Source: Allacma fusca
Taxonomy: Eukaryota > Arthropoda > Collembola > Symphypleona > Sminthuridae
Direction of reading: 5' to 3'
NCBI GenBank assembly: GCA_947179485.1
Contig: OX359245.1
Coordinates: forward strand, 70,295,067-70,359,066
Length of the DNA stretch: 64,000 bases
The translations under genes were made by a program, and so were the position numbers. The notes beneath the pieces are model-generated. The model had not been told where the DNA came from. It saw nothing but the letters and a program-made list of their open reading frames with translations, and did not search any database. Below, in pieces: positions 1 to 64,000 of the stretch; positions within the stretch are counted from its first letter, which is position 1; each line of letters opens with the position of its first letter.

Positions 1-400
1 TTTGACGTAATAAAGCTGTTACATTACATTACATTACAATAAGAATATACAAGGACAAGGACCCGTGATATACCTTTGGATTGAAATTTTCATTAAAACC
101 TAAATATATATATATAATTATATATAATTAGATATAATTATATATAATTATACATATGATATTTTAGAAAATGTTGCTCTTACAATTGAAACCAAGTCCG
201 AATTATTGGACTGCGCCCAAACATTGTCAGAGATCCCCAAGATCCAGATAGTGTTGGAGAGAAGAAGACAGAACTTTTTACTCATGCTTACAATTGTCGA
301 CAGCATCAATTAATGACCCTAACAAAAAATCCTTGCTAATAAAGTTCCACATGAATAAGGAAGTTTCCACAAGTGTTCTGCCAATGAGAACAGGATAAAC

Positions 401-1788
401 CATGCATGCAACAACACATTCAATGAACTAGTTCGTTAATTGAACGTTTCCGGCATATTTCAAGTTTTGAGTGAACTTGAGTGAACCAATAACCCGGGTT
501 GGTTTGGTTTAAACCAAATTATTTAAACTATGGTTTAAATCACGTCGTTTTTTTTAAACCATGGGTTTAAACTAATTTACTAATCACCTGAAATGTTAAT
601 ATTTTCAGGCCAAAATATTTATGTAAAAAACTTGCATTTGGCATTCCACTCATGTCGGTTTTACTCATCACCTTTATTAATTTGTTTTTATTTCTTGTTT
701 GTCGTTAACTTAATTACAAGTAAATTACCATCGCCACATGCGACCCTTAGAACCACCAGATTCCTTTAGAAACACAGATGATGAATCCATGCCATAAATG
801 TGTCATTCACCTTATATAGCATCGACTTTCGAAAATTAAAATTTCTTTTGGGATTTAACATTAGAAAATTTAAGTTGGACAGGGGAGGGGGTCCTTTATC
901 GACGAGTTTGATTGTAAAAATTCTGTGCGATTTCCCACGGAACCCAGGGCGAGATGGCCCGAACTTATTTTCTTGCTGGGACAATGGGCCAGGTAAACAC
1001 AATTTTATTCGGATCCTGAGTGGGCATGTGGCGCGGGACATTGTGTGGTTAAACGTTGGCGAAGTAAATACTAGTAACTTTTGGTCTTGTCAATTTAGAA
1101 ATTCAGAATCGTTTGTTGAATGAAAAAGCTTGCCGAATTTGTGCTTATACTGCAAGTTATCGTCAAAATTATAGCACGTTGAATATTTAGTGCTTTGTAA
1201 TACTAACTGTTTGAGAAATAAGTAAATTTGCTCAAATTTACATGCTATTGCATATAAATGAATGTTTTGGATTGAAAATTTGTTTAAACCAAAAAACCTG
1301 GTTTAAACAAAAAAAACCCGGTTGTTTGGTTTTTTGAAAAAAACCAGTCCTGGCACGGGCTTAAATACGGATAATTATTTAATTATTAAGATACGAAGGA
1401 AAATTTTGACAGAGCTAGGTATTCACGAGACAAACTTTCAAATTTGGAGGGGATTTTTTGAATGCCAATTCCGATTCGAATTTCAATTATTTTTTAAAAC
1501 CCGATTTTTAGGAATTGCGAGTATGGAGATTCAAAAATTCTTTTTGGATTCCGATTCTACTATCATTGATCTATTTTTCTATGCTCACAATTACTCATGG
1601 AAATTGACCATTTGAATAAAAACGAGAGTCAAAGCTTTTGGGATTCAAATTCCCATATCCAGCCCTAAAAAACCAAAACAAACACCAACTCTGCTAATAA
1701 CAATAAACTGAGTATGATTAAACGCTGCGCGGAAGAAAATAAAATGAACTGAACTTGAATTGAACTTTTCCCCAAAGTTGCATGCATG
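401..1788. mobile_element. Non-autonomous hAT-like element with 8-bp TSD
   Basis: The element begins CATGCATGCAAC and ends with the inverse GTTGCATGCATG. It is flanked by a perfect 8-bp duplication GGATAAAC (393-400 and 1789-1796). The paralogous locus near 56,200 has a single GGATAAAC and no insert, so the boundaries are well supported. An 8-bp target duplication is typical of the hAT superfamily. A second member of the family, with its own 8-bp duplication, lies at 46139-46684. No transposase is seen. The interior is rich in TTTAAACC and AAACCCGG blocks (about 490-570 and 1,280-1,345) that look like an older nested repeat, and 766-1,123 holds only spurious ORFs. Confidence 0.85.
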
Positions 1789-2099
1789 GGATAAACAAGT
1801 TTTGCATCTGCCAGCTCTGTGAAATGTTCAAAGTCGTTTATCATAACATTTCGTATTATCAAACACAGTCAGAAATAAGTTAATAAAATAAGTAACATAC
1901 AATGTTCAATTTTATTTTATTTAAGTAAGCAAACGAATTTGTAGTAATTCCCGTTCTCTTCTCATTCCAACTTTGAGTAACCAATATTTACAATATCTAT
2001 AGCCACGCGTAAAGATTTTACTAACAAGTCACCCTCCCTCACGCCCACTGGGGATCGCAAGGAAAATCAACAACCCGCTTGTGGGCCTCACCTCTAGTC

Positions 2100-2835
2100 A
2101 CAATTAGGTTTTTGCCAATGCTGGTCGCAATTAGTTTTTTGGTCTTAGATTGACTTACGTTGGTCGCAATCGGTTTATTGGACACAGATTGACCAATGCA
2201 TGTCACAATCAGCTTCTAGGTCTCTGGTTGACCAATATTGGTCACAATCGGTTTCTTGGTCACGGATTGACCAATATTTGTGACAATCGGTTTCTTGATC
2301 ACAGATTGACCAGTATTTGTGACAATCGGTTTCTTGGTAACGGATTGACCATCATTTGTGACAATCGGTTTCTTGGTCACAGATTGACCAATGCATGTCA
2401 CAATCAGCTTCTAGGTCTCTGGTTGACCAATATTGGTCACAATCGGTTTCTTGGTCACGGATTGACCAATATTTGTGACAATCGGTTTCTTGATCACAGA
2501 TTGACCAGTATTTGTGACAATCGGTTTCTTGGTAACGGATTGACCATCATTTGTGACAATCGGTTTCTTGGTCACAGATTGACCAATGCATGTCACAATC
2601 AGCTTCTAGGTCTCTGGTTGACCAATATTGGTCACAATCGGTTTCTTGGTCACGGATTGACCAATATTTGTGACAATCGGTTTCTTGATCACAGATTGAC
2701 CAGTATTTGTGACAATCGGTTTCTTGGTAACGGATTGACCATCATTTGTGACAATCGGTTTCTTGGTCACAGATTGACCAATATCTGTCACAGTATTTCC
2801 CAAGGTCACTGATTGACTAACATTGGTTACAGAAA
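2100..2835. repeat. 39-bp / 195-bp higher-order tandem satellite
   Basis: A 39-bp monomer of the type ATTGACCAAT..TGTGACAATC is repeated, and five diverged monomers form a 195-bp higher-order unit. The unit appears three times almost identically, with the TGACCAATGCATGTCACAAT phase point near 2189, 2384 and 2579. Because 39 is a multiple of three and the monomer has no stop in some frames, long open frames appear on both strands. They are consequences of the repeat. The array is missing from the paralogous locus at 56.4 kb. Confidence 0.9.
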
Positions 2836-3106
2836 CATTTACGGTAGATTCCGATCCCGAGTGGGCATGTGGTGTGGGTTACTTGTGAGCACAATTTCCA
2901 GCCCTCCATACAAGTCAACAAGACGATTTTCCCATAAAACCGGACCTCTTTACAATTGTTAATTAGACTCGACTAAACTTGTAGACAGTGACTTCAGAAC
3001 TGAAGACAACTAATGCCAATAACACATGCTTGGGAAGGGGCAAGGTCTTGCAAATTCTTTTCCTCATTCCCTAATAACGTGCACATACATAAAAGAATCC
3101 TTCATA

Positions 3107-3911
3107 CAGTCGACTCTCTTTATAACGACATCAATAAATCTCCCAAAAAGTGACGTTATAAGGGAACGACGTTGTAGAGGAACATCATATTACTAACTGT
3201 TTAATTGCAAATTTTTCGTTTTTAGTTACATTGGAGTCAGGTCTGGTTTAATTTAAGTAGCACATACTCTATGTATATGTAGAATGAGAATAAAAATGGT
3301 TAATATTAATAAATAAATAATATTTTTCGAAGTTTCTCACGCCACAAGCACCTCCAAAAACATATGTCAGGATTGAATAAAATGTTTTGTGAATCCCAAT
3401 AAGACACTTCTCAGAACATGTACAAAATTTTTTAAACCATGAAAGTTGTAATTCTGTTAAAACTTTGAATGTCAGTTCTTTACTGGATGCGAAATTAAAT
3501 CTAAAAGCTTGGAAATGTGGATTTTCCTGGATGGGGCTTAATCAATGTCGTTAAGCACGCTTACACATATATTTGCAATAGCACGTATGTACGTTCCTTC
3601 CGTCTTTTATAACTTCGCGACATTATAAGCCAATGCAATAAGTGAAACTGAAGAATAAAAATAGCTTTAAAATTACAGAACCAGTATGTTATTTAGCTAG
3701 GTTTGACGCTTTGTAACGTCAACATGACGTTACAAGGGTACGCTTTTCACCCTACGGCTACCCAAAAAACGACTTTATAAAGGAACTGACGTTATAACGA
3801 GTGACGCTATAAAGGTAGAAATTATCATATAATGTAGCTCGGGAGGAACCCAGGACGACTTTATAGGGAGAGTGACTCTATAGGGAGAGACGCTATAAGG
3901 AGACTCGACTG
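3107..3911. mobile_element. Non-autonomous pogo/Tc1-mariner-like element
   Basis: Inverted ends CAGTCGACTCTCTTTATAAC and its imperfect inverse, ending AAGGAGACTCGACTG at 3911, are flanked by TA on both sides (3105-3106 and 3912-3913). CAGT-starting ends with a CTCTTTATAACG core and a TA target duplication fit the pogo/Tigger branch of Tc1-mariner. The interior repeats the motif GACGTTATAA several times near both ends, but no transposase frame is present, so this is a deletion derivative or MITE. The paralogous locus near 56,645 lacks it. Confidence 0.8.
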
Positions 3912-3940
3912 TACTCAGCTTTCTATACCTTCGTCCAGAC

Positions 3941-5143
3941 CAGTGGTCGTCATGGGTACAAAAAGTTTGTTCCCGTTCACACTCAATGGATACTTCCCTT
4001 AAGTGTTCCCGTACCCGGACCCGTTATGATGGGAACAGTATTTTAGGTACCCGTACCCATGAATTTAATAAAAATGCGTACCCGGACCCGTTCCTGTTCC
4101 CGTACGCATAAATTAACATTTTTTGGACCCGTACCCGTTCCCACAGCTAGTGTTCCCGGTCTCGTTCCTGGGTTCAAGTCGTTGTACTCAAGTTTGGTTA
4201 AAATTATTATCTTAGAATTTCTGTAACCACGACACCCTTCGTTTCACAGATAAAAAATAGGCAATATGCATTGCGGCTAAACGCTCCCCCATAACGAAGC
4301 GTAACGGCGTAATAACTGATTGTGAAATTCTTCAGAGATTATTTTCCGATTAAACCGAATATCAACACTTTAAAATGTCATACTGCGAAAGCATGAAATA
4401 ATGAATGGAGTATTGATGATGCTCTTCCAATAATAAAATTGCATATTGATCAGGGTTTCAAAATGGTACTTAATATTTAAAATCAATTGTTGGCCCAAAG
4501 ATATTATTCTGCATATAACATATATCTGAAAAATATGTGCCAGCGCCAGCACGGACTCGTTTCCCTTTGTTAGTTTTATTTGAAAACAAAACATTAACTG
4601 GAGCAATCAATTTTTCAAGGGTAAAACTTGCAGTAAAAGTACAAACTAATAATAATTATTGTTTTAATATTTATTATAATAACTTGTAGAAATATTCTAG
4701 GAAATACTTCAATTTTACCGAACACGAGTTCTAGCATTATTATCTTTAAGGCAAGGATATGTGTGTAGAAATTGCAGGAAAAAAGAATGGAATGGAATAT
4801 GCAAATTGAGTTGTTTACATAAATAAATTACTAACTAAGTTTCTAATCTAAGTTTTCTAAGATCAATTGTGATTGCGTTTCCAGTAGATGGTAAAAGTAC
4901 CCACTCGATCCCGGGAACAACAGGCATGGGAACGGGATCATGCGTAGACTCCACCCGTTCCCGATGGGAACTGGAACAGAATGAAAATCTCGGTGCCTGT
5001 TCCCGGTGATCGGGTCCACTTGAGTGTGTTCCTGTTCCCGTACCCAAACTGGTTGGGAACAAAATACTTGTTCCTGTACCCGTTCCTGTACTCGTTCCCG
5101 TTCCCATGTACCCGGGTGTTACCCGTTCACGTGACGACCACTG
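3941..5143. mobile_element. Non-autonomous hAT-like element (CAGTGGTCGTCA ends)
   Basis: The left end is CAGTGGTCGTCA and the right end its inverse TGACGACCACTG. They are flanked by an 8-bp duplication with one mismatch, GTCCAGAC (3933-3940) and ATCCAGAC (5144-5151). The ends and duplication length fit hAT. Both subterminal regions (3,960-4,170 and 4,910-5,130) are packed with variants of GTTCCCGTACCC, which may be transposase-binding repeats. The central part is AT-rich and non-coding. The paralogous locus around 56,665 lacks the insert. Confidence 0.8.
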
Positions 5144-5351
5144 ATCCAGACAAAATCCCATGGAACCGAGCAGCCTCTTGAACAGTTTTCAAAATGACGC
5201 CGATCCACGATTTAGTGTATAATTAAAATAAAATTCGAAATGACTGCAAAAACATTTTATTTAAAGGCTTCGAAGCTGTTCTGGTTAACAAATTCTTATA
5301 ATCATACAAAGTCCATCTAGTCATCTACAGCCACAGTACATAATAAGTACA

Positions 5352-5420
5352 TTAAGTACCAATTATTAATGATTTTAGTTGTACAACGGGTAATTGGTGA
5401 CAAAATGAGTAATGCATACA
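5352..5420 (-). pseudogene. Severed C-terminal end of zinc-finger gene 1
   Basis: Read on the minus strand from 5420, the frame encodes about 22 residues followed by a TAA stop at 5352-5354. They match the last residues of the paralogous zinc-finger protein at 56880-58493, including the two histidines of its last finger (HYSF-x-H). The upstream part of the same exon is now at 30333-31877, because the Polinton was inserted between them. The first two codons of this fragment (Cys-Met) are the target-site duplication itself. The fragment has no promoter of its own and is presumably dead. Confidence 0.85.
5415..5420. repeat. Left target-site duplication of the Polinton (CATACA)
   Basis: CATACA directly precedes the left terminal inverted repeat. 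The same hexamer directly follows the right one at 30333-30338. The uninterrupted paralog has one copy at 56949-56954 in the same context (AATG before, CAATTCTG after). A 6-bp duplication is the established signature of Polinton integration. Confidence 0.95.
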
Positions 5421-5615
5421 AGTAGTGTATTTCCATGCGGACTTATAGAAAATCCTCCATGGAGGGTTCCCCCATGGAGGGTTAGGATTTTCTATAAGTC
5501 CGCATGGAGTCCTGGAGTCCTGGAGTCTCCCCTCTTAAAAATGATGTATTATTAAGTGGCGCCCTTCTGTCATCTGGATATGGAGGGTGGCACGCTTTAT
5601 GATATATTTTTATAA
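5421..5615. repeat. Left terminal inverted repeat of the Polinton
   Basis: The first 62 or so bases are identical to the inverse of the right end (30271-30332). Similarity continues with small gaps to about 5,605 (GTCTCCC.. and TAAGTGG.GCCCTTC..CATCTG). Inside lies a palindrome: a 23-base arm at 5433-5455 is repeated perfectly inverted at 5485-5507, around a 29-base centre. The right repeat keeps 20 bases of each arm (30243-30262 and 30301-30320). Each end could therefore form a hairpin or cruciform. The homology limit is approximate. Confidence 0.9.
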
Positions 5616-5965
5616 TTATAATTAATTTTTGATGGGTGCATTTTTCGAGTATTTTATTGAGCTGAATCTTCTTAAAATTAAATTGTCTTTCCAATGATAT
5701 GCTATTTGACTTGTTTTGGACATGTTTTTTTGGAACCTCCGTAAGAAATGCATTGCATGTACATACGTTTTAATTTGCAATTGTAAATAACTTTTAATGG
5801 GTGCATTTTTTTGGGTATTTCCTTGAGATGAATCGTCTTGAAATTAAATTAGCTTTCCAATGATATATTAATTGGAATATTTTTTTCGATCCGCCATAAG
5901 AGCCTCATTGCATATACATACATTTTGCATGGATTTGTAACAATTTTTGTAAGGATTTGTAGGAA
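5616..5965. repeat. Imperfect subterminal direct repeat
   Basis: Two units of about 170 bp follow one another, starting with ATGGGTGCATTTTT at about 5,632 and 5,799. Both contain TTAAATT..CTTTCCAATGATAT and end near CATTGCAT.TACATACATTTT. No coding potential is seen. They separate the terminal repeat from the second copy of the subterminal GC-rich module at 5,985-6,075. Confidence 0.7.
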
Positions 5966-5984
5966 TCCCTATAAAAGTGTTGCA

Positions 5985-6075
5985 GTCTCCCCCTCTGACT
6001 ATTTTTTATTATTAAGTGGTGTCCTCCCGCCATCTGTGTGGATAAGGAGGGCACCCTTAAGGGTTCGAAGGAATA
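5985..6075 (+). promoter_or_regulatory. Candidate promoter module upstream of the left membrane-protein gene
   Basis: The block TCTCCCCCTCTGA followed by TAAGTGGTGTCCTCCCGCC, ATCTGTGTG and ACCCTTAAG is a second copy of part of the terminal repeat (first copy 5,527-5,605). It is clearly more like the corresponding block in the right end (inverse of about 30,155-30,235) than the first copy is. In both ends the block lies 100-180 bp upstream of the start of an inward-pointing membrane-protein gene. That arrangement suggests a shared promoter, which is inference. TATAAAAG occurs at 5970-5977 just outside it. Confidence 0.45.
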
Positions 6076-6238
6076 ATGTGTACGTGACATTTTCTCACAT
6101 TAAAATTAATTATTGAATCTTATCTAAGAAAGATTCGTTTGCGATGGAATTGTTAACGTTTGAAAAGGGTGTGTATTGTCAAGACTGTGAAGGAAGTCGG
6201 AGGAAAATTTTTGTTGGAAGAAATTGTTTTTGTCAAGA

Positions 6239-6870
6239 ATGTCGGAAGGTAAGGATATTTTTTTGGAAAAAATATTAGTGAGAGAAGTTTTTGGGTTTGT
6301 GTGCATGTGATAATTTTTACAAGTACTATAATTAATATTACAGTGTGCAAATGGGTTGGAGGTTGCTGGGGTTGCGTGAATACAGGAGATAAATGGGCTC
6401 TTTTGATGGATGGAGACCAGTGCTGTGTTGGGGACGTGAGCACTATAGATGAACCTGTGGAAAAGGTTGGCTACAACCTTTCTGATTGTTCTGATGAGCC
6501 GTTACACCAGTCGTCTGTGGGATTGATTGTTGTTGTTGTGGTGTTGGGTAAGAGCATGTGTGTGCCTTCGGAGGATATATGATGGTGGGTTGTATATATT
6601 TATGTGAAAAAATAAATGTACATATTGTTTAATTTATTAGGATTGATGGTACTGGGAGCGGTCATTGGGATTCGGTGGTGGCGGAGGAGGCAAGCAAGTT
6701 TCATCCGACGACCCTTACTCCCGAGAGTTCGTGGAGTTCCTGTCGGGCTTGATATGTTGGGCCGGGACAATTGGGGGATGGGTGACAGTACTGTCTATGG
6801 AGGGACAACCTTTGAGCTGGTGAGGTTGAGTTCCATTCCTGAAGAGGATGAGGAAGACACAATGCTGTAA
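6239..6870 (+). CDS. Left-end Cys-rich single-pass membrane protein (cargo)
   Basis: Exons proposed: 6239-6248, 6344-6547 and 6641-6870 (147 residues). I do not recognise the family. The N-terminal part, about 65 residues, is Cys-rich (C-x5-C-x2-C, then a CC pair and one more Cys) with no signal peptide. A hydrophobic segment follows (VGLIVVVVVLG continuing with LMVLGAVIGI), then a basic juxtamembrane stretch RWWRRRQ and a tail of about 60 residues ending in the acidic PEEDEEDTML. Both introns are phase 1, the second inside the membrane segment. The right-end gene (30064-28956) has the same layout. Topology is probably N-out. The first exon is the weak point. A longer upstream frame at 6144-6248 with five cysteines uses the same donor but joins out of frame. 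A role in virion envelope, cell entry or host-surface interaction is only a guess. Confidence 0.6.
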
Positions 6871-9589
6871 ACTTTTGAAATATATTTCATTTGAGAGGTA
6901 TGGACTGACTGTCGTGTATTCTTTTAATACAAAACAAAATCTTAAAAATTTTGATATGAAAGAATACATATTGTAATAGTCGTGCAAATAAACAAATAAA
7001 CAATACTATGAGCTAGAAATGGTTTAAATGTGTTGACCATCTAAATTTAACATTTAAGTTACTCAATTTAGGAGAGAGTTAAGTTTCAAGAATAACATGC
7101 CATACATTTCTAACGTTATATTATGCTATTGTGATCTGGCATATTACTCCTATGCAGGAATTATCATTGTTTTAATGCATGGGAAACTCTTTCTGGAAGA
7201 TGTAAATAATTTGTGCAAGGGAATTTTCTAAACCTGCCCTAGAAAATGAACAATAATGAGAGGCCTGGAGATCCCGGTGTAAGTTTTAAGGGTGAGTATT
7301 AATGATGATAATATTAGGTAAATTAAGTTCAAGGGATTTAATAAAATTCACAATGATGAAAGGATTTTCGGGGTGAGAGAGCTGCGTCAAGTTAGTTCCT
7401 CTGTGAGCGTGAGAACAGTCCTTGTTTGGTTTACGTTAAGGTTGAGTCAGTTGGAGTTTGTGTGTACTTTCGGCATTGATGGTAAATCAAGAGCATGATA
7501 TACATGGACTTGGAGCTCGCTGACTAGCAATAGCAGTCTTGGTTCACATTTGTGGAGGACTATGTTGGAAGTTTTTGGAAAATATACCGTTCATAATAGG
7601 ATTTTTCTGTCATGTGCACTTTTCAGGTCTGAGGGAGTGAGTGTTGAGCCAGGGAAACCGGTACACTTCGTTGCCAGTCGTCCAGGAGCATAAAATATTG
7701 TTGAGCAATAAGAAACTTACATACACTTGAAAGGGGAGGAACATACAGTACAGTACAAGGGATGAATTGAGATCGCATAGGACTACACACGAGCATTCCT
7801 ACACTACACCATTTCATCTCTCTCTCTTGCTCTCTCTTCCAACTATCTTCTCAAGTGCAGGGTTCAAACAAGTTTAGGGTCTAGTATTTGGGGAATTTAT
7901 ATTGCTGAGGATGTACCTGAATAAAAAGATATTTCCAGGGAGGCCTCCTTTTCCAGTGACGGAATACCTCCAATGTGTCTGCTTCCTCATTCAGATTATG
8001 CTGAACAACGTTAGTATGGATTTATTTATAGTCAGGGAATTACAGGAGTTTTCAACAACAATAATTCGAACAGAGGGATAAAACAATTTCTCTCAACTCT
8101 CTTCCTGTGAGAGGATCAGCAAGAGAAAGAGCACCTGGCCATTGTGGAGTTTTGACGGTTGGTTATCTTGCTCCATTGCAACTTTATGTACTAATCCCTC
8201 ATAGGTGTACATAAGTCATAATTAAATATTACAAATGTATGCAGGTAAGTATCCCTCTCCTACACTAATACTCCCAGTAGCAACTGTGAATACAGTTGTT
8301 TTAATCATTAAGTGCGTGCATCAATCCTAATAGGACCATACGCAGAGAGCCAGACATTTTGGGATAAGAAGCATCAGCAGACTATATAGTGTGGTTTGAA
8401 GGACAATTCCAGTACAATCCCCTGCAGTATTCTACAGTAATTACTAAACTGGGAAAAATACTGAATGGGGAAAAATTGTCGCTGTAAATTCTGAGAGATA
8501 ATATCTCTACATTCAATCTGCCTTCGAAAAGAACTCGTTCTGCTTCTTAGCTTTTCCATCATACTTTACTACATAGGACCACTTAATTTCTCCTCTCCCC
8601 CCAGCTTACCTAAAATTCGGTACAAGGATCTGTGAATATGAACACACGTCAAGTGTAAGGCAGGCAAAAGGAAGGAATTGTGGAAGTTGCTGGAAGTGAG
8701 AATGGAATGCAAAGCACAAACTTCATTATAGCATGCTTTCGTTCTCAAGAGTTACTTGTAGTAAATAATGTATAGGGTGGTGAGGAGCATCTCTGGTTTA
8801 CTTACTTTTCTGTGAATACCTTCTGTCAAGGAAGTTCGTTATTAAAGATCTCCTTTCATACTCTCCCTATCATTTTTTTCCTTTAATTTCTTACATGCAA
8901 TGTATCATCATCCTTTACTCTGACACCTCCTTATTACTTTTAAAAGAATGTATGAACTTCGGAAGCACGAAACGATATAATAATTAGATGTGACATCATG
9001 TAATTACTTCTTGTTATATTGAAACTTTTTCCTACATTTATTTGTATTATTATCTCTTGGCATATAATAAACAGATAATTATTGAAGTCTCAGTGAAGAC
9101 TTAAGTAATCTTCAAAATCTTTTTTAATGCGAAACAGAATCGAGGGAAGTGGGATTGAGTAAAATATGTCCAGATTGCAGGCGTATCAGACACAGGTGGC
9201 ACACTTTCAATACCTCTAATAGTCATGAAGGGAATCGCTCAAGATGGTTTTGGTAGGTATGTACATATTTATCTATGTACACGAAAGCATTGAAAATACG
9301 CATTAGAACTTCCGTTATCAAGAGGTCTGGATTGATGGCTCTGTTCAGGTGTTAGGAATATAGAAAGGAACATTATTTTCTGGTCGGTTAGTGACTACTC
9401 AATATAACATACATACGCATTGGAGTGTAGGAATTACCTAATCTCATCTCAAGTAAATTCGGGCACGGTACAAGATGACAAGTATGAGTTTTCTAAGAGG
9501 AAGTCTTTGCAGGAAAAATCTTTAATAGAATTCATACGTACACATGTATGAACATGTACGTATATGTGTATGTAAGCGAACTGATCCTA

Positions 9590-9745
9590 CTTACATGATG
9601 GGGCGATATCGAGAGCTCAATAGTGCAGATGACTAACCACAAGGTTTTCCCTCCACTTTTGCATTGTCTGCTAGACTTGAGTTGAAGAGTCGGAAGAGCT
9701 GACATTATTGTGTAGCAAGATGACTCCGGACTCATCACTGACCAT
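9590..9745 (-). pseudogene. Possible mariner-type transposase relic
   Basis: One minus-strand frame reads ILLHNNVSSSDSSTQV, then a stop, then QTMQKWRENLVVSHLHY, a second stop, and ALDIAPS. This resembles the end of mariner transposases, where a LLHDNA-like block is followed by a Trp-containing helix and HPPYSPDLAPSD. The two stops and substituted catalytic region mean it is dead. The match is short, so the call is tentative. Confidence 0.35.
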
Positions 9746-11589
9746 GTAATAAATAATCCTAGCAATTTGAGGATTCTTCAACCTTTACTTTAGACTGCAG
9801 GCTTGAATGGGAACAGTTGAAGTTGTAATAAAACAAAAATAAATACAATAAAATGGCAAATAAGAGAGCAAACAGACGCTCCACTGAACTCTATGTCATT
9901 TGTATGCTCTCAAACTTTGATATGGGGAACTTTTTCTCCTCATTCAACAGCAGTGGGCAAGAGCAACAACAAGCGTTCCTCTGCTTAGATCAACATTTAT
10001 AAAGGAACATTTATTTTGTCTCGAATACATTGCCATCGCATTACTCACTAGATCTCCTATCCCCTTCCTGCTTCCTTACATACACCTGGAGGTTTCTCCT
10101 AACTCATAAGTAACGAGAGAGATTCCTTCCAGGATATATGCAGAAAGGATGAAGAGTCCATGTAGCACCAATTTCCTCCTATAGTTTATGTACCTAGAGG
10201 TGTTGGTTAGTTTAGACGCACTCTGAGCTTCACCCCAACTTGCACTCCGAGAGACAACTAGACGAGGAGTCACAAATGTAGCCAAATAAAGTCAAGAGTG
10301 ATACTCGGCACTGCGGAAGCAGGCCTACGAATATCTGTGGTAGTAAGTCTACTTACGCATTCGAACAAAATCTGATTAAATGAATCTTAAAGAATATTGC
10401 AACCACAATATGTGTTGAAAATCGGAATTATACCCTGACTAAATTCAATTATTACATGCTTGAGCGTACATACTTGTCAATTTTAAGTCTTTTTTCCTTT
10501 GAGAGAACAAATGAGGTCGTTTTTCCTAAACTTCATCCCCTTGCGTCGTACTTGGTTTCAATGATTCTTATGACGAGAGTTGAATTAAATTAGAGGATAG
10601 TTGAAAGAATGGGAGGAAAAAAAGCTGGAAAACTTGAGTCAAGGAATTCATCTTCATTTCAAGCTTTAATTCAATTTCACACCTGTTTTTCCTGCTCCTT
10701 TGGATTTGACTAATTTCTGTTTACAATATGACACGTACAGGCTTAATTCATGGGCTTTTTGTTTGAAAAACGTACCATTCAGATTGCTTAACTAAACTCA
10801 TTGCTCTCATTTAATTTCATTAATGTCATCGGATAGTTTTTGAGTCTCCGCATTGCTTGAGAAGTGCGAAGGTCTAAAAAGTGCATGAGCTCTACCTCAG
10901 CTTTCTTTGCCTCATTTGTCAACCGTGCAAGGGGGAGGGGGTGTCATCATAACAGTCTCAGTCAAGCTGTAACTTCTACAATCACATATTAGAAAATTAA
11001 CTCTGTGATAAATTGGAATGTTACCAATGAAATCTCCTCCCATAGAAAAGTGTTTGACAAGGAGACTGGGCTCTTACAGTCAGAAGTGACTGTAAATACA
11101 ATAGAATGAAATAAAACTCATAATTATACGTAGGCAAATATTTATAGAACTTTGCCACAGAATTTGTAAGGTCTCAATGTAGAAATCATTCATAGCTCAA
11201 CCTCGGGCTAGTATCTCTGCAAATGTCAACATGACATTTGTGAGTGCAGTATCGTGGTCGTATTTGGAATTGAAAAAAAACATACACAAGCTAAACCATA
11301 CACAAGCTAAAAGTACTCTCACAAATAAGCACCCTGTTTATTTACATATATGTTTCCATCGGCTGAAAGCATTTCCTCCAATACTTATCTATAGCAATAA
11401 CTATGAGTGTGACGCGCATTTGTGCATAAGAGCTGAAGGGGCTTTAATATATAAAATCTATCATAATCACTTGGACTGCATAAATACATGAGCGTATATA
11501 GCTCCCGTTAGATTAGTGCGTGGGTTGAGCAGTCCAAGCTGTCCTTCCAGGAAGGTTAAACTTATAAGGGAATCAAAGATATGTACTAA

Positions 11590-11695
11590 GTACATTTTTT
11601 GATGTTCCAAAAAAACAAACTGTACAACGGAAATGCATGCGTGTACATTTTTTTGATGTTCCAAAAAACAAACTGTACAACGGAAATGCATGCGT
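11590..11695. repeat. Tandem duplication, 2 x 53 bp
   Basis: Two nearly identical 53-bp units, each starting GTACATTTTTT and ending GCATGCGT, are followed by a partial third (GTACAACTGCATGCGT). Several ORFs in this area on both strands are products of the duplication. No function is evident. Confidence 0.85.
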
Positions 11696-12116
11696 GTACA
11701 ACTGCATGCGTAAATGAACCTAATGAGTTTTTAAGTATAGGTAGCACTAGTTCGTCAAATAATGTGTCCAAAACCACGCCCTTTCCCACAGTCTGAACAG
11801 TGACATTGAATAATTATTTTCCGTGTACTTTTTTTGTTGTGTGTGTGGGAAACAGCCAGTGGAAAAGTCCCTCCATCCGTTCATATCTCAATTTATGTAC
11901 TTTAGCCCTATGAGAGGAGACTTACAATTTCAACGGGAGAAAATACCAAAGTGTAGGTAGTTGTATATTTTCAATGCATCTCTAATGAATATGGCTCCGG
12001 AAGTTTTGTAGATACCATTTGCAGTAGCCTTCATAGCAAGCCTTGAAATATCATTCGGTTTTTTCGTGTGAGAGCAGTAACATCTCTCTCTGAATATTCT
12101 TATTGAAATTTCAAAC

Positions 12117-13492
12117 ATGACACAATATTACAGACTGTGTTCTGTGTGCTCTCGAAACATAAATATTTCTTTAAGCAGAGGATCTGTGCGATGGGACAAC
12201 AAAACCGCATTTCAAATAACAGGAGTGAAAAAGTTTCGAAGTTTTATCGACCAATACGACGACTATGGGAGCAAAATTTGGAACATTGATTCCATTGTGT
12301 CTATTGTTCGCAATGTTGCTGGTAGTAATGTTTGTGGACATGAGTCCCACTTCAAGTGTTTTTTCGGTCACTGTCAGAGCGTGCTATTGACACACCGAAG
12401 TGCCAACAGTTTCACAAGTGGCGATTTTATTGTCAAGTGCCCACAAAACTTGTGTGGTGTTAAATTTCGCTTTGCAGGCGATCTGAAAATAGTGTCTCGA
12501 AACCTACATCACATTGGGAAACACAACTGCTTCGACTTAGTGGCAGAGCAACGTAAGTGCTTTGATTATTTATGATTAATTAGATTAATTATTTTATTAT
12601 ACCAATTAGAGTACAGGTTGTAGGGACTAGAAAAAACAATTTAGATAATGTAATTAATTCCTAAAATTGATTTGTAATTATATGCACAACTTGTTGTGAC
12701 TAAAAGGAGAGTAATGTTTAAAAATTTGCACTGGCTGAAATTTACTATAGTAAAAAGCTCCAGTGGAATTATTAAACATTACAATGACCCTTTTAGTCAC
12801 AACAGTATACGGGTCATGCCCAAATTCATACACGATAAATTAGAAGGTAATTTCGGCATTTTTTTTACAGAAATAAGATTCCAAAAACGTCTTGAGGAGA
12901 TAGAAAAAAAGATTAAAGGTTTGGTGCGCACCGAGCCCAAGAAGCGAAAGCACGTCAACAGGGAGGAAACTAACGCTAGCTCCACTGCTCCAGGTAAAAT
13001 ATATTTTAAAGCATTGTTTATTCGATATGGAAATTAATAATTTCTAAAACGTTGTCCAAATGCGAGATTCTGTATGTTATGATTTCCTAAAGTCAGTATA
13101 AATTTTTTATTTCAGAAATAGGATCTGTTGGAGTTGCAGAGGGGAAATGGGGAGGAAAATGCTTGAAGAGCTTGAAGGAAGAGCTACTCAAACTTCCCTC
13201 GGACTTGCAGATACTCCCAATCCGTGTAGGGAAATGTATGAAAAAACTGGAAGATTCTTTAGCACCAGACCTGCAACCAGAGGTGAAATTAGACTTAAAG
13301 TGTTATGAGGATATTAGTCCACCATCATCCCCTCAACCAGGTCCGTCTCACAGCAATGTCAAAGATTGTGAACTATCCGAATGGATAGAAGCAAATCTGA
13401 AGCCCAATGATATTGATGATATGCCAAGTTTGTCGGACCTTCTTGGGGAGGGTGACGTGTTTGAGTTTTTCCAAACACCGGGAGTAGAGTAA
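12117..13492 (+). CDS. RING-H2-like protein with acidic C-terminus
   Basis: Exons proposed: 12117-12552, 12751-12993 and 13116-13492 (351 residues), both introns phase 1. The ATG at 12117 opens the frame. Exon 1 contains Cys8-x2-Cys11, then Cys73-x-His75-x2-His78-x2-Cys81 and Cys108-x4-Cys113, the order of ligands in a RING-H2 domain. The first loop is long and the last pair is spaced by four residues where two is usual. The middle has a Lys-rich segment (KKIKGLVRTEPKKRKH) that may be a nuclear signal. The end is acidic with LSDLLGEGDVFEFF, similar to a transactivation segment. A ubiquitin-ligase or transcription-regulatory role would be plausible for an early viral gene, but no close family is recognised. 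The acceptor of exon 2 is the least certain junction. Confidence 0.6.
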
Positions 13493-14073
13493 GTAAACAA
13501 TAATTATATATCAAAAATTCAGGTTAAGTTTTTAATTATATTACTGTACAAATCGAATTTATTTATTGTTTATTATAATGAACCAGTCAATATATAAAAT
13601 TTTGCTTAGGTTTTAAAGACTAGTCAAATGCATAAAATATTATTTTTTTACTTTTTTACTGAACTAACCAGACATACGACACGTAACTTTTAGTTATAAG
13701 TAACTAGTCAAATTAATAAAAATTTATTTTCTAGTAAAAATTCTAATACAATGTAAATATTCTAAAGTACAATTTCTTTTATAATTAACTAGTCAAATTA
13801 ATAAAAATTTATTTTCTAGTTTAGATTTCTAATAAAATGTAAATATTCTAAAGTATAATTTCTTTTATAATTAACTAGTCAAATTAATTAAATTTTTTTT
13901 CTAGTTTAGATTTCTAATACAATGTAAATATTCTAACGTGCAATTTTTTAAATTTAAGGAAAAATATTAACCCTAATAGAATGAAAAATAAAAAAATGTA
14001 CATATTGTAATATTGTGGGCCAATCGTTTAAACAGAATCATATTGCATAATGTTAAATTTAATTGTTTGTAAT
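13493..14073. repeat. AT-rich intergenic region with 86-bp tandem repeats
   Basis: This lies between the convergent RING-like and minus-strand genes. From about 13,694 to 13,950 there are three diverged units of about 86 bp, each containing AACTAGTCAAATTAAT, TTTTCTAGT and ATGTAAATATTCTAA. No coding frame is seen. The repeats may serve as the shared 3' region of the two genes, but nothing shows this directly. Confidence 0.75.
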
Positions 14074-14965
14074 TTAATATGTTTGAGTATCAAATTCATC
14101 ATCGGGAGAATCTTCCATTGAGAATTTCGATGGAGATGGTGGTGGAGTCCAACCTGGTCTATTTGGTCTTTTACGAATTTGGGGTGGTTTAGTTTCGAGG
14201 TTTTTAGAAAGCATAAAGCTTTCTAAATTTTGTATTCCATTTAGCCGTAACGCTATGGTAGGGCCGGGCCAGTTACCATATCGTTTGGACACCTCATGAG
14301 GGACAGGGTTATTTAATAAGAGCTCAGGAAGTCCTGTTGTGGAACTTATAACAAGTCCCACACGAACTGAGTTCAAATCCAAATCAGGAGTCGACCAGAA
14401 TTCCTGTCTATCACCTTTCCATGAATATGTCCTTGACTCCTTTCCCTTCAAATACGGAATACTGTCAAGACTTCCGTCTCCTTCTTCCTGCTTCTTAAAC
14501 ACCTGGTCTAGTATCATAGATAAAAAAGAAAGAATTGTTGTCCCTTGAAACTTTGAAAATTTTACAACTGTTGGCCTTCCACTCTGGGATTGTCTTCCCA
14601 AAAAGAAAAATTCTGCATTCAATTCAGGATGAAGCTCTAGTCTGCCAAGCACGTTGTTTTCAATCTAGAGAATATTTATTAGTTGTTTAACATGAAAATG
14701 GTAGTTAGAACTAAACTGAAGACACGAATTGTTTAATTTTTAATTATTTATAACAAAGGGTGATACGTACCACTGAACTATCTGGCTGTTCAAAGAATGT
14801 CCAGCTCTGAAAAAAATCAGAGTTTTGTCGTTTCGTCACACTCATTGTAGAGGGATCGTAATACTCCAGCTTTACAACAGGGCGCTTCGAAGCACGTTTG
14901 GGTGCTGTAGATCTTGTCCATGTTGTAGAGTTGCGGGCGAAATCACTATGTCTAGCTTTGTCCAT
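14074..14965 (-). CDS. Unknown Polinton protein with acidic C-terminal tail
   Basis: Exons: 14965-14771 and 14664-14074, phase 0, giving 261 residues. The donor GTACGT and acceptor CTCTAG fit, and the junction keeps the frame. I chose the ATG at 14965 because the longer upstream frame is hydrophobic and unlike the rest. The N-terminus is basic (SKRPVVK region). The middle is a mixed alpha/beta-like region with many aromatic residues (FFQSWTFF, YSWKGDRQEFW). The C-terminus is proline- and basic-rich (IRKRPNRPGW) and ends with a short acidic tail (MEDSPDDEFD). A folded aromatic core plus acidic tail is seen in single-strand DNA-binding proteins, so that role can be considered, but I recognise no family. 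It is divergent from the helicase gene, sharing the 14,966-15,378 upstream region. Confidence 0.65.
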
Positions 14966-15378
14966 GACTTGCGGCAACTGAATGAGAGAGAGGGCGATTA
15001 CAAGCTTACTGTCGAATAGGGAAAATAAGAGTACTTTTAGTAATGCATGAAGGGGGTGTTTATATACCAACCTCTCTACCCGCTGCATGGATATAATTTC
15101 AGACTAGTATTTTTACATGAGTAAAATTGTTAGCACTTCTGACGTTCAAATAGGATACCGTTTCTTTGAACTGAAAAGGGCTACAGCTCTTGCTCTATAA
15201 TTCATTTTCTATCTCTTGCTACAAATTCCCCTCCTATGAGCATTCATGCATTGAAACTCTTGCGGGTCTACCCAACGGGAAGTTCTATCTATCGGACACT
15301 TGTCGTTGGGAAATTCTTTCTGTGTGTGCTCTCACAAGTGGTCTCCTGCTTAAACTGTTCATTGTTTGTATATTAATC

Positions 15379-16937
15379 ATGTTGTGTGAGGACATGTCCG
15401 AGTATCATTTCAAATTGTGGAGAAAATCTATGAGGAATGTGAAAGTCCACCCTAAGTTACCCAACGTTCCATTTGAAACTTTAAGTGGAACTCAAAGAGC
15501 GGTTATCAATAGTGTTAAATGTCATATACAACAACCCTTTATAGAACAAATTCGTGCACCATTTAATTTAATTGTGGTAGGCGCGGCAGGGTTTGGGAAA
15601 TCCCAAATAGTGTCACATTTGAAATATATTTTAGAATGTGAGGAGAAAGCAAGAGATGACTTTACACATATACTTGCTTGTTTTACTGGATCTGCAAGTT
15701 ATCTCGTTGGTGGTAGAACTTTACATTCCGCGTTCAAATTGGATGTGTATAATCATAAGAAAAATAATTTTGTAGTTAAAAATACTGAAAAGTTTCAAGA
15801 ATTAAAGAACGTGAGCATTATAATTATCGACGAATTTACTCAAGTTGGCATGCATCTCTTAAAACAGATTGATGATGTCTTGAGGCAAGCAGATCCAACC
15901 AATTCCCATATTAACTTTGCATCACGAAGTATTATATTGGTCGGTGATATTTTCCAGACATTCCCAATTGCTGATTTTCCTATATTTTTCCCTGCTAGGA
16001 AGAATGTTGGTATTGATTATATTTACAAAGCATATAAAAGTATTGCAAATATATGCGTACTTGACATACCATTTCGTCAGGATGGGGAAGACCAAGAACA
16101 ATTTAGAGAGTTACTCAATCGTCTAAAAAGAAAACAGTGCATATCAAGTGATGTTGAATTACTGAAAACCAGGTTACGAGACAGAATTTCATCAGAAGAG
16201 AGACAGCAATTCCGTTCAGCAATACATATATTTCCACTCAAAGCTCTAGTTCGAGAGCACAACAGGTGAATAAAATATTAGTGACAAATCATATTTTAAA
16301 AATTATTTGCATCACACATTTTTTCAATTCCATAATTTACAGTTACATGCTGACTAAGGAATTTAGTACGGATGACATTGTGAAAATTGATAATGGTCTA
16401 CACATGTTGGAGATAGCAATAGGTGTTCCGGTAATGCTTGAAAAAAATATAAGCATTAATGATGGATTGACAAACGGAGCCAAAGGTGACGTAATTCATA
16501 TTCATTTTCACAAATCCGCAGGAAAACAGAACGAGGTTAAGTTTATACTTGTGGATTTTAAGAACTATTCTGGAGATAAGTATGTTATTGACAATGTTGG
16601 AAGACGAGGGTTTCCTATTTTCCGTATGATTGAATCTGAATTTAAAGCCAGCACAGGAGAATACGTGTCGGTGAAAAGATTTCCATTGGTACTTTGCTAT
16701 AGCCAGACAGGACATAAGGCACAAGGGGCCGATTTAAAAAGAGCTGCCGTATTTTTAGGCAAGAGTGAATTTGCTACTGGACTTGATTTTGTGATGTTAA
16801 GTCGTTGTAAAAAACTATCAGATTTAATGATTTTAGACCACGATATAAGCTTGCAACGTTTTGTGCATACTAAATCCAATCCAACCCGACTGCAAGTACA
16901 CGAGGAAAAGCGATTGATTGCATTAAAAACATTTTAG
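15379..16937 (+). CDS. Pif1-like superfamily 1 DNA helicase
   Basis: Exons 15379-16265 and 16343-16937 (phase 2), 493 residues. It should unwind DNA by ATP hydrolysis. Visible motifs are Walker A GAAGFGKSQ (about residues 68-76), Walker B IIIIDEFTQ (147-155), motif III GDIFQ (189-193), and in exon 2 the Pif1 signature region GVPVMLEKNI..DGLTNGAKG, motif V-like YSQTGHKAQGAD and LDFVMLSRCKK. I chose the ATG at 15379 because the open frame further upstream begins only with TTG. An ATG at 15394 or a missed 5' exon is also possible. The protein is shorter than typical cellular Pif1. SF1 helicases are not part of the usual animal Polinton core as I know it; here one sits between the unknown minus-strand gene and integrase, suggesting help in protein-primed replication or strand displacement. 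Confidence 0.88.
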
Positions 16938-17075
16938 CAATAGTCAATACAAATGATATATTTAAATTTTTAATTAATTATAAGTTCTTGTTTAACTTAT
17001 ATTTTGTCCGGTTGATATGTGAAAGTCCTAATTATATACCACCAACACAAGCTAAATTTCTCATCATTAAGCACC

Positions 17076-18246
17076 ATGCATGCAGATGAAGCATACGTGA
17101 ACCAAAGTTTATCTGGTTCGTACTCAGGAATTTCAGGGTTTTTAAAAAATAGGCCTGAGTTTAAGGATAAGAATACAGTTCAAAATGATTTACTCAAATT
17201 ACAATCGTACTCACTTCATAAAAACGTCCGATACAAATTTCCCAGAAGAAAAATATTAGTTAATTTCATTAATGAAGTATATGCTGCTGACTTAAAAGAT
17301 ATTCAAAATATCAAGCATTGGAATGGGAACAATAATTTCATTCTTTTTGTTATTGATGGAATGTCAAAGAAGCTCTATACTAGACTAATTAAAACAAAAA
17401 CAACCGAAAATGTAATAAGTGCATTCAAATCAATATTTAAAGAAGCTAGTGCTACACCTGTGTACATATTCACGGATCAGGGGAAAGAATTTACAGCTAA
17501 ACCAGTAAAGCAGTTCTTCATGGATAATGGCATTAAGCCTTATCACATTTACAGTCATATTAAGGCTTCGTTTGCAGAACGCGTGATTCGCAGTATTTTT
17601 TCAAAGCTGCAGCGTTATATGACAGAGAATAATACAAAAAAGATTAGTAATGTTCTCCAGCAATTTACAGACACGTACAACAATACATATCATACTGCAA
17701 TTGGTAAATACTTTATTAATGTATTACTTATTATTAATTATAATTATTAATATACTTCTTTAATGTATTTAATTACTTATATATTTAGTCTTATTGTAAC
17801 ATAATCCCTATATGTAGCTCATGATAATATTAATAATCTCTGTAAGGGATGGCGCCAAATGCTGTTAGGATTGAGGATCAATACAAGATTTGGTCGCGAT
17901 TATTTGGGAAATATTTCGAAGACATTAATAAAGAAAGGCGAGCGCCGAAATTTAAAATCAACGACTTAGTTAGGATCAGTCGAGCAAAGCTGATATTCGA
18001 AAAGGGTAATGTTTACTATATCATTATAAGTAACCATACACATGGTTTATTAAGCTCAGTTGGTCAATAAAACGCATACTTGCAGGATATTCTGCGAATT
18101 TCAGCAACGAAATATTTCGGATAACCAAAATTCAAAATACATTTCCATGGACATATCTGTTAAAGGATCAGACTAATAAACAGGAAGCTATAACAGGAGG
18201 ATTTTACGAGGAAGAATTAACGTTAGCTGCACCCCGTTCCTCATAA
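17076..18246 (+). CDS. INT: Polinton integrase (rve, DDE) with C-terminal chromo-like region
   Basis: Three exons, 17076-17703, 17847-18005 and 18086-18246, both introns phase 1, 315 residues. It would join element ends to host DNA, producing the 6-bp duplications seen at the insertion. The catalytic triad is visible as Asp72 (AADL), Asp134 (FTDQGKEF) and Glu168 (FAERVIRS), with 33 residues between the last two. The N-terminus has the conserved SGSYSGISGFLKN segment of Polinton integrases. The C-terminal exons encode FKINDLVRISRAK and a region ending GGFYEEEL, matching the small SH3/chromo-like tail of the family. The ATG at 17076 precedes the conserved region; the longer frame upstream starts with GTG. 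It lies 6 bp before the next gene. Confidence 0.92.
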
Positions 18247-18252
18247 AAAATC

Positions 18253-19800
18253 ATGATACGAGTATACAACGATCGTTTGGATAGCTACTACGCTACTCTA
18301 AGCAATTTAAATAACCCTACAATTGGCGGAAGCCATATATTTAATAATCTGCAACGTGCGTTAAGGTTGCCTAGAGGTATGTACGAATGTGGACTAGTGA
18401 AAATATGTTACACTTTACCGCCTCAACCAACAGTGAAATCCAATAAAACTACAGCTAGCCAGTTAACCAATTTAAATCGAGAAATTCCTGTACCAGCAGG
18501 CCCGTTATTTCCAGGACTTGTTCCTATTAAAAGAGAAACTTTAAAGTTTTCAAAGATGGTGGGAGAAGACTTGTTGCAATTTATAAGTCGGATAAATAAC
18601 AGTCTGAAGGACTCTGCTTTTAAACTAAAATTTGGAGCATTGTCAATACAAAACGAATACCTTGTAAGCTTGGTAAATACAAGCACCGATGTAAATAAAC
18701 AGGTGGGACTTTCAGACAACCTGGCTTTGTTACTAGGATTTTCTCAGAAAAACTTTTATCTAGGAGCATTTTCTGCAAGTGAAGTTACATCAAACAAATA
18801 TTTTACTAGTTTAGGATTAGATTCAGTTTTTGAGATAAGTTTCACACAATATCCATATAAGGGAAACCTTGTTAGAATTGATCAGCCTATTATAAGTTTA
18901 ATAGCTGATGCAACAAAAGGACAAAAAGACTATAAAACGTATTTTAAGAGACTAGAAACACTTTTTAAAGACAATGGAATTATAGTACATTTTGAATTTA
19001 ATAACAAAAGCATTTGTACAATAACAGTGACATCTACAATGAAAAAAAACTCAGATTTTGTTGAGCTAGCTCCTGAAATAGCAAACGTACTGGGATTTTC
19101 TAATCCTCGCTTACATAATGGGTCGCACGAGTCTCAATTTGCAGTTGATGAATCTGCGTTCTTGAAAATTCCTCCTAGAACACGATTGTTTTTTAAAATT
19201 GGTTACAACGACCAAGTAATTGTGCCACTAAACGAACCAAAAACCATGCTTGTTACAGACATATTGCAAGAAATTAATAGTGCGTTTAGCTTGCGAAAAT
19301 ATCATAGTTATCAATTAGTATTTAAATATTTTAATGGGGAGATATTTTTTGATGAAATTCCTGAAGGCGTCTCCATTGATTTTCCTCCTCTTGTAAAAAA
19401 TTACTTTGGTGTTGATATAAGCACAACGTTTCAAAATGGTACTCGCGTTTTAGTTGGTAAAGATACAGTTGTACAAGAAGAAGACATTGAATATGAAGAA
19501 TCTGGTGAAAAAGAACCAAATGAATCGATTTCGAAAGTTGGTAATCGTTTACTTGTTACTGCAAATTGTGTTGAAAATCAACACTATAGAGGCCGAAGTG
19601 TTCCTCTAATTGCAGAGATAGATCTAAATAAAGACATCAAAACACAGGTGTCTAAAGCGTTTTATCCAGTTCATTATTTGCCTTTAAACTGTGAACACGT
19701 ACCATCACTCAGTGTTAATTTCTACAACGAAGATTTATCGCCTTTTAATTTTGGCGACAAGGAAGTCTCTGTATTATTACATTTCAACCCAAGGTTTTAA
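18253..19800 (+). CDS. Candidate minor capsid (penton-like) protein
   Basis: A single exon of 515 residues directly follows integrase. I assign it as the minor capsid or penton candidate because of its place before the major capsid gene and two internal copies of a motif common in this Polinton protein, LALLLGFSQ (about residue 158) and IANVLGFSN (about 275), each preceded by a beta-rich stretch. The N-terminus MIRVYNDRLDSYYATL followed by GMYECGLVKICY resembles the WEVGL segment of the family. There is no signal peptide or membrane segment. An acidic loop (EEDIEYEESGEKE) lies near 405-420. The jelly-roll fold cannot be seen directly from sequence, so the penton function is inferred. Expression presumably involves a multicistronic transcript or separate promoters, given 2-6 bp gaps on both sides. 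Confidence 0.65.
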   Translation: MIRVYNDRLDSYYATLSNLNNPTIGGSHIFNNLQRALRLPRGMYECGLVKICYTLPPQPTVKSNKTTASQLTNLNREIPVPAGPLFPGLVPIKRETLKFSKMVGEDLLQFISRINNSLKDSAFKLKFGALSIQNEYLVSLVNTSTDVNKQVGLSDNLALLLGFSQKNFYLGAFSASEVTSNKYFTSLGLDSVFEISFTQYPYKGNLVRIDQPIISLIADATKGQKDYKTYFKRLETLFKDNGIIVHFEFNNKSICTITVTSTMKKNSDFVELAPEIANVLGFSNPRLHNGSHESQFAVDESAFLKIPPRTRLFFKIGYNDQVIVPLNEPKTMLVTDILQEINSAFSLRKYHSYQLVFKYFNGEIFFDEIPEGVSIDFPPLVKNYFGVDISTTFQNGTRVLVGKDTVVQEEDIEYEESGEKEPNESISKVGNRLLVTANCVENQHYRGRSVPLIAEIDLNKDIKTQVSKAFYPVHYLPLNCEHVPSLSVNFYNEDLSPFNFGDKEVSVLLHFNPRF

Positions 19801-19802
19801 TT

Positions 19803-20117
19803 ATGCGTCAAGTTCAGTGTGATGAAAAATCATGTTATCTAGCTCCACCATCTCAGTTACAAACTGGAGGTGGTCTAGGCAACAACAGCTTTATGACTGG
19901 TGGTGGAGAATCGTATCTTATTCCAATTAGTGCAAGTACTACTAAATCAAAATCTCGTAGAGGTAGACAAACTGGTTCTGGAAGAAAACGCAGAGTAACA
20001 AAACGAAAAACAGGAATCCGAAGGAAAAGCAGAAAAAGTAAACAAATAGTAGAGAAACTTCAAGTTGGCAGAGGCAGACGAAAGCAAAGAAGAATCAGAC
20101 GAAAGTGTGTGAAATAA
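19803..20117 (+). CDS. Small highly basic core-like protein
   Basis: 104 residues. The first 47 contain a Gly-rich stretch (LQTGGGLGNNSFMTGGGES). From about residue 48 on, half of all residues are Lys or Arg in clusters (SGRKRRVTKRK, GRGRRKQRRIRRK). The start lies 2 bp after the previous stop and the stop 3 bp before the major capsid start. The composition and place resemble the DNA-condensing core proteins of adenoviruses (pVII/pX-like), so packing of genomic DNA in the particle is a reasonable guess. No sequence homology is claimed. Confidence 0.65.
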   Translation: MRQVQCDEKSCYLAPPSQLQTGGGLGNNSFMTGGGESYLIPISASTTKSKSRRGRQTGSGRKRRVTKRKTGIRRKSRKSKQIVEKLQVGRGRRKQRRIRRKCVK

Positions 20118-20120
20118 AAG

Positions 20121-21548
20121 ATGGAGACAGGATCAATATTTGACGACAAGCCGACAGTATATTCGGGAAGTACGCAAAGTTTAAGGAGCGAGCTAGATAT
20201 TTTTTCAGTTCCAGCAACTGATATAAGTACGACTTCTGCTTCTGAATACGTTCCGTATTTTCCCATCCTCCCAATCAGAGAATCGTTCAATCCCTTACAG
20301 TTTCTAGTATTGGCAGAAGGAAATGGGTACATTGATTTGAATGACTCATTTCTGTCTCTTACCTGTCGCATTGTAAAACAAGACGGATCAATATGCGATG
20401 ATAAGAATGTAGTTGCACCAAGTTCCAATTTCTTTCATACTATGTTCTCCAATCTGGAAGTTTATGTCAACGACGTTATTGTGTCTGACAGTGGGCAATT
20501 TTACCCGAACATAGCATATATGAATAGATTACTCTCTACAAATCCTATTCAAAAGGAAGGCGAGCTACAAACTGAATTTTGGTATCCAAATACGAAGCGT
20601 CAGAATTTTGTTATTGAAGATGCCGGATTTAAGGCTCGGTTTGATCTTTCAAAAAATTCTCAGCAGTTTAGTCTGCTGGGAAAGTTGTGCTGTAATCTAT
20701 TTAATCAGACGAGGTACCTACCAGCTGGTTCAAGTCTAAGAATTTGCTTGAGGAGGTCTGCACCTGAGTATTGTTTGGACTGTAGCAGTGACACCGTAAC
20801 AGGGGTCACTGGGACACCTTATAAATATGAAATTGTTGACGCAGTTTTCTATGCCTCTAAAAAGACAATAAGTCAACCTATTATAAATATGCATAAGAGT
20901 AAGCTTTCTAGAGGGGAAACGTGTAAGTACCCAATGTCAGATGCAGAAATACGTACATTTACAATAAACACTGGACTAACAACTGCGACTGAGGGAATTG
21001 TGTTGGGTAGAGTACCAAAGATTATAGTGTGTGGAATTGTTAGCTCTGCTGGATTTAATGGAAAATTGTCCAAGGATCCATTCAACTTTATTGACAAAAA
21101 CATTTCCGAAATGAGTTTCACTTATAATGGAGAACAACTTCAGTACAAGAAGCTAGATTTCAACTTTAAGAGCACTAATAATGCAGGAAGTGACAGTTTT
21201 CTTTTAGCATTACGCTCTTTAGGACGCACGGCAAGCTCTCATATTTTAGGCAATGGAATCAGTAGAAGTACATTCAAAGCCGGTAAACACTATTTCATAA
21301 TATTATTAAAAATATGATATAAGACAAGTTTTGATAAAATTTTAATAATGTGAACAGGTAACGTATTAACTGCCATTGAGATACTCCCTAGCCAGGCTAA
21401 CTCGCTAGCTGTAAACGCTAATGGTCAAATTAAAGTATCATTAAAATTCAAGCAACCGTTGGACGAGCCAGTGAATGTAGTTTTGTATTTACACAGTCAA
21501 TCTATGATGACTATTGATCAACATCGAACTGTTGTATTGGATCACTAA
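20121..21548 (+). CDS. MCP: Major capsid protein (double jelly-roll, Polinton type)
   Basis: Exons 20121-21282 and 21358-21548 (phase 1), 450 residues. The protein would form the hexon-like trimers of an icosahedral shell. Family features seen are FFHTMFSNLEVYVNDV followed by a Tyr-rich helix and LLSTN (residues about 110-150), and, in exon 2, the closing GQIKVSLKFKQPL and VNVVLYLHSQ strands with IDQHR near the end. Length and layout fit Polinton major capsid proteins. The intron of 75 bp has a clean GTAAAC donor and ACAG acceptor. The stop codon directly abuts the protease ATG (TAAATG). All this is motif-level recognition; a structure prediction would settle the fold. Confidence 0.85.
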
Positions 21549-22007
21549 ATGGATGCTCATACTATTGAAACGAAAGTTCGTCATTTGTTCCAGACAAATG
21601 GAATTCAGACACCGTTTTATGTAGTTGCCGCCAACACATTGTTTTCAGAAGTAAATTTTAATAACCTCCCTGCATTTGTAATACAAAATACAGACAATGT
21701 AGGAGAACCCGGAACACATTGGCTAGCATGGTACATTCTGGACAGAAAAAACTCCATTTATTTTGATAGTTTAGGGAAAGACGTGAGATCATATAAAAAT
21801 GTTCAAGTTCCAACACAAGATATAATTGCCGAAAACTGTATGCCGATTCAAAGCTCTAACTCGCAGACATGCGGACAATTTTCAATAGCATTCGTATTTT
21901 CGCTAGCTAAAAATCAGAGTTATTATAAGTTTTTAAAAAATTTTACTAAAGACTATTATCAAAATCATAAATTAGTATCAGAATTTGTAAAAAATATCCC
22001 TATGTAA
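21549..22007 (+). CDS. PRO: Adenain-like cysteine protease
   Basis: 152 residues, about the size of this family in Polintons. It would cleave capsid and core precursors during particle maturation. The catalytic set is in the usual order: His57 in GTHWLAWY, Asp73 in YFDSLG, an oxyanion Gln at 101 or 106, and Cys108 in SQTCGQFSIAF. The ATG follows the major capsid stop without any spacer. There are no introns. The neighbours (capsid upstream, packaging ATPase downstream) are those expected for a morphogenesis block. Confidence 0.92.
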   Translation: MDAHTIETKVRHLFQTNGIQTPFYVVAANTLFSEVNFNNLPAFVIQNTDNVGEPGTHWLAWYILDRKNSIYFDSLGKDVRSYKNVQVPTQDIIAENCMPIQSSNSQTCGQFSIAFVFSLAKNQSYYKFLKNFTKDYYQNHKLVSEFVKNIPM

Positions 22008-22095
22008 AGATGTAATAAAATTACAATTTAAAACATTGTGCTACAGCAATTTTTATTTAGTTCTTAAAAAGGTGCATCAAAGAAAACATATAAAG

Positions 22096-22743
22096 ATGGA
22101 TTCCATTAACATGCAGATCCCACATACTTCGACCATTCAAATAATTGCACCAACGTCAGGCGGGAAAACGTATTTAGCATTGCAAATGATAAGAAATCGC
22201 TATGATTTGTTTGATACTAAACTCGAGAAAGTGATATATGTGTACGCAGACTTTCAGAAAGCATTTTATAAGTTGCAGCAAGAAGATAAAAATGTTATTT
22301 TTACTGATAAACTGAAAGATATTGAAGAACTTGTCACTGATCCGTGTTTATTGATCATAGACGATCAGTCAGATATACTTTCAAAAGGAGAAAACAACGA
22401 ACTAATTACTCGGTTTTTCATTAAATCGTCACACCATAAAGGTTGCACAGTTATTCTGATGTTGCAATCTGCATATCAAAAAAATTTGAGAATTGTAAAT
22501 TTAAATACGCAAATTTTAATTCTGTTTGATCAAATGCGCGATAAAAGTACAATCACAACTATAGCGCGCCAAATATGTCCTGGCGAGACCAAGTTTTTAG
22601 AGTCGGCATATGCAAAAGCTGTAAGGGAAAAGGAATATGGGTACATGGTTCTTGATTTGCATCCAAAAGATAAAAAATACAAGTACTGGGTGCGCTCTTG
22701 TCTTTTCCCTTCAGAAGATTGCGAGGTGTACACACCCAAATAA
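22096..22743 (+). CDS. ATP: FtsK/HerA-type genome-packaging ATPase
   Basis: 215 residues from the ATG at 22096; the frame is open for another 20 codons upstream but that part is unlike the family. It would pump DNA into the capsid. Walker A is APTSGGKT (18-25), Walker B LLIIDDQS (85-92), followed by a helix with HHKGCTVILMLQSAY that carries the sensor region and ends in a conserved Gln. The short N-terminus directly before Walker A is characteristic of the Polinton/adintovirus ATPases. The next start is 5 bp downstream. Confidence 0.92.
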   Translation: MDSINMQIPHTSTIQIIAPTSGGKTYLALQMIRNRYDLFDTKLEKVIYVYADFQKAFYKLQQEDKNVIFTDKLKDIEELVTDPCLLIIDDQSDILSKGENNELITRFFIKSSHHKGCTVILMLQSAYQKNLRIVNLNTQILILFDQMRDKSTITTIARQICPGETKFLESAYAKAVREKEYGYMVLDLHPKDKKYKYWVRSCLFPSEDCEVYTPK

Positions 22744-22748
22744 TTGTC

Positions 22749-23075
22749 ATGGCCGCAAGATTGGGAACGGAAATCAGGTTTCTTTTAAGACTAGCAAGTT
22801 CGTCCGAAGAAAACTTTGTGGAACTAATTAAAGGCGCTAGCACCAGGGAATTAGAAGCAGTAGTAGAGTGTTTCCAAAACTTGGATGTGGTCACGAAGGT
22901 AGTTCCATTACGTTTTCATAATCTCAGGAAAAAATTGCATCATAGAACAAGAGATATTGAAAAATTAAGAACTGTTGCTATAAAGCAGTCTAAAAGTGTT
23001 CGCAAATGTTTATCAGCCTTACTTTTAAATATCCTTACAACCGAAATTCTTTCCATAATATATCGACATGGCTAA
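22749..23075 (+). CDS. Small helical conserved-type protein, function unknown
   Basis: 108 residues from the ATG at 22749. The pattern LGTEIRFLLRLASS, then ELIKGASTRELEAVVECFQN, then RFHNLRKKLHHRTRDIEKLR reads as a chain of amphipathic helices. Small proteins of this look stand next to the ATPase in other Polinton-type elements, as I remember, but I cannot name a function. The C-terminal 20 residues are hydrophobic (SALLLNILTTEILSIIY) and could be a membrane anchor or helix bundle. The stop overlaps the next start by 8 bases. Confidence 0.7.
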   Translation: MAARLGTEIRFLLRLASSSEENFVELIKGASTRELEAVVECFQNLDVVTKVVPLRFHNLRKKLHHRTRDIEKLRTVAIKQSKSVRKCLSALLLNILTTEILSIIYRHG

Positions 23076-23766
23076 AGTCATGAAAGTTATTTCACCTGAT
23101 CTATACGAAAAGTTAATCAAAATTTACAATGAAAATTTCACTAATGAAACACATGATAAAGAAACTGAGGTAGGGAATTCATTAAATACAGAAAAAACAA
23201 ATCCCGCACATCCTGTACCGGAAAAGACATTAAATCATGAAAATAAAAATATTGCAAATCCTGAGAACATAAAACATCCTGAAAGTGATCAGTCAGAAAC
23301 CCAATCTCGTCAGGAAAATAAAAGGCCTGAAATTGAATCTCTAGACGTTGGCAAATTCAAGGGCACACAAGTATGTTGTTGTAATCCATCTGAAGAAACT
23401 GATAGCAGATCAGTATGGAAAAGCTTTGATGAGGTCGTTGACAATAAAAATGAGCCGTCAAAACGTAAATCACATGAAGAGCCATCTTTGGAGCACGAAA
23501 TCAATGTAAAACATGCAAAGCCAAGTATGACATTGCGCTCGCGTAATAAACAAAAAGGTCACGGTAGAAAAACAAAGGGAAAGAATAGAATTAAATTAAA
23601 GAAATTTACAAAACGTAAGTTAAAAGCACTTAAGAGAGAACCTAAACGTAAAACGAAACAGTCGCATTCAAGAAAGAAGCACGAGACATTGTGTCGGAAA
23701 AAGAAGAAGCAGAAAACTAGATATGGATTACAGCAAGATGGAATCGTCAAACGAATTTCTAATTAA
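23068..23766 (+). CDS. Hydrophilic protein with very basic C-terminus
   Basis: 232 residues. The start ISPDLYEKLIKIYNE is helical. The middle is polar and repetitive (Asn, Glu, Pro, Lys) with a Cys cluster VCCCN near residue 110. The last 75 residues are dominated by Lys and Arg (KTKGKNRIKLKKFTKRKLK, CRKKKKQK). It overlaps the preceding frame by 8 bases and the following by 44. A nucleic-acid-binding or second core protein is the natural guess. Disorder is probable. No family is recognised. Confidence 0.65.
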   Translation: MAKVMKVISPDLYEKLIKIYNENFTNETHDKETEVGNSLNTEKTNPAHPVPEKTLNHENKNIANPENIKHPESDQSETQSRQENKRPEIESLDVGKFKGTQVCCCNPSEETDSRSVWKSFDEVVDNKNEPSKRKSHEEPSLEHEINVKHAKPSMTLRSRNKQKGHGRKTKGKNRIKLKKFTKRKLKALKREPKRKTKQSHSRKKHETLCRKKKKQKTRYGLQQDGIVKRISN

Positions 23767-23944
23767 TAACATACATATGTTATTGAAAGCTATTATGAAT
23801 GACGACTATAGAAGCAACAACACCTATACAAATTTTAATGGGCACCTAGGGGTAGGAGGAAGTAAGTTTGGTATTGACTATGTGATAAGCAGTGATAGTT
23901 ATAGTACTTCCCCCCTTGACATGTTATATCCTTTTATGATATAG
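23723..23944 (+). CDS. Short overlapping ORF, 73 residues
   Basis: The ATG at 23723 lies inside the end of the previous gene, in another frame; a second ATG follows at 23738. The protein is not basic. It reads ESSNEFLINNIHMLLKAI, then a Gly/Ser/Tyr region, and ends SPLDMLYPFMI. Dense overlap is typical of viral genomes and the tract continues the gene block, but 73 codons could also be chance. The DNA contains a partial inverted repeat (GGAGGAAGTA near 23,850 and TACTTCCCCC near 23,910). Confidence 0.4.
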   Translation: MDYSKMESSNEFLINNIHMLLKAIMNDDYRSNNTYTNFNGHLGVGGSKFGIDYVISSDSYSTSPLDMLYPFMI

Positions 23945-24304
23945 TGTGGATCTTCACCATTATCCTTCTTTTCGTTTTGGTGCTAGCCAAAATGATAAAA
24001 TATGGTCTATGCGCCTATTCCAAATGGGAGACTAAAAGCGGGAGCGGAGAAACTACTGCATTGGAGGGTTGCTTCAATTGCATTTCATTGAAGAACGCCG
24101 AACAATGAGCTCCGAACAAAACTCCACTCCACTCCGCTCCCACAACGTACCCTTTGAAAGGGACGCTTACCCATCACACAACAAAACAGGACACTGCAAC
24201 ACGGTAATAAATATTTAATTATATCATTACATATAAGACTGGGAGTAGTATAGTATTTTTTCACTTCTATACATCTCTCATTATTACAGATACTTAGATG
24301 CAGT
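23945..24304. other. Spacer before the polymerase gene
   Basis: 360 bp without a frame. It contains GC-richer direct motifs (GGGAGCGGAG and inversely CTCCGCTCCC near 24,033 and 24,133), which could pair or bind a factor, and a possible splice acceptor TTATTACAG at 24,281-24,289 just before the polymerase ATG. This is the likely place of the polymerase promoter or 5' leader. Confidence 0.4.
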
Positions 24305-27300
24305 ATGCCGTACTGTAACTTCTACTGTCGTACACATGTTCTATACGACTCCCACATAGAACAATGTCACCTATGTGAACACTGTAACAAGTATTGCAGT
24401 CATATGCACATGCATAATTGCTTATATCCGAAGAAACAACTTGCACATCCGGAGCGAGGGAATCACTTGAATCTACAACATTTTTCTGAATATTCAAGAA
24501 GTAATTTAGGAAGTGTCATCAAGTACAAGTACATGAAACCAATTGAGACAAACGACATTACATCTGCTTTTGAAGAAATCCGACAAGATTTATTTGATCT
24601 TTTGAAAAGTTTATACGACATTCATTCAAGTATGAAAGTTGAGTTTGCTGTATCTGTCCTCATGTCCAAGGACATTTTATTGGAGAATAATCAGTATACT
24701 TCCAAGGAAGCTATTATATACTTCAAATCAAAACACTTTGAAATGTTTAACACAGTGAATATGGACGTGCCATTTCTTCAAGCTGTATCAGAAATAATTG
24801 AACAAAAAAACCAATTTGTTTCCCACGGATCTTCTTGGAGGATAAGTGCAATTGAATCCATGGAAGTAAAGATCGGGGAATTAAGGTTGTTGAAAAGTGC
24901 TGTTGGGAAATCTTTTTTACCAATGCCCTTCAAATCTAGAAGAAATGGGATAATTAATTTTCGAAATAAAGACAATTTTTGTTTTCGATACTGTCTAACA
25001 GCTGGATTACTCTGGGATAGAAAAGTGACCGAGAACCAATCGCTAGGTGACGACAATTCAAATCTGAGATATCATTCTACATGGAACAAATTCTCGCATT
25101 TGATTGACTTTACTGATGTTAATATGGGAGAAAATGTTAATCCGTATGAAGATATGACAACGTTTGAACAAAAAAACAAGGTCTCAGTGAATATATTCAC
25201 ACATCACGGTGAGAATGTTATCCTAGCAAGAAAGGGATTGTCAAATTCAAAAAAAGTGGTCAATTTGTTTGTAATCCAAAAACTAGAAAATAGAATACCA
25301 AGATACCACTACGTTCTCATTAAAGATCTTGATGCATTTTTATGTGCTGGAAGTACACACAAAACCTACACATGTCACGATTGCTTCCGATCATTTAACT
25401 CCACTTTAAGTTATGTAAAGCATTCAAAGATCTGTTCAAAGTCAGCTAAACCAACCGAAAGACTTTATAGTTTCCCGCCCGAAGGAAAGGTTTTAACATT
25501 TGAAAGACCAGAACTGACAAACTGTCAACCATATATACTTTTCTTTGATTTTGAATGTTATTCAGTGAAAATAAATGATAATATTCACGGTAAGACACAA
25601 ATGAGATTTGAGTACCAGCCTGCAAGCTATTCGTTAGTTATTTTACACAACACTGGAGATAAGGCTGAGCTAGTTACTGCAGAGTATTATGATGGACGTC
25701 ATCCTGTCAAACATTTTTTCCATCGAGTGTTCCTATGGGCTCAAAAATTACTTTGCGAGATACGCTCAACAAATAACATGTTAACCCCGACACCTGAGGA
25801 AAGGAAAGCGCATGAACAAGCAACGCATTGCAAACACTGTAAGCGACAATTCACAATTCCTAAGGATTCGGTTCAGGAAGGGTTTGATGCATTGCGTTTT
25901 GATTTGAATGGAACATTACTGAACGACTCAGACGAAACAGACTACGAAGAGGAACTTACAATAAAGAAATCCAAGCGAGATGCACCAATTATTAAAACAT
26001 ATCACCATAACCACGACTCTGGAAAATACGTTGCATCATTATGTCAGTCATGCAACCTTAAAATTAAATATAAGAACCAGCTGACGTGTGTCGCACATTG
26101 CGGATCTAAATTTGATTTCCATCTTCTTCTTAAAAACTTAGAAACTTCTGCCTTTGATGCTAGCAATATCTCAGTTATAGCTAAGTCTAAAGAAACCTTT
26201 GTACAAATTGAAATAAAGTCAAAGGATTTGTATATTCCAATTCTAAATAATCAGTACGGGAATCAACAACAATTCTCAAAATCTTACAGCGGTAACCGTA
26301 AAGTGGGTGTGAGGTTCATTGATTCTTTTAACTTTTTACCTGAATCACTAGCAGATCTTACTGAAAGTTTGAAGAAAGAAAAATCTCCTTTATTCGAAAT
26401 CGTTAAAACAGTATTAAACAATTATATTTGTGAACCAAATCAACTAAACGGAATCTCTAATGATAGCATAGACCTGCTATTAAAAAAGCTTCCATACCCC
26501 TACACCTTCCTGTCAGGTCCGAACGTCTTGAAGGATGGAGTACCTATTCCCGAAATCCAAGAATTCCATAACGACATGACTCATGAAGAATGTTCACAGG
26601 AAGATTATGAAATTATCTTAAAAATCTGTTCACTTTTCCAAATCAAAGACTTTCGCATGTACACAAAACTCTACACAATCCTGGATTCTGCTCTATTAGG
26701 AATTGTGTACATCAACTTTATTCAAAATAGTTTTAAATCCTACGGTATCGATCCTTCGTATCTCTGTACTGCATCTGGATTTGCTTGGCAGGCATTTCTG
26801 TACACTACCGGTGCAGACATTCACTACATTCGAGACAAGAAAATGATTGATTTAGTTCGGGAGGGAATTCGAGGCGGTGTCTCTATGGCGGCTAAAAAAA
26901 TTGTTTGCGCTAACAATGAGAGAACTCCGTTTAATTTTAACGCAAGTGAAGATCGAACACATATTCTCAATCTCGATATAGTTTCCTTGTATGCCCATGT
27001 CATGGAGACCAACAAATTCCCTCATTCAGGTTATGAATGGGTTGATGTTGCGGATTTAAAGAAAATTGATTGGCAAAGCCCACAGCTTCATTCAGACGAT
27101 AATAATACCGGCTACCTAATAAAGTGCACTCTCGAATATCCAGACGCAATCCATGACTCGACCTCTGACTTACCACTCTGTCCAGAGAAAAAACGTATAA
27201 AAATTATCGAGCTGTCTACAAGACAACAGAATATTCTACAAAAGCTGAACAATGCTCAACAGATTCTAACTGCACCAAGACTCACATTAAATCAATACGA

Positions 27301-28415
27301 TAAGACAGACTATGTACTACATCATAAAGCGCTAGCTTTTTATCTCTCAATGGGAATGAAATTGACAGATATTAAGTGCGGCTTCAAATTCATTCAAAAA
27401 CCTTACTTGACAAAGTATATAAAATATAATGTCGAGAAACGAAAAGTTGCCAAGACTGAAACGGAAAGGAGTGCTCTGAAACTGGGTACGTCAACCGCAT
27501 TAATTAATATTAAATAGAAATCCTATATGATGTTTTTATTTATAGGAAATAATTCCATCTTCGGACGCCTGCTTATGAGAGACGATAATTTATTGAAAAT
27601 TATTTTCTGCTCATCTCGCGCACAAGTTCATAAGCATCTCTCCAACGACAGATGCGTGGATTTCGACTGCCTATCAGATAACGTAACAATGGTTATGCTC
27701 GAGCCCGAAACAGTACAACTCTCCAAACCAATCCAAGCTGGTCAAGCTGTTTTGGATTTTGCTAAGGTTGCCTACTACGAAGCATACTACCGACAACTAC
27801 ATGATGTGTTTGGATCTAGAGTATCTTTAGCTTATACTGACACAGGTTGAATTGATTTTCTCAATGATAATGACAGAGGTCTTGAAATTTTATACTAATC
27901 CATACATTTTTATAGATAGCTTTCTGGTTGTCGTTAAGGATCCTCAGAACACGCTTTGGACAGATCTTGTTCAAAATCGAAAATACTTCGACTTTAGCAA
28001 AATTCCGAAAGACCATCAACTGTTTAAAGACTTCTCTAACATCCCTGACCTTCCTAGATTTAATGCAGGAGAGTCTGGGAAGATCAAGATAGAAGACTTA
28101 GATATTTCAGAAATTTGTACGCTAAAATCAAAACAATATTCAATTCTAAGATTTAATGATACTTGTGAATTAAAGTGTAAAGGGATTCCTCAAAGATCGC
28201 TGAAAAGATACTGCAACCATGAAGAATTCAAGAAAACTATAAACAATGAAAGCATAAAAGAAATCAAAATTAATGCAATACGTTCTTACAAGCACTCATT
28301 GTTTAATATTAGTATTAATAAGTTAGCTCTACATGCACTTGATGTGTACAGATGTTATTGGGATGAAAATGATCTAAATGCAAGCTTGCCATTCGGGCAT
28401 TATAAATTAAGATAA
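24305..28415 (+). CDS. PolB: Protein-primed family B DNA polymerase
   Basis: Exons 24305-27485, 27546-27845 and 27916-28415, both introns phase 1, 1326 residues. It replicates the element. The N-terminus carries Cys/His clusters (residues 4-45) and a C2H2-like finger YTCHDCFRSF..H..IC (about 354-378). Exonuclease motifs: FFDFECYS (about 413), HCGSKFDFHLL (about 597) and YTILDSALL (about 790). Between the first two lies a zinc-binding HNH/Endo VII-like insertion with HCKHCKRQF and later HHNHDSGKY plus CQSCN (about 512-590). Polymerase motif A is LDIVSLYAHVM (about 890). Motif B (N-x-I-F-G-R) directly follows the first intron, and motif C (YTDT..) is split by the second intron, which restores its final Asp-Ser. 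Length and Zn/HNH features are usual for Polintons. All catalytic motifs appear intact. Confidence 0.92.
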
Positions 28416-28955
28416 ATAATAAATAAGCAAACTTATTTATAGTATATTTATTATTATGAATGTAATTTATAATATTAGTATTTTAATAAAACAATGCACT
28501 GGCAATTTATTCTGCTTTAACTTATTCTTAAAATGTAATTATTGAGAAACTCGTTTCACTTTGCCTCTCAACAACTTTACTTTGCCCCTAAAAGTTTAAC
28601 TGTGTTATAACAACGGTTTAACCTATAAGCATGATGCAACCAAAAAAATTTAAGCATATGGCACTTGAAAACTAAAAATAAATTAAGCATATGACACTTA
28701 AAAACTAAAATGCATTTATTAGGAAATTCGTTTCACTTCAGCCCTAAAAAAATTCACTTTGCCCTTAAAAGTGCAGTATGCCCTGACATTGGTTTGACCT
28801 AAAATCATAAAGCTACCAAAAATAAATTAAGCATATGGTACTTGGAAAAAAGAAATATTTATTCGGAGAGACACACATCAACTAACAAAAAAACGGAGCC
28901 ATCACTTCCCTTCGCCCCTTAAATGTATGCCTCTAACAAATTCAGTAAGGAAGAA
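28416..28955. repeat. AT-rich spacer with diverged tandem repeats
   Basis: Between the convergent polymerase and right-end membrane-protein genes. Two units of about 173 bp start near 28,534 and 28,708, sharing TTCGTTTCACTT, TTACTTTGCCC or TCACTTTGCCC, GGTTTAACC or GGTTTGACC, and AAGCATATGGCACTTG. The block AAATTAAGCATATG occurs three times. No coding frame is seen. Confidence 0.7.
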
Positions 28956-30064
28956 CTAAACACGCCCACGGGCCGTCATCGACCGGGTGACCGGGCGATG
29001 TGCCTCCGGAGTCAGGATCCTGCGCCGTGGGATGTCCGCCAATACCGCTTCGCCCCCTCCAACCAGATCCACTTCCGCCCACACTTGCGCTCCCGGCTCC
29101 ATCTCCCTTCCATCACCATTCCCTCCGTCGCCGCCACCACCGTCTCCACCACCCCCCACAAACCCTCCAGCACCACCACCCCCGTTTCCATCACCCCCCA
29201 CAAACCCTCCACCACCGCCATCGCCTCCTGGTGCTTCCTCCATCATACGGACCAGCTCAATGTGGTCAACGACCAGGTGTTCGCGCGGAGCCCGTGGTCC
29301 TCGAATGGCCCTCCAAAGCGCTCGCGCAGCATCGGCCACATCCTGGAGTCGTGCCAGCCTATCCCGAACAAAATCCACCAGAATGTGTCGGTAGCGATAC
29401 CAGAGGCAACCAAAAAGCCCGACACCAACCACACCACCACCAATTCCTAGTGCTATAATAATAAAAATGCAATTAACGATACATACATACATTAATAGAT
29501 ACATGCATACATACATACATACATACATACATACATACATACATACATACATACATACATCCATACATACATCCATACATACATACATCCATCCATACAT
29601 ACATCCATCTATACATACATACATACATCCATACATACATCCATACATACATCCATACATACATCCATACATACATCCATACATACATCCATACATACAT
29701 CCATACATACATACGTACCTATGACCCATCCAGCCGATCCTTCCGATGCGGGGACTTCCCGGTCACAAAATACCTCCTGGAAGCGGCCACACACATGTCC
29801 AGGTCGAACAACCCCAGCAAGATTGATAGGAGCCTCATCCAGGTCAACCAAACACCCACAATTGCCCACCATGTCGCTATAAAAATAGCACGCTTTTGAG
29901 CAAAGCTCGCAATCCGCATCAAATTTTGAACAAGCTAAAAATACACAAACATATATACACACAAATAAAATGATATACATACATACAAATAAAATCATAC
30001 ATATAAACAATAAAACATAAGTGCCTAAATATAAATTATGAATTAAATAAAACTACTTACCCAT
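28956..30064 (-). CDS. Right-end Cys-rich single-pass membrane protein (cargo)
   Basis: Exons proposed: 30064-30061, 29934-29719 and 29452-28956, all junctions phase 1, 238 residues. No known family recognised. The 72-codon exon 2 has C-x6-C-x2-C, further cysteines CGC and two more. The membrane segment starts in exon 2 and continues in exon 3 (ALGIGGGVVGVGLFGCLW), followed by YRYRH, a helical part (LARLQDVADAARALWRAIRG) and a Gly-rich tail of about 60 residues ending with basic IPRRRIL and TRSMTARGRV. The arrangement matches the left-end gene (6239-6870). Exon 3 is strikingly GC-rich compared with everything around it. Exon 1 would supply only the start codon, in a good context (AAAAATGG). 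Alternatively translation starts at an ATG at 30010, where a hydrophobic leader runs directly into the Cys domain. Intron 2 is largely a microsatellite. Envelope, entry or host-interaction roles are guesses. Confidence 0.6.
29480..29716. repeat. CATA/CATC microsatellite in an intron
   Basis: About 235 bp of CATA repeats interspersed with CATC, lying inside the second intron of the right-end membrane-protein gene. Read in either direction it gives artificial frames (Tyr-Ile-His or Met-Tyr-Val-Cys repeats). Confidence 0.95.
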
Positions 30065-30083
30065 TTTTGTATTCCACCAATCT

Positions 30084-31877
30084 CTACTGCATCCGACTCA
30101 TCCAACGTTGATTCAGCATTAAAAATTTCACCATGCCTTCACCAAGCACGGTATACTTAAGGGTACCCTTCCCCTTCACACAGATGGCGGAAGGGCACCA
30201 CTTATTTCCATACCGTTTTTCAGAGAGGGAGACTCTAGGACTCCATGCGGACTTATAGAAAACATTATTCAACCTCCATGGGGGAACCCTCCATGGAGGA
30301 TTTTCTATAAGTCCGCATGGAAATACACTACTCATACACAATTCTGTTTCAGAGAAACAAGCATAATTGCATTGTTGGCAAAGCCAAAGTTTAAAAGGTA
30401 AATTGGCATCAGGACCATCTTCCTCTTTTGACAATACGAATTTTTGCCGACAAAATATTCCCTCATTGTTTCCAATTAAATCCTTCCCCCGTACTGAATC
30501 ATGTGTTCCTTTATTCAAGGTTGGCTTAACTTCCTGGATTTCCCGATGGGCACAACAACCATCCCTTCGATGATGTTCCTTGTGGCATCTCAAGCACTTG
30601 TACGGTTTTTCCTTCAGGTGCCAGCGAATGTGACGATAAACATAACTTCGTCGTCTGAAAACCTTCTCGCAAAAAATGCACGTGTAAGAATTCTCTGTCA
30701 AATATTTTCTTCCCTCAGATCTTACGTTTATTATTTCCTGTTCTCTGGGAACAGGTGAGGGAGATTGACACTTGAATGATTTCCCCGTCCTATGTCCTTC
30801 CTTGTGTTTTATCACGTCCGTCCAATAATTTGTACGGAAAGAGCAGAGTTCACATTTGTACAGCTTTTCCCTTGAGTGTATTTTCTCATGGAGTTTCCAA
30901 GAATCTTTCCCAATGGCAATGTAAGAACAGACGTTACATTTGTGAGGTTCGGTGTCTCTATCTTTTGAATGGGTTTTTTCGTGCTGATTTAATGCAGATT
31001 TTTCCTTTGCAGCGTAGGAGCATTGAGGACATTTAAATGGTTTTACTTTGGAGTGTGTTCCTTCATGGGATATCAAAGTGGATTTTCTAGAGCTAGCGTA
31101 GGGACATTGTTGACATTTGTAAGGTCTTTCCCCTGAATGGATTCTTCCATGAAGTGTTAATGTATACCTGCGAGCTGTGGAGAACGGACAATGTTCACAT
31201 TTGAAGGGCCTCTTTCCCGAATGGATTATTCCATGTGTTTTTAGCATAAACCTGTGATCCGTGGAGAAGGAACATTCCTGACACTGATAAAGTTTGTCTC
31301 CTAAATGTATTCTTTCATGCGCTTGTAGGGCTCGGATATTAATGGCACTGTAAGGACATAGCTGGCATTTATATTGATTTTCAAGTGAGTGTGTTTTTTC
31401 ATGGCGTTCCCAAGCACCCTTTTGAGTGGAAAAGTACGAACATTGACGACATTTGTAGGTTCTTACTCCTGAATGGATTCCATCATGAAATTTCAAGTCC
31501 GAGCTGTTAGTTGTGGAGAAAGAGCAATGTTTACATTTTAGCCGTTTCCCCTGCGGGTGTCTTTTTTTAAGCACTTCCACTTTCTTCCTATGATTTGAAG
31601 CAACGGAGCACTGTTTGTTTTTTACCTTCAAATGTTTGGCTACATGTGTTTGCAAATGAGATTTTGAAATTGAAGCGTAAGAGCACTGTTGGCATTGGTA
31701 AGGTCTTTCTCCTGAGTGAGATTTCTCGTGCCTTTTGTAATTACCTTTTTTAAATGTAGTGTAAGAACATTGGAGACACTTATAGGGTATTCCTATGGAT
31801 TTAATGTTGGGGTGAGACCCAAGTTCGGATTTTCTGATTGGAATAACAGATTCAGGGCTGCAATGATTGGACTTCAT
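30084..31877 (-). CDS. C2H2 zinc-finger protein 1, C-terminus replaced by Polinton sequence
   Basis: The frame from the ATG at 31877 has 597 codons. Residues 1-515 are host; residues 516-597 are encoded by the Polinton terminal repeat and subterminal DNA. About 13 C2H2 fingers are visible, most with YKC-x2-C-S-Y/F and H-x3-H spacing and short linkers containing HSGERPY-like sequence, plus degenerate ones. It is presumably a sequence-specific DNA-binding nuclear protein. The paralog at 56880-58493 is very similar throughout. The element cut exactly between the cysteines and histidines of the last finger (ELCM), so that finger cannot fold. The rest could still work. It is single-exon with no KRAB-like domain seen. 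The upstream region is tandemly duplicated. Confidence 0.85.
   Translation of the reverse strand: MKSNHCSPESVIPIRKSELGSHPNIKSIGIPYKCLQCSYTTFKKGNYKRHEKSHSGERPYQCQQCSYASISKSHLQTHVAKHLKVKNKQCSVASNHRKKVEVLKKRHPQGKRLKCKHCSFSTTNSSDLKFHDGIHSGVRTYKCRQCSYFSTQKGAWERHEKTHSLENQYKCQLCPYSAINIRALQAHERIHLGDKLYQCQECSFSTDHRFMLKTHGIIHSGKRPFKCEHCPFSTARRYTLTLHGRIHSGERPYKCQQCPYASSRKSTLISHEGTHSKVKPFKCPQCSYAAKEKSALNQHEKTHSKDRDTEPHKCNVCSYIAIGKDSWKLHEKIHSREKLYKCELCSFRTNYWTDVIKHKEGHRTGKSFKCQSPSPVPREQEIINVRSEGRKYLTENSYTCIFCEKVFRRRSYVYRHIRWHLKEKPYKCLRCHKEHHRRDGCCAHREIQEVKPTLNKGTHDSVRGKDLIGNNEGIFCRQKFVLSKEEDGPDANLPFKLWLCQQCNYACFSETELCMSSVFPCGLIENPPWRVPPWRLNNVFYKSAWSPRVSLSEKRYGNKWCPSAICVKGKGTLKYTVLGEGMVKFLMLNQRWMSRMQ
30145..30332. 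repeat. Right terminal inverted repeat of the Polinton
   Basis: Inverse of 5421-5615 with small gaps; the outer 62 or so bases are identical. It contains the hairpin arms 30243-30262 and 30301-30320. Read on the minus strand the whole repeat is open in the frame of the interrupted zinc-finger gene and supplies the last 82 codons of that chimeric frame. It also lies 80-270 bp upstream of the right-end membrane-protein start. Confidence 0.9.
30333..30338. repeat. Right target-site duplication of the Polinton (CATACA)
   Basis: Identical to 5415-5420 and directly abutting the right terminal repeat. On the minus strand it encodes Cys-Met of the interrupted zinc finger. Confidence 0.95.
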
Positions 31878-31888
31878 TTTCAGTTTTC

Positions 31889-32390
31889 AAACACAAGTTA
31901 ACACATTTATAAGCACGAGAATGAAGGTAAGCTTCACACAGACCAGAGCTTTAAATAGTTAATTTAGTTAAATCTACTTATTTATATTAATAATTTATTT
32001 ATTATTATTTACAATGCACCTTTTCCTATTTCAGAGGTAACGGATCGGGATTTGACTCAATTATCCATTTGGAGCTCTCTAACTTCATTATTTTAATAAG
32101 TCAGCAAAATCCAACTATAAAGTTAAAATATATATATAAAACACAAGTTAACAAATTTATAAGCACGAGATTTTTAAGGTTAGCTTCAGAGAGACCAGAG
32201 CTTCAAACATTTAATTTATTTAAATTTAATTATTTATATTAACAATTAATTTATTATTGTTCGCAATGTACCTTTTCTTATTTAGGAGGTAACATACCGG
32301 GATTTGACAGAAATATCCATTTAACTAACTTCATTATTTTAAAAAATCAGCAACATCCAACTATAAAGTTATATAAATATATAATTCCAT
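31889..32390. repeat. Tandem duplication of the zinc-finger gene 5' flank, 2 x 250 bp
   Basis: Two units start with AACACAAGTTAACA near 31,889 and 32,141. Both contain ATTTATAAGCACGAGA, AGAGACCAGAGCTT or CAGACCAGAGCTTT, CAATG.ACCTTTTC and ATCCAACTATAAAGTTA. The corresponding flank of gene 2 (about 58,505-58,720) has one copy, so the doubling happened here. It probably duplicates the promoter or first untranslated exon. Similarity of the two loci continues to about 32,560 and 59,100 (AAACCTGTCCGTTA). Confidence 0.7.
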
Positions 32391-32754
32391 AAAAATAGAA
32401 CTTTAGACTAAATATAAATTCTTCCGAAATCTCTCTTCTCTTATCCGTCTATATTTACATACATATATTTTCTCTCTGAAGACTTACGTACATACATATG
32501 TATAGGTATACTACGTGCCTTGGGACAGCTAAACCTGTCCGTTAGATTGGACAAATTTTGGAATGCTGAACTCGGGCAACTTACAAGGCAACTTACAAAA
32601 TTGATTTTGTTTAGTTTTTTGGTTTCAAGGTTAGATGTATCTTTTGCAATTGTTGACCGATCACTTTGATTTTTTTTTTCTAATCAGAATACAATTCTGT
32701 ATAAAAAAGAAGTCCCTTCAACTGTGGTTGGCTAGAACTTGGAGTACGTAGGGG

Positions 32755-33131
32755 CAGGGGTTGGATTTTTGTAAATCTCCCTGGAAGATCATTTCTTAAT
32801 TTCCCTGCTGGTAGGTCCTCAACGATTTCAAAAATTCCTACAGAAAAAATGGTCAAAAATTTTTAAAATCCCTGTTGGCAAAAAAAATCCCTTACAAGAC
32901 GTGAAATCCCTGTCAAATTAGGCCAATCAAGCCAAAAAACCCTGTTTGCTTAACAAATTTCCCTAGGAATCAAGTCAACAAATTTAAAAATCCCTGGCAA
33001 AAAAAAGGTCGACTATTTTTTTCAAAATCCCTGTTCGTAAAAATAAATCCCTTCCCTTTGAGATTTTCCCTGCCAGAAATATTTTTCCCTGGGAAGAATC
33101 TTCCCGTCTTCCTACAAAAATCCGGCCCCTG
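32755..33131. mobile_element. MITE, CAGGGGTTGGATTTTTG ends (copy 1)
   Basis: Begins CAGGGGTTGGATTTTTGT and ends with ACAAAAATCCGGCCCCTG. The interior is made of AAATCCCTG-type repeats. It is the same family as 35223-35622 in opposite orientation. No clear target duplication is visible around this copy. No coding content. Confidence 0.65.
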
Positions 33132-34270
33132 CCCCTGCCTTGTTGCCCCTTGCCCCAAGCTTATTGCACATTCTTTGTACTGCAAATAGACAAATAAAAG
33201 GATAAATATTTTTACATTATACAGTTTGTAGGCTATGCTGTAAGACAGGCTAAGCTATACTTGTGAATTTAGGCTAGGCTTTAGAGTATACAAATGTTGG
33301 GCCAAATTTAGGTCTACCAGTAAGTCAGTAAGATACTCTCCAGATATTGGCAGGTATTATCCGTAGCTTGGACGGTTAGCTATTGAGCGATAATAGGTCC
33401 AAATATATTTTTAAAATTTTCCAAAAATAAAATTCCAAATATAAATTTATAAGAATAAAGGAGGTGTTCAAAACTCTAAGGCGCTCGGGTATGTCCGAGT
33501 ATCAACCCCACATTATTATTATATTGGCAAATATTTTGCTATCACTTGAGAACCACTACATAGGAAGGTAACTGTACGCATAAAATATACTGTATTTTCA
33601 ATTTTAATAACACTAAAACATCTAGTATAAAGGTAGTGAAGTAGCTTGACTATGACGTGTGGCTCAGTGCTGGAGAATAATAAAAGATAGGTCAAACTAA
33701 ATAAAGAACTAAACCAGGAAACTTATCTAATTATTATTAATTTATTTATAAACCAGAATAGATGGTAGTAGTACTGTGACACACAACGTACTAACCATTG
33801 GCTGAATTCCTTTACAATAATTATTATTATTCCCAAAACTAATAGTACCTATCATTTTTTAAACTAATAATATCCAAAATTTCGAAAATGAATAATAATT
33901 GTTAAAATTAATAACATCATTAATATAACGGAGTCATAACAGTATGTATAGATACTCGTTAGAGAAAGATGCGACAATCTAGTAATATTTTGCAGACGAG
34001 AATAACAAACATATTTGAGAGAATTTTAACATAATATAGTTTTCAGCAATTACACACACTGTTACACTTCAACACTTAAAATATTAATACACCAATACAT
34101 TTGGTATTTGTTTACATTGGGACAAGACTAGTCTTTATCCTCATGTAATAATTAATGGAACTACAAACTTGTAAAAAATTATGTTTCAGATTTTTAACTT
34201 TGCTACATAAGTCTCCGTGTAAAATTTCACCGTTGGTAAACGCAAACTGCCACTTGAAACTTGAACCATA
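33132..34270. other. Intergenic, no gene seen
   Basis: AT-rich, only fragments of small repeats. The stretch around 33,520-33,590 (ATTGGCAAATATTTTGC..GAACCACTACATAGGAA) is a degraded member of the palindromic CAGTG..CTATATAGTGGC family best seen at 42516-42583. Confidence 0.5.
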
Positions 34271-34965
34271 CATGGGGGCTACTCGCGAGTGACGAGTGCA
34301 CTCAACACACTCCTACTCACACTCACAGGGGAGTAGCAAGGTAAAGAGTAGGAGTGAAGGCGCCAAAAACTTCGTGAGTTGGAGTGGTATAAATCGAAGC
34401 ATAGAAAAAGAGTAGGAGTAGGAGTAGCATGCTTTGCTACTCACTATTTCTCTTACCATTGTATTAATCGCATAAAGCTAGCATTGCCACGTTAAAAGAT
34501 TGGCGGTTATTGGGAAATATTTCATAATTTTAAACAAATAATCGTGTGGAATGCCGACTTATGTACAAGCCATGCATTGGAAGACAAAATATGTCACAGA
34601 TTTGAAATAAATCTTGAGCAAACTTCCAGGCGTTGTTATTATAAATATAGTCAATTATTGTAAACTTCGTCGGTATTTGCATTTGTCATTGAATTTTGAC
34701 TATAAAATTAAATGGAACTATTTTGTGCTTAGTATTCGCTTTCATAATTATAAGGAAAACTTTTGTCTTAATATTTGCAAATATTTCGGTGAAAACATTG
34801 AGTAACTCACGAGTGGTGAGTAGGAGTTGTGAGATTTGAAGTTAGCGCTGAGAGTAGGAGTAGGAGTTTTACATTCTCAGTAAGACTGCGAGTGGGCAAG
34901 AGTAGGAGTGGTGGAATTTTTCTCTATGGGAGTGCGAGTGTGAGTGCGAGTGGGAAAAAAACCTA
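34270..34965. repeat. Probable non-autonomous element with GAGTAGGAGT repeats
   Basis: Both borders are made of imperfect GAGTAGGAGT/GAGTGCGAGTG units (34,277-34,450 and 34,805-34,960) around an AT-rich centre. This layout resembles the hAT-like elements elsewhere in the window with repeated subterminal motifs, but I could not find clean inverted ends or a target duplication. Confidence 0.45.
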
Positions 34966-35222
34966 CATCTTTGACTTGAACTGAATCAAGAAGAGATTTG
35001 AATTTTTGAATCAAAATTTTCCCGGGGCTAAACATGCCTTATTGCATAGATGGGCACTCGCACGAGAGAAAGAGAAATCGCCCAATGCCTCGTCCTCGCC
35101 CTCAGAAGTCACAAACTGCCTGAAACTGCAAGGGTGATGGGGAGTACACGTTTATATTAGGCGCCCTCGCGAACATGAGGCAGAGGACCAATGGAGAAGG
35201 TGTGAATGAAAGAGGGTGAAGC

Positions 35223-35622
35223 CAGGGGTGGGATTTTTGTGAGAAGATGGGAAGATTCTTCCTAAGTAAAAAATGTATTTGGGAAGGAAAATCCAAATGG
35301 ACGGGATTCTATTTTGTGAACAGGGATTTTAAAATTCGTTGATCTTTCTTTTGGCAGGGTTTTTCAAATTTGTTGACGTGTTTCAAGGGAATTTGTTAGG
35401 CAAACAGGGATTTTTAGATTGATTGACCTCATTTGACAGAAATTAGTCTTATTTGGGAAGTTATTTTTGCCAACAGGGATTTTGAAAATCGTTTATCTTT
35501 TTTTCAGCAGGGATTTTTGAAATAGGAGAGGACCTCCCAGCAGAATTTCATTCCAGAAACTCAACAGGGAAATTCAGAAATGATCTTCCAGGGAGATTTA
35601 CAGTACAAAAATCCGACCGCTG
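35223..35622. mobile_element. hAT-like MITE, CAGGGGTGGGATTTTTG ends (copy 2)
   Basis: Inverted ends CAGGGGTGGGATTTTTG and ACAAAAATCCGACCGCTG, with an 8-bp duplication bearing one mismatch, GGTGAAGC (35215-35222) and GCTGAAGC (35623-35630). The interior matches copy 1 at 32755-33131 in inverse orientation. Confidence 0.75.
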
Positions 35623-36256
35623 GCTGAAGCAGAGTACACCTGCACACCCTCATTTTATGAACTGCATGGAATCGGATGGGATTTTGTGTGAAGTGAGATA
35701 CTTAAAAGGCCGGTGTTCCGGCACAAAAGTCCGACGCTTAAAATTGTTCCTGTTTCCATTGAAATTTATTATATTGAACTGCAGATTAATTTTTCATGTT
35801 CGGAAGTCGGTGAAACAATAATTTTTAAACGAGGGTTCTTGTGAGTTTTATTTTTGTATAATGCCGTTTTCAGGTCTAACTATTGACTGGTCTGAGGTAA
35901 TGGAACCGTTTGTTAGTATATTACCAAGATTGATTAGTATGAGGCGAAGAAACCAGCTTTGATCATAAGTGTTTGAGTCATTGGACAGCGTGAACAATTA
36001 TTACAGCAAATTGGTAATAGCCTTTTAAAGTAGAAAAATATTGTAGTTGTTTCAATGATGTGTGCCAATTTCTGTGGTGATAGCGTGATAGGTGAGACGG
36101 ATGTGAGCCAGAATCAAAATGCTACTAAATTTGAACACAACAATTGTTTATTTCAACAAAAAAAAATTCATCAAATATTTTCGGGCGCTGATCCTATACC
36201 ATAATTTCAAGATGATGAAAGGATTTTAAAACTTCGCTCTCTATCATAAGCGCGCT

Positions 36257-36549
36257 TTATTGGTGGCTACTGGTATACCAGATCATTATACAGTGACAAG
36301 GGTGGCAATATTGTCACGGGCTACATTTACAACAACATGTCATCACAGTTTAGTGACTACCCATTTATATTAAAGAGAAAACGGTTTCCTATTAGAGTAT
36401 GCTTTGCAAAGACAGTTAATAAATGCCGAGGACAAAGTTCAGGTAACGTTGGCATTTATTATTTATGCACGTCTAAACATAATATCAACGTAGTTGAAAC
36501 TGATATTGCCAAACAAGGTGAAATAATGGGCAAAGGTGAAGGTATATAA
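36257..36549 (+). pseudogene. Helitron helicase C-terminal relic
   Basis: The frame through the ATG at 36337 reads DYPFILKRKRFPIRVCFAKT followed by VNKCRGQS, resembling the end of Helitron Rep/helicase proteins (FPFRRRQFPVR..FAMTINKSQGQ). The preceding GGNIVTGYIYNN fits the same region. Nothing of the replication-initiator part is present, so it is a dead fragment. Confidence 0.6.
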
Positions 36550-37349
36550 GAAGCACACGTAATTATGTTTTTAAAGAAGTTTTGTAATTTGTTGTAATTA
36601 AAGAGGCTTTAATAAGACTATTCTATAGATTCTTCTATATTCTTTAGATATATATTCTTATAATACTAGAATTTAACGATGACAGGACATTTTTAAATCT
36701 TCACTCTCTCTCCTAAACGCTCTTCATGGGTTCGACAGTACAAATTCCAAATTGTGTGTTTAAACAAAGTTCTGAAATGTTAGATTACAATAATATAAAA
36801 TTGTATTTCAGAAGCCAAGGTCATTTAAAAAAAATGTAATATGCATATATTTACAACTGGGGTGTAAGTGTTTTCCATTGGCAAAACCGATGGCTGTTTA
36901 TTCATCTCATTATCAGCATCATTTTGTCTAGAATATTTTAAGACTTGCTGATTAATTAGCCCTTTCTCTGTATCGTACGTTAATATATATATATTTCTGA
37001 GTCATGTGCTATACGACTGAACTAGCTAACTATGAAGCCTTTCAAAGCCAGCAATAGCTGGCTGTGCAGTGCTAGTATGTAATAGATTTGATGCACTTTC
37101 TCGGAAGCAATTCAATATGTCCCTCTCCTCAGATTTGGATGTACGACCAGAGAGCAAATTTTCTGAATGAACAAAGCTCTCATTGTGAGGGATAGAATTT
37201 TGAACCGCTTCCACAGTGAAGGAAATAACAATACTGGAAGATTTAATTGTGTTCATTTTATCCTGGAGAGGCATTCGGGAAATAATATCTGTATTTGCCC
37301 AATAATTGCAACTCATGTGAACTTTTTCATGGTAAACTGGAACCTGTAT

Positions 37350-40300
37350 TTTAATACTCACATGTTGCGGAAACTAGCTGCGGGGAAGTGTACAATTTGT
37401 GATTCAAAGTTAGCCAAGCATGCATATTTTGTATGGAAGAACAACGAGCCATAATTGAATGTTGTAATTTATAGAAAACTGACTTAAGCCCTGCTTTTTC
37501 CAATGATGTAATATGGACTGAGTGGGTCTCAATTGTTAATATCCTATAGCAATGATACATATACAATAGTTTTGGTATGGTTGCAAAATATTGTGTCGTA
37601 ATATATTTATACATGTATATACTGAATTGTGTATGAGAAATAATTCCTTTATACATATCTGTAATATAATTGCCGTTCTTGTTTACCTGTGAAAGTAAGT
37701 GAAGAAATATCAGTTACGTCATGTTTTTTATGCAAAGAATGACACAGGATTTATTAAAAGTGAGGCACCACTGAGCTTGATTTCCCATAATTCTCATGGC
37801 TTTACTCGCTGATATTTTTGAGTGTGTGTATGCAGCACATTCCCACTAAAGCAATTGACTTTAATTACAAAATACTTCCATTCATTATTTAATTAAATTT
37901 TTAATTATTATTTAATAATTATATTCCCTAAATCTTTATCCTTCTTATTTGTTTACAGCTTGTTGTAAAATATTTTTTTCAACCTAGCCCGTACAAGCAA
38001 TTTTTAACAAGCAAAAAAATACTTTTGCAAATTTAAAATTCAAGTTCAAGTATGAAAGCGAAATTCGACCGCTGTATTTTCACTACTCAATGTATCTGGC
38101 AAAGAAATATAACTTTATAACGGAAATTTATTGCGGTCGGATTATATTAATGAACCCACAAAGAAGTTAAAAAGGGACAACCGTATGTTCAAAATAGCGA
38201 GTAACGCCAAGGTGGGAATTGTGTTCTCCAATCATTATTTTTCAAATTGTTTAGATTGTCAGGTATTCTAAAAAATAAATTTGTAGAAATAATTCTTAAG
38301 CTCCTGTAAACACAATTTTAAACGGTATTTTAAAATTTATAAATTATGTCGACATCACTTGGTGACCGATGAGACCCAAATCAAAAACAAATTCACATAA
38401 AACTGATGTCAAAATCTGGCGACAATTATTTCATATTTTTGCGAAGTTAATGCTTGAAGTATGTGCCTTATCGACAATTGAGAACTGCATATAAATTCAT
38501 TAACCCTGAAAAATTTTGGCCATGGGGTTAATCAAAATGTTTTTATTCCAGTAGTCAACTCCATGCAATACAAAATAAAACTAGGAATTCTCAACGCTTT
38601 GCATTTACAATTATTACACATCATCTCGAATTAAAATTGCGTCTAAATGTTGTCCTTAAATCCAATTGTAACCGACGAAAATCTTCTCTAAATCCATATG
38701 AACTTCAGTCATGTTTTCCAAAGAGTGTTTTACCGTTTGCAGTTTTGTAGGGTCAAACTTCAACAGGGTGCCAGAAACCGAAAGCCCAATTTATTTTTAC
38801 CAATACTTGTTTTCAAAGGATAAGGAATTCAATGTGCACAAGGTTGTAAATGAAAGTTTGACGAAGAAAAATGAACATAATATAATTAGTCTAAACCTCA
38901 GTGTAAAAACAGCGAGGATCGTCAAATAGTTACTGGTTCGTAATCGTATTAGCTAGGACTTTCTTTTGTAAATACACACGACGTCCATATATCAGGATGC
39001 CTCAAAGCAATTTACATTAACTAAAATCATGAAAGTTTTTTATTGGTTACTCGGTACTATCTCGTTCTCGTTGTTTTTTCAGTAGCGAGAACGAGATAAA
39101 AGAGGAAAACTAGATACTAACCCCAACTACACAGCATAGCATTAATGCATTCATTAAGGGAATGCCACTTAATTGCTAGAAGTATAACTATTTCACGAAT
39201 CTTAGATACAATGGTACTAGAGTTACTAATACAAGACACAAAAAAGGGTATAGAATATCTACAGACATTGTTTACGAACAGAAAAAAATCGGATAAATTT
39301 GGGTTAAAATATTTTAGAGATGGATTAACAAACGCCCAGTGTCAGCTTCGAATAGTTTAGTAGATTCATCATTTTCGTTTATAACCTTCAATTAACCAGC
39401 ATCTTTCCTATTTCGATTACTTATAACTAGTGTCACTGAATTGCTTACAATGATTTCCAGCAGGGTGAGACAAATTCTTCTATCAATAAAGCCGAACCCA
39501 CCATTTTGAGTGTACAGTGGCTGACAACTTTTGTGAAACTTTTGAAACCATTTTGGCTCATGCTGATATTTTCAAGAGCGAAGAACCTTTTCTGACATTT
39601 CCAAATGTTCTGCAAGTGAAAGCATTATCAATGACAGACAATAATAAATACTACAAACATAGCCTTGGGCGTGTGAGCAGTCACAGCTTCATACACATTC
39701 AAAATCAGTGTGGTTACAATAACGACAATGAAATAAGTGTAGTAGCGTCCGAGGTAATGGTTCCATTGTATCTGGGCAACTCTCAACCTTGAGTAGCATT
39801 CCGTGAAATAGAACAGTTTATCCGAATCACCAGGATGTCGATCTAAAATGCTGAAAATACGAATTAGCTTCCAATTTTAGAGGCAAACCCATTGTAATTG
39901 ATGAACAGGTTCGAAAAAGTGTCAACACCTTAACAGTACGAACGTTTACGAATGTCGTTTAAATAAAGGTACCTCAAGTACTCCTGCATTGTGGTTGTGT
40001 GATGGAAATGCGTTGTGATGAAACATATTATGGGCAGAAACTGGATTACCCAAATATATACTTGGAAAAGTGCACACACGACCTTCCATGTTTTCAGGAA
40101 ATCCGATCCCAAGAAAACTGACGTTACATGAAAGGGTTTCTCAGGGCGAGCAATCAAACGAAGAGTGTAAATCGCAACCATTCCATGTATCAATATTGAG
40201 CAATTTTGGATTCTTCTGATTCCTCTTCGGGAGATTTTAAACGCAATGGAGGACTCGTCACTACTAATGCAATTTTCTGGAATAATTACAAATCTGTCTT

Positions 40301-41010
40301 GCAAAATGCAACTCTGATGTTATGGATGTATACACATTGTGTAGTAATAAAAAGTTTAGATAATAGTAATTAATAATAAGTTTAGAAAATAATACCTTGA
40401 GTAAAAGCCCTACTCAACCTGATGAGTCTATTTACAACCGTCGTGAAATATCGTAAGTTTCTAATTGTCTCTAAGTAAAAGAAGCAGCTCACGAAAATCC
40501 CAGAGATGAAAGCTTGAAAGTCAGATTGACCTTTCTCAGAGCTGTGATTGTCATAAGCAATCCAAATGTACCGGGCGATTTGAAAACTCACGTAGAAGCC
40601 AAACAGGATTAAATTCACTAGCCATTGAAATACTTTCAACCCGGAGTTTGTTTTTTGAACTGATGAGTCCGACTCATCCCATTTAAATGGGAAAATTCCA
40701 AAATAGTAGCATTTTTGGATTACTTCTGAAATTGCTTTTACTCTTGCTTCAGCTTCCATAGCTATATTTGTTGCAAATCACGAAAGGCCTATTTCCCAGA
40801 GCTGAAATACAAAAAGAAAGCTTGAATTGCATTATCAATTCCATTTTTATTTAGTTTGTGTAGTCTGGCCCAATCAAGAAACTGAAGAACAATTGAGCAA
40901 AAAGTAAATTTTTAATTTAATGTTGTACAGTAATTACATATTATAATGACTTATCCATGCACCTTCAAATCAAACAGGTCAAGATTACAAAGTAGCAATG
41001 GTTACGATTT
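37350..41010. repeat. Segmental duplication, receptor copy 1
   Basis: Paralogous to about 45,275-49,700 in the same orientation. Clear anchors: CACATGTTG (37,359 and 45,276), GTATGGAAGAACAACGAGC (37,431 and 45,355), the three receptor exons, and GGTCAAGATTACAAAG or GGTCGAGATTACAAAG (40,977 and 49,668). Copy 2 is longer because of additional insertions, including the hAT-like MITE at 46139-46684. Outside the receptor exons no gene is seen. Confidence 0.75.
39430..40759 (-). pseudogene. Gustatory-receptor-like gene, copy 1, disrupted
   Basis: Exon 1 (40759-40396) begins EAEARVKAISEVIQKCYYFG and contains FPFKWDESDSS, two hydrophobic helices and LETIRNLRYF. Exon 2 (about 40,304-39,970) has LRLIARPEKPFHVTSVF and two more helices up to TTTMQEYL. 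Exon 3 (from about 39,785 down) starts VAQIQWNHYLGRYYTY. The layout, helices and motifs fit arthropod chemoreceptors of the gustatory family; the FPFKWD start makes me think of springtail receptors. Compared with copy 2, exon 3 is frameshifted near 39,630 and has an in-frame TGA at 39572-39574 where copy 2 has Trp. The final exon is missing. Confidence 0.7.
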
Positions 41011-41235
41011 TTTGTTGGATGACGGGAAGAATCAGAAATAGTAATTTTCTGGCTGATCCGATGACTCTTCGTTGCAGCTTTTTCGTTTATTTCCACTCTT
41101 TGTTTGGGATTTCACAATATGAGGTATTGCAAAATTCCTTGAAGAATGTGGATCCTTACTGCTGGAATAATTTCACATATCGATTAAATTCACACTATTG
41201 ACAACTGCCTTGAGCATGTTACAAAATATCCGGTA

Positions 41236-41685
41236 TAGGGGTGAGCAAACCGAGACAACGAGACGGAAATCTTGTTAGTCTCGCTCTTTATGCATCAACG
41301 AGACAGAACAAGATACCTCGCTTTATTTACCGAGAATATACTTTGCAATTAAATCTTGTTTAAGCCCATATCAAACCAAAAAATGGACTGTTCTACTATA
41401 CGATTCTGCCAATTGAGACATTTTGCAGCTCTTGGCTCTAGCATTTATCACAGCATGCGTTCATTTACTATTTTCAAGATTTTCATGTTTTCTAATTTCA
41501 TGATCCAAACCCAAAAATAAATATTTTGCGTCCTCAGTTAGGTTGACTCAAGATTGAATCTTGTTAGTGTTGTTCATTGCTTACTCACGCTTCTCTAGTT
41601 TTCAAATTATCCCGTTCTCATATTTTTTCCAAAAACGAGAACGAGACAAAATAGAATTTTAAAACCAACGAGATATTCACCCCTA
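41236..41685. mobile_element. hAT-like MITE, TAGGGGTGAGC ends
   Basis: Begins TAGGGGTGAGCAAACCGAG and ends ATATTCACCCCTA, with an 8-bp flanking duplication bearing one mismatch, ATCCGGTA (41228-41235) and ATCCAGTA (41686-41693). The interior has many GAACGAGAC repeats in both orientations. A degraded relative lies at about 47,328-47,815 and a fragment at 39,060-39,105. Confidence 0.75.
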
Positions 41686-42515
41686 ATCCAGTACAAATAC
41701 GCCTGGAAATGACGAGATATAACTGTGGCTGATTGATTCATTTAATTAACTTTTGGCAGGCATGGGTTTATAAAAATATTCCGCTACCCTAAACGGATGA
41801 TTACGCTGATTGTTTTGAATATTTAATGAAATATTTGTTTGAAACTCATGTAGAAATCTTGCGGCCGGACGTGCCAATTCTAATGGAACTGTAAATTTAT
41901 CATTGGAAAATCTCATTATTATTGCATTCTTAATCGAAAAGCTATTCCAGTGTCTAAGGTATTGTCATATTCAATTAAATTTTCATTTTCTAGGCTAAAA
42001 AAGTATAACATTTTTACCTTGGCTCAGTTATAATAAGTTTCAATTCATTGTTGAGTTTTTAAAATAAATTGAATTATTTATATTGAACATTTAAAATGAG
42101 TAAAACAGACATTTAAGCAAAACCTCAAAGTGAAAAAACCGCCAAATACATAGTGGCAGTAGTTCCCATTTCCATATTTCCATGAATCTGAAGACGAATA
42201 TTTGGTTTCTATGAGGACTCGGTATTCTTCATAGGATGTTTTGGAAAGTGTTCATGCCATAAAGACGCGGATTTCTTCGCAGAGTAGCTCCAACCAATCG
42301 GCCTGGAATGGTGACCTTGCAGTCGAAAAGTTTGCTACGGCTAACATTATTAATAGTATGAGGAAACCTAAAGTTGCTGAATATCTTAAACTCAATGAAA
42401 CTTAGCATACCTCATAGTTTTAAGTATTCTGTAAAATAAATTAATCTATAAATATATTTAGTTACAGCTATTATCTATAAACATTAATAGTATATAGTGA
42501 GCCATTAATAACATA

Positions 42516-42583
42516 CAGTGGCATCCCTATATAGTGGCAGGGATTTGTCACTCCCTTGGAAACCACTATAAAGGGAATCACTG
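42516..42583. mobile_element. 68-bp palindromic Tc1/mariner-type mini-element
   Basis: Inverted ends CAGTGGCATCCCTATATAGT and the inverse CACTATAAAGGGAATCACTG are flanked by TA on both sides (42514-42515 and 42584-42585). The element is practically two ends joined by about 25 bases. Degraded copies are seen near 33,520, 45,830, 48,970 and 59,270. Confidence 0.7.
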
Positions 42584-42599
42584 TATTGCATAAACGCAT

Positions 42600-45050
42600 T
42601 ATTTTTCAAAATTTAAGACGCACTTCTCAAAACACGCTGAATAGCAAAATAAAACTTTAGGTAGGACAGAGAGCCACAGACTATACACCAGATGTCTCGT
42701 ACGACGAACTTCTGTACCTAAAACTTTTCGGCTAAAAGTACCCACATTTTCAGGAGATATTTTATCAGGTTCAGGTACATTAGAAGCTTGTACCTTTTCC
42801 TGAAAAGCTCAACTCTAAGAATTCTAAGTTTGTACCTGTACACAACATCAGGATTTGTACCCAAAGTTTAGGTACATATTGCTAGTATCCCCCCATTTCG
42901 GACCTGGGCCTTTACCTACACCCAATTACTCAGTTACTGCCCTTACCCATGCAATGCACTGGAGAATGTTGAAACGTGTCTTTTTCTAGAATCAAAGCGT
43001 TCATTCAAAAATTTTGTGACCAGGTCTAATTATTTTAGTAAAGTTGTCCAGAATAATGTATATTAACTAGGATAATTTCCAAACTAGACTGACTGACAAA
43101 CATTATTTGGTCTGCTTAAATAGTTTAATTTACCGTTTTAAAAGCACCATATCGTTGGCTAAATTCTAAAAAATACCATTTTTATTGGAGATCCCATTTA
43201 AAAAGCATAGGTTACAAAATGAAACTGGTACCTTTTAAAATTTAGAAAACGATATATAGCCTTTATTTATCACATTTAATTATTTAAATATATATATATA
43301 TAACCTGCCACATCAGACTAATTTAAAATAATTCTGAAATTTACTTTTTGTCAACCGACATACGGGCATCCTAACGAAATTTAAAAACAGCTGATCCGTT
43401 ATTGACCTACCATTGGGATAGTAATGCTAACATAAATTGGATGAGCTTGTTTTTGTTGATGGGTTATATACGCCACGTCAGTTTCCATACCTTTTATGTT
43501 TATTGTCTCAACAGATAAAGCCACTCCAGCAATGCAGTTACTACAAATAATAATTTACGAAATTTTAGAAAAACAGTAATTAATTATTTAATATTAGGAA
43601 ATTTCTGAAATAAGCTACAGACTTGGCAAATTGGATTGTTAAACCCATTTCACGTTAAAATTATTCAACTGTTTCGAATTTTTATATAATTCTGTGTAAT
43701 TACTGCAAAACGTAGAACTTCTAAGGTACATGTATATAACATATTGTTGTATTTAAATTATTACAGCTAAAATTCGTTGTTGCCAGACATACTATCCGCC
43801 CCGGTTTATGGCTTGATTGATAGTAGATAATTATTCGGACTAATGGGTATTGTTTTTGACTATAGTTTGTTTTGGATAGTTATTTGTAGTATAGTTTCGG
43901 AAAATAATCTCTTCTTAATTTCTGCTTCGTTAATTAAAAATAAAAATCAACAAAATTTAAGCAGAATTGGAAAATATAAGTACATGTTTTTACTACAAAG
44001 AATGATTTATTATGGTTGATTTAGCTACAAGCTCTTTCAACTTTTCTGTCAGGATTATTGTATTTGTAAAATGTTACATTATACATAATTACATGTTTCT
44101 ACTATGTGTATGCTTCCGTCTCATTAATTTTGAGCTTTTGGTAGGGACAACGTTTTCCGTTATTGAACGGGTAAGCTATTTCGCGATTTTTATAGGGAGC
44201 CCTACTGATATAGACAGAGTTTTGCTTCATCGATAGCGAATTTACATGTATCAAAACCAGGGATAGGAGATTTACACAGACGTCCTGCAGGATCGGATTA
44301 AGGGATTGAGGTAAAAAAAATCCGATCAATTGGATTGGATTAAAGGAAAACATTCCGATCACCTGGATTAGATTAAGAGATTGATGAATAAAACTTGAAT
44401 AAAGATTTACATTGGATTTCCAATAAAGATGCAGATATTAAAGATTCAGATTGGGTTAATGCGACGACGTGAATATTCTAAACTTGGTTAAAATTACAAT
44501 GTTGTCCCATTTATTCAAACACATTAGTATGCAGTAAATTATTGTGGATGGGGTGGAACCAGAAATGGTCTGCTTATAATAGAAATATGTATATAGTTCA
44601 AATCACAATTCCAACGTACATACATATTTACGATACACATTTCAATTATAATATTAAACAGCTAGAATACTAGTATTCAAAATATGCATATATTTGACGC
44701 AGACTTAAATAGAATTTTATACTCTGTACTCTGAAATTTTGAAAAAAAATCGTCCTACTTTGACGGCTGTCGCTAACTCCACCATACGCGAATATTTAGG
44801 AGTAATAATTATTATCTGTAATGCCTTGTTTGTAGTCAGCAGATATTTTCTTTTCTTTTCATTTCACTTTATTTTCCCGGAAAGTTTTATGACAGAAATT
44901 TAGACATACATAATTATATGATATGTATGAATTTAATAAGACATATACACATTCGAAAGACATATATGACGGGAATTTAATGTCAGAATTATTTCGCACA
45001 TTTAAAGTTCACAAGGAATATTCCCCGGGATAAATTATAAGCGTTTCATC
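42600..45050. other. Intergenic, no intact gene
   Basis: About 42,700-42,900 consists of degenerate GTACC/AGGTAC motifs. About 44,270-44,460 has repeats of ATTGGATTGGATTAAAGG type (ATCCGATCA and inverse), both probably old MITEs. Otherwise only AT-rich DNA. Confidence 0.45.
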
Positions 45051-45052
45051 CA

Positions 45053-45247
45053 ATGATTCACATCAGTAAATTAATGGAATTTCGCTGGGAATTTTCCATG
45101 ATTTTTTTATCCACTATGCGTAGCCTCACTGCGGGTTTTCCACAATGCTACTCTACACAAACAAATCCTCAAAATTTTCTACAGATATTCAAACCCTTCA
45201 GCTACTTGGTCTGGACGATAATAATTTTGGTTAGTGGATTAATATAA
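45053..45247 (+). pseudogene. Possible ionotropic-receptor fragment
   Basis: The frame ends NFLQIFKPFSYLVWTIIILV, resembling the segment before the first membrane helix of arthropod ionotropic receptors (PF...VW followed by a helix). Only about 60 codons are present and no ligand-binding or pore part follows. Chance similarity is possible. Confidence 0.25.
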
Positions 45248-46138
45248 CTTTTGTACACGAAGACAAAATTTTCTCACATGTTGGGGAGACTAGCTATGGG
45301 GAGGTGCGGTTATTATGTTCGAACTCTGATTAAAAATTAGCCCAGAATGTATTTTGTATGGAAGAACAACGAGCGATAAGTAAATGTAAATTATAGATAA
45401 CTGACTTGAGCCAGTGTTTTTTCTTTTTTCCAATGATTTAGTATGGAGTGAGCGGTTCTCAATTGTTGATATCCTACTATAGCAATGTTGCATATATACT
45501 ATAGTTTTAGTATGGTGTAGAATATTTTGTCATATTTATACTATGTGCAAACCTGCACATATTGAATTGTATATGAAAAGTGAGTACTTTACATAGAAAT
45601 GCCGGTATCTATTTGTCGCTAGGATTTATTTTTAAAAGTGAGACTCCACGTAGCTTCAATTCCCATAATTTTACTTGCTGATATTTCTAAGTGTATGTAA
45701 ATTACTTTTAATAATAAAATACTATTTTTTCCTATATAATTGTTTCCTATAAGACAACATTCCCTTTATATTGTCATGTTAGAATTTTTCCTAGCTATAC
45801 ATTTAATTACATTATGTACATAGTAGTAATATATAGTGGCATCCCCATATATTGGCAAGTATTTTGTCCTCCCTTGGGAACCACAACATAGGAAATTCAA
45901 ATTGTTTGTTGTAAATTATTTTTTCCAACCTAGACAATACAAGCAAGATTAATCCTATTACTGACTTTTTATACTTCTAATGCATAGGGGATTTACTTGG
46001 CCTTATTCATAGCCAGTTCTGGACTCATCCAGTTTTATAAGTAAATAGCAACTTCGGAATTCAATGCACTGCGGCCCGTCGAACCCACATTTCTAGTACA
46101 TTACCCTTCCGCATTGTAGGAGATGTTAAATTTGAAAC

Positions 46139-46684
46139 CATGCATGCAACTTTGGGGGAAAGTTCAATTCAAATTCAGTTCATTTTATTTTATTCAATTT
46201 ATTCCGCGCATCTTTCACTCGTACTCAGTTCATTGTTATTGGTTAAACCAATCACACTCAGTTCAACTCATATGTAGGCATTTTTGCGTTCAGTTACGTT
46301 CACTTAAGTTGAACGTTAAAATAAAAAGTTCAATCATGAATATTTAAGTTAAAGTTTCTATTTTGATCCTCAATCTTATTATTAATTGAAAATTATGATT
46401 TTGCAGGAATATCTGGCGAAAATATTTAGTTCATTGCTGGTTTGGACGACTTTAAGCATTATGAACATATACGCTAAATCTGAGTTCTGTGTCATATTCA
46501 GTTCAATTCAGATCTCTCAGTCACATTCATTCACGATCGTTGCATATGTCAAATAGTTCAATATAAACTCATTCTTTACATGAATTGAAATGTATTCAGT
46601 TCACTCAAGTTTGCTCAAATCTTGAAATATTTCAAAAATGTTCAATTAACGAACTAGTTCATTGAATGAATTGTTACATGCATG
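46139..46684. mobile_element. hAT-like MITE, CATGCATGCAAC family (copy 2)
   Basis: Begins CATGCATGCAACTTTG and ends GTTACATGCATG, with a perfect 8-bp duplication TTTGAAAC (46131-46138 and 46685-46692). Internal TTCAGTTCA-type repeats match the ends of the longer relative at 401-1788, where the orientation is inverted. Confidence 0.85.
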
Positions 46685-47959
46685 TTTGAAACATTGTTTA
46701 ATCTTGCATTTATTGTACATTTTAACCTCCCCTGTCCAGATAGCTCAAACAACAAAACCTGGTACCGTTAGGGTCAAAATTAGAGATTTTATAGAACGTT
46801 TGAACCAGTTAAAATAACATTTTCCAAAATTTCGGACCAAAAATTAAGACCATTTTTTTGTAAGAAGTGGACATGAAAATTTGATTGAACGAAATCACAG
46901 TTTATACTCGAAAGGATTTTGCAAGATAATAGTAGTGAAAAGGTTATACTAAATATCAAAAGTAGGTATTGGTTGTTGGAAAATTTACATCAAACAACTC
47001 ACAGCCACCAATATTTGTTTCAAATGGTCTAATGCAGTAAATGCCCCCTGAGCATGTTTCTTGGTTCAGTACGGTTAGTAATGTACGGAAAGTCAAAGCT
47101 ATTTAAACAGCCACCCTGTCAGGGGTGCAGTTCAACTCAAGTTGTCTAAAATAACTTGACTTGAACGCAGCTCTGATTCATGCCCTACTTGACCTGCAAA
47201 TACAAGCATAAATGTTTCTTCGAAGTGTCGGAATTCTACCTACAAATATTATTTTCGAGCACGGAAAAAATCTATAAAATTGGTTAAAATATTATATCCA
47301 TCCTACAATTCCGTTGAAATATATCTCGGGTGAGCATACCGAGACAGCATGACGATAATCTGCTTTCTCGTTCTTTTATGAATCGTCGAGACAGTACATG
47401 ACATATAGCTTTATTTACCCAGAATAAGTTCACATCGAATTGAAAATTGGGATGTTTTGATATATAATTTTGACAAATTAAGACATATTGCAGGTCCTGG
47501 TTCGTGTGTTTTTGTTGTTTCTTATTGTTGGGGTTCCTCATTTAATTTTTTAAGTTTTATGATCCAAATTAAAAAATAACTATTTTGTATCTTGAGATTC
47601 TTTTGATTATTGAAATTAATTAAACTAGTATGTTATCTCACAAGAACTTGAGTAGGCTTAATTATTAGATTGCTTAGATTTCAACAAAAAATCCTGTTTT
47701 TGAAATGTCGTTTTTTGTCGTCCTTGATTACTGTCGCAAGTTTCGTTCTCGTATATTTTTCGAAAACGAGAACGTGACGAACGAATATTTTAAAATAAAT
47801 GCAATACTCCTCCCTAGTATATATACTTAGCACTACATTTCTATCACTTAATTTTCGAATACCATAATGAGTTTAATTCAATTCTTAATAAATCTTGTCC
47901 GTGTATAACTGTAACCCCACCTGACTATTAGATTCAAATTATTATTCATATTAAGTACC

Positions 47960-49443
47960 TTACCCATTTCTACCACTTATAATTAAACTCGTTGAATTGC
48001 TCACAATGATTTCCAGCAGGGTGATACAAATTCGTCTATCAATGAAGCCGAACCCTCTGTTTTGAGTATACAATGGCCGACAGCTTCGGTGAAACTTTGA
48101 AAACCATTTTGGCTCATGCTGATATTTCCAAGAGAGAAGAACTTTTTCTGACATTTCCAAATGTTCTGCGAGTGAAAGCATTAACAATGACAAACAGTAG
48201 CTCAAAGTTATCATTAAAAATACAGATTTCGGAGTATGAACTGTCACAGCTTCAAACACATTCAAAGTGAGTGAGGTAACAGTGATGACAATGTAATAAG
48301 TGTAGTAGCGTCCGAGGTAATGGTTCCATTGTATCTGGGCAACTCTCAACGTTGCGTAGCATTTTGTGAAATAAAACGCTTCATCCGAGGCACCAGGATC
48401 TTGAAATGAACTGCAGGTAATTGCACTGTATATGGTGAAGAGATTCGAAAATGTATCAATGCCTTACACAACAAGAAAGTATACAAATATCGTCTAAATT
48501 AAACTACCTTAAGTATTCCTGCATTGTGGTCGTGTGATGGAAATGCAATGTGGTGAAAATTATCATTGGCAGAAACTGAAGTACCCACATATACACTTGG
48601 AAAAGCATACACACGGCCTTCCATGTTATCAGGGAATCAGATACCAATAAAACTGACGTTATATGAAAGGGTTTCTCGGGGCGAGCAATCAAACGGAAAG
48701 TGTAAACCACGATCAATCCCAGTATCAATCTTGAGCAATTCTTGATTCTTCTGACTCCTCTTCTGGAGATTTTTGACGCAACGGATAACCCATCCCCAGT
48801 TATACGCGTTTCTTAGAGAATTATAATTTTTTTACAAAAGTAACGCTGATACTATGGATGTATAAACATCATTTCAGTACAGCGAATTTCTTGTATAGTG
48901 GTTTCCTCTTAGACAGCATTCCCTTTAAATCGGAATAGTTCAATTGTCACTACATTTGCGTTATACAGTCTTAAGATTAGTGGTATCTCAATATATTGGC
49001 AGATATTTTGCATCCCCTTGGAACCACTATATAGGAAATTTACTGTAAGGCAATAAAACGTTGAGGTAGAAACTAATACCTTGAGTAAAAACGCGGCTCA
49101 ACCTGATGAGTCTATTTGCAACTGTCGGGAAGTATCGCAAGTTTCTAATTGTCTCTAAGTAAAAGAAGCAACACGTGATAAGCCCAGTGATAAAAGACTG
49201 GAAGTCGGATTGGGGGGTTTCAGCGTTGCTACTGTCATAAGAAGTCCAAATGTACTGGACGATTTGGAAACTAACGTAGAAGGCAAATAGGATCAAATTT
49301 ACTATCCACTGAAATACTTTCAGACGCGAGTTTGTTATTCGAGCTGATGAATCTGACTCGTCCCATTTAAATGGGAAAATTCCAAAAAAGTAGCATTTTT
49401 GGATTATGTCTGAAATTGCTGTGATCCTAGTCTCAACTTCCAT
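47960..49443 (-). CDS. Gustatory-receptor-like gene, copy 2, partial
   Basis: Exon 1 is 49443-49080 (FPFKWDESDSS motif, two helices, LETIRNLRYF), exon 2 ends at 48508 (LRLIARPEKPFH to TTTMQEYL), and exon 3 runs from 48344 to 47960 (VAQIQWNHYLGRYYTY, two helices, then LEMSEKVLLSW and FVD-like FGFIDRRICITLLE). The donors GTATTA and GTAGTT and the junction frames agree with copy 1. Exon 3 is open here. However, upstream of GDGLSVASKISRRG in exon 2 there is a stop close to the expected acceptor, and no terminal exon with the usual chemoreceptor ending is visible, so the gene may also be damaged. Likely role: taste or contact chemoreception in sensory neurons. Confidence 0.55.
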
Positions 49444-49859
49444 TGCAAAGGTATGCTTGAGGCAAACCACGAATGGTTTATTTCTAAAAGCTGAAAAATA
49501 AAAAGAGTTTGAATTGTATAATCGACAAATTTTTATTGGGATTGACACTTGCAAGCATTTAATGGATAAATTTCACAGGAAGACGAGGTTAAATTTATTT
49601 TAATATTTTTAAAGAAGACAATTTAATGTAACAATTAGGATTTACCAGTGTTCCTTCAAAATTGGACAGGTCGAGATTACAAAGCAGTTTTTATTGTCTT
49701 TCGGTGGATGTAAATTCGGCGGAAGAATGGTATGCAATTATTTACAACAATAATACAGATATTTTAATTGCTTCCATCACTTTCAATGGTAGGATCGAAA
49801 AAGCTATACTCAAGCAGCCTTCAGGACTAAGAATATTTCATACAAGAATTTAGAATTAT

Positions 49860-51690
49860 TAATATAAACAGTAATATAATAAATTACCGTCAATGTCGGA
49901 ACCAGTAAGTACATGAACCTGTCAATTTTAAAACGCAGCCAATACTGAGGTTGCAATATATACTCACGATTTTACACAAATATGGTAGTTTGTAGTTTTA
50001 AGTGGTTACAAAAGTTTCATTATATTGAAGACATACGATTATGAAAGCTTCAATTTAAAGGTACTAATTATTTGTAAATTTGACAATAAATAATATTGTT
50101 TATAGTTTTTAGCTAACCGAGTGAACCGAATCATATCGATAAAAACGTCGGCAGTCAGTTGGGGAACACCGTTGTATTTTACCGTTTCATCATTTTTAAA
50201 GCACTAACCGCTAATATAAAAAAAAAATTAATGTTTCTGCTGTGAATATTTGGTTGAAAGTATTGGGTTGTGGAGGAAATTGTATTTAAATTCTACTAAT
50301 CAGCACATCAAATATTGTAAAAAATAGTCTAACAAAGAATATTAAATTATATCAAATTATGTACACTTAAGACAAAAACGAGTAGTAATTATAATAAAAA
50401 TTAAAAAAAGTCTTACAAGTAAGTGACAAAATCAATCGGCAATAAAAAATAAGTAGGCTCGAGATGAAAGCTAGACGTTGTATAGCAGTCATAGAACTCA
50501 ACAGCCGTTACCCAATACAGCAATAATACAGTATATTATATTAATTGTAATGATGTAGTAAAACAGTGAAATTGGTTTTCTAAGTTAATTAAGAATATTT
50601 CTTAACACTACATAATTCCATAAACAATTAAAAATATATTTAATAGCCTTCATTCTCTAAATTACTATAGTTTCACTCTTGAACAAAAATGGTTGAGAAA
50701 TTCACCTCGTAAATATTTGTAAGCATATGTATGTCTGCCACTTATGCACACCTTCCCAACATTCCAACTCAAAAATGAGTAATCAATAAAAATTGATGGA
50801 AGATGCAAATGTTTGAATTTTCTACGACATGTTTTGCTTTCATGTAAGAGACAGACTGACAGGATGATTTGTCGCAATCATTGATTTTATTATTTCCTAT
50901 TTCCTGTTTTTTAGGGCGGCGTGACCCCCTTATAAGTTGTCCGTGGGTTATTCATTTTCTACGCCTGTCGATAAAAGAGACTACGACACAGAATTTCCAC
51001 CCGAATTTCATCTCTTGAATATGCATGGGATAATACATTTTCATGTAATCTACTCGCCAAAATTTATTGAGAAACAAGTTAAAAATTAATCAAATATTAA
51101 GCCACTTTTTCCTTCAAAAAATCCACCTTTTGTGACCATTTTATAAAACTCGACCGAATATGACTGAATTTACAAATGAAGGAATCACACCTTTTTCGTC
51201 ATAGTTTCTCATATGGGTTAGGGTTCGACAAAAGATGTGAAGTATACTGAACATACGCACTAGCACCTAAATATTTTATTGAATTTTCAGTAGACGGACT
51301 TCCTTTGAACAAGTGTATAATTAATATTTGAGGTGACTGTTTCCAATTTTAAGAGATATGTATATGTACACAATTATATAAACACAGTCATTTAAATTGA
51401 TAATGGTAGTGACACTGATAGTAAGGTACTATTAGGCAGCAAAATAATAACCGCCGTCAATATATTTACACCTACATAATGGCCGACCTACATATCCAGA
51501 TAATGACAGGATTTTAGCTAGCGGAATAACGAAAATTTCACCCTTGAAGGTAGTAATTATTTTTAAATAATATTGAACGACAAGGGAATTATAGCAGAAA
51601 ATAAAGAAAGCAGTATGTTGATGCGAAAGAATAAGTAAACTATAAACATGTACACTCTTTTTAACCGTAAATTACACGCACTATCTATTC
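49860..51690. other. Intergenic, no gene seen
   Basis: AT-rich DNA without a frame over 75 codons and without recognisable repeats. Confidence 0.5.
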
Positions 51691-51692
51691 AA

Positions 51693-51718
51693 GTAACCCA
51701 TTTCACGAAATGGGTTAC
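51693..51718. repeat. Perfect 12-bp hairpin
   Basis: GTAACCCATTTC is separated by only AC from its exact inverse GAAATGGGTTAC. It may be a leftover palindromic end of a mobile element or a transcript hairpin. No partner was found. Confidence 0.6.
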
Positions 51719-51849
51719 TGTAGAGGAGCGGGTTAGGAAAGTATCCTTGACCGAGGCTTACAAAATTATTAATTGTTAATTAAATTAATTAAATAAATAA
51801 TTAAAAATTATAAAAAATTATAAACGGGAAGTATAACATTGACCATAGG

Positions 51850-52035
51850 AAGTTCTTCACAATATGTGAGGGAGGGTGGAGACCACCCCAGCTCTTTAAG
51901 CCAAAGTTCAAGCGAATCTCAAGAGGCGGAGGTTTTACTACTCGAATCATTAACGATTGGAACAAGCTTAGGACAAGCTGGAAGACGAACAAGACTGCGA
52001 TGAGGTTTAAGAGGAAGCTGGCAAAATGTATTTAG
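51850..52035 (+). pseudogene. LINE reverse-transcriptase 3' end fragment
   Basis: The plus-strand frame RISRGGGFTTRIINDWNKLR followed by a TNKTAMRFKRKLAK tail matches the stereotyped end of many non-LTR element proteins (R..F..R..N.WN.LP......FK..L). A separate short fragment. Confidence 0.5.
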
Positions 52036-52249
52036 TGTTCAGCAATATTGATCAACCATACTTTGAATTTAATTTAATTATGTTCGCAACTGCTTTGCTG
52101 AAATGGAGGAATGCAGGAATGCATTAGGAATAAGCATTGAAGATATGATTTCTTGGACGATTTTAATTTCAAAGTCAAAAACTAAAATAAAAATTACTAA
52201 AATGATGCGATATAAATTAAGACAACAACAATACGACGAATGGTGCAGT

Positions 52250-52933
52250 AACTACTGGTGGTGCTGGAGTAGTGACGTACCAAGAATGTACTTTTGGAAC
52301 TAAGCTTATTTTACATAAGCAAGGCCTTACTGGTTCTGAATGGGTTTCAGTATTGAAAATGTCAACTAATGTTTTCCCTGTAAGAGATCCTCCCGGTAGG
52401 AGTCAGGACGGTTCCCGATACAGACATAATGGATGCTTTCGGAGAGAAACCCGCGCACGTCCTTGGTTCCTGTGATAAGGGTAGTCTTTTACGCAACAAC
52501 AGGCATAATGATATTAGGCCAATAATTGCAAAATATCTGAGAGACAGCAAGCAATGGATGGTGGTCGAAGAAGTACATTGTATTGGAGAATGATTCTACT
52601 AGACGAATTGACATTTTATGTTGTAATGAAGTAACCAAAGTAGGCTACATAATAGACCCAACTGTTAGATGGGAAAAAGATAGAAATCAACCAATTGAAG
52701 TGGATCATGAAAAGAAGCAGATTTATCAACCTTGCGTTCCATTTTTTAAGCAGAAATACAATTTGAAAACCATTGAAGTTATTGGACTATTAATTGGAGC
52801 TCGTGGAACTATTTTTGAACATTTTGAACAATTTAGACAACGATTTAATTTATCTAAACAGCTTATAAACGATGTAATTATTACCACAATTCGTGGATCT
52901 TACAGGATAGCATTTCATCACTTGTACAATTAG
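52250..52933 (+). pseudogene. LINE reverse-transcriptase C-terminal relic
   Basis: Frames on the plus strand show HVLGSCDKG and RHNDIRPIIAKYLRD (zinc-binding C-terminal region; around 52,455-52,550), then a break, then RRIDILCCNEVTKVGYIIDP followed by TVRWE and EVIGLLIGARGTI up to 52,933. This is the typical end of R2- or related-clade LINE proteins. Frame breaks show it is dead. Confidence 0.65.
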
Positions 52934-52939
52934 TATATT

Positions 52940-53860
52940 TATATCCAAGTTTATAACAAATATTTTCTTATGTTAAAAATGTTTGAAATCATTATGTACT
53001 GTGTCGTAAGGCAAATACTATTGTGGTATCAGTGAAATAAAATATTTCTTTCTCTCTCCCGACAGCATATGATTTATTTGTAATAGTGATGTAATGCGAT
53101 GTGACGAAAACGATTAAGAGCCATTGGGCTCGATCAGTAAATAATAAATTATAATAACAAATAATAAAGTATAGGCAGAATCAATTGTACCGAGTATCTA
53201 GACCAGGTTTAAAAAAATTCAACAACAAGGAACAAAATAATTTTTAAATATGAAGGAAGAGTCCTATAAGTCAGTGTGATACAATGAATTGGTAGAAGCG
53301 ATTCTATAGACATTGGATTATTGCTCGGAGGTTGATTTAGCATTTTAATCATTTTCTGCAGCACACATAAATAGTATCAAAAAAGTATCAGTGTGACGTT
53401 AAGGAAAAATGTTGTTGAAAATTCATCAACTTTGCCCATGGACAGTTCATATATGTACATATGTATACGCCCGTTAGGAGTAGCTGTAATTGCTACTCGC
53501 AAACCAATAGGAGCGAATTTAAGTGGGAGAAGTTTCAAATCATTTCCTTGCGCCATCATCAAATTAGGGTATTTACTATGCTGTGAGTATATTCAGCGTA
53601 GGGCAGAAATGTTAAGCAAGCAAAAACTACGCCGATTTGACTAAACTAGTAAAAGCCCCGTGCTTCACAGGAACAATTACCTGGGGAGGTGCTAATGTGA
53701 ATGTTGAAATTAAAAAGTAAACGGCTTACGAATCTCGTGGAGACTTATTGTATGGCTAAATCTTGCGGGCTTATTTGAATTGTAGCGCGCGGAGCTTTAA
53801 ATAAACGGACAGGTAATGCTCGAGCATTATTACGATCGTTATTAATTAGTTTAGCTTATA
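52940..53860. other. Intergenic, no gene seen
   Basis: No supported gene. An 83-codon frame at 53,393-53,644 shows no recognisable features. Confidence 0.4.
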
Positions 53861-55860
53861 ACCGAGTGGAGTATCGATGATGCACGTAACGAGCCTATAC
53901 AGTCCTTAAAGAATAAAATTTGCCATGAACTTCAAAATGTTTTCTCCCTCGGAAATAAATTTGCTCAAATCCTCTATCCGAAGCTCTCCAATCCAAACTA
54001 AAATCAAAGGAAGTATAATTTCATTAGAAAATAAATTTTTACTTCTACACTTTTTTAAAAATTCTGACAACATTTTCTCAATGGTTCTCTATTCCTAATC
54101 AAACCCAGTCCAGTAGTAAGGAAATGCTATCTGAACCACTCTAACTGTAACTATTTCATGATCCCTTGTGGTTTTTCGTATTTCATATATGAATCTCGTC
54201 AATTTCATTGAATAGAACCCCATTTCAAACTAACATCTTCCAAGTCAAACAAATACCTAAATCTTTGCACAAAGCATATATAGCCTTTCTGAAATGTATT
54301 TTAAGAATTTATAAATAAAACAACTGACGACAAAAATTAACCAAGGAATTTCACAATCGCGTTATCGAAGAAAAGATATTGACGAAGTATCATTCTTAAG
54401 TGTTAGTTACTAATTTAATTAGTTTAGTTCTATTAGAGTAAAATTAGATAGAAAGTTAAAAACGGAAACAATTAATGCTGGCGTCATTAGAATACCATGT
54501 TTATTTATTTGTTATTTTCTGGAAACATTTTACTGTACTTTCTCCAGATGTTATCTGCTTATCAGGGCTGAAGTATTCGAAAAATATGGATACGATTCTG
54601 ATTAAGATTAACCATAACTGATTCCAATCCCAATTCAAATGTATTTCTTTCAAAAAATGAAAACTGCAACCCAATTTATTCGAATATTTTTTATGAATTC
54701 CAATATAGTTAAAATACTTTTTTTAATAAATAGTAATACCTGGAATTACTAGAGTCCCAAAAAACATCGTAATATTTAAACTTGAAAATATCTAAATTCA
54801 GCAATTACGAATGAAAACCAGCCCGTGAATATGCCAAACCATTTTATAATAGCATTACTGCTTAATCTACGCAAGTACCATAACCGTATAGAACTTGTTG
54901 ATTCGCTTTGTTTTTCAGAGATACTCTAGTAGTTTAAACTTGAGCTGCTTGCTTTTCCCCCCGACAATATTAAACCCCTTTTTATCAGCTCAGAAAATTA
55001 CTGACAAATGAATTAATTGGATACAGATTGCTGCAAATTAATTTCCAGAAAAAAATTAGTACTGTTGCTCTGCGTTATTTTATGGAGTCAAACGTAATCC
55101 TAAATTGTATATTCCAATGAGTAATTAGTTTAAAAAAGTTATGTAATGGCTGACTGAAAACTTCTTTTGTTGTTTAAATTTACGAGATAAATTTCAAAAC
55201 GTCACGGATTTTTCGAATATTTAATTATTGGCTACTGTATTCAAATATATTTGATATTTATTTTATATATATATTTATATTATTACATATAGATTTAAAT
55301 ACTTGAAAAAATATAATTAAAAATACCAATTCCGATAAAAATACCAAAAAATAGGAATGAAATAGATATCGATTCCAATTCTAATGCCGATTCGAATGAC
55401 CAGCCCTGCTGCTTATAATTGAAACCATCCGCGTAATAAATTATGACGATATCTCTAACTGGCTCACAACCAGACGGAATATCTTTGATGCTGGTAACGA
55501 GGCTATACACTGTTTGTTGAATGAATTTTTCCATCGTTTTGGCACTACTTTTACCCTTGGAAATAAATTTTCTTCAAATCCCACCTCCCAAGCAGTCCCA
55601 CCCAAACTATGTAAAAACGGAAGGATATTTTATACCAGTAGATAATAAATTTGTAATCCTGTATTTTGTCTTAAAACTGCTAACAGAATTTCCTCAATTG
55701 GTCTGCATTCCTCATCAAACCCACTCAAGTAGTAGGGAAATGCATTCTGAAGCTCTCTTGGGGGACCCCATTAGTCCAAATCTTCCCCTGCAAATATCTA
55801 TGAACAAAATATGACACCCAACAAAATGTGTCTTAGAACTTCTAAAGCACATTTTCTAAA
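53860..55860. repeat. Diverged tandem duplication (about 53,865-54,300 and 55,480-55,860)
   Basis: Two blocks share GGAAATAAATTT.CT..AATCC, TCAA..GGTCT or TCAATGGTTCT followed by ATTCCT.ATCAAACCCA, and AGTAGTA(A)GGAAATGC. On the minus strand both show scraps of a protein-like frame (for example CRPIEEILLAVLRQNTGL and MEKFIQQTVYSLVTSI in copy 2) with stops, suggesting an old pseudogene of unknown family. Between them lies the hAT-like element 54563-55408. Confidence 0.5.
54563..55408. mobile_element. hAT-like MITE, CAGGGCTG ends
   Basis: Begins CAGGGCTGAAGTATTCG and ends CGAATGACCAGCCCTG, with a perfect 8-bp duplication CTGCTTAT (54555-54562 and 55409-55416). The interior has GATTCCAATTC-type repeats. 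Similar motifs around 1,440-1,665 suggest a related element nested in the hAT-like element at 401-1788. Confidence 0.85.
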
Positions 55861-55914
55861 TCAAAATTTACTCAGCAAACGTTAATTGCTATTAGAATAA
55901 AAATATGCAAGGAC

Positions 55915-56970
55915 CTTATATGCAATTGGATTGAAATTTTCATTAAAACCTAAATCTATAGGGTATTCTAGAAAGTGTTGCTCTTACAGCTGAGAGATCA
56001 AGTCCGAATTATTGAATTGTGTCCAAACATTGCCAGAGATCCACAAGATCCAGAGAGTGTTGGCGAAAAAAAGAGACAGCTTTTTACTCATGCTTACAAT
56101 TGTCCGCAACATCCAACATTTACCCTTCCAATGATTCCTAGCTACTAAAGTTTTAAATGAACAAGCAAGTTTCATCAAGTGCTCCCCCAATGAGAATAGG
56201 ATAAACAAGTATTGTATCTTCCAGCTCTGTGAAATGTTCAAAGTCATTTCTCGTTACATTTCCCATTTCAAACTCAGTCAGAAATAATTTAATAAAATAA
56301 TTAATATGCAATGTTCAATTTTAATTTCTTTACATAAGTAAAAGGATTTTTTGACAGTTCCGTTCTTATTTTGATATTGCGTTACCAATATTACTATATC
56401 TATCTATAGCTGCACCAAACACTTTATTGATCTCAATTTCCAGCCATCCTTACAAGACAACAAGAAATGTAATATTTTCCCACAGAACTTGACCTCTCCC
56501 CAGTAGTTTATTGGATTCGAATTAGCTTGTAAACACAATTGTTTCAGAACTGAAGACAATTAATTACATGAGTGGGTAGGGACAAGGTCTTGTAAAATAT
56601 TTTACACATTCCCTAATAACGTGCACGTACATAAAGAAATCCTTTATATTTATCTTCCAAACGTTTCCTCCTGGCAAATTTCCAAACAGCCCTTCAAACA
56701 GTTTTCAAAGGGAAACCGTTCCAGGATTTTTTTTATAACTTACAATAAAATTAAAAATGGCTTTAGAAATTTTCATGCTATTTATTATTCCCATCTTGAA
56801 CAACAAATTAATATAATCATGCAAATTCAATTTAATAATCAACAACCACAAGCATATTAAGTACTGATTATTATTGGTTTTAGTAATGATCCTGTGAAAC
56901 AAGTTGCTTCAGTTGAACAATGGGTAATTTATGAAAAAATGAGTAATGCATACACAATTCTGTTTCAGAG
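55915..56970. repeat. Segmental duplication, 3' flank of zinc-finger locus 2
   Basis: Counterpart of 60-5420 without the four insertions; it therefore shows the empty sites. The Polinton target is seen as a single CATACA at 56949-56954, and the hAT-like target GGATAAAC near 56,207. Frames here are not supported as genes. Confidence 0.8.
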
Positions 56971-58493
56971 AAACAAGCATAATTGCATTGCTGGCAAGGC
57001 CAAAGTTTAAAAGAAGAATTGGCCTCAGGACAATCTTCCTGTTTTGACAATACGAAATTTTCCCGACAAAATATTTCCTCATTGTTGACAATTAAATCCC
57101 TTCCCCGAACTGAATCGCGTGTTCCTATATTTAAGGATGGTTTAAGTTCCTGGATTTTCCGATGGGTACAACAATTATCCCTTCGATGATATTCCTTGTG
57201 GCAGTTCAAGCACTTGTAGGGCTTTTCATTAAGGTGCCAGCGAATGTGAGGATAAACATAACTCCGTCGCCTAAAAACCTTTTCGCAAAAAATGCACTTG
57301 TAAGAATTCTCTGTCATATGTTTTCTTCCTTCAGATCTTACGCCTATTATTTTCTGTTTTCTGGGATCAGATGAGAAGGATTGACACTTGAAGGATTTCC
57401 CCGTCCTATGTGCTTCCTTGTGTTTTATCACCTCCGTCCAATAGTTTGAACTGAAAGAGCAGAGTTCACATTTGTACAATTTTTGCCCTGAGTGTATTTT
57501 CTCATGGAGTTTCCAAGAATCTTCTCCAATGGCAGTGTAAGAACAGACCTTACATTTGTGAGGTTCGATGTCTCCATCTTGTGAATGCGTTCTTTCGTGC
57601 TTCTTTAACGCAGCTCTTTGGCTTGCAGCGTAGGAGCAGTGAGGACATTTAAATGGTTTTTCCTTGGAGTGTGTTTTTTCATGGAATACCAAAGTGATTT
57701 TATGGTGACAAGTGTAGGGGCATTGTGGACATTTGTAAAGACTTTCCCCTGAATGGATTCTTGAATGAAGTGTTAATGCATAACTGTAGGCTGTGGTGAA
57801 CGTACACTGTTCACATTTGAAGGGCTTCTTCCCTGAATGGATTATTTCATGTGTTTTCAACATAAACCTGTGATCCGTGGAGAAGGAACATTCCTGACAC
57901 TTGTACAGTTTTTCCCCTAAATGTATTCTTTCATGCGCTTGCAAGGCTCGGGGATTAGGAGTACTGTAAGGACATAGCTGACATTTATATTGATTTTTAA
58001 GCAAATGTGTTCTTACATGGCGTTCGAAACCAAACTTTTGAGTGGAAGAGTACGAACATTGACGACATTTATACGTTCTTACTCCTGAATGAATTCTCTC
58101 GTGAATTTTCAAGTCTGAGCTGTAAATTGTGGAGAAAGAGCAATGTGTACCTTTGAACCATTTTTCATGTGAGTGATTTTTTTCGTGCACTTCCACTTTC
58201 TTCCTATGTTTTGAAGCAAGGAAGCGCTGTTTGTTTTTTACCTTCAAATGATTGCCTAAATGTGTCTTCAAATGAGATTTTGTAATTGAAGCGTAAGAGC
58301 ACTGTTGGCATTGGTACGATGTTTCCCCTGAGTGAGATTTCTGGTGCCTTTTATAATTACATGTTTTAAATGTAGTGTAAGAACATTGGAGACACTTGTA
58401 TGGTCTTCCCCAGGATTTAATGTTGGGATGAGGCCCAATTTCGGATTTTATGGTTGGATTAACAGATTCCAGTTGGCAATGATTGGAGTTCAT
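56880..58493 (-). CDS. C2H2 zinc-finger protein 2, intact paralog
   Basis: 537 residues in one exon from the ATG at 58493. It carries about 14 C2H2 fingers in the same order as gene 1, for example YKCLQCSYTTFKTCNYKRHQ, YKCELCSFSSNYWTEVIKH and the last finger WPCQQCNYACFSETEL with its two histidines. The region between the second and fourth fingers and the 370-400 linker are degenerate in both paralogs. It presumably binds DNA in the nucleus. No repressor domain is recognised. Comparison with gene 1 proves the site and effect of the Polinton insertion. Confidence 0.9.
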   Translation of the reverse strand: MNSNHCQLESVNPTIKSEIGPHPNIKSWGRPYKCLQCSYTTFKTCNYKRHQKSHSGETSYQCQQCSYASITKSHLKTHLGNHLKVKNKQRFLASKHRKKVEVHEKNHSHEKWFKGTHCSFSTIYSSDLKIHERIHSGVRTYKCRQCSYSSTQKFGFERHVRTHLLKNQYKCQLCPYSTPNPRALQAHERIHLGEKLYKCQECSFSTDHRFMLKTHEIIHSGKKPFKCEQCTFTTAYSYALTLHSRIHSGESLYKCPQCPYTCHHKITLVFHEKTHSKEKPFKCPHCSYAASQRAALKKHERTHSQDGDIEPHKCKVCSYTAIGEDSWKLHEKIHSGQKLYKCELCSFSSNYWTEVIKHKEAHRTGKSFKCQSFSSDPRKQKIIGVRSEGRKHMTENSYKCIFCEKVFRRRSYVYPHIRWHLNEKPYKCLNCHKEYHRRDNCCTHRKIQELKPSLNIGTRDSVRGRDLIVNNEEIFCRENFVLSKQEDCPEANSSFKLWPCQQCNYACFSETELCMHYSFFHKLPIVQLKQLVSQDHY

Positions 58494-58719
58494 TTTTGCT
58501 TTTCAAACTCCAGCTAACACGTATATAGTCACTAGAATAAAGGTTAGCACGTTTATCAGAGCTTCAATTAGTTTAAAATATTAATTATTATTCACAATGC
58601 ACCTTTTTTTAATTTAAGAGGTCTCCTATATAGCTTCTAATCAAATATCCATTTACAGCTTTAACTTTCTTATTTCAATAAATCTGTCTCACAATACCCT
58701 ACTAAAATACAAGAATGTT

Positions 58720-61700
58720 TCAACTGTAATTTTTATTGTCCTTGAAGTAATAAGTAGCTCTATGTTTTCAGTAATGAGACGCAGCTTTGAATACTGTATA
58801 TTTCCACAATGAAGTGTACATGGCAATGAGCAATCTTACTGTGGAAATTCGTCGGAATGATAGCAGGCCGTGAATGGAACACTTGTCAAACCGCAATCCT
58901 AAGCTACACACATGTACATTTGTAATTTGTTTGGAAACATGATAATGTAATCCGAACATAACGAGTCCTCTCGGGGAAGTTCATACTGTTTTGTTATAAA
59001 TTCACCCGTCATAACTGTATATTTCCTCTCTTAAACCTGACATATGTACATATATACTCTGTGGTTTGGGATGCCAAACCTGTCCGTTACAAACTAAATT
59101 TCCCATGTTGTGGTTTCCTCTGACATAGAAATCATTTCCTTCATGTAGTCTTTCGGATAATATGATTCAGAAATTTCGGATGCAAGACTGGACTAGGCGT
59201 TTAGCATTACACTGATGGTTTGAGTGAGATTTATCTGTGCTCATATCTGTGAAGATATTACCTGTCCATATATGAGGATGCCGCTATATCTTACTACAAT
59301 GTAATGTAAATGTAGTCCTAGGGAAATGCCCATATAAAAGGACTGAAATAATTATATAGGAAATTCACTGTAGTGAGGTGGTGTGACCATGCAGATGTAG
59401 GGTGGCTCACAATGGTAGAGTGTACTTGTATTCCACGATGGTACATTTAATTAAATTATTCCTTGTCACAGGACACATTATCAATTATAAAGAAACATTT
59501 TAGAATACTATACATTTTAAATAAATATTTTATTTAATCAGTAATTTTCCATAGTTTTTCTCGAAACTAAGGTCTTCTAACTAACACTACATTAACTTGT
59601 GTATGAATCAGGGGTCAGAAAAAATAATTTAATTAATTGCAACAACAGAATTCCTACCAAGAGTAGTAAAAGTGTCTATATTATTAGAGTTAGATTTGTT
59701 TCGGAATGCTGTCGGCGGCGCCCATCCATGAAAAGGAATAATTCAAGCAAGTTTGATTACACTGTTAATTTTAAGCTATTAATCAATATTAAAATGTGTC
59801 TACATGATAAATACCAGTGGTAACGTTTTAAATCGTTGTTGCCCCTATTCGTTGTAAATAGGCAGTGATATTTATGCAAGGGGTTATGAAATCAACACTT
59901 ACCTCATTCTCTTCAAGTCATCAGGTGATCACGTCGCAAAATTCAGGACAGCCCTGATTAAATCAGGACTTCTCTCCACCCTATAGTGATCATACTGCCA
60001 TGTTGTTGTTTTATGTCTGACTCCATCAGAAATTAGTTGGTTTACGGTTTTTTTGCGTCCCTAAGTGAGCACGTGAATATAAAGTAGACATTTTTCCTCT
60101 ATGAATTCCATGAAAGTTTGTATTCTCCGAAAAAATCGCAATCAGGCGTTGAGGCATAAAACCTTATATCTATATACCTTATATATATGTATGTAAAAGG
60201 TTGTTCAGCACTGGGGCATATTTTTGCAGTGCATTTTCTCTGCAGAATTTTAAATTTATATTGCTTTTCAAAAGCAGAAATAAGTGAATTCACAATAAAG
60301 TCAGGCCTGAAAACGAATACTGAGGGTTTAGTGTTAGAGGAGGGATAGCAAAGATTATTCTCGGTGGAATAGTCAGCAACAACAGGACACAACGGAAAAT
60401 AAACCAATGAATAAACCTTTATACTTTATTAATCCAAATATCTCGAAAATACGTTTCGCTTTTAATGGCGAACAACGAGTTCTAACTCTAATCAGGTTGG
60501 TGAGAACTCTGATTATCCAGTCACAACTAACAACTGATAATAAATTACTATACGTGAAGATGTAAGCTACAGTATGTATATACAACTAAATGTATTTGTT
60601 CACATTTGGTGTAACATATAATATTTTACTTGTCTGGGTTGAACCCGCTATTATATAACAAATAATTCATTTCATTGAGATAAAAGAGTTTGTTTTAATT
60701 CCTGAGAAATGAGAAAGATTTTACTTAACTTCGAACTTTCGTAGAAATTTTACGTTTGTTTAAGAGTATGAGTTGTAGTGTGGGCATTACGTATTTATGT
60801 GTTTAATAAAAATGGGAAGCAAATGTATTCAAAACATGTGGCATGAATCGTAAATTGGAGAAAACTACTAATATTCTGTGATGGTACTATTTATGTAATA
60901 TTTATTTATGTAATATCTGTGGATTCAAAGATATTTAGGATTATTGCTTATTATTTACACAACAGATTAGCTGATGCTGAAAGTTCAACTAACTTCAACT
61001 TCTTTAAGCCCAATTTGTTTTCAGCTTGAGTACACGGAATGCACCTATATTTTTAAGTAATTGTAAATAACTAATCACTTATGGAATAAAACTATTCTGC
61101 TACACAACATATAAATATACATATTAAACGCACATACACCTTTTATCGCCTGGGTAAGAAGCATAATCATTATTACATTTTATCCCCAGCGTCAGTTGCA
61201 AAATAAATTACCAATTTATGAACCGGTGTAGATTGTGTTTACGATTAAAATTGTCTACAAAAGCCTTAGTTACATAAACAATAGAAGCTGCATGTTTCCC
61301 CTGCCTTTAAAGTTCATTTCAGGCTGCTCTTTAGTGCATCATAATAATGTTCCGTACTTTTCCAGAAATCACACAGTCATCGGGATTCTCCAGTAGCCCA
61401 GTGGATTTTCATTTAGATATAACGGACATGTGAATGGAATACCAATATGTAGGGATATTCAACGGCAGTACATGTATACGAGGCAATGTTATGGACCAGT
61501 ACCGGGGAAGTAAATTCAATTTTCCAGTTTCGGTGGTACTCGAGGCATTAATTCCGGAATCCCAACTTCCATAAGCTTCAAGTTTAAATGTCTCATAATT
61601 TGCACTCCGCCATCCAAGCATCATTTTATTCGTTTATGTTAGCTTACAATTATTTCGTGCTTTTCAATTTCAATCTTTTTAATAAATGACATGTTTTTTA

Positions 61701-61925
61701 AAACCGATCAAAGACAAGTGGCTCGGAAGATTTTTAATCACCCTGGAATGTTTGCTTTTGGTATGTACAATAGGCCAATAAATTGTAATGAGAGTACGAA
61801 ATACATTTCAACAGTTTTTGTGTACTGTAGGTAAGTCGCAAGTTGTAGTAAAGCATAAAGTAGTAAATCATCGTATCGTTTGGTATGTTAGACGAGGTCA
61901 CCCAAGCGTGTTGCTAGACGAGGTG
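58720..61925. other. Intergenic, no gene seen
   Basis: AT-rich. Up to about 59,100 it still resembles the upstream region of zinc-finger gene 1. Around 59,265-59,375 lies a degraded CAGTG-type mini-element. Several frames of 60-100 codons show no recognisable features. Confidence 0.45.
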
Positions 61926-61929
61926 TAAA

Positions 61930-62810
61930 CTTCAAGTTATGGTGCCTCAGGAGAGAGGGCAACTTGTAACAATGACTTGCACAGCAAATGACGCGGGTCA
62001 CCTCATCCAACCTGTTTCTAATTCCACAGCGATGATATATGTGCAGCACCAGCGAATGCAATTTTTGAGAGAACCCCAGAAGGATGGTGAATTTCGGACG
62101 TTTTCCTCCTTTACCATAACCATAATTTAAAGCATGCTTCAGGAAATTCCAACACTCCTTATATTAGATGGCCACGTCTCTCATGTGTCCTATGAGGTCA
62201 TTCAATATTCCTCCAAAAATAATATTGGCGTATTGACACTCCCCCACATACCACCCATAAATCGCAGCAACTAGATGTAAGCTTTTTTATCCCTTGAAGG
62301 ACAGATACGGAGAAACCCTAATACAATGGCTGGCTCAGAATCCAATGCGTTTTGCACGCACAGAGGATATTCGAGTATCATTCGATGTCCGTACGAGGAT
62401 TCGGCAAAGGAAATTACCATGTTAAATAGTTTTGTGAAAATAGAGATTGTTTTGAGCTCCATATGTACTCCAAGTCGCCTCGTTTTTACAGATAATGACT
62501 TTACAGAAGAATTATCGTGCGATGTTCAAACACCTGACCGAAGCTACAATGAAGATGATAATGATAATGATGGTAATGATATTCCAAAACACAAGGAAGA
62601 TATCAACGCAGACTTTAATATCAGTAATTATGCTTATGAAGATACTCCCGAAGACATGAATTTGAATCGCTCTGAATTTAGTATTGATGTACAGTTTTGG
62701 GATGCCCCAGCATTACCAGATAGATTGCAGGATAATGAACCAGTGGGGCCTAGCAAAGCGGTCGGTCTCACTACTTCAGTTAGTATGTTGCAAGTAACAT
62801 TGTAAGATTG
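61930..62810 (+). pseudogene. DDE_1 (pogo/CENP-B-like) transposase relic
   Basis: Pieces in order on the plus strand: QERGQLVTMTCTANDAGHLI (61,945-62,010; matches the ERG.LVT......AG..IPP region), a LILDGHVSHVSYEVI-like segment (62,159-62,205), NNIGVLTLP, LDVSFFIPLKDRYGETLIQW (62,272-62,335) and later SRLVFTDNDFTEELSCDVQ (62,473-62,530) as the typical tail, followed by an acidic Asn/Asp-rich end to 62,805. Frame changes between the pieces show it is dead. The long final frame (62,326-62,805) looks gene-like only because the tail stayed open. Confidence 0.7.
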
Positions 62811-64000
62811 ATATTGTAATATTATAGCTCAATTGGTTTTATTATGCTAGTTTAACCTTACACCTTCTGATGTGTGCAACAATTCAATGACAAAAGTTCA
62901 AATTTAGCCCGTCGCACCAACGACAAGTATCTCTGCTGGTAATATCTGTTGAAAACGTTTCCAGTTTGACAGAAAAATAAGCCAAAAACGAAAACATGAG
63001 AGTACTGACTCAGATAAACATAGTCAAAGTAGACCACTTACGAAGTCTCAAAGGCAGCTAAGAAGCGGAACGTTGCAATAATGTTTTGTAAAGCAGCCAT
63101 ATGCGTTAACTGATCTCTCATGCATCTACCGGATATTGCATTCGAATATTCTGTACAAAACCAATTTGTTGTAAACTGTGTTACCCGTGTTTTACATCAA
63201 CGATAATAATCCACTACTATTTTAATGTAACTATAGTACAAATATCTGTCTTAATTAATTTTGCTTCAGCACTAGGATGTACAAATAATTGGACGACAGT
63301 CATCGTATTATTGTCGATTTAATATTGGATGTTTGCTTTTTGTGGGAACACGGAGCAATTGAAATAATCAGTTTGATTCACACAAACATTTGTATATTGA
63401 ATCCGTCATAATTTATGTAGATGCAATTGAAAGTACTGTTATTAAAAGAGAATACATCAAAATTAATCACAGAGACAAAAAATATTTTATTTCTCTGACA
63501 CAGCAATGGTATTTGACTTACGACACAGTACATTAAATTTTCAAACATATTGTTTGTTACAGAAAAATATTTGTTTCAAACTTGGATATAAATAGGTATT
63601 ATTAATAATTGGACCTACATATATATCAACGATTGAAACCTTTGATTGGTATGTTGTTTCATGCTGCAAAATTATCTGGAGGAATTAAGTCATTATTATT
63701 TTTTTCACGTGTTTAATTAAACTGTCAACAATAAGAAGTTAACGCGAAAAACAAGCCGAGGTAAAACGAACAAGAAATAAAGGCAAGTAGTAAAAATGTG
63801 TGACTACAGGATTAGGTTTCGTTTTTACAAACTAAGCAAAGCTAAACTACTTTGTAATCTTGTTGATTTACATAAACTTGTATGTACGTTTAAGTGTATA
63901 GTTAGTATAAGTACCTACATACATTTTATGTTGAATTGCTCAGCTATTACAAAACATTAAGATTTAAAGATCAAGCCACCTCAATATATAATGTAATCTA
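62811..64000. other. Intergenic, no gene seen
   Basis: AT-rich DNA, no supported frame or recognisable repeat up to the window end. Confidence 0.5.

Follow-up and report, generated by a model that had tools for sequence, protein, structure and literature searches.

Two genes in a Polinton of the springtail Allacma fusca, here called p1 and p2, belong to a family that had not been recognised in Polintons before: small Cys-rich membrane proteins from spliced genes, which look suited to movement between cells or to remodelling of the host cell surface. Our preferred reading, tentative and taken as a single whole, makes p1 and p2 the two branches of a Polinton-borne family whose members are spliced and cross the membrane once. 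At the same level, somewhat short of even confidence, they are proposed to act as N-out surface proteins whose adaptor-recruiting tails would serve cell-to-cell transfer, probably via actin. The window refers to the whole stretch of DNA that was analysed (64,000 nucleotides).

Host Element

The element that carries p1 and p2 is a Polinton in the A. fusca genome. Its ends, upstream blocks and marker genes are listed below.

5421–5519, forward: left terminal inverted repeat, starting AGTAGTG, with the target duplication CATACA just before it
30231–30332, reverse: right terminal inverted repeat, with AGTAGTG starting at 30332 and CATACA after it; a further similar block extends up to 30156
6013–6061, forward: left upstream block I2, upstream of p1; inverted-repeat partner at 30156–30204, 84% complementary
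30156–30204, reverse: right upstream block I2, about 90 bp ahead of the p2 start codon; partner at the left end
15175–16269, forward: PIF1-like helicase ORF (PF05970, E 1.7e-16), used as the genome-wide Polinton marker
17016–17750, forward: retroviral-type integrase (PF00665, E 1e-10)

The 6-bp target duplication CATACA is perfect and flanks both ends of the element, which read AGTAGT; the published Maverick end motif is (AGT)2 (PMC8097293). The search for an adenain-like protease gave PF00770 at 21.1 bits (cut-off 21.3), and that for a packaging ATPase gave a phrog_2666 terminase match (E 1.1e-4). ORFs 24254–27517 and 20118–21317 are candidates for the protein-primed PolB and the double-jelly-roll capsid protein, respectively. 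Both were assigned by eye and position, and neither has a Pfam, NCBIfam or PHROG match naming PolB or capsid; the PDB gave no informative match. Two of the core reading frames appear broken. ORF 13091–13489 contains an L-x-C-x-E string and matches adenovirus E1A weakly (E 0.012), under the Pfam cut-off.

Gene Models of p1 and p2

The original prediction placed two genes inside the element, and both were confirmed there, with exons spanning 6239–6870 on the forward strand and 30064–28956 on the reverse strand.

6239–6248, forward: p1 exon 1, start micro-exon ATGTCGGAAG, ending in phase 1
6344–6547, forward: p1 exon 2 (68 codons, symmetric phase 1-1), coding for the Cys-rich ectodomain with its six Cys and for the first part of the membrane helix
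6641–6870, forward: p1 exon 3, which completes the membrane helix and encodes the basic stretch RWWRRR and the tail up to the stop
30061–30064, reverse: p2 exon 1, 4-nt start micro-exon ATGG, ending in phase 1
29719–29934, reverse: p2 exon 2 (72 codons, symmetric phase 1-1), coding for the Cys-rich ectodomain with its eight Cys
28956–29452, reverse: p2 exon 3, coding for the membrane helix, the stretch WYRYR, a segment predicted to be amphipathic and a tail rich in Gly, up to the stop

The predicted products are 147 aa (p1, starting MSEV) and 238 aa (p2, starting MACS). In each gene both introns have GT..AG ends and are in phase 1; the second (first base 6548 in p1 and 29718 in p2) cuts the membrane helix or falls where it begins. 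The predicted pair of phase-1 introns was upheld, and the anatomy recurs in close copies and some distant members.

The Cys patterns are C-x5-C-x2-C-x15-CC-x20-C for p1 and C-x6-C-x2-C-x3-C-x9-CGC-x20-C-x7-C for p2. The original prediction gave each a single membrane helix and a basic or aromatic juxtamembrane stretch; by sequence, both are membrane proteins. Each protein has one strong hydrophobic stretch, with a 19-residue Kyte-Doolittle mean of 3.19 in p1 and 2.18 in p2; 63 and 71 residues, respectively, precede the best window. The N-terminal part holds 3 basic and 11 acidic residues in p1 and 5 and 11 in p2; the 20 residues past the helix window hold 8 basic and 0 acidic in p1 and 5 and 2 in p2. 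The best hydrophobic moments in the endodomains are 1.25 for p1, where prolines lie inside the stretch, and 1.76 for p2; both are values without a control. AlphaFold gave pLDDT values of 51.5 (p1) and 40.4 (p2), and no fold was obtained. No Pfam match above cut-off, receptor and ligand families included, and no PDB match was found.

The p1 model is open in six of the eight copies alignable by blastn; the other two have one stop each, and in one of these the first donor is lost as well. L045, a ninth locus, was too diverged to align. Exon 1 is kept in all eight aligned copies and its donor in seven, and a start micro-exon is also present at 7 of 10 distant p1-like loci. The p2 model is without internal stops in 5 of 10 copies, in two of which (L020 and L025) the alignment left the second donor unplaced. 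An ATGG start followed by GT is also proposed for L025 and the distant L034. Against the window copy, dN/dS was 0.30–0.61 for the five differing p1 copies (three further copies are identical) and 0.18–0.23 for five p2 copies. One p1 copy-to-copy pair gave 3.48 on 13 changes; the p2 ratio was 0.17–0.23 across 11 comparisons. For the p2 ectodomain, comparison with L020 gave a dN of 0.052 and a dS of 0.613. By these ratios p2 is evidently under purifying selection, and selection on p1 is weaker. The p2 gene is mosaic among copies.

Distribution, Pairing and Homology

Genome-wide searches with p1-type queries gave at least 102 and at least 137 exon matches (150 of 173 and 150 of 257 candidates scored), and p2-type queries gave 48 and 57. 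With one row per gene, these reduce to at least 112 p1-like and 72 p2-like loci. The PIF1 marker gave at least 113 matches, with 112 of 416 candidates scored. At least 57 of the 112 p1-like loci and at least 45 of the 72 p2-like loci have a PIF1 match no more than 15 kb away, where about 0.84% is expected by chance. Among the PIF1 matches listed, none lies within 15 kb of 55 p1-like and 27 p2-like loci, partly because only that fraction of the PIF1 candidates was scored.

A p1-like neighbour within 26 kb was found at 23 or more of the 72 p2-like loci (about 1.1 expected). The original prediction had named lack of conservation of the pair in related elements as grounds for its own rejection; the pair is conserved. 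Its placement of the two genes at opposite ends describes the window element but is not a rule, being one of four layouts. These counts show that the family is linked to Polintons and paired within them. It is often paired and comprises several diverged subfamilies inside one genome.

The homology of p1 and p2 that had been asserted could not be established from the two sequences alone (BLASTP E 0.35, no significant alignment; shuffle p of 0.29 for the ectodomain, 0.18 for the tail and 0.036 for the whole) and becomes significant with family profiles only. Alignment of the p1-like and p2-like profiles using hhalign gave a probability of 87.8% and a P of 3.3e-6. For the ectodomain profiles alone the values were 48.1% and 1.8e-4, with a score of 23.7, which was reached in 0/200 column shuffles (best 20.9) and in 0/200 shuffles sparing the Cys columns (best 20.2). 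By profile comparison the two types are homologous, each having its own Cys spacing. The p1-like spacing is identical in eight of nine ectodomains counted, the ninth having 21 in place of 20; in all seven p2-like ectodomains counted, the two gaps leading to the final Cys are 19–20 and 7 residues long. This count left out L030, in which Tyr replaces the final Cys, and L031, L035 and L036, which lack the fourth. In p2-like L058, the p1-type Gly replaces the fourth Cys and CCC occupies the CC/CxC site. The family cysteines are not all invariant.

Tail Motifs

Four of the nine p1-like tails (L046, L052, L055 and L056) contain Y-E-x-P/V followed by Y-x-N near the C end, at distances of 14, 20, 21 and 22 residues. 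The motif pair was picked after the tails had been inspected; the ordered pair appears in 0.08–0.54% of tail shuffles. Going by SH2 preferences, Y-E-x-P/V would be Nck-type and Y-x-N Grb2-type. The tails of window p1, window p2, L045, L049 and L059 lack Y-x-N, and the L054 tail has one with no Y-E-x-P/V ahead. The Nck-then-Grb2 cassette of the A36/p14 type is therefore not in window p1 or p2. N-P-x-Y occurs in the p2-like tails of L027, L030, L033 and L058 and not in the window tails. The tails of L027, L030 and L033 are long and rich in Pro and probably include a coiled coil (279–325 aa). The suggested analogy to viral fusion proteins is favoured indirectly by the tyrosine motifs of sister tails, but the motifs are absent from the window tails; an entry or host-surface role for p1 and p2 is plausible.

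Proposed Mechanism and Alternatives

Sequence shows the genes, their intron model, the family, its linkage to Polintons, the pairing and the purifying selection on p2. Since window p1 and p2 lack the tyrosine motifs, the mechanism is inferred; so are membrane topology, location at the cell surface, disulfide bonds, in vivo splicing, the binding of adaptors and transfer. The charge of the tails and the amphipathic stretch also point towards such a function. The start-codon micro-exon would be spliced to the symmetric 1-1 exon, which would supply a domain of 60–70 residues with 6 or 8 Cys, and this in turn, at the membrane helix, to the exon for the basic juxtamembrane stretch and variable cytoplasmic tail. 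Both proteins would need spliced nuclear transcripts. With the positive charge following the helix and a cleavable signal absent, the topology is most likely N-out/C-in. The proteins would sit on the surface of the cell that expresses them and turn the conserved domain, which is probably disulfide-bonded, towards partner proteins or adjacent cells. Their tails would recruit cytoplasmic adaptors, most likely to drive actin-based protrusion and to pass the element or its particles from cell to cell.

A bolder form is rather unlikely. It would make springtail Polintons users of a two-protein, splicing-dependent surface machine with disulfide-locked paired N-out ectodomains and p1-like tails converged on the p14/A36 Nck-then-Grb2 cassette; actin protrusions, not free virions, would spread this capsid-encoding transposon from cell to cell (e.g., soma to germline).

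The same motifs might instead mark mitogenic or signalling receptor mimics, whose tails would recruit Grb2/Shc-type adaptors and bring resting cells to a state permitting viral DNA replication. The models are the gammaherpesvirus terminal membrane genes K1, K15 and LMP2A and polyomavirus middle T. We consider this somewhat unlikely: Y-x-N in the four p1-like tails, N-P-x-Y in the four p2-like tails and ORF 13091–13489 with its weak E1A match agree with it, but both sites are missing from the window's tails, the E1A match is below cut-off, and the p2 ectodomain is well conserved while K1 is hypervariable.

Host-evasion or superinfection-exclusion proteins, acting as surface decoys or retention proteins in the manner of the spliced adenovirus E3 membrane proteins, appear quite unlikely. 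The genes are non-core and spliced, with a Cys-rich ectodomain, many diverged copies and the p2 mosaicism; however, no receptor or ligand family matched above cut-off, and selection on the p2 ectodomain is purifying, not diversifying. Very doubtful is a place in the particle membrane as virion-associated or entry proteins, for which the small, disulfide-bonded poxvirus entry-fusion-complex proteins are the analogue. The paralogous partners occur together and the Cys number is even in both window ectodomains, but this sequence analysis gave no sign of an enveloped particle, and the long tails of L027, L030 and L033 suggest cytoplasmic partners instead.

Still less probable is a captured springtail gene family merely carried by Polintons, with its normal function in the host. 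Symmetric 1-1 exons such as exon 2 of both genes are typical of animal extracellular modules, and introns are unusual in Polintons, with none reported in intact vertebrate Mavericks (PMC8097293). Against it, a Polinton PIF1 lies near roughly half of the loci found, or more, and the reading bears on origin more than on function. Functionless chance ORFs or decayed relics of an old terminal duplication, as the failed pairwise alignment and broken core frames might imply, are scarcely credible given a p2 dN/dS of about 0.2 and splice sites, Cys spacing and pairing conserved in diverged members.

Under the preferred surface-transfer reading, the spliced family is a concrete, testable candidate for Polinton passage between cells and into the germline. 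According to the abstract of the study on vertebrate Mavericks, no particles had been observed (PMC8097293). The introns suggest a dependence of some Polintons on host splicing, in contrast to the published absence of introns from intact vertebrate Mavericks.

Comparison with Known Systems

Maverick/Polinton accessory genes and the Macc proteins of adintoviruses are likewise variable and outside the core modules. Macc is described as a polyphyletic capsid-core class, and membrane-active proteins have been proposed for adintoviruses; in the parts of this literature covered, a Cys-rich spliced pair was not found described.

The reovirus FAST proteins (p10, p14 and p15), which have cell-cell fusion activity, resemble p1 and p2 in being small and single-pass, with a variable tail and no signal peptide; their N-out/C-in reverse signal anchor is, for p1 and p2, a prediction from charge asymmetry. 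FAST endodomains also have an amphipathic helix, for which p1 and p2 offer the hydrophobic moments given above. The FAST polybasic motif after the helix has its counterpart in the basic residues of p1 and p2 noted above. With respect to the FAST length of about 100–200 aa, p1 lies inside and p2 beyond. The FAST ectodomain has 20–40 residues, about half the length of the present ones (60–71 residues with 6–8 Cys); the N-myristoylation start MGxxxS/T is absent from both p1 and p2. FAST proteins may have a palmitoylated di-cysteine instead, and the CC of p1-like proteins sits in the ectodomain. Also unlike FAST, p1 and p2 are spliced genes of a DNA element, often two paralogues.

Vaccinia A36 is a poxvirus egress protein not known to have a Cys-rich ectodomain. 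It is likewise a membrane protein whose tail has an Nck-type and then a Grb2-type phosphotyrosine site (PMC9333988), motifs missing from window p1 and p2. In both p14 and A36 the Nck site is upstream of the Grb2 site, and N-WASP/Arp2/3 actin assembly results (PMC9333988); the spacing is 20 residues in p14, against 14–22 in the four p1-like tails.

The sORF2 protein of Drosophila MDG1-group retrotransposons, proposed in a preprint to carry capsids from soma to oocyte, is likewise a small N-out membrane protein of a mobile element with a basic patch (PMC11952523). It has 63–107 aa and an ectodomain of about 30 residues; a Cys-rich domain and splicing were not found described in the parts covered (PMC11952523). 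The case of sORF2 suggests that membrane proteins of this kind can serve a mobile element. As part of the same tentative whole, p1 and p2 may work like FAST p14, sORF2 and A36, the likeness being one of features.

Organization of the Polinton

The Polinton is ~24.9 kb in length and spans positions 5421-30332 of the window. Its ends start with AGTAGT and are flanked on both sides by CATACA; the (AGT)2 end motif is reported for Mavericks in excerpts of PMC8097293. The integrase and PIF1 helicase are firmly assigned from Pfam matches, and the assignments of the protease and ATPase are borderline. The PolB and capsid genes are candidates assigned by eye and by position; neither was named by any match in the profile libraries searched. 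Other features of the window are listed below.

Reading frames and fragments in the window
2135-2812, + strand: open frame consisting of a degenerate tandem peptide repeat, LTNICDNRFLGHG type
12081-12575, + strand: Polinton accessory ORF (orf12081)
13091-13489, + strand: ORF with an L-x-C-x-E string, then a Ser/Pro-rich stretch
14074-14664, - strand: Polinton accessory ORF (orf14074)
15175-16937, + strand: PIF1 frame, which ends at 16269 and continues in a different frame
30084-31886, - strand: C2H2 zinc-finger-like reading frame within which the Polinton is inserted (by eye)
56880-58502: second zinc-finger ORF
60259-60475, + strand: fragment similar to the capsid-candidate protein (tblastn E 7e-7), evidently a relic of another Polinton

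Homologues of orf12081 and orf14074 that are 30-42% identical adjoin p1-like genes elsewhere, and the two ORFs appear to form a conserved accessory block. The ORF at 13091-13489 has a weak Pfam match to adenovirus E1A (E 0.012, below the cut-off) and is possibly a retinoblastoma-binding early protein. An identical PIF1 open frame of 364 aa is present in the window and in five near-identical copies; at distant loci some PIF1 open frames exceed 500 aa and others are 300-380 aa.

Gene Models and Topology of p1 and p2

Two genes modelled as spliced, for predicted cysteine-rich membrane proteins, are located at the ends of the Polinton.

Genes at the Polinton ends
6239-6870, + strand: p1, left end, pointing inward
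30064-28956, - strand: p2, right end, pointing inward

The start exons of p1 and p2 are 10 and 4 nt, respectively, and each is followed by a phase-1 intron. The cysteine domain is encoded by a symmetric 1-1 exon of 68 codons in p1 and 72 codons in p2. A second phase-1 intron lies at the membrane helix, and the last exon encodes a basic stretch and the tail. Both genes have the phase-1 introns of the original prediction, ahead of the cysteine domain and at the helix. Without splicing, the reading frame stops after 23 codons (p1) or 3 codons (p2), and production of either protein therefore requires splicing.

In neither modelled protein is there a hydrophobic signal ahead of the cysteine domain. 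The numbers of basic and acidic residues in the N-terminal part are 3 and 11 for p1 and 5 and 11 for p2; in the 20 residues past the helix window they are 8 and 0, and 5 and 2, respectively. This charge asymmetry favours an N-out topology. In Pfam, p1 has nothing above the cut-off (a membrane-helix model appears at E 0.31) and p2 has no match. A fold is not claimed for the ectodomains (the cysteine-rich parts), because AlphaFold gave pLDDT values of 51.5 and 40.4 for the two exons.

An alternative-frame ORF at 6144-6248 (+) stops at the p1 donor site. It contains a zinc-ribbon-like pattern, CxxC...CxCxxC, with a weak likeness to the C-terminal domain of GRXCR (below the cut-off at E 0.0086). 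It was rejected as part of p1, being out of frame with that gene.

The p1 and p2 units including introns, 6170-6919 (+) and 30050-28851 (-), provide the three most G+T-skewed 600-base windows in the 64 kb, in part from a microsatellite in p2 intron 2. A replication gradient is not favoured, since skew is lower in the outermost repeat windows than in the two gene units, despite a G+T of 0.65 at 5570-5719. The skew was also rejected as a family feature, as no segment from 0 to 560 exceeds +0.25 in 10 of the 13 distant genes examined. It perhaps reflects transcription-linked mutation.

The p1/p2 Family

Searches of the A. fusca genome with p1 and p2 gave 102 and 48 exon matches, and queries with distant members gave 137 p1-type and 57 p2-type matches. 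With one row per gene, these represent at least 112 p1-like (left-type) and 72 p2-like (right-type) loci, the p1-like number being a lower bound because each of the two p1-type searches scored 150 candidates, out of 173 and 257, respectively. Second rows of the same gene were dropped from the p2-like matches (14 of 48 and 3 of 57), second-exon and repeat rows from the p1-like matches, and 3 of 113 rows for PIF1. One p1-like gene (C1:75384906) is known only through locus L059, the region fetched around its p2-like neighbour. A further locus, L054 (C1:5790375-5798559), has four tandem p1-like matches spaced by ~2.6-2.7 kb, and its fetched part contains 99.8% identical repeats.

Nine p1-like ectodomains share the spacing C-x5-C-x2-C-x15-CC-x20-C (21 in L045). 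The spacing C-x4-6-C-x2-C-x3/4-C-x9-C-x-C-x19/20-C-x7-C appears in six of seven counted p2-like ectodomains, with L030 (last Cys replaced by Tyr), L031 (a broken copy), and L035 and L036 (without the fourth Cys) left out. Two cysteines of the p2 pattern, the fourth and the last, have no counterpart in p1, where a conserved Gly occupies the fourth position and the final Cys is lacking; the difference looks like the gain or loss of one disulfide. The remaining counted p2-like ectodomain, in L058, retains the last Cys but carries Gly in fourth position, with CCC in place of CC or CxC, and on this pattern is placed between the two types.

Direct alignment of the p1 and p2 sequences gave no significance. 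Comparison of the p1-like and p2-like profiles over the whole length gave a probability of 87.8% (P 3.3e-6), and for the ectodomains 48.1% (P 1.8e-4), a score reached by 0 of 400 shuffles. The homology proposed originally is thus upheld by the family profiles but not from the two sequences alone. As originally predicted, the genes are not copies of the terminal repeat; the matching arms end before both genes, and the proteins differ.

Linkage and Pairing

Several distant p1-like loci adjoin homologues of PIF1, with 31-36% identity, as well as homologues of orf12081 and orf14074. A match to PIF1, the marker for Polintons, lies within 15 kb of at least 57 of the 112 p1-like and at least 45 of the 72 p2-like loci; the value for random positions is 0.84%. 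Of the 110 PIF1 loci listed, at least 87 lie within 26 kb of a family member, and at least 16 have both types. A p1-like gene is found within 26 kb of at least 23 of the 72 p2-like loci, compared with 1.1 expected at random placement; 22 pairs are left without C1:75384906, and the 26-kb limit was chosen after pairs at 24.7 kb had been seen. The remaining 49 have no p1-like partner among the matches listed.

Layouts of p1-p2 pairs
Convergent, 20-25 kb: 7 (the window among them), plus one at 7.5 kb
Convergent, 5.3-6.5 kb: 7
Tandem, p2 then p1, 2.2-4.2 kb: 6
Tandem, p1 then p2, 4.2 kb: 2

From these counts, the pair is therefore judged to be real and to recur in diverged elements. The predicted position at opposite ends is just one arrangement among several.

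Close Copies and Selection

Near copies were taken from the A. fusca genome for p1 (9) and p2 (10). Of the eight p1 copies alignable by blastn, six are open; the other two contain a single stop each, and one of the two has also lost the first donor. Five of the 10 p2 copies have no internal stop and five are broken; the second donor was unresolved in the alignment for two of the five open copies. The NG86 dN/dS values for the window against the open p2 copies are 0.18-0.23 (dS 0.15-0.84). For the p2 ectodomain against L020, dN is 0.052 and dS is 0.613, which marks this domain as constrained. The p1 values are 0.30-0.61 for five differing copies (two with a stop), and three other copies are identical; one p1 copy-to-copy pair gave 3.48, from 12 nonsynonymous changes and 1 synonymous change. 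These ratios thus argue firmly for purifying selection on p2 and are suggestive of it on p1.

At three other loci the p1 DNA is 99.8-100% identical and p2 is 87-90% identical, and the differences between p2 copies are patchy by region. For these reasons the p2 end is read as a mosaic produced by recombination between elements.

Splice Anatomy in Distant Members

Distant genes were modelled with a home-made splice scorer. A start micro-exon of the right phase was obtained at 7 of 10 p1-like loci (six of 16 nt; four start MNP-) and at 3 of 9 p2-like loci (weak in L032; ATGG/GT in L034 and L025). Random acceptors gave one in 6.2% of cases (186/3000) by a narrower search (exon ≤28 nt, intron ≤300, one acceptor) than that used for real loci (100 nt, 700, up to three), and the micro-exons counted at real loci all fall inside the narrower range. 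A helix scoring >2 and cut by a phase-1 intron was modelled at 5 of 11 p1-like and 5 of 9 p2-like loci, with donor scores <0 in three of these (L046, L053, and L034); other loci gave a weak model or none. Introns are absent from published intact vertebrate Mavericks, according to excerpts of PMC8097293.

Relatives of the Family

In the protein database, p2 matched two A. fusca proteins (E 2.7e-52 and 7.9e-24) and p1 had no relative at E up to 10; neither had a relative there outside A. fusca. None of the five queries run against viral contigs (p2, PolB, the integrase, the capsid candidate, and the capsid alignment) had a match, and neither did PolB in genomes of bacteria and archaea. None of the family sequences searched had a Pfam match above the cut-off, the best weak one being that of a p1-like member to 7TM_GPCR_Sra (E 0.0024), and none had a PDB match at E up to 1. 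No such family was found in the Polinton literature covered, a coverage that most subscription papers fall outside. In kind, we place the family among accessory viral membrane proteins.

Tails and Proposed Function

The p2-like tails of L027, L030, and L033 are 279-325 residues long and Pro-rich with a conserved end, and by eye they likely contain a coiled coil. In 4 of 9 p1-like tails (L046, L052, L055, and L056), a Nck-type motif, Y-E-x-P/V, is followed 22, 21, 14, and 20 residues on, respectively, by a Grb2-type motif, Y-x-N. The Tyr of Y-x-N is sixth or seventh from the C-terminal end in these four, whose exons are elsewhere 35-58% identical, and further members of their subfamilies agree on the tyrosine motifs. 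A lone Y-x-N is present in the tail of L054; Y-x-N is absent from the window's own p1 and p2 tails and from L045, L049, and L059.

The main rival explanation takes the same tyrosine motifs to indicate a growth-promoting signalling role, with which the L-x-C-x-E-bearing ORF within the Polinton would agree. The best single reading is that the family, p1 and p2 included, would act as surface proteins for actin-driven cell-to-cell transfer, because of the motif order in the four tails, the parallel with vaccinia A36 and reovirus FAST protein p14, and a proposal for a Drosophila retrotransposon group. In that group, excerpts of PMC11952523 propose a FAST-like protein for passage from soma to oocyte. 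To bring about spread and fusion, A36 and p14 recruit both N-WASP and Arp2/3 (PMC9333988 and PMC7830690, excerpts), and in both a Nck site lies upstream of a Grb2 site, by 20 residues in p14 (PMC9333988, excerpts). The window's p1 and p2 differ from A36 and p14 in this respect, whereas the four p1-like tails have a Nck-type and then a Grb2-type motif in the same order.
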